From Zygnema cylindricum (lineage: Eukaryota; Streptophyta; Zygnematophyceae; Zygnematales; Zygnemataceae): a stretch of 64,000 nucleotides of DNA. Made by a program: the position numbers and the translations under genes. A model generated the notes under the pieces. The model had not been told where the DNA came from. It was given only the letters and a program-made list of their open reading frames with translations, and did no database searches. Below are positions 1 to 64,000 of the stretch, piece after piece. The stretch covers positions 104,691 to 168,690 of the forward strand of contig JBBHKE010000023.1 in NCBI GenBank assembly GCA_037447655.1, written 5' to 3'. How positions within the stretch are numbered: the stretch's first letter is position 1; every line of letters starts with the position of its first letter.

Positions 1-146
1 ATAACAAACAAAAAAAAATCAAAAAAAGCAAAGAAAAGACAAAACAGAAAAATGACAAGAAAAAATTTACATAAAATAGTTTTTAGGGATTTAACCTTTC
101 TTTACGAAAAGCTTTGTTTAGTATGAGGATAGGGATGTTGGAGGAG

Positions 147-202
<56 letters not shown>

Positions 203-1029
203 AGTATGTACGTACAATTGTTTTAGTCGATGTGACTATTTCGATGGTCTTAATCTCATATGGAGTTTCTTATTAGTGTTTTTATTGGAATGACAACTTC
301 TATTTTTTGTGTAATAAAAACATTTTTTCAGTAATAAGTGACTTGTACCATGCCATGTAGAGAGACAAAAAAATCGCAAAAAAAATCTCTCACTTCACCA
401 TAATAGTGATTCTCGGAGTAGATTTGACATTTTTTTTCACATGCCAATTTGTTTGGTGAGAGCTTAAAAAAGCGGTATGCATACAAGTGCTAATTTAGTT
501 TGGAGAATCTGTTTGCACGTGGGAATCACACCTATACTAGTTTATTTGTCAGTTTTTGTAATTATTTGTTTGTATTCAATATGGTTTGTGTTGCTTTATT
601 TTGGGTTTGCTGTTTATGTTTTAGAGAGTTGGTCATCCTTTACGCTGAAAGATGGGAAAAGTAAACAATGGTTTTATTTAGTTGTCTTAATAAATTTGTT
701 AAATTTGTGTGGAGTCACGTAGAACCCACAACAAAAAGTAGAGAATGTTTACATGGTAAGTTTCTACTCTCGCTTTCGGGGTTAAATTGTGCGATTTGTT
801 CAGCATTTAGGGTAGATGTGCGCATGGTGTTGGTTGGAGATACTCCTAATGTTGCTGCTGACGTTTCAATTTTTCCTCATCCTATTGTTTCGTACCGTGG
901 TTTCTCCTTCTAATAAAACCTATTTTGAGGACGGCCCGTTCTATTTCTCCCCTTTCTATACAGTGTGTATCCCAATTTTCTTCAACCTACGTGTGACAAA
1001 TATTTAAATTTCTGATAAATTTTTCGCTA
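1..1029. other. AT-rich intergenic sequence, no gene seen
   Basis: The short open frames here show no recognisable protein pattern and no convincing splice structure. The only distinct element is the GA microsatellite at 149-200. Confidence 0.5.
149..200. repeat. (GA)n microsatellite
   Basis: An uninterrupted GA dinucleotide run of about 50 bases. It is the first of many GA/CT tracts in the window. Confidence 0.95.
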
Positions 1030-1500
1030 CCATTCAACCAGAGGTCTCGAGGCGTTTCCTTCTTATTCCACCTTTACTTGTCTCTCTCATCTCCTCTTGC
1101 AACCGTGTGGTTCATCTCGATGCCATCCTTCCCTCTCCCTCTCCCTCTCCCTCTCCCTCCCCGGTGCTCCCATGAGGGAGAGTTGTTTTATGCACATGAC
1201 ACTATCCGCTACACTCTTGCAACTAATGGTTTTGAGGGGAGGTGTTCCATTTGTCAGGAGGTTTCACATGTTTTTCTTGCTCCACAGAATGATATTATTT
1301 TGCTCAATGGTGCCAATCGTATTTTTGTGACATTGTTTTGGCGAACCTTGTCTTTATTACAAATTTTTGTCGTTATGTTATGCTATGTTATGTTATGTTA
1401 CGTTACGTTACATAACGCTACGTTATGTTACATTATGTTATGTTGACGTGGTTGCTCATGACGCTACTAAGGAAGAAGGAGTGTGATTGTTACATCATCG
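1030..1500 (+). pseudogene. Decayed C-terminal fragment of a non-LTR retrotransposon (endonuclease region)
   Basis: The translation near 1162-1330 reads RCSHEGELFYAHDTIR, then EVSHVF and DIILLNGANR. This matches, in order, the intact copy at 27.9-28.1 kb (RCSHGGELIHAHDTIR, EVSHII, DLVLLDGARR). Nucleotide similarity extends left to about 1030 (CCACCTTTACTTG against CCACCTTTGCTTG) and right to about 1485 (VVAHDATKEEG against GVAARDAAKRKE). The segment is interrupted by a CCCTCT run near 1130-1160, by a TTATG-type repeat at 1367-1446 and by stop codons. No 3' tail is visible. It is an old, non-functional copy of the 27-28.6 kb family. Confidence 0.8.
1367..1446. repeat. Degenerate pentanucleotide (TTATG/TTACG)n repeat
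   Basis: Successive GTTAT and GTTAC words occupy about 80 bases. They lie between two parts of the retrotransposon relic that are continuous in the intact copy, so the repeat expanded inside the dead element. Confidence 0.8.
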
Positions 1501-3217
1501 AGTGTACATTGTCGACAAGGGGAAGAATTAATAAACAAATCAAGCACTATTGGCGTTGTCTTTCTTCCATAAAATCAAAAGCTCCATGTCTAACACAATT
1601 CTACTCGAATATAATTTATCGAAGAAAGAAACGTCATCTAGCTTTGAGTTTCTCCACGAAGGGGAAGATGGTGATTTTGGCGGCAACCTTTTGTTCTATA
1701 TCAACAAAAAAAAAAAAATTGGGTCCCAACATTATCCATTGTTCACTCCACACGTCTCAAATCTTCACAACCCCCTCTCACAAACAATCACATCCTATTT
1801 TTTATGATATCTTCAATAACCTTCAGTATCTTAACAAAGGCGTTCTTCGTAATTAATTGCCCTTCAAATATAGGTGTAGGATAGAAAAAATGTTGACGAC
1901 ACTAACTTTTAAACGACGATAAGCATCGTTCTTGTATCCATTCACCGGTCACATTTTTTTCATCTTCACCTCTACAAATACGACCATAAATGTCCCACTG
2001 AGTCTCACCCTTCCAATATTGGAGAAAAAATTAAAGAAATCATGTGAAATGGTGGCAAGTTATGATGCACAACCACAAAGGGGGCAGGGAGGAATAGAGA
2101 TGAAGATTCTTCTTCATGGCCAAAGTTGTCTTATAATAACCAAGCAACAAAAAATTGGAAGATTACATGACAGTGCATGGACAGTTATAGACAAGCTAAA
2201 AGAAAAATAAAAGCGTTTGAATACTAGCTCTCACACCCTTCGACGAGGTAAAGAAACTCCAAAGCGGTCTTCAAATGCCTTATACGTTGATAAAAAGATG
2301 GCTTGTAAGGAGTTGACGCCACTTTTAATTCGGTTTTTACGAGCGAATCCTAACGCGGCTTCAATTGATTTCCAAGAGAGTTCGGAGAACATATCGGTTT
2401 TTCTCCAAATCCATCATACGACGTCCCATTGCTTTCACTAAAAACCAATTATTGGTTGTAATATATAGCCAACCCGCTATGAAACTTCACAGATACTAAG
2501 AGTCTGAGGGTAAACTTCCATTAGAGGAAAAGTGAGGTTGTTTACTAGATGCCGTACGATTTCGTACAGATTTGTACCATTTTTTTTTGTCACATGAAAC
2601 GTGATGAAACATGTTAAGTGGATGGCTTCAATATTATAGGCGTAAGTATCGACCGTTGGATGTCTCACTTTTTTAGATTCGCGAAGCAATCGCACAAATC
2701 GTCCAGTGTGAAGAGACTCTCCTCGGCGAGGAGAGTTTCGCGTACCATTGGTACACGTGAAAAGTAAGAAAAATATCCGCTACTAATAGGCGATGAGAAA
2801 TGAACACGTCGTACACGCCATGTACCTTCCGCCACGGTGTATGCAGGTCGACCGAAATATCCTCGCATGCTCCTTCTGACATCCGCTGACCTTCAAAGTT
2901 TGCCTCCCCTTTTGACATTCCGTTTCAAAATTTTGATTTTCAATTTAAAAATTAAAATCTGGTCGCAAAATTTTCGTACGAATCATTAACTACAGTACCT
3001 CGTACAAATATTATGCACAGATTTTCAGTTTGAGGAAAATCTTTAGATATTAAGAATTTGAAAACTAACCTATGTGGCGCCAATCATAATTGAGAAACAA
3101 TGTTTACTGGCACGACATAATGGAACGCCCCGCCAACATAATGGAATGCCCTTCCAGTAAACACTACAAATAAACGTCTCCGCATGTTTACTGGGACCGC
3201 CTAATGGAGAAGAGGCC
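1501..3217. other. Intergenic sequence, no gene recognised
   Basis: No protein-like frame with credible splice sites was found. Between 3098 and 3215 two related segments begin GTTTACTGG and carry TAATGGA words, and an inverted CCAGTAAAC lies between them. This hints at an unclassified small repeat next to the Harbinger-like element. Confidence 0.4.
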
Positions 3218-3220
3218 TTA

Positions 3221-4233
3221 GGGTGTGTGCCCATGTAATCGAATCTTTGAAAGGGTGTGTGCCCATGTAACCAAAACTTTGAAATGTTACTTTGGATTTT
3301 AACGCAGATTTTACGGTGTACTTTTCAAAGTGTTCCCATGTCAATCGTTACTTGCGCCTTCATTACTTCAAATATGTGACAGTTGTAAACGTCTACAAAA
3401 TGTGCGACAGATTACGAAACGAAATGTAGACGACTACGAAACTACGAAACTTCCTAAAATTGGTGACGTCTACAAAACGGCGACGGTTGTAGACGTCGAG
3501 GTTTTTGTGACGTTGTAGATGTTTAGGGTTTTGTGACATAGCAAAGTCATGCTACCATGTGATGTCACTAGTACGTAGATTTTCCTCCATGGCTTCCCGA
3601 TTTCTTTTTCTCATCTTTTATCATTCGATATGCCATCAAAATCAGACCAAAAATATTAAAATAAAGAAAAAAATAATATCTTTCATTTGATATTATTGTT
3701 GCTGCATCTCATGTAAATAAGAGAGAAAGAGGAGCGGTCGAGTGAGAAAGAGGGGGAGAGACGACGACGACGTAAACTTTTGCAAAGGACCCATGAATGA
3801 AAGTGGAGGTCCGAGACTCCAACTATTTTTTTTCCGTATATGCTTGTCATTTTCAGACGTACATCCACGTGACGAGCAGGTAAAAAAAAAAATAAAAAAA
3901 AAAATAGCGTGTACTCCCCTTCGTGCAAAATTTTCGAAAACGCTTGACGCGTGCAATCTCGGTTTTCTATTCGTCAATAGTGTATTATTTTAATTAAAAT
4001 CAGGTGGCGATTTGATTCCAGTACAAGTGTGAAGATGAGCTGGCGTGACGTTGAAGTGGGTCGCGATGATAATAACGCCAAATTAACGTACCATCCAAAA
4101 GTTCCAAGACGATGCAAAATGTACTTTGGTTCTTGCCCATTTTTCGTACGGCGTAAGATTTTCTCGTTGCAAGTCCCATTTTCTGTTAAAACGACGGGAA
4201 AAAACCCTTACTTGAACACATGGGGACACACCC
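3221..4233. mobile_element. PIF/Harbinger-like non-autonomous DNA transposon, copy A
   Basis: The left end GGGTGTGTGCCCATGT and the right end ACATGGGGACACACCC are inverted. They are flanked by TTA at 3218-3220 and 4234-4236. A 3-bp TTA/TAA target duplication with GG-starting terminal repeats is the signature of PIF/Harbinger elements. The left end carries a second, tandem copy of its terminus about 33 bases inside. The interior is similar, in inverse orientation, to 16474-17250. No transposase frame was recognised. Confidence 0.75.
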
Positions 4234-4492
4234 TTAGACTCGCAAACACCGAAGACGAAATCGAGCCGATACACAATACCAAGACGATTTTTTAAGTACC
4301 AGATTTAGAGTTTACCTAACCTGAATTGTACCGATAAAGCGCAGAGCCGTTTGATCATATGACCTTTGAAGTTTTGCAACTTTTGAACTGTTCTAAAATT
4401 CATGATTGGTAATTTTTGATTCATGACTGCATGACTCTTCCCTCCGAGCTTCCTTCAGAAAGAATCTCATGGGAAGCTAAAGTGCTAAGCTA

Positions 4493-5030
4493 CACCGCCA
4501 ATCGTTATTAGCGTTGTGTACGCTAATTCCGTCCCGCTTTTTTATTTTTTTATTCTCCATTAGTGTAGTTCATTCTATTTTTTTCTTTATTCTATTAAGG
4601 GTTATTTTCAGTACGTTGTCTCTTAAATAGAGTGATGTACGGTCAATATTAGACCGTACATAAATGTACCTTTTTAAGTTAAAAAGTACAGTAAATTAGT
4701 TTTAGTAACCGCGGATGCATGAGAATGTGCGTTCTAAAAGGAAAAAAACTAGGTCGTAAAAAATCCCGCTCGCACATATTCGTCCGACAGCCGCGTTTCG
4801 ACCGTGTGAATGTACGATTTGTGTACGATTTGTCAGATTTTGTACGAATACCTATATTAGTGTAAGCATGTTTGCGACCGACATTTTTTTTTTCAAAGAT
4901 CCAAATTACCATAACCAAACAATTAGAATGTATGATTTTTTCCAAAATTTTCAAATTCTTAAATAGCGTACACCACGGTAATTATTTTTATACGCTAAAA
5001 AAACTTACACGCTAATAACGATTGGCGGTG
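4493..5030. mobile_element. Mariner-like MITE with TA target duplication
   Basis: The ends CACCGCCAATCGTTATTAGC and its inverse (GCTAATAACGATTGGCGGTG) are flanked by TA on both sides (4491-4492, 5031-5032). A perfect 10-bp inverted repeat lies inside (4635-4644 and 4652-4661, 7-base spacer). There is no coding capacity. The terminal word AATCGTTATTAG recurs in five other elements of this window. Confidence 0.8.
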
Positions 5031-5032
5031 TA

Positions 5033-5293
5033 CTGTAGCCCGTGGATCGTACGGAACTGTACTTTTTTTGTGAAAACCAGGCACTCCTGTACTATCATTA
5101 GGGTTTCGCATCTCCTACGTTTTCAGAAACAGCTGAAACATATATCAGATCCTGTTTTCGCATTTTAAGGAATAGCTGAAGCATTTTAGTTTTCGTTCAG
5201 TTAAATGTTATTGATCAAAGAGTTATCAGTTAGGTCCTAAGTTAGGGTTAGGTTTAGACTTGAGTTTAGGTTGAAAAACAGTAGCAGGCAGCC
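5033..5293 (+). promoter_or_regulatory. Presumed COG7 promoter and 5' leader
   Basis: This is the roughly 260 bases between the MITE and the COG7 start codon. It contains a few TTAGGTTTAG-like words and no obvious TATA box. It is assigned by position only. Confidence 0.3.
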
Positions 5294-8200
5294 ATGCTGG
5301 TGGATCTTGGAGCTTTTTCTGAAGAAGGATTTGATGCAAAAGCATGGGTGAATGGCACGTGTGCTGCCAGACCGACTGATGAGCCCGTGGATAAATATCT
5401 TTCAGATGTGGAGATCAAATTACAGCTGCTGGCAGGTAATCGCTGTCGATATTTTTCTGTCACTTTTTTTGAGAATGTAGGAAATTATAGGGCCATTTGA
5501 CAGTGGGACTCTAGTTTACTCTGTCACTCCTTGTTTCTCTTTTTCTAGCCAGTCTTGTGAATGGAGGTAAATGTAGGCCATTGACAATGGGACTGTTGTT
5601 TACTCTTCCTTTCAATCCTTGTTTCTCCTTTTTCTAGCCAGTATTCTGGAAAAAGTCAATGGCATTATATTACCGGGACACTCTCATATATAGATCTTTC
5701 TCCCTCCCTGGCTTCCTCGTCCCCTCGTCCTCTCCCTCTTTCACTGTTGCCCTTTTTTTTCCATGCACTCCTTGTCTCTTTTTTTCTCTCTCTCTCTCTG
5801 CCCCCCTTCTCCCTCCCTCCGTCCCTCCGTCCCTCCCTCTGTCCCTCTGTCCCTTCCTCCCTCCCTCTCTCCCTCTGTGTGCTCTAAGCAGCACCACCTT
5901 GAATTGATCTTTCAAGTCTCTGTCCTCACCTTTACAAAGGTTTTTTTTTATTATTTTACAGAGGATATTTCCGCGAGCTTGGAGGAACTGAGTTCCAATG
6001 CTCTCCTTCGTGTTCCTCGAGCTGTCCGAGAAACCAACCGAGTTCGCGATGACGCCTTTTCTTTGCGAAGCACCGTTGGAGGAATATTGCAGCGTCTTGA
6101 ATTGGTCAGTGTGAAAATGGTTTGTGGGAGATTGGAAAATTGGAAATATTGAGATTGATTGAGATTGGGTTTGATGGTAGGAGGTTGGGAGAAGTGCAAT
6201 TGAGATGATGTTGGGAGATTGAAGGCAATGTTGGGAGATTAAGATCGGGAGGTTGGAAGAATGGCGTTTAAGATATTAGGAATCACTGCTTTTCATTTGT
6301 GGTAGCGTAATTATCACGACTGCACATTTATGTCAATCTTTTTGAGAGGAACAGGTTTCAGCATATGCAAAACAGGAGAATTTGCTAAAGTTTGATAGTC
6401 CAAATTTTAATGTTGGTACACTTTTGTACTAAAGTATTATCACTATTTGTGAAGTATCAAGGTGAGCATTCATAAAATAAGCCAGGTTATCGCTAGTGAA
6501 AATCTTGAGATCATGGCTTTAGACATTGCCCATTGCTATTAGTGTTAGACATTTTCCAGGCACTAAAAAGTTTTTAACAACATTGTTAGCCATTTGTTTT
6601 TCATTTTTAAGGGAGCAAGCGAAAAGTAGTGGTCTCACCTTTTGATTGTGATTCCATGATTAAAAATCGGTACACTGTGATGAGAAAAACTACTTTAGAG
6701 TGCCCAAAGAATGTTTAATGTTCTACAATATTTATCTCACTCTTTTCAATCGATTCAACATCTTGGCAAATCCCGAGTTTTTATAATTCTTTAGTTTGTT
6801 AATGTTTTCACAGATGCTCCATTATTGGCCGCTTATCATACAAGCTTTTTTTAATAACGATGACTCAAGGGCAAAAGTATTGTCTAATAGATACAATCTA
6901 ACATGTGTCAAACATTAATATTTCCCCATTTCCTTTCTTGTAACTACAATAAGTTTTTGGTAAATGTACAGAAGCCGCAAGATGATGCCCCTTTATTCAT
7001 GCCATTAGGAAGGAATTTTCCCGATCTGTTTGATGATCTGTAGAGATTTTCTAGGGAGTTCTCGGGATTTTGATGAATCTCGGTACATTCTTTAGGGAAA
7101 TGTTCAGAACTTTGGAGGAATGTAGATATATTTCCAAGGAGTGTTCTTAGAGCTAAGAGCTACACCTGCCCATCACTATTAGTGTAAAGGAATTATTCAT
7201 TCCAAGTGAAATTAGTATCAATGATAATAATTTAGTGCAGAGTGATGTGACCAGTTTAATTCCTCTCTCTTTAAAAATGTTATTAACACTATTTTATGAT
7301 TTTTGGCCAAAATAAATTACGACCGATTTAGTTTTATTAACACATAGCGATGGACAGTGTAATTGTCGGATGGTGACAAAATAATTTATGACACACATTT
7401 TGTCTTTTTGTTGTTGGGTATTTGCAGGCGGAAGGGAGCTCGGCGCAGTCAGTTGCAGCTCTTGCCCGGGTAGACACCGTAAAAAAACATATGGAGGCCG
7501 CAAGATCGACTCTTCAGGTATGTTGGTCAACAAAAAAGATGAAACTTGCAAGTTTTTTTTTGAAGTGACATAGACTGTACGGAGCTCTATTGCAAAGGTA
7601 GAAGGAAGAGGATGCAGCTGAAGTAGAAGCTGAAGTAAATTCTACAAATTTTTATTTCAAAGGTTCCTCTGAATTCATACTGGGCAGACTGTGTTTGATT
7701 CCCATAGGCGAACTCTACAAAGTTTTATTAGGACATTAGTGTTTATGAGCCTCGGACTTAAAAGTATGAGCAATACTTATTTTTATAGGGCTGACGAAGA
7801 AACTACAACACACAACACTATTAGTGTAGTCAAAGTTATGCACAAACTACGCCTATTTTATGGTTTTGAAATTTGTTTTTTACAAGTCATGTGTCAGTGT
7901 GGAATGAGGAGGCAGCTGGTCTGGCTCAGTTAAGTGCTTCAGTTGAAGAGGTCTAATGTTATTTTTCTGATCAATAGTGGAAAGAGAAAAGGGGCTCCGA
8001 ATTAGTGTTTTCAATTCTAATGGCGATTCAGAGATATTTTTTCTGAGCATGAAGTTTTTTTGAGAAAAAAAGACTTTTTGGGAATGCAGGATGCAGCTGG
8101 TCTGGCTCAGTTAAGTGCTTCAGTCGAAGAAGTTTTTGCCAGTGGGGACCTTCCAAGGGTTGCAGAAACCCTAGCCTCAATGCGGCGATGTTTAGCCGTG

Positions 8201-9306
8201 GTTGGAGAGGTAAGTTAACCAGAAATGAATGCAAAGACTTCAATACAAACTTAATATAGAGTAAACAGTAGCTACAATGTCCTTCAGTGGTCGGAGAGGT
8301 AAGTGAACCAGAAAAGTTTTCAAAGACTTCAATACAAACTTAATATAGAGTCAACAGTAAGCTATAATGTTTAGCAGTGGTTGGAGAGATAAGTTAACCG
8401 GAGATTTACTCAAGGACTTGACTACAAAATGAACGTAGAGTCAACAGGAATTTTACCTGCACTTGCAAAGTGATCATAACTTATCAGAGTTTTCATGCAT
8501 ACTTTGTTAACCAAACAATTGTAGTATTAACCGTAGCTCTATTTAGGATTGCTAGTCAATATTAATTTAGTTAGTGGACAGTTTTTCTTACAAATGACAT
8601 CTCCTATTATGAATAGATCAAGAAAATTGAAATACTTATTTACATGGATTTGGATACCTATTAATGCAGTCAAGTATGGAACAATTATTATTTTTGTGTT
8701 TGTATTTTTTACATGGATATTGAGTACATTGGGGTCTATTAACGTTTCTAACAGAACTACTATCCTTTTAATACCTGGAATTAACATTTTAAGCACATGA
8801 AACACATTCCCAGTCTAACACATGGAACTTTAAAAATTGAGTCTTTCAGGTTCCTGAATTTGCCGATGTGAAGCGCCAGCTGGCGGCTCTTGAGGATCGG
8901 CTCGAACAAATGGTCCAACCAAGGCTCTCAGACGCTCTCAATCAACGGAAGGTACTTATAAATATACATATATATAATCTTTATAGTCCACACTATTTAT
9001 AACCACGTAGCCCTTGAGGATTGGTTCGAATTAATGGTCCAACCGAGGCTCTCGGATTCTCTCAATCAACGGAAGGTACTTATAATTGAGCTTTAAAGTT
9101 TACTTTAACCATGCAGCCCTTGAGGATTGGCTTAAACAAATGGTCCAACCGAGGCTCTCAAATGCTCTCAATCAACGGAAGGTACTTATAAATGTACAAA
9201 TATATATTTTGCTTTAAAATTCACATTTTTTATAACCATGTAGCGAACAGACGGTCCAACCAAGGCTCTCAGATACTCTCAATCAACCGAAGGTACTTAT
9301 AGATAT

Positions 9307-9345
<39 letters not shown>

Positions 9346-11421
9346 CACACACACACATGTATATTATATGTTCATTTATAGTAATTTACTTTGTGACCTT
9401 GTTTATTGGTCTAATCACCCTCAGTTGACATCACATTTTTTGAGTTTTATAAACAATTGCATCTCTATTTAACACCAGAATATCATATGAAGTTTAAATT
9501 TAAAAGATGTTCGAAACAACAATGTAATTCTAGATTCTGGTCCACTTTTTTGTCTAACAAAATCTGGACTTTTCCTAAAACATTGCAGTTTAAAAAGAAC
9601 CTCATGAACATTCAATCATAAGCCGTTTGTAAAAATGAAATACCATCCAATTTTTTTATTTATTTCATCCGATTTTTTTTTTTAATTTCATCCGATTTTT
9701 TTTTTTTTTTTTTTTGACAATCAGCTTTCACATTTTTTTTTCCGGTAAATGAACGATTCTTAGACTTTTTGTGACTTTTTTTGTACATTTTCAGGTGGAT
9801 TCCACTCAGGCTCTTCGAGATATCCTTATTGCCATTGGTCGATATGGGGCTTTAGAGCAACACTATACTCGAGTACGACTACGTCCTTTGAGAAGAATGT
9901 GGGAAGATTTTGATACTGCTGGAATGCCTTCTAAAGGGGCTGGTACAACTATCTGTAACTTTTTTTCCTCTTTCATTTCTCTTTTTTTTGTTCAACAATT
10001 TCATGCCCATTGTGTTCATTTCGGTGCTAATGGGTATTTTTTTGTGATAAATTCACATTAAAACGGATACAAACCTGTGTAAAGTATGAAGTATACACTG
10101 TCATTATAGGATTTTATACAATTATAGATCATACTGTTAGAAAACAACAAAGCTTTTCCGGCTTTGCCGACTTTTATTAATTTCTGTTCCTTTTTTTTTT
10201 TCGCAATTTTTCTTTTTTATATCTATCTTTTCCTAATTTTTCTTTCCCTTCTTTTCCACAGCCAATGGTTCCGCACAACCTGTTTCCGGAGTGAAAACGG
10301 TCAACGCCCGTTTCTCCGAATGGTTGCCGAAATTTTACGACGAGGTACTTTTGGTCGTGGAACAGGAAGTTCGATGGTGTGCACGAGCTTTTCCAGAAGA
10401 ACACTCCCTTCTTGTCCCTCACCTCCTTGTCGAAACTATGGCCGCCATCTCCTCCAGTTTCTCTGCAAGAATGGACGCAGCCGCACAGGAGGCGACTTCT
10501 GCAGCAGCCGCTGGGATATCCTCAGGTGCCTCTCTCTCTCTCTCTCTCTCCCTCTCCTCCCCCCTCTCCCGTTTCGCCTCCCTCTCTTCAAGTCAGTCTC
10601 CCGCTCTCTCGCCCGCTCGTCTCCCTCTCTTCAAGTCAGTCTCCCTCTCCCTCTCCCGTTTCATCTCCCTCTCTTCAAGTCAGTCTCCCTCTCCCTCTCC
10701 CTCTCCAACCCACTGTATTCAACTCCCTCGCCCTCTGCCTCTCTCTCTCCCTCCTGTTTTACCTATTCCGCTCCTGCTACCTATCCTTCTCTTTTTCAAC
10801 CTAACCTACCTAACCTTCCCTTCCCTCTCATCGCTCCCCTCGTCCCTGTCCCTCTCGCTCCCCCTCTCTTTTATTTAATCCCTGGTGCTCCTATGGCTCT
10901 TTCTACCATGAACTCTCTTCTGCAAGGGTCTGTCTCTCTCCCTCTCTCTCTCCATCTTTGTGCCTTTCCCTCTTTCTCCCATAGCCTCCCTTTGCAGGGT
11001 TCTCTCTTTCCTTTTCGCCCTCCGCCTGTCTTTTCCTTTTCTGGTCTTCCTGTTTCCTTTTTCCTTTTCTCTCGTCACTTCTCTCCTGTGGAAGTCTCTC
11101 TCAGCCTCTGCCTGTCTCGCTCCCTTTTTCTGTTCTGTCTTCTCTCTTCCCTCGTCCCTTCTGTCCTTTTCAGGTTCTTGCTTTCTTCCTTTCTCTCCTG
11201 CTGTCTCATTTTACCCTCTGGATGACTTTCTCTTTCTTTCTCTCCTTCTGCCTGTCCCTCTCCCTCCCCTGTTCCCTCTTCCTTTATTACGTCCTCTCCT
11301 CTCCTCCCTCTATTATGGGCTCAAAGTGGGCAAGTCTTGAAAGTAAGCATATTCATAAGTCGGTTTGTAAGGAGAAATATTGGATGACTAGACTTGGAAA
11401 ATGACATGTGACTCAGTACCG

Positions 11422-11489
<68 letters not shown>

Positions 11490-13154
11490 CCCCCCCCCCC
11501 TCTCTCTCCCCCCCTCTCTCTCGTTCAAGAGTTTATATGTCTGTCCATATTTTTTGCACAATGCAGGAAGCTTATGCCTCACAGCAATCACTTGTCCCTC
11601 TCGTCCCTCTTATCCCTCGTCCCGCTTATCTCTCTTTTTTGTCCAAACTGATTCAGAATTAAACACAAAAGAAAAACGTGTTTTTTTGTACAGATAAAAC
11701 CATGTTTTCCCCATACAAGTATAACCGTGTTTTCACTGTAACTAACGGGAAGCACTACCGGGATAACGTAGACAGATATATTATTAACATCCCATATAAA
11801 ATGAAAACCGTAACTTTTTCCCCATAAACCAACAGGGAAGTGATAATGGCACAACATCTATTTCCTCTCAGACCACTCGTCTCGGTACCCTAATTGCTCA
11901 AACCCATTTCCAAAATGTCGATTTCCCATATAAATAATTAATATCCCATCTAAATAAAAACCGTGTTTTCCCCATAATCAACAGGAAGTGATAATGGCAT
12001 AACGTCTACTACCTCTCCGACCACTCGTCTTGGTACCCTTATTACTCTCCATACCATGACCGGAGCTTTTGCCCGAAATATTCAACACCTATTGGCCGAG
12101 GCCGGGACCACAATTACTGAGCTGGCGCAAGTTTTAAGGTCGATTTTTGACCCATTTGAACCCCATAAACAACGATACGGGGAATTAGAAAAGGCACAAT
12201 TAGGGCAAGAAATCGGAAAATTGGACCTACGAGGGGCCGTTCAGAAGGGGTTTGGGGCTCGAGGACTCGAGCTTTCGGAAAACAGTGCGTCGGATGGAGG
12301 TGGGTGAGAGGGAGAGAGGGGAGGGGGGTGGGAGGGAGGAGGAGGTGGGAGGGAGGTGGAGGGAGGTGGGGAGGGAGGTGGAGGAAAGGGAGGAGGGAGG
12401 GAGGAGGGAGGGAAGAGGGGGAGGATGGGAGGAGAGGAGGGGAGGAGGAGGGGAGAGGGGATAGAGGGAGGAAGGAAGGAGGGAGGGAGGGAAGAGGGAG
12501 GGAGGAGGGAGGAGGGAGGAGGGAAGGGAGTGAGAGGGAGAGAGAGAAAGAAACTTGTGATTGAAAATGGGTTTCAACATGAGGTTTAGAGGGACCGAAG
12601 ATAAGTCTAATTTGTTCCCCGTTTGAATTGTTGTCACAACTGTCGTATAAAAGGATATTTGCCATTTGTGAATGTCAATATTTCCTCAAATTTGTCCCCC
12701 TGTTGGTTTTTGTATTTTGATAATGAAGGGTGAGAAAAAGTTTGTTCCACAATTGTCGTGAATTTTTCCCTTCCTTTCAACCTCAATAATAGTGAAACAG
12801 CTGAGTCCAAAAGTTTCACTGGATATTCACCATTGAGGAGCTAGAAATCTCTCTCTCTTCGCCCCCCCCCCCCGCACCCTCCCCTATCTCTCTCTCTCTA
12901 CCTCTTTCTTCCCCCTTTCTCTCTCGCCTCTTTCCCCTCTCCCTCTCTCCCTCTCTCTTACATCTTACCAATCTCTCTCTCTTTACCACGACTATTCTCT
13001 CTAAAACATTTTCTCACTTGTTTTCGTCGTAACTTTCGACTGTTTTCCAATCTTCAGTCCCTGAAGCTGTGGTTGCACATTGTCATCAATTCTTTCTCTC
13101 ATCCCTCTCCTCTCTCTCTCTCTACCTCTTCTCTCCTCCTCTCTCTCCTCTCTC

Positions 13155-13213
<59 letters not shown>

Positions 13214-13239
13214 CTCTCTCTCCTCTCTCTCTCTCTCTC

Positions 13240-13272
<33 letters not shown>

Positions 13273-14092
13273 ACCATCTGTACTCTCTCCTATCTTTTCT
13301 ATCTTCACTAATCTCTTTCTCTCTTTTTTTTTTTGTCCTTTTCCAGGCTTCCGTACCTGAAGCCATGATTTCCCTCGAAGCTGCGGTAGAGAGATGCCTC
13401 TCTTTCACGGGAGGTTCCGAAACCGAAGCTCTTTTAAAAACTCTCGACGAAGTTATGCTTCTCTACCTCTCCCAGCTTCTAGAAGCTTTACGGTCTCTTC
13501 GTCCTATCTGTGGACTAAACTCCAAAATGAAAACCGACAGCGTTTCCGAAACTGTCGGTGAGAGTGGTGGGAGTGGAGGGAAGAAATCGTCTAGTGAAGA
13601 GGGAGAGGTTTTGAGTGGGAATACAGGGAGTGGAGGGAGTGATACGGTTTTCGAGGAGGAGGAGTGGGCTTTAGTTCAAGGAGCTCTTCAACTATTGGCT
13701 GTTTCGGAAACCTTAGGAAGTCGTTCGGCAGTATTTGAGGCTTCTCTCCGGACTGCTTTAGGAAGACTCGGTAGTAAATTAGCGTTGGGGTTGGGGGTGT
13801 TGGGAGGAGAGGAGGGAGAGAAGGAACAAGGTTTAGGAAAGGAAGCCGTTTCAGGAGGGGGAGGAGGAGGAGGGGGAGTGATATCATTGGATTCTGCGTT
13901 GCTGAGATTGGCAGATGCTCCGGAAAAGGCTCAGCGATTGGCGAGGTGAGGGAGAGCGAGAGGGAGAGGGAGGGGTAGGGGGAGGTGGAGAGGGAAAGGG
14001 AGGGGGATGGGGAGGTCCATTTGGTGAAAATTTGTTCTCATAAACATGCTAGCATTCGTTCCATCATTTGTCCCACTTTCATCATGTTCTGA

Positions 14093-14179
<87 letters not shown>

Positions 14180-14959
14180 CCTCTCCCTCTCTCCCTCTCT
14201 CGCTCTCTCGCTCTCTCGCTCTATCTCCTCCCCCTTCACCCTCTCTCCCTTTCCTTTCTCTCTCCTCCCACTGTATGTGTTTCTTCTCTCTCTGTCTCCA
14301 GCTTATTGGAACAGGCTCGAGATCCCCGTTTCCATGCTCTCCCTCGAACTTCTCAAAGGGTTCAAGCTTTTCAAGAATCTGTAGGAGATCTCGTGTACGA
14401 TGTACTAATTTCCAAAGTAAGAAGAAGTTTATTCGGTTTGGCTCAAAAACCTATTTGGAAAGCCGAAGAGGAGGAGAACGCTTTCGATTTACCGAGCTTT
14501 AGTGCCTATCCGGAAAATTATATTACCGTAATTGGTGAGTATCTCTTACAATTACCTCAACAGTTAGAGCCTCTTGCTCTCGCAGAATCGGGAATAGGAG
14601 GAGGCGGAGGAGCTTTGGGAGAGGAGGGAGAGGGAGAGGAACAGGGATATTTTGCAACGGAATGGATGTTTAAAGTAGCCGAAGGAGCGACGGCTCTTTA
14701 CATAGATCAGCTCCGTACTATTCCTCAGTTATCGGAGAGAGGAGCTCAACAATTGGCCGTTGATATTGAGTATTTATGTAATGTTCTCGCGGCTTTATCT
14801 ATGGCGACTCCTCCGGTTCTCGCGACTTTTCAAGCTTGTTTGTCGGTTCCTAAGGATAGTTTAGCCGGTTTAATAGAACACGAGGGAGGACCGAAAGGAA
14901 ATTTGGATTCATCGACGGCTCGATTAGTCGCAAAAATGAGGAAAGTTTCATTAGATTAG
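5294..14959 (+). CDS. COG7: Conserved oligomeric Golgi complex subunit 7, frameshifted in this sequence
   Basis: COG7 belongs to lobe B of the COG tethering complex, which captures vesicles for retrograde transport within the Golgi. Ten exons join in phase: 5294-5435, 5962-6104, 7428-7517, 8090-8209, 8850-8951, 9795-9942, 10262-10525, 11985-12299, 13347-13945, 14302-14959 (TAG). The product would be about 859 aa, near the roughly 836 aa I recall for Arabidopsis COG7. Segments such as LLRVPRAVRETNRVRDDA, VFASGDLPRVAETLASMR, GAFARNIQHLLAEA, KLDLRGAVQKGFGARGLELS and AAVERCLSFTGGSE follow plant COG7 order. The first ATG, at 5294, gives the conserved start MLVDLGAFSEEGFDAK. Exon 8 has one extra A in the run at 12279-12282, shifting the conserved ETVRRME out of frame. 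Introns carry CT/GA tracts, a MITE and several splice-junction echoes. Confidence 0.95.
5491..5648 (+). repeat. Two-copy tandem duplication in COG7 intron 1
   Basis: The units start with GGCCATTTGACAGTGGGACT (5491) and GGCCATTGACAATGGGACTG (5576), period about 85. Each contains TTTTTCTAGCCAGT, an acceptor-like polypyrimidine-AG. The first also ends with a GAGGTAAAT donor-like word, so it resembles a decoy exon border. Confidence 0.85.
7163..7359. mobile_element. Mariner-like MITE in COG7 intron 2
   Basis: The ends CACCTGCCCATCACTATTAG and its imperfect inverse near 7340-7359 are flanked by TA (7161-7162 and 7360-7361). The element is 197 bp, with an internal TTTTTGGCC word shared with the copy at 28.95 kb. 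It is non-coding. Confidence 0.7.
7901..7952 (+). repeat. Splice-junction echo of COG7 exon 4 acceptor
   Basis: GCAGCTGGTCTGGCTCAGTT and the bases that follow copy the start of exon 4 (8090 onward) nearly exactly. The acceptor dinucleotide region has changed from ATGCAGGATG to ATGAGGAGG. It lies about 180 bases upstream of the true exon. Confidence 0.9.
8190..8452 (+). repeat. Triplicated donor junction of COG7 exon 4
   Basis: The true junction GGTTGGAGAG/GTAAGTTAACC (about 8200-8220) is followed by two diverged copies: GGTCGGAGAG/GTAAGTGAACC near 8290 and GGTTGGAGAG/ATAAGTTAACC near 8382. The unit is about 90 bp and includes about 20 bp of exon and 65 bp of intron. The second copy keeps a usable GTAAGT; the third has lost GT. 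Confidence 0.92.
8890..9297 (+). repeat. Quadruplicated donor junction of COG7 exon 5
   Basis: The exon 5 end TCTCAATCAACGGAAG/GTAC (8951/8952) recurs with roughly 60 bases of exon at about 9011-9080, 9117-9188 and 9245-9297. All three echoes keep the GGTACTTATA donor context. Between units lie related intron bases (TATAACCACGTAGC). Confidence 0.92.
9311..9358. repeat. (CA)n microsatellite in COG7 intron 5
   Basis: A CACA run of about 45 bases, broken once by a TG. Confidence 0.9.
10526..11520 (+). repeat. Pyrimidine-rich (CT/CCT) tract in COG7 intron 7
   Basis: The intron runs into CT repeats immediately after the donor and remains strongly pyrimidine-rich to about 11.3 kb. A pure CT tract flanked by C runs follows at 11421-11520. 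Within it, a CTCTTCAAGTCAGTCTCCC word repeats at about 45-bp spacing (10585-10690). Long open frames here encode only Ser/Leu/Pro and are compositional. Confidence 0.9.
11785..12055 (+). repeat. Echo of COG7 exon 8 acceptor junction
   Basis: The segment TTTTCCCCATAATCAACAG/GAAGTGATAATGG and the next 65 bases of exon (true junction 11984/11985) are preceded by a diverged copy around 11815-11905: CCCCATAAACCAACAG/GGAAGTGATAATGG. The upstream copy has an extra G and would meet a stop if used. Confidence 0.9.
12300..12550 (+). repeat. GA-rich tract at the 5' end of COG7 intron 8
   Basis: Almost pure GGGAGGA/GAGAGG composition starts at the donor. The same intron ends in a long CT tract (12842-13340), so the two intron ends are complementary. 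Confidence 0.9.
12842..13340 (+). repeat. CT-rich tract at the 3' end of COG7 intron 8
   Basis: Runs of CTCTCTC and CCTCT precede the exon 9 acceptor at 13346. Near 13052 the words CTTCAG/TCCCTGAAGCTGTGG look like a weak echo of the exon 9 start (CCGTACCTGAAGCCATG). Confidence 0.85.
13946..14275 (+). repeat. GA-rich then CT-rich ends of COG7 intron 9
   Basis: The intron begins GTGAGGGAGAGCGAGAGGGA (GA-rich to about 14012) and ends in about 90 bases of pure CT (from 14094) and CT-rich sequence to the acceptor at 14301. This repeats the arrangement of intron 8. Confidence 0.9.
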
Positions 14960-16249
14960 TTTCATTAGAGTTAGTTTTATTAGGTTAGTTTCATTAGATT
15001 TAGTTTCATTCGTTTTTTTTGTCTTTGAACCGGGATGGTTTTCACACATTGTTTCGAGGAAAATGTAGAAAAAGTTTTGTTCGATTCATTTTTTGGTGGT
15101 GAGTGTGGGAGTGATAAGTGGTATATGAAAGATGTTTATTTTTGGTGGATTTCTTGAGCATGGTCAGTTGGTAAGAATTTTCCGTTTACGAGAAAGGTAT
15201 AGAGCCAAAAATAGCGGGTAGTGTAGATAACAATTTGCAGACAATTGTGAGAAATGGTCATTTTCTTTTGTTTTTTCAACTCTTTAATAGGTTATGTCTT
15301 TTGTTTGGATTTATCGGAGCATATACCGGAGTTTAGAGAACTTTGGAGGTTTTAGCATGTAATGCTGGTAAGAAATTTGAACTTTTCAGGAAATGACACT
15401 GAAAGTTGTACTCTTTGACTCCTCGGGAGTTAACAGTTTTGTGTGGTCCAAACGGAAATTTTATTACGGAGCAATTTCTGTTTTAAAGTCTCTGCACATT
15501 ACCAGGGAGTAGGAAAAAGGGAGAGAGAGGGAGAGGGAAAAAGGGAGAGAGAGGGAGAGGGAAAAAGGGAGACAGAGAGAGGGAGGAGGGAGGGAGAGAG
15601 AGGGAGGGAAGGAAAAAGGGAGGGAGAGAGAGGGAGGGAAGGAAAAAGGGAAGGAAAGAAAAAAAAGAGGGAGAGAGGAGATGATAATGATGAGTGTGAA
15701 AGCTAAGCCACTTTTTCCTTTTGGTTTGAACTGGCATTCAAACACTTCGGGATAAGCTCGAGCTTCTCTTGAGAAAAAAAAAATCCCCATGTTCTATATT
15801 GTATATAATGGTATCTCTTTTTAGTTCTCTTGAGAAAAAAAAATGTAATAATATGTAATATCGTTCAATAAATGTAAATTGGTTGTAAAAGAAAAAACGA
15901 CAAAAAAAACAGAAAATGAAAAAGAGGTTGACAAAAGAAAATCAAAGGGTTTTTCGTCTCTTATGAATCTTTTTACTGAAAGAACCAATTTGTCATAAAT
16001 ACATTTGTAGCTCTACTCCAAAAGGGAAATCATATTACACATGAGAATAATCGACTTACAAAAATAAAAAATACACAATGCTTTGCCCAAGGAATCGCAC
16101 ATCTTTGTCTTTTAGTGTCATAAAACCTCTTCCCTTGAAACGGAAACCAACCCTAATTTGAAAACCCGAACCCTAAACCCAAAAGTTTTAAGATTATTTC
16201 ATGAACTGTTAGGAACCCTATCCCCAACCTTGAAACGTACGGAGAGAGT
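14960..16249. other. COG7 3' flank and intergenic sequence
   Basis: After the stop codon, TTTCATTAGATTAG words repeat four times (14947-15012). A GA/GGGA-rich tract occupies 15505-15675. AATAAATG at 15868 could serve as a polyadenylation signal but is distant. No gene was recognised. Confidence 0.45.
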
Positions 16250-16473
16250 ATCCTGTGTATCGCTATTAGTGTTAATGTTTTTTTTGCCACTTAAAACATC
16301 TGTTCTCCGTTCACTCTTGTCGGATGATGGATCTGACGGTTGCGATTGAAAGGTAGATTCTCACCTTTCGATTGGCGGTTTCCATCTGAAAATCGGACAA
16401 ATGCGTACAGAAAAAAGATGACGTGTGTACGGAGAAAATATCTTTTAAGTAGCGAAAAAAATGTTAACGCTAA
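16250..16473. mobile_element. Mariner-like MITE, CACTTAAAACATC subfamily
   Basis: The left arm ATTAGTGTTAATG, GCCACTTAAAACATC and TTCTCCGT is mirrored by the right arm ACGGAGAAAATATC, TTTTAAGTAGCG and TGTTAACGC. The interior shares ACGGTTGCGATTGAAAG with the copies at 34.9 and 55.9 kb. The right tip is lost where a Harbinger-like element begins. Confidence 0.7.
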
Positions 16474-17250
16474 GGGTATGTCCCCATGTGCACAAGTAAG
16501 GGTTTTTTTCTGTCGTTTTCGTGTAAAACTTAGCGCCTTACTGCCTAAGTTGCAACCGTACGAAGGAATCGCAAATTTGAGTACAATTTGCGTCATCCTC
16601 AAATTTAAGATGTATGAAAATTTGTCGTCTTGTGTTTTTCGACCCACTTCCACGACAAAAAACGTCATCTTCAACCTTACGTTTAAAACACATGAGCGAT
16701 GTGTTTTAAAACTATGTATTTTCCATAAACAAATAGGAACATATATTCGCACCTGCCGTAATTTTTGAAGATTTTCATACGATTTCCAAGGACAAAGATA
16801 AGTACAGAATTCGCTATGTTTTGTCCGTTTTTGTTCGAATACGACGAATAAAGTACACAATTTATTTGGTTTTGTCCGTTTTCGTCCAGTATGGATTTCT
16901 TTTTTGTAGGGGTCTTCAAATTCCGATGCCATTTCACGTTGACCGGATAGGAGACGCAAAGGCAAAGCGCCTCGTCTTCAACCGTGAAACGGCACAGGCT
17001 GGAAGGCGGTACGTCTACAATGTCACGGTAAGACATGCGACGTCACACAAGCAGTTCCAAAAAATAACGTGCGACCACAGATTGTAGACGTTGACAACCG
17101 TCACAGGTATTGTCGACGTATACAATCGTCACAAGCGTAAGTTACGATTTCGTCCTTCCAAACATAGGGACACTTGAAAACCGGGTCCGGCGGATCCGCG
17201 TTAAAATACAAAGTAAGTTCGCTAAGTTACAAGTACATGGGGACATACCC
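16474..17250. mobile_element. PIF/Harbinger-like non-autonomous DNA transposon, copy B
   Basis: The ends GGGTATGTCCCCATGT and ACATGGGGACATACCC are inverted and flanked by TAA (16471-16473, 17251-17253). The body is the reverse orientation of copy A (3221-4233): both share CAAGTAAGGGTTTTTT beside one end and TTTTAACGC near the other. No transposase was recognised. Confidence 0.75.
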
Positions 17251-17253
17251 TAA

Positions 17254-18586
17254 GAGCAGAATTGAGTTTAAACAGCGAACTCCTAATTTTTTGACGTTTT
17301 AACGTTATTTTAACCGCTTGGATTCTCATGTCTAATCGTTTAAACACTTTCTATCGTTGATAAACCGTACGGTAATCTGAATCGACTATTTTCACTTTTT
17401 CAGCCCAATTTTATGTTCAGGGCCCAAAAAAAACTTGTATCGGGTCAAAAACTCCCTCGCGCGATGACCGACAACAAATAGACCGCGAAAAGCTCAATGA
17501 TTGGCGCAGCTGCGGTAAATCTATTTTTTTATGACGCGTGTATTTTTTTGGTGAAAAAAAAACAAGGTACACCAGAACTGCCCGTGAAAAAATCTTAGAA
17601 TATTTTTTAGGCGTAGCAAAGTGGAGATTTAACTCGTCAATTGAACTCCGCAAAAAATCGTGACGTGTAAAACCGCCCGAAAAATGTTTTTCTCATATAT
17701 TTTTGTCCTTCCCGTAATATTCTCTATTTTGTCTGTAACGACCACGCGGTGGGCTGTGAATGGCCAAAATTAGGACTCGACTTCCTTTCAATTGACCCAA
17801 ATTTTCGGTCATTGCTAAAAATTACGATTTTTGACCCCAAAACAGGGTCTTCCAATGGACTAATGGAGCCCAGCCCTAACTGTCGCGAATTTAAAACATA
17901 TGTGACGTTTGCGCACACCTTGGCGTCGTTTCCGGACATTTTAGTTGCCCACGTGGCCGGGTGCGGAGGGGGCGGTGACATGATACAAGATTCAGTAAAT
18001 CTGTATAATAGTGTACGGAAAGAATCGAAGCCGCTTTTACAATTATCTTTTGAGTCTCGGCCAACAAACAATCGAGTAGGACAAAGACGGTTATCCTACA
18101 AGTCAAAGATAATTAATGCAGTTTACCCTATCCGTACCTACACGAGGATTATAGATTCGCAATCCTCCAATCCGTCCAAAAATCCAGCTTCAGAGGTCGG
18201 ACTGTTTGCTCCGTGCCCTTTCTGATACGCCTGCCTCTTCATTTCGCACGTGCGTAAGATATTTTTAATTCGCTACATATTTATCACGTGAGAACAGAAG
18301 TACTCCTCCAACCAATAAAAAACTAGAGTTGCAATATCGTACGTTTTGACTCCCGGGGTATCCATCGTGGCCCAATCAAAACTTAGAACGTCATTTCCGC
18401 GGCAACCTTTTACCGTACGAAGACCTCTCATTTCGCGCCCTTCCATAGCAAAGAGCGGACGGGTCGCCCAGTCGCCGTCGTCGCCATCCTAAACGACAAA
18501 CGACAAAGTACAACCACGTAGCATGCATAAAAAGATGTCTTTTCCATTTAATATTTCTCAAACTATCTCCCATCCACCAGACGACT
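17254..18586. other. Intergenic region upstream of NRT2
   Basis: It is AT-rich with scattered TACG words. One 158-codon open frame (17749-18225) shows no recognisable family, so it is not called. The region should contain the NRT2 promoter; no clear TATA box or nitrate-response element was identified. Confidence 0.4.
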
Positions 18587-18686
18587 CAAAGAGAGAGAAA
18601 CTCATAGAGGAAAATCTCAAGAGGGAAGAAGAGAGAGAGAGCGAAAGAGAGCGAGAGAGAGCGAGCGAGAGAGAGAGAATAGAGAG
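18587..18686 (+). repeat. GA-rich leader directly upstream of the NRT2 start
   Basis: About 100 bases made almost only of GAGAGA/GCGAGA words end a few bases before ATG 18687. It is likely 5' UTR or core promoter. Confidence 0.75.
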
Positions 18687-19523
18687 ATGGCGGACCAGAG
18701 CAGTACGAACATCGGGCGGGACGCGCCCGGCGCTCCCGGCGAGTCGATGCGCGGCGTGACGGGGCGCGAGCCGATATTCGCGATGGACGCCGGGCAGGGC
18801 GCGGGCGACACGGAGGGCCTTTTCGCGCTGCCCGTGGACTCGGAGCACAAGGCGCGCAAAATAAAGCTGTTTAGTGTGGCGCAGCCGCACATGCGCGCGT
18901 TCCACCTCGCGTGGTTCTCGTTCTTCACCGCGTTCTGCTCGTCCTTCGCCGCGCCGCCCCTGGTGCCCATCATCCGCGAGAACATCAACCTCACCAAGAC
19001 CGACGTCGGCGCCGCGTCGATCACGTCAGTGGTCGGCGCGATTCTCTCGCGAATCGTCGTCGGATCGGTGTGCGATCTGGTCGGGCCCCGATACGGCGCC
19101 GCTTTTTTGTTAATGACGACGGTTCCATGCACGCTTTCGATGGCGGCCGTTTCGACGCCCGAGGGGTACATTATCGTACGGCTGTTCATCGGATTCGCGC
19201 TCGCGACATTTGTCACGTGCCAGTACTGGATGAGCTCTATGTTCAACGCCAAAATCGTGGGACTGGCCAACGGCGTGACGGCCGGATGGGGAAACTTGGG
19301 CGGCGGGTTCATCCAGCTGGTCATGCCGTACCTTCTGAAACTCATCGAGGAAGGCTTCGGCTTCAACGAGTACGCCGCGTGGCGTTTGTCGTTTTTCGTG
19401 CCAGGTGTCACGCAGATGGTCGTCGGATTCATGGTGCTGTCGCTCGGTCAGGATTGTCCGGATGGACAATATCTCGCGCTCAACCGATCGGGGGAACGCA
19501 AGATGGACAAATTCTCCTCGGTG

Positions 19524-19605
<82 letters not shown>

Positions 19606-21696
19606 GTATCTCTTTTCACATGGAAATCTCTGTCGGTAGTACGGACGCATTTGATGTCATTTGGGGCACAAACATCTCAATTCCGAGACAATACAATGTC
19701 CTTAAAACCCTAAAGAACATCTTCTCACTTCATTCATTTTCTTTCCTCCCTCTCTCTCCCTCTTTCTCTCTTCTTGCCTGTCCACGTTAGGTCATCGCAC
19801 GTCCATCATGATTCTGCCATATGGAAACTGTGACTTGTGTCGCCTGACTGTAAATTTGTAATCTTCCTGTTTTGCCACGTGGCAGGTTCTTGCCAATGCC
19901 ATGCTGAACTACCGTACATACATCATGATCTTGCTGTACGGATACTGCTTCGGAGTGGAACTCACAGTGGACAACGTCATCCACACCTATTTTGTCGACC
20001 GCTTCGGAATGGATCTTGAGACAGCTGGCCTCATCGCAGGTGAAGACCTAACCCTAACCCTAAACTCGTGTAAACCTAATTGTCCTCTTGAGTGGAAACT
20101 TATGGAAAAGAAGAATGGGTGCCCGCTTACGTTGGCTTTTACCCTTGTTTACCCTTGTTTTTTAGTTTTTAGGACTTTTAGGAAGACTCGGGTCTTCTTC
20201 CTTGCAGGGTGATTTAGGTTAATTACATTGAAGAAACTTACTTGATGTTGAGGGGAAATTGTTTCAGTTTTAGTCAAAATCGTAACATAAATGTACGCAT
20301 TATAGATTGTACGAATTGTACCACTTGCCTTTAAAACGAGGGTAAATCTCAGGTTAATTGCTTCCTCCTCTGAATATTTGATGGAAGCACACTAAATTTG
20401 AGTTGTGGTTTTGCAGCTTCTTTCGGGATGGCCAACATCATTTCGCGACCGTCCGGAGGCATTCTTTCGGACGTGTTTGCTCGACGCTTTGGGATGAGAG
20501 GCCGCCTCTTCTGGTATTGGCTCGTCCAGGTGAGCCTCTCTCTAAAGGTGTCAATTATATTAAAAGCCTAGAGGTTTCGATATTTGTTGTTTCAGTTCTT
20601 AGAACTTCCTCTTCTGGTATTGTTGTGTCCAGGCGAGCCTCTCTCTAAAGGGTTCAAATACTCTTTCTAAAAGTTCAATCACTCTTTCTAAAAGTTCAAT
20701 CACTCTTTCTTAAAGTTCAATCACTCTTTCTTAAAGTTCAATTACTCTTTCTAAAAGTTCAATTACTCTTTCTAAAAGTTCAATTACTCTTTCTAAAAGT
20801 TCAATTACTCTTTCTAAAAGTTCAATTACTCTTTCTAAAAGTTCAATTACTCTTTCTAAAAGTTCAATTACTCTTTCTAAAAGTTCAATTACTCTTTCTA
20901 AAAGCTCAACTACTCTTTCTGAAAGTTCAATTACTCTTTCTAAAAATTCAATTGCTCTTTCTAAAAGTTCAATTACTCTTTCTAAAAGTTCAATTACTCT
21001 TTCTAAAAGTTCTATTACTCTTTCTAAAATTCAATTACTCTTTCTAAAAATTCAATTGCTCTTTCTAAAAGTTCAATTACTCTTTCTAAAAGTTCAATTA
21101 CTCTTTCTAAAAGTTCTATTACTCTTTCTAAAAGTTCTATTACTCATTTGAAAGGACCCATTACTCTTTCTAAATTCTTCAATTATTCTTTCGATATGAT
21201 TCAATTTATCTTTCTAAAGTTTAAGATATTTCAGATTTGATATTTCAGATTTTTCATACCTCCGTGTTTCTTACATCTTTGCTGTATGTGGAACGCTGGC
21301 AGGCTGGGTTTTAGTGGGCTCTTTTCTTCGTTTCTTCTTTTCTGTTCTTATTTTTCCAGCGTGCTTTGTGGATCACAGATTGTAGATGGCAATGAGCTAG
21401 GAAATTAACTGACCTTTTCTTTTTTTTTCCTTTTGTTTTGCAATTTTTGCTGCGGCGACAGTCGTTGGGTGGCCTATTCTGTCTTGCTCTCGGCTACATG
21501 AACACGCTCGCGTCCTCCATCATCGTGTTGATCGTCTTCTCCTACTTCTGCCAAGCTGCATGCGGAGCCGCCTTCGGAGTTGTGCCCTTTGTGTCGCGAC
21601 GCTCGCTGGGAATCGTGTCCGGACTCACCGGAGCCGGAGGAAATCTCGGGGCTGGTATCACTCAGGTCAATCTTGGAGCGGGTCTCACTCAGGTCA

Positions 21697-21763
<67 letters not shown>

Positions 21764-23050
21764 TCATTTTGATACTCGTCTTTGATTGTATTTTCCTTTC
21801 CCAAGCACTCATTTTCTCTCTTGCACTTACAAGCGAATCTTGTTTGGATGTGTGTTGGTATTTCTATCTTCCTTCGTCCCTCTGTTTCCTGTCAAATGCT
21901 TTCCTCTCTTCTCCCTTCCCAACGCTGATTTTTCTCTGGTTTTTCCTGATTTTATCGTGTTTTCTTAGTTTTCTCTGTGGTTTTACTAGGTTTCCCCTGA
22001 TTTTTCTACGATCTTTATCTGAATTTTCTCTGCTTTTGTGCTTGTGTATTTCCAGGCGGCGTTCTTCACCTACGCGTCGTTTCCGACGGAGGATGGGTTC
22101 AAGTACATGGGCATCCTGATCATGGCCATCACTCTTCTGGTGAACTTCATCTATTTCCCGCAGTGGGGCAGCATCCACTTCCCGCCCTCCAAGGCGCCCT
22201 CGGCCACCGAGGAGGCCTACTACGCCGCCGAATACACCGAAAAGGAACGCGACGAAAACATGCACGCGGCGTCCATGAAGGTACGCCGTACGGAGCATGG
22301 CTCGCATGTACGGAGCATGGCTCGCATGTACGGAGCATGGCTCGCATGTACGGAACGACAGTTTAAGCGCATGGAACTACTCGCTTCATGGAACGACACT
22401 TTAATTTCGCACTAATTTTAAATGAACGGAATCTATCGCACCGAACTTAACCAAACGAAATTTTATGCGCACGGAAATTAGCCGTACAATTTGATTTACA
22501 TTTATTATTGATTTGATTTACATCGTACCTTCATGCACGCGGCGTCCATGAAGATATGATGTACGGAGCATGGTTCGCATGTACGGAACGAGTATAAGCA
22601 CATGAATCTTGCTTCATGGAACGACACTTCAATTGAACCGAACGATTTTTTTTGCCCACGGAACTTAACCGTACAACTTTTTTTGCGCATCTCTCACTTC
22701 ACTGAACAAATTTTTTCAGAGCTTCATTTTCGTACTTTTACCGAACTGAGGTTTCGTGCGCACAGAACTCACTGTACTGAAAACGGCGATTTTTGCTGAC
22801 TTCACTTCAAATCAAACTGTAACTGCAGCATGGTAACTAAGGAACTATCGAAACTGTAACTGAATATTGTAAGCAGCGTAGCAAGTATTGTTATCTTTAA
22901 CCAAGTCTTGCAGTTTGCTGATTGTTTCCATGTTGTGCGGTATTCCGTTTGCAGTTTGCGGAGAATTCGAAGGGAGAGAGAGGCCGCGCTGGAGTCCTCG
23001 CTATGGCAGAGGGTGACGTGGAGGCCAGCAAGAAAGTCTCGGATTTCTAA
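18687..23050 (+). CDS. NRT2: High-affinity nitrate/nitrite transporter, NRT2 (NNP) family
   Basis: This is a plasma-membrane proton-coupled nitrate importer of the major facilitator superfamily. Six exons join in phase: 18687-19520, 19886-20039, 20417-20529, 21462-21665, 22056-22280, 22955-23050 (TAA), giving 541 aa, normal for NRT2. Motifs seen: LPVDSEHKA and [17 protein letters not shown] before and in the first helix; the MFS loop [14 protein letters not shown]; the nitrate signature [10 protein letters not shown] (about residue 198); the second one, [12 protein letters not shown] (about residue 424); [19 protein letters not shown]; and a charged cytosolic tail ending KKVSDF. The first ATG after the GA leader gives the longest frame. 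Exon 1 is much richer in G/C than COG7 exons. Introns hold CT microsatellites, a 21-bp array and three junction echoes. Confidence 0.96.
19524..19604 (+). repeat. (CT)n microsatellite at the 5' end of NRT2 intron 1
   Basis: About 80 bases of perfect CT start four bases after the exon 1 donor (GTGAGT). Confidence 0.95.
20507..20650 (+). repeat. Echo of NRT2 exon 3 donor junction
   Basis: The true end CCTCTTCTGGTATTGGCTCG...CCAG/GTGAGCCTCTCTCTAAAGG (junction 20529/20530) recurs about 97 bases downstream (20604-20650) as CCTCTTCTGGTATTG...CCAG/GCGAGCCTCTCTCTAAAGG. The donor GT has become GC. Confidence 0.92.
20650..21180 (+). repeat. 21-bp tandem array in NRT2 intron 3
   Basis: About 24 copies of TCAATTACTCTTTCTAAAAGT with a few substitutions and small deletions. 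The array starts in the echo of the exon 3 junction, whose CTCTCTAAAGGGTTCAAATAC resembles the repeat unit and may be its founder. Confidence 0.95.
21651..21695 (+). repeat. Short echo of NRT2 exon 4 donor junction
   Basis: GGTATCACTCAG/GTCAATCTTGGAGC is followed directly by GGTCTCACTCAG/GTCACAC. The unit is about 30 bp, and both copies keep CAG/GTC. Confidence 0.85.
21700..21762 (+). repeat. (CT)n microsatellite in NRT2 intron 4
   Basis: About 60 bases of perfect CT shortly after the duplicated donor. Confidence 0.95.
22258..22690 (+). repeat. Echo of NRT2 exon 5 donor junction plus 20-bp triplication
   Basis: CATGCACGCGGCGTCCATGAAG at the true exon end (22280) recurs at about 22532-22553. 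It is followed by the same intron words (TACGGAGCATGG, CTTCATGGAACGACACTT, AACTTAACCGTAC) for roughly 150 bases. In the echo the donor GT is AT. The true intron start also has three copies of TACGGAGCATGGCTCGCATG. Confidence 0.92.
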
Positions 23051-24179
23051 ACTGTTACTTTGAAAAGAACTAACTTGAATTTAGTTAAATAACAAAGAAA
23101 AAGTATCCAGGAGGTATGACTAAGACAAGAAGTGTGACTAAGACAAAAAGTTTAAAGATTTCGGGTATATAACTAAAAAATAGTATCTTTGAAGAGGTTG
23201 TATAACCTTTAAAAGTATGTAAATGTTGCATGGATTGGCTGGATATTAGTTGGACAATTTAGATGTTTAGGATTTTTGAAATTCAGGAGGTTGGTGAATG
23301 GCTTAAAATTAGGGTTAAGAATCAGGAATAAAGGCAGGTGTTAAGATGTTGCCCTAGGGTTTAGTTTAATTAATGACTTTGATTTTGGGTTTAAGCCTCT
23401 GGTAGAAATCTATGACTCATATCAAGTTTATCCTTTTTAATACAAAAGAGATATTTATGTAAGAAATACAAATATTTTGTTTGGAAACCCTAAAATATTT
23501 TTGTCATTTTTCTCATGTTTTTCTGTTTTCCTTACTCTCTCAATCCCTCTTGCTCTCTTTCTCCCTCTTCCTCCCTCTATCCCTCTAGCTCTCCTCTTGC
23601 CACTCTCTCTCTCTCTCTCTCCCTCCCTCTTTTTTTCCCTGATATGGTTGTTTATGTTGGAAAACAATACATTGAGATGACCTAATGTGCTGTTTTCCTT
23701 TCCTTCTCCCTCCACTCTACCCTAACTTTTAACTCTTGTTGTTCTTTATTCAAACCATGTATGATAAATATATGATTATCTAATGGTAATCGTCATATTA
23801 TACATACATGTATGTAGTATGTACAATAATTTACCATCATAAATATTATTGTGAAAAGAGTGTGAATTCATTTCCTTCATATATGACTCTTGGAAAACCT
23901 TTCCCTCTCCCTTTCCCCACTCACTGTCACCTCCCCTTCTTCTTATGTCCACCACTCATGATTCTCTCCTCTTCCTATCTTCGGTTCTCCTATTCTATAT
24001 CCTCTTCCTCTCCATCTCCCTCTCTTCACCACTCCCCCTCAATTTCATGTATTTCCACAGTAAACATTGTGAGAGGCCCCCTCCTTACCTCCCCCTCCCC
24101 CGCTTTAACTTTCCCTTCCCTTCCCTTCCTCCTCTCCCCCTCTCTCCAAAGAGTCTACACGAGGCAGAGCATAAAATGA
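23051..24179. other. NRT2 3' flank, intergenic
   Basis: This is AT-rich sequence with two pyrimidine-rich patches (23520-23640, 23900-24150). Open frames in the patches are compositional. No gene was recognised. Confidence 0.45.
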
Positions 24180-25110
24180 GTCAATTTTTTTGGATATTTT
24201 GGGGAAACCCGTCAATGTAGAAAAAATATAAATGGGGCTTATGATTTTGTTTTCCCGAAAATCAGTCACTTTTGAAAAACGCGAGTGAGAAATTAGTCAG
24301 TTTTGAAGAAACTCGAGCCGCTTTTTTTCTCGGAAAGTAGTCAGCTTTGTAAATAACTGTCAGTCTTTATGTTTGTTTTCTGCAAAATAAATCAGCTTAG
24401 GAGAAAATGATTAAAATTTAATCAGTTTTATTTATTTTTATTAACTTTTTACATTTTTGACATGAATCAGTTTTACAAGGAGTTTAATTATTCTTTTGAG
24501 TGAAAGTTGTCGAAGAATACGACCTATTTTTTTTTTTTTTTTTTTGAGAACTCCAGTTTGTTTTTTTCAAAAAGGAGTCGAATGTTGAGTTCACTCTTCA
24601 AGTCGATTAGTTTTCGAGAAAAAAGAGAATTGGAGTGTTTACAGTTTTTTGTGTGGGAAATTTTTTGTTTTTGTCTAATTACATGAAGAAAATGTCATTT
24701 TTTTTTCATTTTTCTTTGAAGTTAGTTGAAGGAAAAGTCAAATTTTTATGTTTTTTCTCCAGGAAATGAGTCGGTTTCTCAAAAACAACTCAAATTTCTT
24801 TTTATTTTTCAATTTAATTTTTTTCCTTTTTATTTGCCTTTTTTTTCCACTTTCTGTTTTTCTTTTTTTGGGTGGAAATCAAGTCAGTTTTCCAAAATTC
24901 GAATCTATGTCTGTTTTCATTTTTGAGATTCTAGTCAATTTTGAAAAAAGTAAAAAAATGTGTTTTTTTTTATTTGAATAAAAATCAGTCATTTTTGAAG
25001 AATACAAGTAAAAGTTTCATGCTTTTTTCTAGGATTCCAGTCAGTGAAAAAATGAGTAAAACAAGTAAAATTTTATGAAAAGAGTCAGTTTTTTCAGAAA
25101 ACAGGGACAT
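24180..25110. repeat. Diverged repeat with recurrent AGTCAGTTTTGAAAA words
   Basis: AATCAGT or AGTCAGTTTT followed by GAAAAA occurs every 30-80 bases (for example near 24261, 24292, 24346, 24763, 24983, 25083). Copies are very decayed and no clean period can be given. There is no coding signal. Confidence 0.55.
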
Positions 25111-25114
25111 TTTT

Positions 25115-25268
25115 TGACTGTTAAAATGTAAACTGCCAAATTGTAAATTGTTGAACTGTGAACTGTTTAACTGTCAAACTGTCATCTGTTAAACTTTCGA
25201 ACTAAATTATTAAACTGTTAAACTGTCAAGCTGTAAACTGTTAAACTATAATCTGTCTAACTGTTAAA
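25115..25268. repeat. Short tandem repeat of AACTGTNAA units
   Basis: Words such as CTGTTAAACTGTCAAGCTGTAA repeat with an 8-10 base period over about 150 bases. The repeat ends exactly where an antisense retrotransposon tail begins. Confidence 0.85.
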
Positions 25269-25310
25269 AAAGCACAATGGTAAACCATCGGAGTACACGG
25301 TAAAAAAAGA
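25267..25310 (-). mobile_element. Solo 3' tail of the non-LTR retrotransposon family
   Basis: Read on the minus strand: CCGATGGTTTACCATTGTGC followed by TTTTTTAAC. This matches the 3' terminus of the copies at 28.65 kb and 25.69 kb. No body sequence of the element precedes it, so it is a severe 5' truncation. Confidence 0.7.
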
Positions 25311-25664
25311 GACCAAAAGGTAAAACGTGACAAAAAAAAAGAAAAGAATAGAACAAAGGAAGAAACAAAACTAATTTTAAAATTACCGCAAAAGAAACTA
25401 ACGCACAGTACTAAACCCCATCCGCAAACAATATTTTTAAATTCTTTTAAGTCCAAGAACTATCCCCAACTTTTTGAGTAAATTAACCACTCTAAGAAAA
25501 ACTTTTCGCCAAATGTTTACGCCCTGTATTACTAATGCAAAAACATGTCTTCTTCATATGCTCTTCTTGCATTTTCAAGCCATTCTTTGGTCTTCCTTTT
25601 CCTTCTTTTTTCTCATTTTTCTCTTTTTTCTCTTTTTCTTTCTCTGTATATGTTCAATAAACAT

Positions 25665-26040
25665 ACAAGATAAATTAAAAAGCACGATGGTAAACCATCT
25701 GAGTCCGAGGGTACAAAAGGGGCGGCAAGGCAAAAACTGAAAAACTACAAGTAGGGCAATAAAAAACAAAGAAAGCAACGCGAAAACATAAAAATGGCAA
25801 GTAGAATAAAAGCACCCAAACCCAAAATAAGAAGCACAGCGACGAACAAAAACAAAACTACAAGCCCAACCCCAATTTAAATAAATATCTACTAAAATCA
25901 ACCCCGTAAGTCCCCCCAGCCCAGGAGAGCACGTTGAGGGAGTTTCGGAACACGTCGACGATCCATAACCGCCATAACCGACCGGAGAAGAATAGAAGCA
26001 TGCACTCGCTGTAAAGCCACAGATAAACGTTGACAATAAA
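25665..26040 (-). mobile_element. 5'-truncated non-LTR retrotransposon copy (3' end only)
   Basis: On the minus strand the sequence follows the last 350 bases of the 27-28.67 kb copy. The translated tail has SVALQRV.ASILLRS, VMDRRRVP.LPQRA and GWGDLRG, then the stop. The 3' UTR then matches, ending in AGATGGTTTACCATCGTGCT and TTTTAATTTAT. It begins abruptly at about 26040, the usual 5' truncation of LINE insertions. The coding part is too short to function. Confidence 0.88.
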
Positions 26041-26290
26041 AAGACGTCTTTATATGGGGCCTAGTTCACCAAATCCATACAATTTCTAGCTTTGTTTACA
26101 TGTTCAAGGTACAAAAAGCCTCTTAAAAGAGAAAGGGATGGAAAATAGCATATAAAATACGTGGGAGGAATAAAAAAAAGAAAAAGGAAACCGATCGATA
26201 ACAAGAAATAAGCGTTAGTTTAACTAGTGTGCTCGTGACAACCTCTCTCGTGTTGTTTTTGGTAGCTCAAAGGACTCTCATGTTTTGTTT
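26041..26290. other. Intergenic, nothing recognised
   Basis: No repeat family or gene could be assigned between the truncated copy and the GATTTG repeat. Confidence 0.4.
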
Positions 26291-26294
26291 GTGT

Positions 26295-26545
26295 CCGGAT
26301 AAGATTTGCAAAGATTTGAAAAAGAAATGAAAAGATTTGCAAGATTTGAAAAGATTTCAAAAAAAGATTTGAAAAGATATGAAAAGATTTACAAAGATTT
26401 GCAAAGATTTGCAATGTTTTGGAAAGATTTGAAAAGCATCAGAAAAGATTTGGGAAGATTCGGAAAGGTTTGAAAAAGACTTGAAAAGGTTTGCATTAAT
26501 TTAAAAAGATTTGAAAGATTTGAAAACTTTGAAGAGATATGCAAG
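26295..26545. repeat. AAAAGATTTG tandem repeat
   Basis: Degenerate 10-11 base units (AAAGATTTGC, AAAGATTTGAA) over about 250 bases. Confidence 0.88.
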
Positions 26546-26783
26546 TACAAGTGACAAGGGGGCTTAAGTGCGGCGAAGCCACAAAGATAGAGTCTTTTAT
26601 ATACTCGTAATAAAATCTTCATAAATAATTCCATTACACATTTGTAAGTTCTGAAACAGTAGACGTGAAAGCCTATGAGCGTACTAAAATCACAATAAAT
26701 GGTCAACAGAGTATAAAGAATCTGCTATAGGCAGCATTTAGAAAAGCAAGAGCTTTATACCAGGCAGATAAATAATCATATAT

Positions 26784-26956
26784 ATGAACCTACGGATCTA
26801 CATTCTGTCTTTTCCTACTCCCTAACTACGCGACAGCAGCTACTCCTCGCTACCATGAACCTACGGATCTACATTCTGTCTTTTCCTACTCCCTAACTAC
26901 GCGACAGCAGCTACTCGTCGCTACCATGAACCTACGGATCTACATTCTGTCTTTTC
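26784..26956 (+). repeat. 71-bp tandem repeat abutting the retrotransposon
   Basis: Units starting ATGAACCTACGGATCTACAT at 26784, 26855 and 26926 have an exact 71-base period. The first two are almost identical. The third is cut off at about 26956, where the open retrotransposon frame begins. Confidence 0.93.
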
Positions 26957-28672
26957 TGGTCCCCACGTCCTATTCCTCCTCCTTTCACCCCCCCTCTTGG
27001 TTTTCAGACGACTCCTCCTTCCGAAGGCATTCGTGTGTTGGGTTGCCCGCTTGGTTCCGATCCATACGTCACGACATTCCTTGATTCCGCTCTTCATACA
27101 GATTTATCCCACGTGGACGACCTTCCTCACCTTTCTGATCCCCAGGTTGCCTTTGCTCTCTTTACTCGTTGTTTCCCTTACCGGCCCTCTTACCTTACTC
27201 GGACTTCCCCTCTCACCCCATCCTTTTTGTCCTCACTTTATACATTCGATGATCGCCTTATGGATGTCCTCCACACTTTGTTGGGCCGTGGAGCTTTTGA
27301 TCCCGAGTCTGGGCCTGCAGCACGCATCCAAGCCTCTCTTCCTGTCTCGGCTGGCGGTTTGGGTTTACTCTCGACGGCCCGTGTTGCTCCTGCCGCCTAT
27401 TTGGGGAGTTGGTGCCTTGTTGCTTCCACTATTGTCTGTCGTTTTCTGGCCGGGGACACTCCTATTCTTGCGGCCGTGGTTCCCCGTGTTTCGGATGGTG
27501 AGCTCGCCTTCCAGCGGTCCCTTTTGGATGCATCACGTTCTCTGAATCCGGCTGCTATCGAGGACATGCCGATTTTTTCCACGCTCGTTACGACATCAGT
27601 TGCACGTGTTCAAGAATCCATTACTGATCGGGTTGTTGCCGCTATTAAATCTGAGCTTCTTCAGGCGCTTACTTCCAATTCTTCGCGTGCACGTTTTCTA
27701 TCTTGTGGCGGATCTGGCTCTGGAGCTTGGCTATTGGCCGTCCCTGTCTTATCCACTCTTCGTTTCACACCGGCTCAGTTCACCACGGCCCTTAGATTCC
27801 GGTTTGGCCTCCCTCACCCACCTTTGCTTGGCTCACTTGTTTCCTCCTGCGGCCACGTTCTCGAGCCCGATGGGGTCCATTTACTTCGTTGCTCCCATGG
27901 GGGCGAGTTGATTCATGCGCACGACACGATTCGAGACACCATCTCTACTATCGCTGCTGAGGGGGGATTTTTTGTTCGTCGCGAGGTCTCTCACATTATT
28001 CCTTCGCGTCGGATCGACCTCGTATTACTTGATGGTGCGCGTCGTACATTTGGTGACATTGTTTTGACGAACCCTACCTCAACTACAGTCGTCAACCAAG
28101 CGGCTCGGCATATGGGAGTGGCTGCCCGTGACGCAGCTAAAAGGAAAGAGCGTGATTATGCCCATCGCGACGCGATGGATGGCTTCATTCCGATGGCCGT
28201 CGAGATATTTGGTTGCTTGGGTGTGGCTTTGGACGAGTTATTCTGTACTTGTGGTCGTCGTTCGTTTGAGAGGCGAGGACCTGGGAGCCCTCTTGTTTCA
28301 GTCCTTACTTCCTTTTATCATCAACGTTTTTCCGTGGCCCTACAACGGGTGTTGGCTTCTATATTACTTCGATCGGCTATCTCGGTTATGGATCGTCGCC
28401 GTGTTCCGGACCTCCCTCAACGTGCTCCCCCGGGTTGGGGGGACTTACGGGGTTGCTTTTAGATAGATAATTGAGTTGGTGTTAGAGTTGTGGTTTTGGT
28501 TTTGTGTGTTGCTGGGCTTTTCATTTTGGGTTTGGGTGCTTTTATTTGCCTTGTTGTTGTTCCCGTTGCTCTCTTTAGTTTTATTGCCCTGTTAGTTTTT
28601 ATGTGTTGGCCATACCACCCTTTTTGTACCCCCGGACTTAGATGGTTTACCATCGTGCTTTTTAATTTATCC
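26954..28672 (+). mobile_element. 5'-truncated non-LTR retrotransposon with 3' UTR and hairpin tail
   Basis: The element begins inside the 3' part of its reverse transcriptase and runs through the C-terminal endonuclease region, the stop codon at 28460-28462 and a roughly 200-base 3' UTR. It ends at AGATGGTTTACCATCGTGCT and TTTTAATTTAT, without a long poly(A). Two more antisense tails lie at 25.27-26.04 kb and two sense tails at 55.0 and 60.65 kb. No clear target duplication was found. Confidence 0.88.
26957..28462 (+). CDS. C-terminal part of retrotransposon polyprotein (RT thumb, zinc knuckle, restriction-like endonuclease)
   Basis: The open frame of about 500 codons has no in-frame start, as expected of a truncated copy. 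GIRVLGCPLGSD near its start looks like the end of a LINE reverse transcriptase. Around residues 295-325 the C/H pattern SSCGHV...LRCSHGGELIHAHD suggests a zinc-binding knuckle. RREVSHIIPSRRIDLVLLDG followed by FGDIVLTNP has the spaced acidic residues of a PD-(D/E)XK restriction-like endonuclease. This arrangement is known from Utopia, R2, NeSL and Hero type elements; Utopia is my best guess from memory. The frame is free of stops and frameshifts over 1.5 kb, so the insertion is fairly recent. Confidence 0.8.
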   Translation, partial: WSPRPIPPPFTPPLGFQTTPPSEGIRVLGCPLGSDPYVTTFLDSALHTDLSHVDDLPHLSDPQVAFALFTRCFPYRPSYLTRTSPLTPSFLSSLYTFDDRLMDVLHTLLGRGAFDPESGPAARIQASLPVSAGGLGLLSTARVAPAAYLGSWCLVASTIVCRFLAGDTPILAAVVPRVSDGELAFQRSLLDASRSLNPAAIEDMPIFSTLVTTSVARVQESITDRVVAAIKSELLQALTSNSSRARFLSCGGSGSGAWLLAVPVLSTLRFTPAQFTTALRFRFGLPHPPLLGSLVSSCGHVLEPDGVHLLRCSHGGELIHAHDTIRDTISTIAAEGGFFVRREVSHIIPSRRIDLVLLDGARRTFGDIVLTNPTSTTVVNQAARHMGVAARDAAKRKERDYAHRDAMDGFIPMAVEIFGCLGVALDELFCTCGRRSFERRGPGSPLVSVLTSFYHQRFSVALQRVLASILLRSAISVMDRRRVPDLPQRAPPGWGDLRGCF

Positions 28673-28950
28673 TGCCTCTCTAATATTTCTATCATATTGC
28701 ATGTATACTCGGAGGTAAATTGTGCCAGAAGATATGGAAGCACTAAATATAATATTTTGAAATATTTAGTACATATTCTACACGCAAACGTCCAGTACTA
28801 TATATATAATACGCGATCTATGAGTGAATTGTATGACATTAACAACTGTCTTCAGCAAATATTAAACAGTGGTATCTTTAACTGAAGTGGAGATTAGAGA
28901 GAGGTGACATTCACTCTGTCCTTATTTCACACAGGTTAAATAGGCCGCTG

Positions 28951-29152
28951 TACTGCCCATCGTTTTTAGCATTTAAGGATTTATTACTTGTTAATTTAAA
29001 ATTAAAATTAGTTATCATCTTTAGTGCAAGGAAACGTCGCAGATTGTAGCCCACATCCTTAAATAGAGTTGTTGACACTCTTTTGTGATTTTTGGCCTAA
29101 GGAAGTCGGAACCGAACTAGTGCTATTAACTCTAATAACGGTGGGCAGTGTA
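28951..29152. mobile_element. Mariner-like MITE
   Basis: The left end TACTGCCCATCGTTTTTAG and the right end CTAATAACGGTGGGCAGTGTA are inverted, with TA at both tips. The interior shares TTGTGATTTTTGGCC and ACCGAACTAGTGCTATTAA with the COG7 intron 2 copy. Confidence 0.7.
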
Positions 29153-29455
29153 TTTGAATTATCAGTCATTTGTTTGTTAACTTTCTATGAACCTAAAATT
29201 GAACCATAGGCACGATTTGAAAAAAACGAGAAAGAGAACAAAATCACTTGGAAAATTATATACCACCTTTTGAAATGATTAAGGGCTTCACATAATTTCC
29301 ACATAAACCAACAAAAGTCAATCATGACATACATCGATACGAAAATGCATAAAGACATTCACCACGAAAATTTGTATTGTAGACCAACAATTTTTTTTAC
29401 TTGATTAAAAGCCAATTGGTGAATACATCGTTAACTGGAAACAGTTACAGGCCCT

Positions 29456-32374
29456 CTACTTTGTCTTCAAGTACTCGTTGAGTACGTTTAAGGCCTCGGT
29501 CTCTTCACCATAATCCTGAAAAACCACAAAAAAACAATCGACAAAGAGAATGAATATTCCCATTTTTGAACTAATGCTAGCACTTACAAACAAATCACAT
29601 CAACTTCAAACACTCACAGTTTGTTTGAAACAATTATGTTTTCAACTACACCATGTTTCCACAATTAAAGTTAAATTTTTGTCCACTGTTAAATAAACTT
29701 TTCTCAGTGCACACACATGTTCAATTTTTATCTTAAGAACGTCAATAGGAAAATAACAATCTTTACGTTTCCATCGCAACCCTCAATTGTGCACAAAAAC
29801 AATAAGTTTAAAGCCGAAAAAAAACATTAACTCTCATATCAATAACACAATGGCGTTTCCACATCCTTGTTCTTTAATTGTCCAGACAAATCATCGTGTT
29901 CAAAATAGTTTCTAACACCACCCTGTGGACATTATTTTATATCCACATGTATCTTTACATCCACTATCAAATTTCAGAGGAGTGCTTCACATTTGAATCT
30001 ACGTTTCAGTGACAATTCATTTCTCCACTTTCAAATACATAGCTTAATCCACAAGTTAAAATTATCTCTTACAATGCAAAACATGTGCATAAAAAAAAAA
30101 TATTACAATAGGATAGAGACTATAATAGGATACAACCAAAAAGATACTAAAATAGGACAACTAATACAGATACTGAAAAAATCAAAAACATAAAGAAGAT
30201 AATTCGACAATTTCATAAAGCAGCCAACAAACTGACACTCTAAAACCTTAAAAAAAGTTAACTTAAAAAAAAAAAAAAAACATGTTTTCACGTTCTTCCC
30301 ATTTACATTCATATTTACATAGGAAATGAAAAAAGGTCTCACCTTCACCACCACACAGGAGCATCCGACCACCTTGCGAGCTGTGCCTTCGGAATCAATC
30401 TTGCAAAGCTGTTTATAAAGTAAACAAATAAGGAAACAAATCAGATATTGAAAATTTTCCAGAGTTTCTTACGATTTGGTAGGTTTTTCACGGATTTGTA
30501 AGTTGTGTAGGGTTTTGCAGGCTTAACTGGGTTTTTTTAACTTCAACACAGGAGAACACTCAGCTATGAAGATTGATATCTGGTCAAATGAAAATTCTCT
30601 CCACCGTTCCCTCGCCCTTGCCACCCCACTCTAACTTTCCACCTCCTCTTCCTCCCTCTCCTCTCCCTCCCCCTCTTCTTTTTCCTCTCTGTTCTCCCTC
30701 TGTTCTCTCCCTCTCTGTTTTTTCCTCTCTGTTCTCTCCCTCTCCATCCTTTCCCTCCCCTTTCTCTACCTCTTTATTTGACCCAAAATTCACTCATATC
30801 CCAAGCATTCCCCCCAAAACAAAATCTCACTTCCCTCTCCCTTCCCCCCACTCACCCCGGCCCACTCTCCCAACTTCTTCGCAGCCGGCACGTGGATGAG
30901 GTTGACGTTGTGTTCATCACATAACGCCTCCACCAGCTTAGTGTAGTCGGGCTGGTTGCAGTCTTGAGCCAAAACACAGAGCTGGGCGGAGTGCTTCTCG
31001 ATGGCCTTGGCCGCCTCGTGGAGGCCTCGGGCCAAACCGTCGTGAGCCAGAGCCTTCTTCAGGACCTGTAGACAACACCGAAATAGTGTGGATTTTGTTA
31101 GGAAGTGGATTTGTTGAGAAGTGGAAATTCCAAGAAGAGATTTTTCAAAAAAAGGAACGAAAATAGAGTGGATATATGAAACCCATAGCTGTCGTGAGCC
31201 AGAGCCTTCTTCAGAACCCGGCCACAGTGTCACATAACCGGAAATAGTGTAGAATCGGCAAGGAGTGGGGTGGAAAAAACGGGGGGGGGGCAATGACAGT
31301 GTCAAAAACAGAATTGATGTGGTGTACAAATCGGAAATATTGTGGATTCGGTTAGGAGTGGACTTGATAAGAAGTAAATTTTGGAAAAAAGGGAAATAGA
31401 GTGGAATTGTGAAGGGAAGATTTCTTGTGAGCGAGAGCATTCTTCAGGACCTGTCAGCAGTGTCACAAAACCGAAAATAGTGCGGATTTGGTAATGAGTG
31501 GCTTGGAAAAATCGAAAATAGAGTGGACATGTGAAGGGCATAACCATCATGAGGGAAAGCCTTCTTTAGAACCTGTTGATGGTGTCACGAAACCGGAAAT
31601 ACTTTGGATTTGGTAAGAAGTTTGTTGGAAAAAAGCAAGGGAGCGGAGGCGGAGCAGGCAGTGTGTCAGAAAAACAGAATCAGTGCGGTGCCACAATAAG
31701 AAATTAGTGGTGTAAAGAAAACGGAAGAAGTGCAGTGGCGGTTTGAATCAAAAAATAGTGTGGATTTGCTAAGATTTCTTTAAGGGAAAAATCGGTAACA
31801 GGGTAGTCTTGTGAAGGGCATAGCTGTATGAAGAAGCGAGATTCTTCTTCAGGACCTGTTTGGAAAGTCACAAAAGCAAAAAAACCGTGGATTTGGTGAG
31901 GAAGTGAATTGGAAAAAACCGGACCTGTTGGAGAGGCGGTCAGTGTTAAAAGACCGGAACTAGTGTGGTGTCACAACAAAAAAAGGTGTGTCAAAGAGTC
32001 AGAAATAAAATGGTGACACAAGACCGAAAGTAGTGTGGGTTTGTCAGGAGATGGTTTGAATAAAAACGGAAACAGTGATGCGTTGTCACAAATTCAGAAT
32101 GTGATTGCAAAACACAGGAATTAGTGTGGATTTTGAATTCGAAAAAACTGGAGATAGTGTGGATTTGTGAGAGGCGAATCCGTCATACGCGAGAGCCTTT
32201 TTGACGACCTGGTAGAGGGAGAGGTAATGGTCTCAGTAATGTGGATTCGCTGAGCAGGAGAGGGAGGAACAAAAGCGGACCTGTTGGAGGGCGGTCATGG
32301 TGTCCATGGGCTCCCCAGTGACGGGCTCCGGGGCCGCAGGGGCCGCAGGAGGGGCATCAGCGACAGGCTCATCT
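29456..32374 (-). CDS. RPS12: Small-subunit ribosomal protein eS12, 5' end not located
   Basis: eS12 is a cytosolic 40S protein with an L7Ae/L30e-type fold, in the small-subunit beak. On the minus strand, exons are 32281-32374, 30856-31065, 30343-30408 and 29456-29515 (TAG), joining in phase to 142 aa. Recognised segments: [90 protein letters not shown] and [10 protein letters not shown], as in plant eS12. Exon 32281-32374 begins inside a codon (needs two bases from upstream) and holds an acidic/Ala-Pro lead, so a short first coding exon is missing. Complement 33424-33450 is flanked by AG and GT and would fit the phase, but this is weak. Intron 2 has at least five acceptor echoes. Confidence 0.93.
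30572..30855 (-). repeat. GA-rich tract (sense) after the eS12 donor at 30856
   Basis: On the coding (minus) strand the intron starts GTGAGTGGGGGGAAGGGAGA and stays GA-rich for about 250 bases. This matches the GA-rich 5' ends of COG7 introns 8 and 9. Confidence 0.8.
31030..32215 (-). repeat. Array of echoes of the eS12 exon 30856-31065 acceptor junction
   Basis: The true junction reads, on the plus strand, GCCAGAGCCTTCTTCAGGAC/CTGTAG (31065/31066). Decayed copies with adjoining intron words (CCGAAATAGTGTGGATTTGG) occur near 31190-31260, 31425-31500, 31548-31620, 31835-31900 and 32170-32215. Several keep the AG on the coding strand. Exon pieces are 15-30 bases and intron pieces 50-80 bases. 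Confidence 0.9.
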
Positions 32375-32650
32375 CTGCGGGGAAAAACCAGAAATAGTGT
32401 GGATTAAACACAGGTTCTATCGCGTGGTGGGTTAGACACTAGTTCATCTCTGCAGGAAAATATGGACCAGCAAAAGTGTGGAGTACTTCAGCAGCCTGTG
32501 CAAAAGAAGGGAAAGGGAAGGTCTGAAAATGTATGAATGAGGGAAAGGGGAGGGGAAAGAGGAGGGAGGAAAGCACTGTTACATGATCAGCTGTCAGTGA
32601 GAGGGCTGTCTCTGGGGGAAACCAAGATCTAGTGTGGATTTTTCGGAGGA
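32366..32650 (-). repeat. Echoes of the eS12 exon 32281-32374 acceptor junction
   Basis: GGCTCATCT/CTGCGGGGAAAAACCAG (plus strand, true junction 32374/32375) is followed upstream in gene sense by AGTTCATCTCTGCAGGAAAA at about 32438 and GGCTGTCTCTGGGGGAAACCAAG at about 32600. Each is trailed by an AGTGTGGA word. Confidence 0.7.
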
Positions 32651-34869
32651 GTGGACAAGGGAGACAAGAAAAAGGTGTGAGTTTCCGGGAGAGAGTGAAC
32701 AAAAGAGATAAGAAAAAGTGTGAATTTTCAGGTGGGGAGTGGACACAAGGGAAGAAAAAATATGAATTCTAGGAGGGGGTTTCAAAACAGAGACCTTCCA
32801 AACATGTCTGACAATGTCGAAACCCAGAGATACTGAAACAGAATTGTACAGATCCTATGCTCTAGAAAAAATTAAATGGAAATTGATAGAAGGAGACAGT
32901 TTTGAGTATATTGTATCAAGATTTGAGTTCAAAATGCCCACATCCCATTGACAAAGTGTAGTTCACTCAAATCCAGGAGGCCAAATTTACCAAACAAATA
33001 AGGTAAAAAAAAATAGACAAAATTCACCGAGTGAGGGGTATTTGTCCTCGCCCCTCTCCCTACTCTCCTCTCCCTCCTCTCTCCCCCCCGCGTATTTATT
33101 GCCTCCGATATTCAGCACCACATGTAAATCTCCCAATGTATGAGAAAAAGAAAAGACAAAACGCAGTTTTAAAGATCCTGACGTCCTCATAATCGGTTGC
33201 CTCACCAAATCCACCATAAGAACATCGACCTGTCCTCTTTCCCTTTTTTCCCCCTGATTTCCGTCCACCACTTCCTCTTCCTCATTCTTCGATCCTTCCC
33301 TTTCTGCCCCTCCCCTCTTCCTGTCTCCCTTCCTCTCTCCCCGTCGCTTCCTCCCTCTCTCCCCTCCCCCGAACTCCACCCGCCTGAACCCCTGTACTAA
33401 CCACTTTTTCCCTGTACCCCATACCTTGTCAAGGACGTCCTCGAGTCCTCACCTGAAAAAAAAAACAAACAAACCCCTAAACAGAGTAAATTGCACAAAC
33501 TTTAAACCCTAGATCTCTCTCACTATTTCACTCTATATTTGCCCCCCTGTAGAGAGTGAAGTGCACAATCCTTAAACATAACATAAAAGGAACTGAAAAC
33601 AACATAAAAAAACTGGTTATAAAGTTGTCACGGAAAATATAATTAACCAAATTCACACAACTAAACCCTGATGTCAACTTGAGCAAACTAATTTTTACTA
33701 ATTAAAAAAAGATACATACGGCTCTCGTAAGAGCAATAACATGAAAAATATTCAAACTAAGTAGGTTTTTAACAAAAAACAGTTAACATCTACTGCCAAA
33801 ACCACTTTAGCTCCATAAAAATATGAATATGCAAAGTATCCATTTCAGTTTTTCCTAAATCATATGTTTTAATAGGTGTGGGAAGAGATAAATAGTCAAA
33901 AAGTTATTCATGTTAGCCATAAATGTCCAAACCCTAAAGATGTTTACTCACCTGGCAGATGGAAATGTTAAAGAGCAGCAAAAAGAGACTTAACTTGAGC
34001 CAGCCTGCAGACTAAATAACTTTCTCAGAAACGCTCCAAGCCGTCAGATTGACAGATCTTACGGTCAGGTTCAAAATAAGGTCTGCAGTACATAACTCTT
34101 GTTGTCACAGCAACGTAATCATCCTAGACAGATCTTCATCGGCGAGTGTTCATCTACAACCAGAAACATAAGACTTGTCGTCATTTGTCACGTAGTCATC
34201 GAAACACATCTAGACCGTCTAATGTTCATCTCGACGGCCAAGAAGCGCTGATGTCCAATTCGTACGGATTTCAACTTTTTTACGAAAACTACGTAGTATT
34301 CGTCTTTTTCATATTTTTCGTAAAATTCGTGTAAATTTCGCTGTACGGCCATGTACAAAAACGTACGAAAAGCGCAATCTTAGAAAATCCTTAAAAATCT
34401 TAAAAAGTACGGAAATTTAACAGAAATGTACGAAATTGTATGAAAGTGGACCCTAAAAAACCCAATAGTACGAAATATCTACGGCAGCCGTACTGAAATA
34501 TAGCGGAAAGTACGGCAATGTACCTTGGAAACCCTAAAAATCCCCTAAATAACCCTAAAATGTACGAACATAGACGGACACTGTACGTAATTGTAAAAAT
34601 AATGTACGGGTACAAATCAAGGTACGCATTTTATTAACTTTTCAAAAGCGTTTGATGCGTACCGTACGTAGTATTCGTTAGTTTATACCGTGCGTAATAT
34701 GCGCACGGGACATCTATGCCAAGAAGTGCATTTGACATGTTGGTACGAGATTCTCCAAGTATTGCAGAATAACCGAGTCGACCTGGAATATTGACTTCAA
34801 AATCGTCATGTCGATTTTTGGAGACGAAATCATTGTATCGACTAAATGATCGATCTTACTGCAAGCCGG
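32651..34869. other. eS12 upstream and intergenic region
   Basis: It should contain the missing eS12 first exon and promoter. CT-rich patches lie at 33040-33110 and 33230-33420 (GA-rich in eS12 sense). From 34250 to 34700 the word GTACG(A/G)AA is very frequent, suggesting an old repeat. No other gene was recognised. Confidence 0.4.
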
Positions 34870-34871
34870 TA

Positions 34872-35082
34872 CTGTAGTGTTAAGATTTTTTTCGTCACTT
34901 AAAACATCTTTTCTCCGTACACATTGTCCGATTTTCAATTTGAGACCGCCAATCGGAAGCTGAAAATCTTAACTTTCAATCGCAACCGTCAGATAAAAAA
35001 ACCTACATGCGTGTACGGAGAAAATATGTTTAAAGAGACAAAAAAAGCTTTAACACTAATAAGTAATAACGATTCAAGGTGG
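34872..35082. mobile_element. Mariner-like MITE, CACTTAAAACATC subfamily, decayed
   Basis: The left arm TAGTGTTAAG, GTCACTTAAAACATC and TTTCTCCGTACAC is mirrored by GTGTACGGAGAAAATATG and CTTTAACACTAATAAG...AATAACGATTCAAGGTGG. TA occurs at both proposed tips (34870-34871, 35083-35084). It shares CGCAACCGTCAGAT with the 55.9-kb copy. Confidence 0.65.
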
Positions 35083-35084
35083 TA

Positions 35085-35762
35085 GACTTTGGATCCGTAA
35101 GTTTATCCGCACTTTTTACGCGCATTAAAACCGGCCGAACTTTTGTGCTGCACTTTGGGAATCAACATGGCGTTTTCGACCAGTTATCGCACTTCATAAA
35201 TTGTTGCAATTCTCAAGAGTTAAAGTTACGTCATCCGCAAAATATGAATTGTAACCTTGAAGTTTACAACCTTTGCTAGCTCACAACTTTTAAAAAGCGT
35301 TGCATTGCAAAGTTTGAATTTGTATTCCTAAAGTCCTCGCGACAATGTTGGACTTTTGTTTCCGGAGAACTCGGGCAACTATATAGCCTTTATCGCCTGT
35401 TATGTCAAACATTCTTATACGCATGACATGCAGGACACTGTTTAGACTACCTTAGTTGTATAAGAACATTTTCAATGCCGTTGCGGACATACAAAGAGAG
35501 AAGTGTTGACACTTTAAATGCAGCGTGATTGAGGATTATCGCTAACACCAGTTAATTGTTGCCAATCATAATGGACAGAAATTAAAGACTTCCTACAAGG
35601 AAACCATCGCCGTCTATTTTATGTATCCGGTACCGTAAAATAAGCTAGGATAAATGTTGAAATTTATAATTGCTGGTGTATTGCTCAGCAGAATGTTGAG
35701 CACATGTCAACCGGGAAATTACGTTTTAGACGTTTAAAGCGGTCTCCTGCTTCTTGTTAACA
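35085..35762 (+). promoter_or_regulatory. Presumed SCC2 promoter and 5' UTR
   Basis: This is non-coding sequence upstream of the SCC2 start. No defined element was recognised; it is assigned by position. Confidence 0.3.
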
Positions 35763-38700
35763 ATGAATATGGCGTCCTCGAGTTTCGAGTCTCTTGTTCA
35801 GCCAAAATTAGCAAGCTCCCTTCCTATTCCTAATCCTCCTTTTTGCTCAGAACTTGGAAACTTAGAATCTCTTTTGAATGGATTAAGTGGTGTGGATTCT
35901 GTTTGGCAAAACAGGCAGCTGCCTTCCACGGCAGAGCTGGTAGCCGAGTCTGAACGGATGGGAAAGCTTTTGGAAAATGCGGATGTCTGCTACATGTAAG
36001 GAGTTCTGCCGTACAAAATCTAACTGTTGTATTGCCTGGTTCTATATCTGTGACAGTTACGAAAGCTGGTGTTCTTCAACTTTTAATGTTGGTTCTTGTT
36101 TGATTCAGGTCTATAAGGGATGAAGTTCGGAGTGCAAAACCGATAGGAGAAAGCCAGCAAGGATCTCTAAGAGCTGCTGTTGAGCAAGCAAGTGCTCTTG
36201 GCTCCAGCTTATTTGCACCAGGTTGGTTCTGCACTCAAGTGTGCATCACATGTGTGCATGCATTCATTTCAAACCGAGACAACATCAGAGAACTAGCAGC
36301 TATTGTAAGTAAGCATGTACATTTACTTTTTACTATGTAATTAGTAGAATCTTCATAAATTTCGTAAAATGTGTAATTCGACCAAAAAGGAGGTAGACTT
36401 TTTTTTTGCTTGACATGTTTGTTCATGTCTGAAACTTTCTCAGGAAGATATAAGAGGAGGGCTACTCAAAGAGCTGAAGCTGCAACTACAGCTAACGTTC
36501 CATCAACAGAGAATATTTCAACTCCTCAAATTCCGAGGCTTGACGCTGAACTTGCAGAGGTGCATTATATTCAGGTCCAATACTTGGAAACAGACCTTGA
36601 ACTTGGAGAGTCCTAACTAGTTTGCGGTTTTCTTGCAATGCTTGCACCCTCTGAGTCTTAGGTGCAGACTCTTATGTCTTTATCCTATCTTGGAAAAAGC
36701 ATGATCAGTAAGGCTGAGTGCTATTGGACTCGTTCAATGGAATTGCTATTTTTTTGGACATATTTGATGTATGACTTGTTTTTTTTTTATATATATTTTC
36801 CTCTCTGTGGACACGCAGGCTGGTGGTACTGACCATGGCGATTCGTTGAGATCTAAGCTAAAGAGAAGAAGAACATCACTTTCGAATGGTCGAACACACA
36901 AACGCAATAATATAGGAGCAACAATTGCATCAGCGGATGGAGGTAGGTTCTGACGGTTAGTTTTATTCGTTTTGCTGCTCGTTCCTGGTCAACTGGCGGG
37001 TTTTGTTCTGTTGTTGTATTTTGTTAATCTAACTCTGGCATGAGCTTTGCTTAATGCAAGTGCAGGTCCAATGGATGGGTTCCTTGAGATGCTCGACACA
37101 ATGCTTCAAAGATTTGACACTGTAGGCAACGAAGAGGGAAATTGTCATGAACTTCTCTCAAATCGAGAGCTTAACACTCTGTTTGGAGAGCTACTTAAGC
37201 TGAGAGCTGAGTCACTGATTCAGTCAATACCTCCAGCAACTCTCTTGAGAACAATGAAGGTTTTGGACCAGCATATCAAGCAGACAGATCTTTTTGACGA
37301 GCAAGATGTAAGTGATGTGGCACTGCTTGAAGTAGAGAGACTCCCATCTTTTTCGTCTATTGCTTATGAATCTCAGTTTAGCATATGGTTACTTTCAGCA
37401 GTGACGATGCAGGGAAGAGTTACTTCAGGGAGTCATCGATAGTATTACAGCTCCCATGAACTGACGAAGTAAAGACGAGAGTTAAATTTATGGTTGAGAC
37501 AATGACCGTTTTTATGCCATGAAGCATTTATTCTAAAAAGCTTACTTAGTCAAGAGGATTTGGGGAAGCTATTGCTTTGCTTGATCTGTTTATATTTACT
37601 TTCCGAAAGACTTATTCTAGATGTGAGATTAGCTCGTTTGTGACTGACACTCTTCTTCTGTTAGTTGATGGTGCTATTTGCAGGATCCAGATACTAATTC
37701 AAGGATCATGTTGTCACTGGAGGCTATCCAAGCTGCAATCACGATAATGGCTGCACCTAACATGCCGAAGCAAGTTTACAACGAAGAAGTAAGAGGATCC
37801 TGTGGTGTTCATGTGGATTGGGATCCAAACTTCACTTTGCTTATCCTCAGGATATTTTGTAGCTAGCATGAAGTGACCGTCAAGAATTACCTCACTTTTT
37901 GCCGATGTGGAATCTGTTTTTTCTGCCAATCTTATTTTCTGCAGCTACCAGTTTGATTGCACCACTCAGCAATTTGGTTCATTTGCAATCCGATTCAAGC
38001 GGACGATATTGAGTATTGTTTAACTGTGGCTATGATGTGGCAGATTATTGACAATATTGTTCAGATAACTAAGTATCACATTGTCCACCATATATTTTTC
38101 GCTTTTGACCCTACTTACAGGCTGGCTCATGGAGAAGGAGTCGCTGAACCTGATGGTGGGTCTTTCCTACTCTTTTTGTGGGGAATGAGACTGACATTGG
38201 CTGTGTTTTTTTTATTAGTAATGGTCTTTTTGCGACATTGAAGCGGATTATTGGAGCCTTTTTTGAAGCAGTGAATTCAGGTTCATGCTGCTTTTGATTT
38301 TGTTTTACAGAGAACAGTAAGGAAGAGTCTGTGGAGGGCATCGAAAATGGCGCGCCTTCTAAAAGAAAGAGCAGGCCGAAACCGAAGCCTCCAGCGGGGC
38401 GAAAATCTGTATCGAACAAGTATGATACGTGCCTGACCATTCTTTGGATGTTGTCAATTTTTGAAGCAGTACCTGGTCCATTCTGTATTTCATTGTTCAT
38501 TTAGATTCAAGAGCTACCTTTCTTTGGTTGCCATGTGCTTTTGTTCATCTTGTCCGTTTCTACTCTTTCTGCCTTGGTAACTTCAACAGAAAAGGAATGG
38601 ACTTTTCAGTAATGTTGGAATTTTAATAAGTGCTGTTTCTGAAATATGAAGATAAGTTTTTGGGTTGCTTTTCGCATGCAGAGTTGCCAAGCCAGTAGTG

Positions 38701-41700
38701 GAACTCCATGACAAAGTCTGTTCAATTGTTGCTTCATTGAGTGAGCTGCTGGCTGCTGTAAAGCTGCAAGGTGCAGTTGTTTCCCAACTTACACAAACGC
38801 TCATGGCGTCTTTTGGAGTGGAAAATATTGAACTTCTTCAGCTGAAATGCATTGTTGTCATTTGCACTGTGAGTATTTGCTACTTTCGGCCTTAAATGGA
38901 CGTTGTTTTGGATATTGCATTATCTTTATGAAGACATGTGGACTTTTTTTTGTTATAAGCTATCATTTTGTTGCACATGCTCTAAGCAACAGCATCATTA
39001 TTTTTAAAACTAGCACCGCTTTTCTCATGATCTATGAAATCTTGAGCTTTCATTGTCAACTCTTGAACTAGTGCTGCGTTAGATGCATTTAACTACATGC
39101 GTGTGTTCCTTGTAATGGATATGGGTCTGCAAGCATGGGTTTTCATGATATTAGGAAGCACAGACGATAATGCAGGTGAAGAAAATGTTTGAAATAATTT
39201 GCTGAGAAGAAAGTGTGTTTCTTCCCACTGTTTTTATTTTGAGCATATTCTTTGAATGGTAGTCTGAATGTTTCTCTCCCAGATTTCTTCAATGACAGAG
39301 TCTCATTACTTCTATTGTCAGCAAAGTATGCTATAAAGCCAGAAGCAATAAGTTTTGGATCAATGCTTCGCACCATGGTATAATTGTGTGCCACCATTGT
39401 TCAATCGTTTGGTTGCTTGGTACTTTGCGACATTACACTGTCCTTGACTGTCCTTCTAAGCTGCCCATGAAAATCTGGCACTTATAGTAATGGACTTTAC
39501 CATTGTTTTCCTGTTTATCAGCGATGGAGAATGTAATGTAAAAGAACTTGCCCTGCCGCTTAACTCTTTTTGTGGATTCAGGACAATGACCTCCTTACAA
39601 AGTATTGTTCAATGCGGTCACAAATACATGCATGTGAAACCTTCAACCTTCTGGCGTCCTTATGGTGAAATCGCTTAATGCAGGTCTTCAAATATTACCC
39701 AAGCCATCGGCCAGTTGTTATCTCTGAAGTTGTTGCTTTGTTGTGGAAGCTGCCGACAAGCAAACGTAGTTTGCGGACTTATCATGTAGCTGAGGACAGA
39801 AAGCAAATACAGATGATATCTGCTTTGCTTGTTCAGTTGGTTCAATGTTCAGTTCAACTTCCAGAAGTTGAGGCTGTTTCGAATGACAAGGATGCTGATA
39901 AGGAGCAAGCACAGGATCTTGGAAGCTCAAGTTTTAAACCTGCTGTCAAGATTGCTGGAGATTTTTGGACAACTGTCTTAGATCGCTGGGCTTTGCCGAA
40001 GGGTCCAGAAGGTGTTGACATTAAAGGACTTTTGGAGAACCTTGTTATAGACCTCATTGAGTGTCTTGATGTTCCAGAATTACCAGCATCTAATCTTTTG
40101 CTGCAGGTAATTTTTTCTTTTCCTGTCTTTGCTGTTTGGCATTTTATGCAATCGCTTAATTCCACTCCCACGGTTGGAAAGATTGACGTACGTTGCTGAA
40201 CTACGTAAATACTTTCTGATATTTGTTTGTCACTTGGCGCAATAACTCTCGTTAATTCTATCGTGCTGGTATTTGCAGATCTTATGCATCTTTCTATTAA
40301 GCAGCAAAGGCCTGCAGTCGAAGGAGCAAATTGTCCGAGGACATGCCGTGGAGCTTTTGGGTTTGATAGCAGGCCGTTTGAAAAAGATTCTGCTAACCTG
40401 CAGCACCAAAAAGCCCTGGATGATCAGCAAGCTAGACTTTGATGTTGTTAGTGCGGACATGTCTGGAAAAGATGTTACAGCTTTGGCAGGCAAGAAAAAA
40501 GCATGTACTTCCTGCGGTGAAAAGTTGGGGAACAGCTTTTGTGTTTCTTGTCTAACATGTCAGAGGTCCTTCCACGGCATCTGTGTTAGTGTGGGGGAGA
40601 CAGACCTGGTGGATAATAGAGGCTGGCTTTGCCATTGCTGCTTTTGTCAGCAGCACCTGATAAAAATTTATCAAGATGTCCAATCAAAGCCGGAACAAAA
40701 TGGGAGGAAAGAAAAGAAAGATACAGCCACTGTTGAGGAGGCTGGCAAGTCTTTGTCAGATTTTCAATCAAAAGTTCATAGCAACTTGTTGCTCCAACAG
40801 TTCTTATTGAATTATTTGCAAGTGAACCAGGAGCAGGGTGATCCAGTCTCAACCTGTGCACGGAGGTTAGCTGCATAGATCTTACATCCTCTTCATTCTC
40901 ACCTAAAATTCAATCACTCTTGTTCAATTTTGGAGAGTAACATAAGCTTCTATGCCCAGACTTGTGATGACCATAACAATGGTTGGGCTGTAGGAAGCCA
41001 TTGCTATATGAGGAATGATGTTGGAAAATATGCTCTCTGCTTTTGCATTGAAGGTGTTATCAGTTAGTCTAGGTCCCGTCAATATTTGCACTCGAGGGAA
41101 AATTCTTTAGGCAATGGCTATGGCAAACGCTGGCTTTTGATGGCTCTCCTTTGGGGGTCCAGTTTCTACCTTTGTTGGTGGAATTCCGAGGAGAAGCCTC
41201 CTCAGGGAAGCCTTGAGTTGTATCGTGGAAGGCTGGAATCTGTGACTCCAACGAACAGTGCCGCCAACACAACCCCAATGAAACGAGATGCTATAATACG
41301 GGTAGCATTGGAGCTTGCACAAAATAGCAGCCTACTAAGAGGCTTCGATAAGATATTGGATGGAATTCTTGTAAGCTTTTGGATTTTGCCAGGTTTTTCA
41401 GCTTAAAAAACCTACTTCCTGAAAAATGTTGTGAGCTTTAAGGTTGTTGCAAAATTATATAGGTCTGCTGCTGCTGAAGCTCATCATTCCTAGTTCTATT
41501 CTGCTTGTGAATTGAGGTAATCGCATTAATAAGCTGCAATATTCGTGCATTGTTGTTGCAGATGACTCTTCATGACAACGCATCTATGCCCCGTGTAAAG
41601 GCCTTGAAAGCTGTACGTTCACAGAACCATGCATGCAGATGCAATGAGTGATCCTTTTTAGAATCTATGTTCAACTACATTGTCGTTTGATTCACATCTA

Positions 41701-44700
41701 AGGAAGATCACAATCAATAGCTGATGACTCCAAGTGTTTGTTGTTATGATACGATTTCTACTTTGATTTTCCCTATGGGAGTGGGTTCAGAGTCAGTGTG
41801 GTTGACTCTCTTTCCTGTTGACTCCTTTTTAAGAATCCGCAGAGTATGTGAAATATGCTGTCTGATTCACTCTGTTTTATGTATCATGCTTTCAAAACAA
41901 TTGTCGGTTAATGTAACTGTTGATCTATGCTGTATGATGTGAACGTTCCAAATGTGAGGAGTCAATGTGATCAGTGAAGTAAGACGTTTTTGGCACGAGT
42001 GACAAATGTTAACCGGACAGAGCTAATGTCTGGTTGTAAACCTTGTCATCATAGCAATCTCTCAGGTGAAGTCACCTGTTTGAACGGTCTTGTGAGGGCT
42101 CTACCACTTTGGTTATGCTTTAAAGTAAAAGGAAACAGGTGTCATTTTGAAAATATGCACTTGAGTGGATATGAGGAGAATGGTCCATGCAACTCCCTAA
42201 GTTTGTGTGGACCACCCGTATGGTGGTGGACAGTCTTCTCAGAACATTTTAGACAATTTTTTTAATTGATTGAAATAAGTTCGTCTCCACAAATTACAGA
42301 AAAAAAAATTACTAGACAATGTCTCCATTGCTGTCACCTTTAGGATCAATATGCAGCTCACAAGGGTAATCCTTCACATTTTTGCTTTTATTACCAAGTT
42401 ATGGATAGATAGAACAGCTGGGTGAAAAGCATCAACATTTTGTTTGGAAAGCAATTCCCTTTTATGGCTTTATTTATTCGACCTCCTAATGCAGCCTGCG
42501 GTGTATGTGCATTTGGAGCTATTCATTTCTGTTTTTTTTCCAAGTCCTGATACTTTGTGTATTTACCTTATGCAGGTTGGTATTCTTGTCGAGGCTAGTT
42601 CTGCCATGTTGGAGGACGAGCGGGTGAAACCTGCTGTGGAGGAGCGCCTCATGGACTCTGCAATTTCAGTGCGGGAAGCAGCAGTGGATCTTGTGGGCAA
42701 ATACATGTTGCTCTCACCAAATGTTGCCCTCAAGGTGATTGTTAGGAGTGATTATAGACCTCAAGTTTTCTTGTATAATCTACTTTCAATACTGTGAAAA
42801 GGCTAGAAGGTGTTAGGCGTGTAAGATACGCCAACGAATTTTTACATGAAGGCCAACACCATTGCAGCAATCCTATTCGTTTGTGGAACCCTTGAATTCT
42901 ATCAAAAATTATTACCTTTGATGCTTTTTTCCGTTCTTTTTTATTTCTCCTGCTTGGCAGTACTACGACAAGATTGCAGAACGAACTAGGGACACTGGTG
43001 TGAGCGTTCGTAAGAAGGTTATCAAAATCGTTAAGGATGTTTTGGTGTCCGTGGAAAATTTCTCCAAGAAGGCAGATGCCTGTGCAAAGATCATGGAGAG
43101 AATTACCGATGACGAGAACAGCATTCGGGTATGTAGCATGGCCGGTATTCATTCAGTAACCAATCTATGGATCTGGGTGATTTTTTTTTAATATACTGTA
43201 ACAACCTGGTACTTGAACTCTAACCATGAGTTAGTGGTTCAGTATAATTTTTTGGGTAAATGGCTGGGGCGGTCTCTCCCAGTTTCCGTTCGAAGTTCAT
43301 TAGCCCAGGAACTTGATCCGGATTTTGCATACGATACTCTTGCAACATGTCAAACATAACTGTAAGAGGATCCAACAGCACAATTGTCATCGTTGGTCGT
43401 GCAAGAATTTCAGCACGTGCGGCAATAACAAACTGCCGAGGTACTTCGGCAACACCCGCCAAATCTTTGAACATTCCAATAGGAATAGTTCAAATAATCT
43501 ACTCGTAGTCCACTTTCAACTCATACCTGGTACAAATAAAGGCATGGTTTTGAATGCACAAATCCGAATGTGTCAACTTGTCATTAGAATAGGTTGATTA
43601 ATGCTGACGTGTCTTTTAAGATTCGATGTTATTAGCTGGATTTTATGTCTCTGTACTTAAGTATTTTATGATTTTTCAAATCATAGAAAATGAATGGTCC
43701 AGTTGTTCAAATTATCTATTGAAATAAACTAATTTTAAACCACTAACTTTTGTTCAAAGACTTGGTTGTGAAGGTAACAACTTATATATGAGCTCAAGCA
43801 GTTAATAAATACTCATCTGGTGCAGCTGGGTGATAGTTCAGATGTAAAAAAAAAATAGGAGAAGCACAGTTAAATTCATTGTTGGTTATTGTAAGGGGTC
43901 TTATTTCCCGGAGACGCTCTATTGTTTTAATGTTTGGGGAGGCCACTAAAACTTGTTTGGCAAAGTACTGCTTGTTTATTGCTGCTTTTATTCATTTGTC
44001 CATAAGTGCTTTGCGGACTTGTGTTTGAAGTCAGCTGTCTACGAATAATTTAAATTGTGGTGAGCAAATATTGGATGTTGCAGGAATTGGTCATAAAGAC
44101 TTTCCATGAGTTATGGTTTCAAGAGCATCATAATGGGAGAAGTCAGCCAGATGCAAATGGGACTCCAATTGATATCGTGGAGCAGACAGAACAGATTGTG
44201 GAAGTGCTGCAAGGTCCCTCCATCCAGCTGCAATTGGTAGCTATTTTGAAGCGCATTTTGGAGCAAGATGCCAACCCGCAGATTGCAAAAGGGGGCAACA
44301 TGAATCTGATTCCACAAGGCGCAATTCGACGGAGATGTGAAACAATGTGTAAATGCATGCTTGAGGGCGTTTTGCAGGTATATGCTCACCTCCAATGGTT
44401 CGGATGTTTAGGTTAAATGATACTAACGTTAAACCACGAAATTGTCGTATTTCTTGTTGCAAATGAAGCTAAGCCTTTTGGTCGTTGTCATGGTTTTCTG
44501 GAAAATATGGAGGATTCAGCCAGTCATAGTAGGTTGAGTTGAGAACCTCTTTTGCTAACGATTACTTCTGTTCCTCTGTGTTACATTCAGCTGTCAGTTG
44601 TCTTTTTGTTGCTTTTTAAAGGGTATCGCATCTTCTCCTAGTATGCACATAGCTAGTTGCGCTTGAACATTGCCTTGACTCGTTTACACCGCCATTCTAA

Positions 44701-47700
44701 GTCTATTCTTCACATTATGTCCATATTCAGTTTTGCAAATGAACCCTGTTTTAATACCAGGGGCACTTCTCAACTATTCGAGACCTGAGACTGTGGGGAT
44801 TTTCTTGCAATTTCAAGTTTAGTTATGCGATGCTTTCAGAGGGATTGCTCTGCGGTTGATCAAGTAACAGGTTTGTTACATAATTGCAGGCTTATGAAGC
44901 ATCACCAGGAGAATGTGAAACAAAAGCCTTACCCTACGTTTCAGGTTTGCAATCCTTTTGTATGGTGGATCCGACTCTTTGTGCGCCTACAAGTGATACA
45001 TCCCGCTTTGCAGTAACTCTGCAGCCTTACTTGAAAACGCAGGTATGGCATTCTTTGTTGTTTACATTCTGTGACATTTGTATGACTTTTGTGAGCCAGG
45101 AAGATGCATCATTTTGCTGTTCACTTACTCACACATGGGATGTTGCAGCTGTGTGTAACGTAATTTTTCAGTTTCTTAGCATGATTTTCCATGTTTGTTG
45201 TGTGATCTTCTCCATCCCAGTTTTTAAACAGACTTCAACTACTTTCTTGTGGCTTGAAGGAAGATGGATAATGTGGCTGTACTAAATGGAAAGCTCATGC
45301 AATATGCCCTTTGTTGCAATTGTATCTCTGACTATAACAGGCAGATCAAAAGGCAGCTGGAGCTTCGTTTGTTCAGTGTGTAGTGTACATCGTTGACTCA
45401 GTGTTGCCCCTCCTCCGAAGGCCTTCAGTTACTTTCTTAGATGGACTTGACCATGATCTTCGCCAAATGATCGTCAGTCATCGCTACCTTTATGTCGTTC
45501 GAGCCAGTGTAAAGTGAGTGTTTCCCTTTTCTGGTATTCTGGATTGTACTCATTTACACTCAGATGCTGAACTAAAGGTTTTTTTCCTTTGACAGTGAAT
45601 GTCAATTTCCGTAATTCATCCCGTCGAACTTGAAAGTGGTTCAATTTGCCAAAAAATGATTCTTTACTCCATATAATTTACAAGGTTTAAACTTGTGTCA
45701 TGTATATTCATTCGAAATTAAACTTCAGTATTGTTCGTACTATACCAGTGTTAACCCTACCAGCGTAAATTCTAATTGCCAGTATTTTACTTGTGAATTT
45801 TTAATGCTTACAAGAGGACATTTTGCAAGTTTACGGTATAAGTTCACCTTGTATTTTTTGCTGAACCAGGTTTTCATACTATTCATGTCATGATTATTTA
45901 GAAATAGCCGGTTTGAATCAGGTAGTCTGGTCATCAGCTGAAACACGTCAGGATTATTCTTTTGTGTTTGAATTTTTGCACTTTCAAGAATTTGAATCTC
46001 TTACGGAAAGACAATCTGGAACCCATTGGACACGCCCACAACCTATTTTTTTTCTGTTTGACAGGGTGGACTTTATGGTTGCTTTTTGTCACTAGCTTCC
46101 TATGGCGAGACATAGAAGGAACTGTTATTGAGCATCGATTTTGAGTGTCATACTTTTGATGCTGTTTGTTCCTTTCTGGAGCTCAAGCCCTGTTTTATGT
46201 GCACTATCTTTGGCCCAATTAAGCTCCTGAGACTCTTACTGTACAGTCAAAACTGACGTCATTAGCACGTTACTTGATACAGATGTTTGTGCTCACTCAG
46301 CAAAATTCACACCAAGTCCAATCAATCAGTCACCTCGCTGATTCGTTACCACTGCAAAAGGTTAAATGAGAAACCAGCTCAGCTTGACGAGAAGTCCCAA
46401 ACGGTAGGATGCTCAGATCTCCTCCCCAGTAAAGAACTGAAGTGACTCATTTGTGATATTTTTGTTTGTGGTTGTCCATAGTGCTAATGTTCTGATTCTT
46501 TGTCATTTGGTTTCGGAATACCCTATAGCAATGAACTTACCAGCTGATTTTGAGATGGTTTTGACAATATAACAGGGAGCTGTACGTTATCTGTTCGTCC
46601 TTGGGCTGCTCGCACGATATGCGTCAGAGTTGATAGACGTGGGTTCGTCAGGCGACATAAATTTGGAGAGCATCATCAACATCTATTTGTCTTATCTCAA
46701 ATTTGATGACTTCTCCGTGAAAATAAAAGCTCTTCAGGTGATCCAGCTTTCTCTGAAGGACTGAAATACAATTTTCGCACCAGGTAGTCATCTTTGACAG
46801 TTTCTCGAACGTTTAACTTGCCCACATTAGCTGAAGCTGTCTTTAACATGGTAAGATGTTGTGATTATTTTTCCATTCTCTTTCCTAATTCTTTTTGAGC
46901 CATGCATTTTTCAAAAAACTTAGGATAACATTAGTATTTTTCCTGTGCGCTCTGTGCCTCCTTTTGATTGACGGAAAAGTGAAAGATTGCAGGGGCTTGG
47001 GTTCATTTTTGTTTCAAAACCGGAGCTTTTTCTGCGAGAAGATATGAGGGCGCTCCTGCATGCTGCTCTCATGCAGAGTTCTGACAATCGGCTGAAGGTA
47101 GGCCCAGGGTTTCTGTATCTGCTTCCCCTTCAAGGTCACTGGCTGTGTGCTAATAAATGGCAACTAGTTTCTGGTAAAATGTTCTAACTTTGTTGAGCTT
47201 GTGGGTATTGTTCTGTTTAATGGGTGCACCAGGGCAATTTAAAATTCGACTAATGATATTTCAATGTTGTTCCCTTTAATTGATGGTTCTGATTGTTCTT
47301 GCTCTACACAGCTTTTTTCGCTAATTGTCCTTTTAACATTTGTGAAACTATTTGTGTCTTTTGATTTGCTGATTTACAGTTAGTAAGTTCTTCAAGTAAA
47401 ACACATCAAGCCACACTTCCATTGTCCATCTGTTAGTTTTGTTTTCTTTGTCCATAGCTTCGAACATACCTATCAAAATAAATTCTAAACTATTTTGTAT
47501 TGTTGTTACCGAAGGTCCCTGTTAGCTGGATAACGGATGCTATCATAATATGCAATAAAGGCAAAACATAGTGTATGCCTAACATAATTTACAAATGTAA
47601 CATGCCTCGACAGATGGATCCCAGATGGGTGTTTTCCAACTTTTATGAGTTTGATCCTGATCCTTCTAATTTGTTGCAGTTTTTCTGCCCTAACTTTCAT

Positions 47701-50700
47701 GTAGTGAGAGGACCCGCTGATTACCACCCATGTCAACATTAGAGATTGTCTTGGAATAATTGTTATATGGATTGTTTCTTTGTCCCCTGCCGCATTCAGA
47801 AGCAAACATTGATGAACATACTGGACTATCTACATGATGTGGAGGGCAAGTTGGCACTTGGAAGCAGTAACGAAGATGCTGCTCCGCTGTTGAAGATAGC
47901 AGGAAAAGAAGTGCCGGTGGCTGCAGGTGCTGGTGACAAGAATAATAATTGTGGAGGAATTGTCCAACTCTTTTGGGACAAGATCCTTGAGCGTGCGCTT
48001 GATGTTGATGTAGAAGTCCGGCAAACAGCATTGAAGGTGCAATATTTTCTCCAACTGCAGTCAAAAACTGCGTCTTGCGATCCTCTCCCTGATCCAAAGT
48101 TTGCCGGATCCAGAAAAAAATGCAAGGCCTCGTGCCCTCACCAGCTAAGCTCTGAGGCAACTGGGTGCATTTGTCTATGCCCCCTCGCTTTTTTGGGCAC
48201 CAGATACAACTTTGATGATGATTTTCGGTTTCAGGGTGGATGTTATCATTATGAACAGGTCACTACGACAGCAATAGTTGATATGCAGGACTACAAGAAT
48301 CATTGTTGCATAGGATATATAGCCAGGGGTTGTGCAGGTAGTACTTGGTGAGGCCCACTTGTAAGGGTGACGGACTAGTCTTTAACTCCAATCGGAGCTC
48401 TATCAAAATCTAGCAAATTTATCATTATGACTTCCTGTTGTTCCTTCTCTTGTTATATGCATTCAGCGACATAGCTGCCGGACAAGCTCCAAGTGGCTTT
48501 ATTAAATGAAAGTAGAGGGGGCGGATGACGATGTGTGGCATTTATTATAAATATTATTATCGCTACAAAACTTTATTAGTACTGCATGACGTACTTCAGT
48601 CGAGGCATGGAGCATAATTGTTGCTGACGGGAACAGAGCTTCTTTGTAGTGTTGTATCCTGCCAAATGTGGAAGTAGGGATTGAAGAGAGCCCAACATAG
48701 TTGATCGATTCCATTGCTATTTCGTGGGTACACAAGTCTTAGTAAATTTGAGTCTGTGTGACGTTGATATGGAAAAAAGAATTAGAGCTTGGTGAGGTTG
48801 ATTAATCTTGTGTGAGGTTTTGGTTTCTGTAATCTGCAGGTTATTGAAGTTGTGCTTCGTCAAGGTTTGGTGCATCCAGTAACTAGTGTACCTACTCTCA
48901 TTGCTCTTGAGGTGGACCAAAATGAAGCCAATGCCAAGCTTGCTCACCGGCTTGTGATGATGATGAATGAAAGGTATACTCTAAAAGCAAGAAAATGTCA
49001 TGTTAGCCTGAGGACAAATTTTGAAATTTTTGTCTTGTCACTTGCAACTCCTACGGTATACGATTCAAGAAATGGTAAAAGGGAAATGCTTGTTACGCCA
49101 CCTAACCGAATTGTAGCCTATCTTATGTGAAATTTTTTGTGGAACCATCTTTCTATGCATCATTGTGAATTTTTACTTCTCAAGTCTGTCAACATATTAA
49201 CTTCTTGGTCGATTTTGGCATGTTACTTGTTTCACAGGCATGGTCAGTTCATCGAGAATAAATTGGGTGATGGTTTACAAGCATCATTTCAGTTCGTTCA
49301 ATCCGGTGCAGCTGTCTTAAGCAGTACAGGTGGAGAATCTCCTGCGATTGTACCAAAACGAGCTCCATCAGCTGCCCCGCCTTCCCTATTGGGCACATCC
49401 AAAGATGGAATTGCCCGAGTGTACAAGCTGATTAGGAGCAATCGGACGTCAAGGAATAAGTTTATTGGATCCATCATCAGGAAGTTCGATAGCACGAATC
49501 AAATTGGAGAATCCATCGACCTTCTATTTCTTCAGTGAGCTCCGCGTTGGCCGTTGGGATTTTCTTTTTTTTATGGCAATGAGAAGACTTTTTGTTTTTG
49601 CTTTGTGGTTTAGTCTGGTGGGATGGTTCAGTTGTGGACTACCGTAAAAGCCACCCGGGCAAACACAGAATTGGTTCAATAATCGATTTCAATTAAATTC
49701 TAAATTGAACTTCAACCAAATTTTCCTGAAATTTAATGGTTATGTACTTCAAAAATTACAATTTTGACTTAAATACCTTTTGTGCAACAAAAAGTGAGCA
49801 ATCGAATGCTTGTGGTTAAGAACTCCAATTTGCACTTTGCACGTGCCGTCTCCAAATCCTACAGCACCAGCCTTGTCAATCTATAGTTTTCATGAAACTG
49901 AGCATTGTTTTATGTATTTTACATGAAATTGAATGTTCAATCTTTAAACAGTACTAAGCACGTTGAACATGTCATATTTTGTGATTATTTTACATCCGTC
50001 AGCGTGGCTTTTACGGTAACGGCAAGATCCAGTATATCGCATGGTTTCCTTGCTCCATAAGAGAGGGTATCATGTGGTCAAATATTTTAGTTAGAGCAAA
50101 CTGGGTAAATCAGAAGGAAGCATCATCCTGATTTTAACTTCGTCAATTGGTTAATTTGACATTTGCAGGTATTGCACTGAGATTCTGGCCTCGTTGCCGT
50201 TTGAAATCCCTGACGAGCCTTTGTATCTCATATACTCAGTCAATCGCATAGTGCAGATTCGCTGTGGACCGCTGCAGTCTATTATCAAGGCCTCCATTTC
50301 CGGGGATGGACCCCTTGCCAAGATGGCAACAGAAGAGCGAGAATTGATGAGCGTAGATGGAAATAAACAGGGGAAAGAATCCAAAGTTAACGAAGATAAA
50401 AGAACTGCCAAAGGAATGGCAATCTCTGGTGCCATAGATGCGAGCTATGAGACTGCGTTTCAGAGAGTAAAGGTGAGAACATTAGCTGGAGTTAAGGTGT
50501 AGGCCGGTTTAAGCTCAGAGAATGTATTAAAGACTGTGTCTTCTATGTAAGCCATAGAGCAGCCTAACAGAAGAAAACTTGCGGTCTGTTAATCTTTTTG
50601 CTTGTGGAATGTCAAACTCCGTTTTGTCCTATTTGGGCATCTAAACTGGTCATGATTTGGTCGCCGAAATGCTGATGAGTGCTTGCCATAAGTGGTCGAT

Positions 50701-52603
50701 CTTTAGACAGTCTTATATGATTATTAGTGTTGGGTATCGGGTAAATTCATATCGCGATAATTGCGATATTCGATATATCGAATATCGATCGAGCAGATTC
50801 CTCGATATATCGTACCGGGACCAACATAAATTATCGCGATATATATCGCAAAAAAATGGGTGTCCGTACAGTCATAGTACGGAAAATCGTACGGATATTC
50901 CCGAAGTTTAAATAATGAAAATTTCTATTTTTTTTATGGCTCGATATATCGGCGAAACGATATATCGGCGATATATCACCGATATATTGTGATAATTTGG
51001 TTTTCGATATATCGAAGCGATATATCGATTATCGGGTACCTGAAATTCGATATATATCGAATATCGGCAAAGGGTCCTCGATACCCAACACTAATGATTA
51101 TCATAAGTGTCTTCAAATTCAGAATGATTTATACTCTTAGGTCAACTCTAGTTATCCAGTGTGCCCGTAAGGGACATAACATTCTTACATACAATGTTAC
51201 ATCTATCCAAACAAAGTTTGCATTCTTGTCTTGTTTAAATTTCTCATCCGGCCTTTACGTTTCCCTGTAGCTGTTTTTAACAGTGTACTGCCTAACTGTG
51301 TTGTGATTTCTGTCTGTGTCTTTACACATTAGGGTGACTGCAAACAGGCAACCGCTATGACACTTCTCCTTTTGCTGAAAAAACACCTCAAATACACTTA
51401 TAACCTTCCCGACACCCGTTGTCAGGTACAGATTACAACTTGCTAATTCTGTTAAGCACCTCTTGTCTCTGGAACCTCTTGCTCTAGCATTGACCTTAAC
51501 ATTTCCTCATGGTCCTTGTTGATCCATCTAAGTTTGATTTCTACAATTTGCTTGGATATGTTTAAGACGAACGAAGGCCATCTCCTTTTACTTGTAAATT
51601 ACTTATTCAAAAGCCTTTCAGCAGCTGGAGACTGATATGTATGTTAGTACATGCTCTTGTTTGTATAGTGGTAAAGTAGTTTTATTAATTTATTTGGACA
51701 GAAATTAAATGTCTGTTTGTTCCATATTTCAAGACTTTGGGTGGCAGTATTTTTCTGAACAGAAAGACCGGCTTTGGGGAACACGATAATGTTTTATGCA
51801 GGCGTTCCAACCCTCGGAGGCGATTCAAAAAGGAGAGGCGCTGACGAAACGAGACATTGGAGCCATTTGCTGCAAAAACATTCTGCTGGATACTCCTAGC
51901 AACATACGAGAAGTCTTGGTTCAATATCATGTATTTTTCCTTCCCTCAACCTTGCTCTGCTGTCTGTTTGGTTATAGGCACTTGTTCACAACTCTTAAGC
52001 AAGAGAATTTCTGTTCGAACTTTGAGACATTCAGTCACTGCATGTGAATACTTGTCTCTGTTGTTGCAGTTTGGGTTGTGCATTTCTTTGGTCATTGCAG
52101 ACAATAATAGTTGAAACAAATGGATGTGTGCATGGAGAAAGCAACCATAGCGAATCATTTGGTGTTAACATATGTAGATAATGACAATGTTTAAAATAGA
52201 AATAGTTGTAGGATGGATGGTTATTCTTTGTGGTTTTGACCTGGCTTTTGTTTTTGTGACATAGGAGTTCAAAACATTGCTGGAAGAAGATTCCACTTCT
52301 GATTTTGTCGGCTTTGCAACAGCTAGCAAGCGTCGTGTAAGCATGAGTGTAATGAATGATTTTTCCGACAAGGGGGACAATTCGCATTTTGCAAATGGAA
52401 ATGGAAATGGAACTGTTGTCACAAAAAGTCGGTCAAAACGGCGGAACAGTGAGCCTTCTTTCCACAACTTGGATACAGAGGACCGGGATGGGGATGAAGA
52501 CGACGATTATACTGAAAATGATGGAAAGAAAGAGAACAGAAGGCGGCAAAGTTCTGCAACGCGACGTCCTACCACCGAAACCTCGCATAGACGTGGCAAA
52601 TGA
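35763..52603 (+). CDS. SCC2: Cohesin loading factor SCC2 (Nipped-B/NIPBL family) with PHD finger
   Basis: SCC2 with SCC4 loads cohesin onto chromatin. Twenty-eight exons join in phase into 1849 aa: 35763-35995, 36109-36221, 36444-36559, 36819-36942, 37066-37307, 37684-37788, 38044-38155, 38311-38419, 38682-38868, 39684-40106, 40279-40865, 41073-41370, 41562-41612, 42576-42734, 42961-43128, 44084-44377, 44890-45042, 45341-45513, 46301-46403, 46576-46737, 46993-47097, 47800-48036, 48840-48973, 49238-49534, 50169-50472, 51333-51425, 51802-51930, 52265-52603 (TGA). A C4HC3 PHD finger lies at about residues 663-713 ([22 protein letters not shown]). HEAT-type segments follow ([67 protein letters not shown]). 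The tail is basic/acidic and low-complexity. SCC2 with a PHD finger and this length is typical of plants. Exon 19 is the least certain. Confidence 0.95.
50725..51093. mobile_element. hAT-type MITE in SCC2 intron 25, with intact 8-bp target duplication
   Basis: The terminal repeats TAGTGTTGGGTATCG and CGATACCCAACACTA are flanked by ATGATTAT at 50717-50724 and 51094-51101. An 8-bp duplication with TAGTG-type ends is diagnostic of hAT elements. The 369-bp interior is packed with palindromes such as TCGATATATCGA and ATATCGCGATAT. It has no transposase. The perfect flanks imply a recent insertion. Confidence 0.93.
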
Positions 52604-53832
52604 TTCACTTTTTTTTTCTTTCTTCCTTTTTCTTTTTTTCCCTTTTCTCTAGTATGGAAAGCTATGCGTCAGCTTGTTCAGCCCCTTAACTACCTATGTT
52701 TTGTCAATCATCTTGACAACACCTCCATCTGTTAATAAATTTTGCCGACTTAGTACACCATTCGGTTTGTCCTTTTTGATTCATTTTTGTTAGCGAATAA
52801 GGTCTGGGAGGCTGAGGCAACCGTTCCTAGATTTTTACTGCTTTGTTGTATGACTCAGCTCTCTACCGTTGTACATAAAAACATAACTCTCATTGTTTCT
52901 CTTAATGGAGTCAATCACCTGCGTGCCACTTTTTTCCATGGGTTTTGTACCGATGTGATCGAGTTTGGCAACATTAGATTATATATTTTATGATTTTGCA
53001 TATTGGTAGACTGTATCCAACTTTTGCTTCTTTTAGGCGAAGTCTGTTGTATTTCGAAGGTAGCGTTCAAGTTTTATTTATGTGAAACGTTGTTTTAATT
53101 TACCCAAAATGTTTGATAGTTAATCCGGCTGCTTCTGTCCATAAATCATCGCAGTTCTTGTGCGATTACTGCAATTACGCTAGAGGTCATACTGGGGCTT
53201 GTGAGACTATGGCTCGATGTTGGAAGTTTCTTCGAGGAGATTGGAAAACCTTCTATGATGAGCATGAGAACTGGGTTCATATTGTTGCCTTCACCCCTTC
53301 CGTTGTCTGCGTTTCTTCGGATGCCCTTTTATCGAGGCTCAATTCATTGAGATTGTGTTGGTGAGGTTTCTTATCTGCTTCTTCAGATGTCCTTTTCTAT
53401 TTATTGTCATGCGGCTCATTTGGGTCGTTTTGATACTCACGTAGTTACGACTTTCCAACCATTTACCCCTTGCTCCCTGATCTTTTGCATCAGACATGAG
53501 ACCTCATGCGTCAAATGAATTAATAACTTAAATGCTGCTAGTTCCCACCACTTTTCCCCTTCCATTCGGACCGTTGAACTTTTTGAGATTTGTTGAACCT
53601 CTTGAGATTTCCTTTGATCGGGACACGTTAAGGCACTCACCTCGCCTCAGTATACCCACAAGTACCCTTTATTCGCCCTTGTTTTTTTTTTCGGTTGTGT
53701 AAGCTTCAACCCGCTTTTCCTTCTTGCCACTTCCCTTTCATACGTCATTGGCCTCATTAACAAGGTTGTGTCGACCTATAACTTTGTGTCGAACTATATC
53801 ATTTGTGTCGAGCTATAATGTTTCCAGAGCTT
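52604..53832. other. SCC2 3' flank and intergenic relics
   Basis: ATTAATAAATT near 52732 is a possible SCC2 polyadenylation signal. At 53113-53364 an 83-codon frame has CDYCNYARGHTGAC, a knuckle-like C/H pattern that could be a retroelement remnant. No family was assigned. Confidence 0.4.
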
Positions 53833-53924
53833 GCTTGGTAGCAGTTAACCTTTTCGTTCAACCATCGAAGTGTGCTGCGCTTGGTAGCAGTTAACCTTTT
53901 CGTTCAACCATCGAAGTGTGCTGC
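53833..53924. repeat. 46-bp tandem duplication
   Basis: CTTGGTAGCAGTTAACCTTT and the 26 bases that follow occur twice in immediate succession without differences in the core. Confidence 0.93.
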
Positions 53925-55009
53925 TCAGTCAACGTCTGTTCTCCCTTCGAACTGTCACTCCATTCCATTTGAGGGCATTCTTAGGCTATGGTGCCCATTG
54001 GGCGCAAGTTAGTTTTTTACAAGAAGTGCTTTGATGAAAGTTTTTCAATCAAGGATATGACACTCTCGAGGCTCAAAAATATGCACCAAGGGGACAACGC
54101 GGTAGGCGCTGGTAGATTAGGACGTCAATTTGTTGCATTAGACACCGGTAGACGACAAAGTGTAAAGAAGTCTTATAAACACAACCCTTGTGCTTGATAT
54201 GGAGGGCCTTCCAATCACTCTAAAAAAAACGCCTACAACGAGCCATAGTTTCGAGCCCCACCAGCGCCTCCACGACAACAATCAAGAAAAAACGAGGAGG
54301 TATCAAGGAGCGGCGTATTGGATCAAACTTGGGATAGCTAAGCCATTAGGGTACATAGCAGGATCAAAGGAAACTACGTTTGACAACCAATCAAGGGTAG
54401 AAACGAAACTTTATGCCGAATATAAGGGAGGCGGTAGTTAAGAATACGAAAGAAATGATTCTAAAATTAAATTACATGTACAAATAACTATCTACTCCAA
54501 AAAAGGGTACAAAAAAAAGGGGCCTATGGTCTTCATCTAAACATGCTACACTAATTAGCACAACTACGAGGTCATTCATGTGCTCGGGCGGAGGTCGCAA
54601 AGTCCCAAAACCATCATTAGACACCTGTACTTTGTTGAACAAGTGTTGAGGCTCTAGATACTAAAATTGGTATAAACACGTATATGAAAAAATAACGCCA
54701 CTCAAAAGGGAAAAATGTTCCCGAATGAAATGGACGAAAAATTCCTTGCAATTCCATTGCAATCTACACCAACATCGTCATTTGAGTTAATTAAATATTA
54801 GCGGTTACTCATTATTTGAATAAACAACATTCCATTGAGCTACAATGCGTAGCTTATAACAGTCCACGACTAACTAATGTTATAAGTCCAATTTACGATT
54901 TTGGGTCAAAAGAATACTCACTCTAAATTTACTGATCGACTCTTAAGGTGAGGGCATCATTATATAATGGAATCTCTCGTACTTTTGTAGTCCTCAAATG
55001 TTTTTTCAA
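53925..55009. other. Intergenic, no gene recognised
   Basis: Two short open frames (53988-54197, 54190-54441) resemble no family I know and have no splice partners. Nothing else is distinct. Confidence 0.4.
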
Positions 55010-55055
55010 TTTTACCCCTTTTGTACACAGATGGTTTTACCATCACAATTTTTGC
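55005..55055 (+). mobile_element. Solo 3' tail of the non-LTR retrotransposon family
   Basis: CCCCTTTTGTACACAGATGG and TTTTACCATCACAATTTTT match the 3' end at 28.62-28.67 kb, hairpin word included (one extra T in its loop). No retrotransposon body precedes it. Confidence 0.6.
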
Positions 55056-55249
55056 AGTAAAGACTTCTTTGAATCTCTTATCATATAAGCAATTTTTTTT
55101 TGTCGATAAACCCTAACGCTTCTCACCGTCCGTCAAATCATTGTTGGGAACCCGGATAATAGCGCATCGCCACCTCGCGTTTATAACGTACCGATACGCA
55201 CTGAAAAAGCGCATCTGTCTACCGATGTAGCGGAGTGCGATATGGTACG

Positions 55250-55870
55250 ACTCGCATCAGAGGTCGCAAACGGTCAACCGAAACCGTGACCAACCGTTAA
55301 CCGACCGCCCGCGCCGGATACGGAACGGATTCGGTTGCCAAATTTTGAGGGCCGGGCGGTTGCGGTCGGTTTATTCACCAGAAAAAAAAAACGGTCGGTT
55401 ACGGTCGGTCAACCAAAAAACCAAAAAAAATGAAAATTTTGTACTGTCCATACAATCCAACATTATTGTACTTTGTACTCTTTGGTATCGTGGAAGTACG
55501 TGACATCATGATTAGCGTCGCAAATCTGACACGGTAGTAACACTATTCATTTCGCAAATCTTAGAGAACGTGACAAAGCGTCGCAAATGTGACACGGTAG
55601 TAACACTTCATTTCGCAAATCTTAAGGAACGCGACAAATCGTAATTGTTGGCTTATTCATACGTCGTACATTAGTTAATTTTGTACTTTTTCGGTTACGG
55701 GCGGGCACGGTTAGTCGCGAGAAATCGAGTTTCGGTTAACTTTTATTTTCGTAAACGCCGGTCGGTTAACGGTTAACAATTTTGGAACGTGACATAACCC
55801 GGTCGGGCGTCGGTTACTCAGATTTTGAAAAAAAAACGGTCGGTTTCGGTTATGTAAAATTTTGACTTGA
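55250..55870. repeat. CGGTCGGTT/AACCGACCG-rich element
   Basis: Words AACCGACCG, CGGTCGGTT and GGTTAACGGTTAAC are dense and occur in both orientations. The left part (55275-55320) is inverted relative to the right part (55745-55850). Dense inverted subterminal words are typical of hAT-like non-autonomous elements, but I could not fix ends or a target duplication. Confidence 0.55.
55515..55640. repeat. About 62-bp tandem duplication inside the CGGTCGG element
   Basis: GCGTCGCAAATCTGACACGG and GCGTCGCAAATGTGACACGG begin successive units with the shared GGTAGTAACACT and TTCATTTCGCAAATCTTA. Confidence 0.9.
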
Positions 55871-55888
55871 CTCACATCCCTAAGTGTA

Positions 55889-56105
55889 CACCATGTATCT
55901 CAATTAGTGTTAATAATCTTTTCGCCACTTAAAACATCTTTTATAAGTACACACTTGTCAGACTTTCAAATGGAGACCGCCAATTGGAAGGTGAGAATCT
56001 TACCTTTCGATCGCAACCGTCAGATCCATAATCCGTTAAGTGTGCACCGAGAAAAGATGTTTTAAGTGGCAAAAAAGACATTAACACTAATAACGATTCA
56101 CGGTG
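55889..56105. mobile_element. Mariner-like MITE, CACTTAAAACATC subfamily, best-preserved copy
   Basis: The arms are about 70 bases: CACCATGTATCTCAATTAG, TGTTAATAATC and GCCACTTAAAACATC on the left. The right inverse reads CACCGTGAATCGTTATTAG, TGTTAATGTC and GCCACTTAAAACATC. TA lies at both tips (55887-55888, 56106-56107). The interior has GACCGCCAATTGGAAGGTGA and CGATCGCAACCGTCAGATCC, shared with the other copies. It is 217 bp and non-coding. Confidence 0.85.
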
Positions 56106-56163
56106 TACTTCTTACGCTGTCAGGATTTAAAAGCTAAGCGTCCTGCGACTATAGTCTATAGAC

Positions 56164-56646
56164 CATAGTTCAAAAGTAGGCGTTTTTATGGTAGGCCTTT
56201 GGTAGGCGCACAAAACTTTGGCACAAAACTCGCGCAGAGTAGGCATACTGTATGTGTGTGCGTTTGTGCACACTTTTGTACGAACGTACGAATCTGACGG
56301 ATGATCATAGGACAGCGCACGCCACAGGACGAAATTTCAACGAGCTGACACATCGTAGGATGAGTTGTGTTATGGGCTTTTCATGTGATCTTCTTACATC
56401 GCTACTTTGATCAGCGACCGTCCGATCGTTCGAATCTGACGGTTTAAATAAAAAATACCTCAAAACTCAAGGATTTTTTTTTTTTGTTCGAATGTTTTTC
56501 AAAATTTAGACATGACGTTTAATTCTCTATCGATCGATGTGCAACTCAACCCTGTTACAATTTTTTTTCATTTTGCGACCAATACAATATGGGTCTTAAG
56601 GTTAGGCATATTGTATGGGCCTACTTTCACCTACTTTTGAACTATG
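56164..56646. mobile_element. hAT-type non-autonomous element, copy 1, with 8-bp target duplication
   Basis: The ends CATAGTTCAAAAGTAGG and CCTACTTTTGAACTATG are perfect inverses, flanked by CTATAGAC at 56156-56163 and 56647-56654. The element is 483 bp. The interior includes GCTACTTTGATCAGCGACCG and CAATACAATATGGGTCTTAA. The same family is inserted at 61393-61665 in opposite orientation. No transposase was seen. Confidence 0.93.
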
Positions 56647-57002
56647 CTATAGACCTTGAATACGACAGTATTTTACTTTTTTTAGTGCGTTACGACAGCG
56701 CTATTACTTAGTACGAAAAAAAGGATTAAAAAAAACTGATTGCGATAGAAAAGAAAACCCTAATTCAGTAATTCACCTACGACAGCGAATATAAAAACGC
56801 GTCATTTCACTAAGACGTGTTTGACACGTTGAGAAACTATTTGTACGGAACCAATCACATTGAATTTTGTTTTTAATAAGATTTACATTTATGTCGGGCA
56901 GACGAAAAACTTTGATGGCTGGGCAGGGAAAAATAAAAGTTTCTGGTCTTCCCGAAAAATACGAATGTCAGAAAAGAATAAGTCACTCCTGCTTCACATA
57001 GA

Positions 57003-59392
57003 TAGATAAGAGGGAAGAGAGAGAGAGAGGGAAAATTGAGGGAGAAAAGGTAGAGGTAGGCGGTGGGAGAAAAGAGGGAGAGAAGAGGGAGCGAAGAGGG
57101 AGAGAAGAGGGAGAGAAGAGGGAGAGAAGAGGGAGGGAAGAGGGAGAGAAGAGGGAGCGAAGAGGGAGGGAAGAGGGAGAGAAGAGGGAGAGAAGAGGGA
57201 GCGAAGAGGGAGAGAAGAGGGAGAGAAGAGGGAGCGAAGAGGGAGAGAAGAGGGAGAGAAGAGGGAGAGAAGAGGGAGAGAAGAGGGAGAGAAGAGGGAA
57301 GAAGTGGGGGAGAAGAGGGAGAGAAGAGGGAGCGAAGAGGGAGAGAAGAGGGAGAGAAGAGGGAGCGAAGAGGGTGCGAAGAGCGAGAGAAGAGGGAGAG
57401 AAGAGGGAGAGAAGAGGGAGAGAAGAGGGAGAGAAGTGGGAGCGAAGAGGGAAAGAAGGGGGAGCGAAGAGGGAGAGAAGAGGGAGCGAAGAGGGAGAGA
57501 AGTGGGGGAGAAGAGGGAGAGAAGAGGGAGAGAAGAGGGAGAGAAGAGGGAGAGAAGAGGGAGCGAAGAGGGAGAGAAGAGGGAGCGAAGAGGGAGCGAA
57601 GAGGGAGAGAAGAGGGAGAGAAGAGGGAGAGAAGAGGGAGAGAAGAGGGAGAGAAGAGGGAGAGAAGAGGGAGAGAAGCGGGAGAGAAGCGGGAGAGAAG
57701 AGGGAGAGAAGAGGGAGAGAAGAAGGAGAGAAGAGGGAGCGAAGAGGGAGCGAAGAGGGAGCGAAGAGGGAGCGAAGAGGGAGCGAAGAGGGAGAGAAGA
57801 GGGAGAGAAGAGGGAGCGAAGAGGGAGAGAAGTGGGGGAGAAGAGGGAGAGAAGAGGGAGCGAAGAGGGAGAGAAGAGGGATAGAAGAGGGAGCGAAGAG
57901 GGGTGCGAAGAGCGAGAGAAGAGGGAGAGAAGAGGGAGAGAAGAGGGAGAGAAGAGGGAGAGAAGTGGGAGCGAAGAGGGAAAGAAGAGGGAGCGAAGAG
58001 GGGAGAGAAGAGGGAGAGAAGAGGGAGCGAAGAGGGAGAGAAGTGGGGGAGAAGAGGGAGAGAAGAGGGAGCGAAGAGGGAGAGAAGAGGGATAGAAGAG
58101 GGAGCGAAGAGGGTGCGAAGAGCGAGAGAAGAGGGAGAGAAGAGGGAGAGAAGAGGGAGAGAAGAGGGAGAGAAGTGGGAGCGAAGAGGGAAAGAAGAGG
58201 GAGCGAAGAGGGAGAGAAGAGGGAGCGAAGAGGGAGAGAAGTGGGGGAGAAGAGGGAGAGAAGAGGGAGCGAAGAGGGAGAGAAGAGGGAGAGAAGAGGG
58301 AGCGAAGAGGGAGCGAAGAGCGAGAGAAGAGGGAGAGAAGAGGGAGAGAAGAGGGAGAGAAGAGGGAGAGAAGAGGGAGAGAAGAGGGAGAAAAGAGGGA
58401 GAGAAGCGGGGAGAGAAGCGGGAGAGAAGAGGGGGAGAAGAGGGAGAGAAGAAGGAGAGAAGAGGGAGCGAAGAGGGAGCGAAGAGGGAGCGAAGAGGGA
58501 GAGAAGAGGGAGAGAAGAGGGAGCGAAGAGGGAGAGAAGTGGAGGAGAAGAGGGAGAGAAGAGGGAGCGAAGAGGGAGAGAAGAGGGAGAGAAGAGGGAG
58601 CGAAGAGGGTGCGAAGAGCGAGAGAAGAGGGAGAGAAGAGGGAGAGAAGAGGGAGAGAAGAGGGAGAGAAGTGGGGGAGAAGAGGGAGAGAAGAGGGAGC
58701 GAAGAGGGAGAGAAGAGGGAGCGAAGAGGGAGCGAAGGGAGCGAAGAGGGAGAGAAGAGGGAGAGAAGAGGGAGAGAAGAGGGAGAGAAGAGGGAGAGAA
58801 GAGGGAGAGAAGAGGGAGAGAAGAGGGAGAAAAGAGGGCGGGAGAGAAGAGGGAGAGAAGAGGGAGAGAAGAAGGAGAGAAGAGGGAGCGAAGAGGGAGC
58901 GAAGAGGGAGCGAAGAGGGAGAGAAGAGGGAGAGAAGAGGGAGCGAAGAGGGAGAGAAGTGGGGGAGAAGAGGGAGAGAAGAGGGAGCGAAGAGGGAGAG
59001 AAGAGGGAGAGAAGAGGGAGCGAAGAGGGTGCGAAGAGCGAGAGAAGAGGGAGAGAAGAGGGAGAGAAGAGGGAGAGAAGAGGGAGAGAAGTGGGAGCGA
59101 AGAGGGAAAGAAGAGGGAGCGAAGAGGGAGAGAAGAGGGAGCGAAGAGGGAGAGAAGTGGGGGAGAAGAGGGAGAGAAGAGGGAGCGAAGAGGGAGAGAA
59201 GAGGGAGAGAAGAGGGAGAGAAGAGGGAGTGAAGAGGGAGCGAAGAGCGAGAGAAGAGGGAGAGAAGAGGGAGAGAAGAGGGAGAGGAGTGGGAGCGAAG
59301 AGGGAAAGAAGAGGGAGCGAAGTGGGAGAGAAGAGGGAGCGAAGAGGGAGAGAAGAGGGAGAGAAGAGGGAAAGGGAGAGAGGGAGGGAGAT
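57003..59392. repeat. 11-bp GA-rich satellite array, about 2.4 kb
   Basis: Roughly 215 copies of GGGAGAGAAGA, with common variants GGGAGCGAAGA, GGGTGCGAAGA and GTGGGGGAGAAGA. The variants recur in the same order at several places: the GGGTGCGAAGAGCGAGAGAA marker lies near 57370, 57900, 58107, 58610 and 59030. Blocks of a few hundred bases have therefore been duplicated. Because 11 is not a multiple of 3 and the unit has no stop, all frames read the same 11-residue cycle. The giant open frames are therefore a by-product. Confidence 0.96.
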
Positions 59393-59409
59393 ATACCATT
59401 TATATAATA

Positions 59410-60390
59410 ATGGAGCACGACTATTCGCAAATTGATTCCCAAATGGACTTGATTGGACCTTCCAATGACATTATTGAAATTCCAGATATTTACGGAAACG
59501 CCCGTTCTATGGAACGCGATTCTGGACAGTTTGTTGAAACGGAAGCCGTTGCTGTCAACAGCGAAACAGTCGTTTTAACCGACTCCGTGGCTGAATACGG
59601 ACATGTATCGCCTTCACGAGAAGGAGTTTATCGAAGCTTTAAAAATAGTTAGAGGTGTTTTCAAGGTATTTGAACTCTCTCTCCCTCCCCCTCCCCCCAC
59701 CCCCTCCCCCTCCCCCCCTCTCCCTCTCCCTCCCCCCTCTCCCTCTCCCTCTCCCTCTCCCGCTCTCTCTCCCTCTCTCTCTCCCTCTCTCTCTCCCTCT
59801 CCCTCTCCCTCTCCCCTCTCCCCTCTCCCCTCTCCCCTCTCCCCTCTCCCCTCTCCCCTCTCCCCTCTCCCCTCTCCCCTCTCCCCTCTCCCCTCTCCCC
59901 TCTCCTCTCTCCTCTCTCCTCTCTCCTTTACCCTCTCCTCTCGTTCTGTCGTTCTCTTTCTCCCATTTTCTCCCGCTTTTGTAAGTAGTTTATGTCAAAG
60001 TGTCATCGTTGCGGTTCACAGAAATCGACGAGATGATAGGAATATTTTTGAGAAAATGGGATGTTTTGAACTATGATTTTTGTTTAATACTTATTGGACC
60101 ACATTTCTTCTTTTTAATTAAAAACTCGTGTTTTTATTTTGAATTCATATCGATGTTGGTATGTAAAAGGGCAAATTTGTAATTTTGAATGTTCCTTTAT
60201 CCCTAGGAAATTTCCAAAGCTTTATTTTTGTTTTATCTAATTTCTTCTTGTCCTTTTGTTGCTTTAAATTTTTTGTTTTTTCAGGTTTCTTTTACGACGG
60301 TGGATGAAAGTCAAACTTTTGGTTTGAAAATTCAAATGGCACAAGAATTTCACATTAGGGCCGCGGTCATTGTGTGATAAAATATGTTCT
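59410..60390 (+). CDS. Possible small gene immediately after the satellite, exon structure unresolved
   Basis: Three stretches look protein-like. Frame 1 from ATG 59410 reads MEHDYSQIDSQMDLIGPSND and ends at 59652. An overlapping frame from ATG 59603 reads MYRLHEKEFIEALKIVRGVF then K at a donor (AAG/GTATTTG, 59666/59667). After a CT-rich intron, an exon follows acceptor TTTTTTCAG at about 60284: VSFTTVDESQTFGLKIQMA...VIV and stop at about 60378. The second and third join in phase. I recognise no family. The start lies about 18 bases after the GA-rich array, much as NRT2 starts after a GA leader. Which frame is used is unknown. Confidence 0.35.
59675..59945 (+). repeat. CT/CCCCTCT microsatellite tract
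   Basis: CT-rich sequence passes into about 13 copies of CCCCTCTC-type units (59810-59905). It is probably intronic for the possible gene at 59410. Confidence 0.9.
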
Positions 60391-60635
60391 TATACTGTGT
60401 ATTTAGACATATATGTTTTCTATTTCAAATCATTTGTAAATATGAAATTTGTGAATATTATTACATTTGTCTTCTTAATCGTATATTATAGGAGTCTAAT
60501 TCACGAGATTGTGAATTTTGGGATTAGACTAGGCTTATTGTAAATTTTAGACGGTAAATATTAGTTTGTTAAGGCTAAATGTATTTAATATTGGTTTAAT
60601 CAAAAGGAAAGGGGAAAATACTTTGTGAGTTTATA
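60391..60635. other. AT-rich intergenic
   Basis: Nothing recognised. Confidence 0.4.
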
Positions 60636-60675
60636 TTGGCTCCTCAGATGGTTTACCATCGCGCTTTTTAATAAA
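60636..60675 (+). mobile_element. Solo 3' tail of the non-LTR retrotransposon family
   Basis: CTCAGATGGTTTACCATCGC and GCTTTTTAAT match the 3' end at 28.63-28.67 kb with two differences. No body precedes it. Confidence 0.7.
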
Positions 60676-60974
60676 GTCGGCCCTTTTTGTTTTTCTTAAC
60701 AAAACATTGTTCATAAAAAATGTTATTGACGGTTTTATAATTTGAATATCGGATTAAGATGATGTCTTTGTTTTTCACTCTTATGGATTGATTTTGATTT
60801 GTGTAAAATGTCGATTACTCGGTCGGTTAATACTATGTGAATTGCTATGAGAGTAAAGAAATTATTAGAGTGCATATTATATATGTATGTGTTATAAATT
60901 TCATTTCATGTCCAGGTAAAAGATTTGGGCGCCCATATTTGTTGCGTGTTTGGAGAACTCCACACTTGTGACGT

Positions 60975-61800
60975 ATCAACATTGTAACTTATTAACATAT
61001 TAATATGTCACCGTATTAACTTATTAGCATATTACTAAATTTTTAACATATTCACATGTTAGCACATTAACTTTTTAGCATATTATCCTATTAACTCACT
61101 GACATATTACCGTGTTACCATATTGACGTATTAACATAGGGACTTATTAACGTATTAATTTATTAACATGTTCACGCATACGTGACACGTGTCGCAAATT
61201 ACCACATTAATTCTTGCTAACATATATTAACACATGGTAACATTATTAACAAGTTAACCCATCAAAAAATTAAACATGTCAACTTATTAACATAGGAACA
61301 CATGTTACCATATTAACACAATAAACCTATAAACAAATAAACATATTTATGTATTGTCAAAAACTAAGCTGTGAACCCATTAACATATTAACCATAGTTC
61401 AAAAGTAGGTGAAAGTAAGCCCATACAATATGCCTATTGTATGCAAAACATACAATATAACCTTAAGACCCATATTGTATTCGGACCTATTCGGACCAAT
61501 TAAAACATTCGGACCAAAAAAATTTATTTACACCGTCAGATTTGGACGATTGGACGGTCGCTGATCAAAGTAGCGATCTAAGAACACATGAAAAGCCCAT
61601 GACACAACTTACGACAAAGGCGCCAACTAAAGGCCTACCATAAAAACGCCTACTTTTGAACTATGATATTAACACATTAACACAAATTGAGATATATCAC
61701 GTATTAACAAATCAACATAGTAACACATAAACATTATTCACACGAATTAACATATTAAACAAATTAGCATATCAACATATTAACACGTGAACAAATGTTT
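60975..61800. repeat. Diverged TATTAACATA short-period repeat
   Basis: Words ATTAACATATTA, ATTAGCATATTA and GTATTAACTTATT recur about every 10-20 bases, interrupted by the hAT-type insertion at 61393-61665. It is non-coding. Confidence 0.85.
61393..61665. mobile_element. hAT-type non-autonomous element, copy 2, with 8-bp target duplication
   Basis: It starts CATAGTTCAAAAGTAGG and ends CCTACTTTTGAACTATG with some internal deletion relative to copy 1. It is flanked by ATATTAAC at 61385-61392 and 61666-61673. The body is the reverse complement of 56164-56646 (GTCGCTGATCAAAGTAGCGA, TTAAGACCCATATTGTATT). It is 273 bp. Confidence 0.93.
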
Positions 61801-62604
61801 AACACCAAATATAAGAGGGAAAGAGAGAAAAAGCTTCTTTTTTTTTGAAAATTTTCCACATAAAAGAGTTTTTTAAGAAAGAATTATCTTAAAAATTCAT
61901 AATTAGAATACGCTTTAAAGTCGAAACGAGAGAAAAGGCTCAATTATTTTTAAAATTTCCACATAAAATAGTTTTTTTTAGAAAGAAATATTGACATATA
62001 ACCCTTTGACTAACTCCAAATAATTCCCAATTAAGGGAATCTTCCACCCACACTAATATTATTTGTACCACTTAAGGGAAAAAAAAAAACAAAAAGTTTA
62101 AAAGTAATACTCGAATTCTCTAGCCAATTAAAAAAGAAAAAAAACACTCTATTTCTTAAAAATTGTGTATTAAAGTATCCAAACGTTAAGATGCTACAAA
62201 ATTTAACCAAAAAAAAACAGAAATACAAAAGAAAAGAAAAATAAGAGAAAGGGAGAAGTGGGACATGTTCTTCTATAACACGAAAATGTCAAAAATAATT
62301 GACATTTGACAAATCCCAATCCTTTAAACTTAAAAAAACAAAAACCCAACTTCCAATTAAATTCCAATTTTCTTTTCCGAACCACGATCTTCATATTTGA
62401 ATAGCAATTTCCACTTTAAACTTAAATCTTTCATTTTAAATTCCGTAAGAATCCTCACCTCCATTTACACCCAATTTCCATCCCAATTTCCACATAAATC
62501 CCATATTGTATTTCCGTTAAATCCCCGTTTCCGTTAAATCCCCAATCCCGTTAAATCCCCCATCCCCGTTCCAAATCCATTTAAATCCCAATTTCCCAAC
62601 TTCC
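61801..62604. other. AT-rich 3' flank of the RING gene
   Basis: A GGGAAA/CCGTTAAATCCCC short repeat occurs near 62510-62570. No gene was recognised. Confidence 0.4.
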
Positions 62605-63945
62605 TTATCTCTTTCTCACATAAAGTCCCAAATTTGTCGCGTCTCCCGAAGAGCTCCCGACTCCTTTTTCAAAAATATTACTCTCGAAAGGATCAAAAGC
62701 CGGGACAACAGTCGCACCCGACCGAAACGATAATGGGGTTTTAGATCCAAATAAAATTTCTTTTCCCTTCCTTTTTTCTTCTCTCCCTTCCGATTTTTTA
62801 GGACAAAAACATTTTGGACAAGGAGGATCTTGAGATTGTTTTTCGTATAAAACGTTTTCTAAACACTCGGAATGAAAAACATGACCACAAACGAGAACAC
62901 TAACTATGGGTATTATTTGACTTCCTTCCATAACACTAATTATTCCTCCTCCAAAGCCCCGTTTAGACGCCATAAAAGGGGACCGATGAGTCAATAACCG
63001 ACAACAGCTTCCACATCTTTGAAGTTCGGGATCCGAATTGAAATTGATCGTTACTTGTTGGCTTCCTCTCTCTCCTCTATCTCCTCTCTCTCCTCTCTCT
63101 CCTCTCTCTCCTCTCTCCCCTCTCTCGACTCTCTCTCCTCTCTCCCCTCTCTCGCCTCTCTCTCCTCTCTCTCCTCTCTCTCCTCCCCATCTCTCTCCTC
63201 GTACAAACATTCGTTCCCTAACCCCCCCTCTCTCTCGAAAACTATCCAATGAGGCGGCGCCACCTGTCCACCTCATTCGATCGCGACGTGACGAAGAGAG
63301 AAGGTCCGAAAAGGTGTAAGAAGACCACCAATCTCTCTCTCTCTCTCCCTCAGGTGAACCCCCCCCCGAGACAACACTCCCTTTATGAACTGGGGAGGCG
63401 TTACTTGAGGATGGTACAGACAAAAAACTGGGACTTGTCGATTCAGAGAAAAAACCTCCCTCCAAATTTTGACTCAAATTATGATTAGGAAAAGCAGGTA
63501 TATACCCAATCGGGGTACCAGAGAGAGAGAGATTTTGACTACTAGTAGTTGAAGTACATTGACTGTTTGTATTATTATCGGTGTCGTGACAAGAAGGAGA
63601 GAGAGAGGGAGAGCGAGAGGAAATTGATGGTCCAGATTGAACCAAGGGCTGAGATTCGGACAAGACTCGGAAGGTTCCGGGAAAGTGCGGAGCAGAAGAG
63701 GACGAAGAAGGGGCATCTTGGAGGGAAGGAAAGAGGTAGGAAGAGTGAGAAGGAGAAGGAGAGAGAGAGGGAGACTGACGAAAGCTAGAAGACAAAGGAG
63801 GAGGGATATGATGAGACGAGACTTGACGATAGGGTTCGATGGTAGAGGTTTTGCGGAGCTCAAGAAAATGGGAGGGGAGGGAGGGGAGGGAGGGGAGGGA
63901 GGAGAGGGAGGGATCCGAAGTTGAAGCGAGAGGAGGTTCGGAATC
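62605..63945 (-). CDS. RING-H2 zinc finger protein (probable E3 ubiquitin ligase), 3' exon only
   Basis: The exon runs on the minus strand from acceptor TTATTTCAG (just above 63945) to the stop at 62605, 446 codons in phase; earlier exons lie beyond the window. The N-terminal 250 residues are Ser/Pro-rich and likely disordered. A Gly-Glu-Arg repeat occupies about residues 252-295. The RING follows at about 309-378: RCGSCCRLLTHRSPF, then VLVCGHVFHSECLE, then DPPCPKC, the C-x2-C, C-x-H-x2-H-x2-C, C-x2-C layout. A plant family of RING proteins has the same LLT-RSPF and GVLVCGHVYHAECLE-type core, which I know from memory. The C-terminal tail has FRSGATVVPAFDPFESNIF. Substrate and location are unknown. 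Confidence 0.85.
   Translation of the reverse strand, partial: DSEPPLASTSDPSLSSLPSLPSLPSHFLELRKTSTIEPYRQVSSHHIPPPLSSSFRQSPSLSPSPSHSSYLFPSLQDAPSSSSSAPHFPGTFRVLSESQPLVQSGPSISSRSPSLSPSCHDTDNNTNSQCTSTTSSQNLSLSGTPIGYIPAFPNHNLSQNLEGGFFSESTSPSFLSVPSSSNASPVHKGSVVSGGGSPEGERERDWWSSYTFSDLLSSSRRDRMRWTGGAASLDSFRERGGVRERMFVRGERWGGERGERGERGERGERGERVERGERGERGERGERGDRGERGSQQVTINFNSDPELQRCGSCCRLLTHRSPFMASKRGFGGGIISVMEGSQIIPIVSVLVCGHVFHSECLENVLYEKQSQDPPCPKCFCPKKSEGREEKRKGKEILFGSKTPLSFRSGATVVPAFDPFESNIFEKGVGSSSGDATNLGLYVRKR
63062..63190 (-). repeat. In-frame 9-bp GA-type repeat coding for Gly-Glu-Arg
   Basis: On the coding strand GGAGAGAGA repeats about 14 times with single substitutions (GTCGAGAGA, GGCGAGAGA). 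The 9-base period preserves the reading frame, unlike the 2-base CT/GA tracts in nearby introns. Confidence 0.93.
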
Positions 63946-64000
63946 CTGAAATAACAGAGAGGGAGTGAGTGAGAGAGAGGGGGGAGAAGGGAGTGAGGGA

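Follow-up and report, generated by a model that had tools for sequence, protein, structure and literature searches.

Do local duplications favour the borders between exons and introns, or does the sequence around splice sites recur where ordinary duplications happen to cover it? The question is raised by a window of 64,000 nucleotides of Zygnema cylindricum DNA (C17:104691-168690, in an assembly of 352.8 Mb and 2689 contigs), in which segments holding the exon and intron sequence that flanks a splice site are repeated nearby, as what are here called echoes, in three neighbouring genes. A sequence-only reading of this DNA had proposed that either a duplication process favours splice junctions or copies elsewhere are removed, an interpretation that is partly supported by the analysis given below. 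The explanation that we favour, with a probability of roughly three in four, is that the echoes stem from ordinary local tandem duplications, which were tolerated where they crossed splice junctions, with a local excess still to be explained.

Genes and exon models

Four genes of the window enter the analysis.

5294-14958, plus strand: COG7; Pfam match (exons 3-8, E 4.8e-83), reading frames and GT-AG borders
18687-23051, plus strand: NRT2; MFS match (E 1.3e-24) and a weak match to nitrite extrusion protein
29456-32374, minus strand: coding exons of eS12; Pfam (E 1.3e-28) and PDB (E 2e-65) matches
about 35.7-53 kb, plus strand: SCC2/NIPBL-like gene; home-made gene finder and family match (E 5.8e-12, first 1187 residues of the model)

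The exon borders of COG7, NRT2 and eS12 were placed from the reading frame and GT-AG. Those of the SCC2-like gene come from the gene finder, whose model is possibly wrong in part, and only its 29 exons of at least 50 bp were used. The COG7 frame breaks between exons 8 and 9; either donor 8 or acceptor 9 is therefore possibly misplaced, and both were masked in the junction-centred alignment. The PDB entries nearest to eS12 are probably land-plant ribosomes. Elsewhere the window holds a purine-rich satellite of 2.3 kb with an 11-bp unit (57065-59371) and an intergenic open frame of 510 residues (26930-28462) that possibly belongs to a mobile element.

Duplications across splice junctions

Local alignment centred on the junctions, with 12 bases required on either side, was applied to 83 of the 91 junctions in the four genes, the other eight being masked as simple sequence. 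Local duplications lie across eight of these 83 (COG7 3/12, NRT2 2/8, eS12 3/7, SCC2-like 0/56), with scores of 38-106 as compared with a 99.9th percentile of about 35 among 528 base-shuffled controls. The SCC2-like gene (35700-53000) is intron-rich, yet differs from its neighbours in that no duplication was detected at any of its tested junctions. Most echoes are tandem, head-to-tail copies with offsets between about 27 and 270 bp, and head-to-tail adjacency was found at NRT2 donor 4 as well as at COG7 donors 4 and 5. Junction-centred alignment and self-alignment together recovered the echoes that had been proposed for COG7 (donors 4 and 5, acceptor 8), for NRT2 (donors 3 and 5) and for two eS12 acceptors, one of the latter weakly.

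The COG7 features, with one intron-only duplication for comparison, are as follows.

5469-5648, plus strand: tandem duplication within intron 1, intron only (comparison; self-alignment)
7901-7952, plus strand: exon-4 acceptor echo, 43 exon and about 9 intron bases, 92% identity to 8081-8133
8081-8133, plus strand: working exon-4 acceptor segment, source of that echo (exon 8090-8209; Pfam COG7)
8188-8276, plus strand: working copy of the exon-4 donor unit (donor 8210), in an 89-bp tandem
8277-8450, plus strand: two tandem exon-4 donor echoes; GTAAGT intact in echo 1, AT in echo 2
8890-9003, plus strand: working copy of the exon-5 donor unit (donor 8952; self-alignment)
9010-9309, plus strand: three tandem exon-5 donor echoes, GTACTTATA at 9076, 9182 and 9293
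11773-11899, plus strand: exon-8 acceptor echo, 83% identity to 11927-12047
13043-13067, plus strand: possible exon-9 acceptor echo, weak (score 30, shuffle p 0.006)

Donor 4 thus lies in a tandem of three 89-bp units and donor 5 in a series of four units spaced about 106-124 bp, each with GTACTTATA, while acceptor 8 has a single copy at an offset of 154. The acceptor-4 copy, at an offset of 180, was recovered by self-alignment as had been proposed, but with only about 9 recognisable intron bases rather than the 20-150 ascribed to it, and it was missed where 12 bases per side were required; head-to-tail adjacency is doubtful here. The acceptor-9 echo, put forward as a "perhaps", is weak. Within the acceptor-4 echo, positions 7909-7950 form an open in-frame segment of 42 nt between AG and GT, which translates as EAAGLAQLSASVEE, close to the initial residues of exon 4.

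When COG7 7421-10280 was searched against the genome, no other match within the exon-4 or exon-5 echoes was found among the matches listed. At least 40 other genomic matches exist, those listed all in query 2228-2768; this part of COG7 (9648-10188, from intron 5 through exon 6 into intron 6) probably holds dispersed repeats. The segment NRT2 22056-22700 matches only itself and a second NRT2 copy on contig C494. Since no dispersed copies were found among the matches listed, the COG7 exon-4/5 segments and NRT2 22056-22700 are not regarded as derived from introners.

In NRT2 the following features were found.

20608-20660, plus strand: exon-3 donor echo, GC instead of GT, offset about 103
20639-21224, plus strand: 21-bp satellite self-contained in intron 3, intron only (comparison)
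21669-21696, plus strand: exon-4 donor echo, 27-bp tandem (TRF), shuffle p 0.002
22532-22634, plus strand: exon-5 donor echo, second tandem unit, AT instead of GT, offset about 273

The 27-bp tandem bears out the echo proposed at donor 4; its use would add 9 residues and keep the frame. The second NRT2 copy (C494:22300-28226), either a paralogue or an uncollapsed allele, has exons about 98-100% identical to those of the window, exon 6 being partly covered. Its donor-3 and donor-5 echoes are present and keep the GT that is replaced in the window by GC and AT, respectively, the donor-4 echo is absent (one 27-bp unit as against two), a 20-bp unit occurs once as against three times, and intron 5 has an additional segment that partly matches a unit of the window copy. 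Both the number of units and the state of the decoys must thus have changed after the two NRT2 copies separated. More distant relatives lie on C566 (77%) and C125 (78%).

The eS12 features are the following.

31105-31983, minus strand: acceptor unit of exon 30856-31065 in diverged tandem copies (self-alignment)
31887-31942, minus strand: echo of donor 32280, 79% over 58 bp, score 52
32173-32216, minus strand: further copy of the start of exon 30856-31065 beside the upstream donor, 77% over 44 bp
32594-32640, minus strand: weak echo of the acceptor of exon 32281-32374, score 38, shuffle p 0.002

The donor echo, which lies in the same intron as its source, was missing from the list of the sequence-only reading. 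With several diverged acceptor-unit copies and one donor copy between 31065 and 32281, and AG/GT at both borders, this 1.2-kb intron speaks for the view that the echoes arose as a side effect when introns were gained or lengthened through tandem duplication of AG/GT-containing segments (the Rogers model), for which there is a precedent in potato (PMC4974935). The introns of COG7 and NRT2, however, are in large part free of duplication, and we regard this origin as highly improbable for the echoes at large.

Background of local duplication and the excess at junctions

Local duplication is widespread across the genome. A similar detector finds it in 26 of 27 sampled stretches of 10 kb (21 contig starts and six inner stretches from two contigs), where it spans 1415 of 18490 tested positions (7.7%), and BLAST-based clustering yields 93 arrays in 243 kb unmasked. 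A position-based control had shown no excess at junctions, with eight junctions duplicated and about 8.1 expected from random intron positions in the same genes (6-7 observed and 8.1-9.0 expected in a second comparison). This control is not independent, because the junction arrays themselves hold many of the duplicated intron positions, and it was replaced by event-level array tests, which are less favourable to ordinary duplication.

At the event level, 6 of 9 arrays span a junction, as compared with 2.9 expected from placement, or 2.2 if the 21-bp satellite is entered with its true unit (P 0.004-0.023; P 0.017-0.071 when detectability is allowed for), and a hand list gives 9 of 15 where 2.8-3.6 are expected. 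From the genomic background about 1.9-2.15 arrays would be predicted over all 91 junctions (P 0.01-0.02); over the 35 in COG7, NRT2 and eS12 the prediction falls to 0.7-0.8 (P 0.0002 or less). Arrays at junctions are thus clearly in excess in these three genes, about threefold when all four are counted, in genes chosen post hoc.

Six arrays stand where 2.2-2.9 would be placed by chance and where the background gives 0.7-0.8 over the three affected genes and about 2 over the four together. With donors and acceptors both hit, these figures argue for local duplication with a preference for splice junctions, arising for example from breaks where co-transcriptional structures form at the edges of exons. 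Should the local excess prove to be genome-wide, a mutational process linked to splice junctions would be indicated, and with it a way for introns to lengthen. COG7, NRT2 and eS12 were, however, selected because of the pattern, and none of the 56 junctions of the SCC2-like gene is affected. Part of the excess is also detection bias, since the working exon is frozen and copies that contain exon sequence stay recognisable for longer. A survey for further genes gave 119 candidate coding stretches in 270 kb, by eye mainly mobile-element or doubtful frames, so that it supplied no independent gene sample.

The other half of the earlier proposal, that copies elsewhere are removed, fits the exons: in the four genes no array wholly inside an exon was detected, and at tested exon positions over 80 bp away from any junction no duplication was found. 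It is likely that duplications arising within exons are purged.

A genome-wide proxy for junction preference

As a genome-wide proxy, identical 8-mer pairs 83-113 bp apart were collapsed to loci, chance was subtracted and the remainder was expressed per 1000 occurrences of the word. The excess for splice-like words was 0.78 (AGGTGAGT), 1.29 (AGGTAAGT), 1.36 (TTTGCAGG) and 1.57 (TTTTCAGG), and for arbitrary words 1.29 (GTCTGATG) and 2.21 (TGTCATGG); per occurrence, and on a rough normalisation, splice-like words are duplicated no more than the two arbitrary ones. At the wider spacing N{110,140} the excess for AGGTAAGT was 0.34 loci per 1000.

Raw counts, forward as against backward control, are more mixed. 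For AGGTAAGT they are 31 and 101 (13 and 96 at N{110,140}), for AGGTGAGT 18 and 56, for TTTGCAGG 53 and 4 with a control that contains CpG, and for TTTTCAGG 73 and 34 (78 and 32 at N{110,140}, as raw matches neither collapsed nor normalised); the arbitrary words give 19 and 4 (GTCTGATG) and 51 and 19 (TGTCATGG). The acceptor words TTTGCAGG and TTTTCAGG thus exceed their backward controls in raw counts, a further point for a junction-preferring process. Because the backward controls, countable as matches only, are uneven (0.22 to 7.25 per 1000), single-word counts were used for normalisation, and these are rough, resting on 7-23 occurrences in 334 kb. With matches taken per 1000, TTTTCAGG and its backward control are alike (1.94 and 1.65).

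The words are only partly splice sites, and the two kinds of junction differ in what the proxy can say. The donor test has little power because AGGTAAGT is barely above what composition predicts (13 vs 12.0). The acceptor word TTTGCAGG is 2.4 times commoner than predicted (19 vs 7.8), so perhaps half of its occurrences would be acceptors, and a several-fold genome-wide acceptor preference should therefore have shown.

Splice-junction preference is accordingly unproven. The earlier claim that duplication favours junctions does not stand as an established result, given genes chosen post hoc, the detection bias, the SCC2-like gene and a proxy in which splice-like words behave much as GTCTGATG and TGTCATGG do once normalised. 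We consider a junction-preferring process unlikely, and take the same sceptical view of its extended form, in which duplication in this lineage would be biased to exon-intron borders in a subset of genes, introns would grow by copying their own junctions and the decoys would be the fossil record of that growth.

Divergence and the state of the decoy sites

Ordinary duplication makes a simple prediction about the fate of the copies. A local tandem duplication would happen to cover an exon-intron border, and the spliceosome would then stay with the outermost site, the first donor or the last acceptor; with that site still in use, the mRNA would be unchanged and the extra exon fragment would become intron, in which the copies would diverge much like unconstrained DNA.

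Over eight pairs of real unit and copy at five junctions, leaving out COG7 acceptor 4 and eS12 (NRT2 donor 4 is not in the alignment), differences were counted at 39 of 330 sites in the exon part (0.118) and at 105 of 474 in the intron part (0.22), a ratio of 0.53. The copies therefore look mostly neutral, since a ratio near 1:2 is expected where only the working exon is constrained and the intron drifts in source and copy alike. When COG7 donor copies are compared with each other the two parts are nearer equal (29/182 exon, 23/115 intron). Single pairs are uneven: COG7 donor-4 echo 1 is reversed (exon part 6/22, intron part 8/67), and the acceptor-4 copy is a clear exception to the pattern, with its exon part different at 3 of 44 sites and the adjoining intron part at 75 of 136. 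In eS12 real unit and copy differ by 0.32-0.38 in the exon and 0.44-0.52 in the intron, and copies differ among themselves by 0.27-0.39 in the exon and 0.30-0.62 in the intron, where any pair that involves copy c1 is based on 21 intron sites.

As had been noted, the copies supply decoy splice sites in various states of repair. GTAAGT is intact in COG7 donor-4 echo 1 and GTACTTATA in all three donor-5 echoes; a single base has inactivated others, giving AT in COG7 donor-4 echo 2 and at NRT2 donor 5 and GC at NRT2 donor 3, and one eS12 copy has lost its AG. Selection might keep the echoes because they modulate splicing, whether as decoy or alternative sites or as mini-exons that preserve the frame. 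By eye the splice dinucleotides are intact in 7 of 10 COG7 and NRT2 echoes and in 6 of 7 eS12 echoes, and both the 42-nt acceptor-4 echo of COG7 and the 9 further residues at NRT2 donor 4 would keep the frame. The COG7 and NRT2 figure, however, matches the 78% expected from divergence under neutrality, and the eS12 figure, which is above its expectation, comes from echoes found partly by AG/GT. Each of the four intact COG7 decoy donors, if used, shifts the frame and meets a stop, and the C494 copy of NRT2 does without the 27-bp echo and has two decoys in a different state. Selection for the echoes is in our view very unlikely.

Ordinary tandem duplication tolerated at junctions is supported by the tandem layout, the high background, the largely neutral divergence, the more nearly equal parts among COG7 donor copies, the intactness of COG7 and NRT2 decoys at about the level expected, the differences in unit number and decoy state in the C494 copy, the lack of any wholly exonic array in the four genes and the lack of a normalised excess in the proxy. 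Points against it are the event-level excess, the uneven divergence pairs, the raw excess of acceptor words and the intactness of the eS12 decoys. Even if they are only ordinary, the arrays form a natural record: over the summed pairs, divergence between copy and source is about half as great in exon sequence as in intron sequence, so that splice-site decay and intron growth can be traced within one genome.

Comparison with known systems

The statement that no known system does this was too strong. In the potato RdRp gene a tandem duplication across an intron-exon boundary has been published; the copy created a new intron and added exon sequence, and the gene has a further tandem duplication, of 83 bp, inside its first intron (PMC4974935). 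As in potato, the segments duplicated here contain exon and intron sequence on the two sides of a splice site, at acceptors an intron end with the start of the next exon, and lie next to their source; unlike that of potato, the copies here appear to be plain intron, are often repeated and involve donors as well as acceptors.

The Rogers model, as presented in the same source, derives intron gain from tandem duplication of exon sequence that contains AGGT (PMC4974935), and intron-gain cases in Drosophila have been described in a paper that cites frequent natural duplications including partial exons (PMC2891723). Tandem duplication yields additional splice signals in that model and here alike, but the Rogers unit is exonic whereas the present unit spans an existing junction. 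Among the publications listed in the literature search, none on a duplication process that prefers junctions was found.

Introner elements, which are dispersed transposons that generate introns, differ in that the echo segments searched are without similar copies at many unrelated places, among the genomic matches listed. Intronic minisatellites consist of head-to-tail units and vary in copy number, and the echoes share with them the head-to-tail units and a unit number that differs between the two NRT2 copies. What sets the echoes apart from such minisatellites is that the array starts in coding sequence, so that one of its units is held by selection on the protein.
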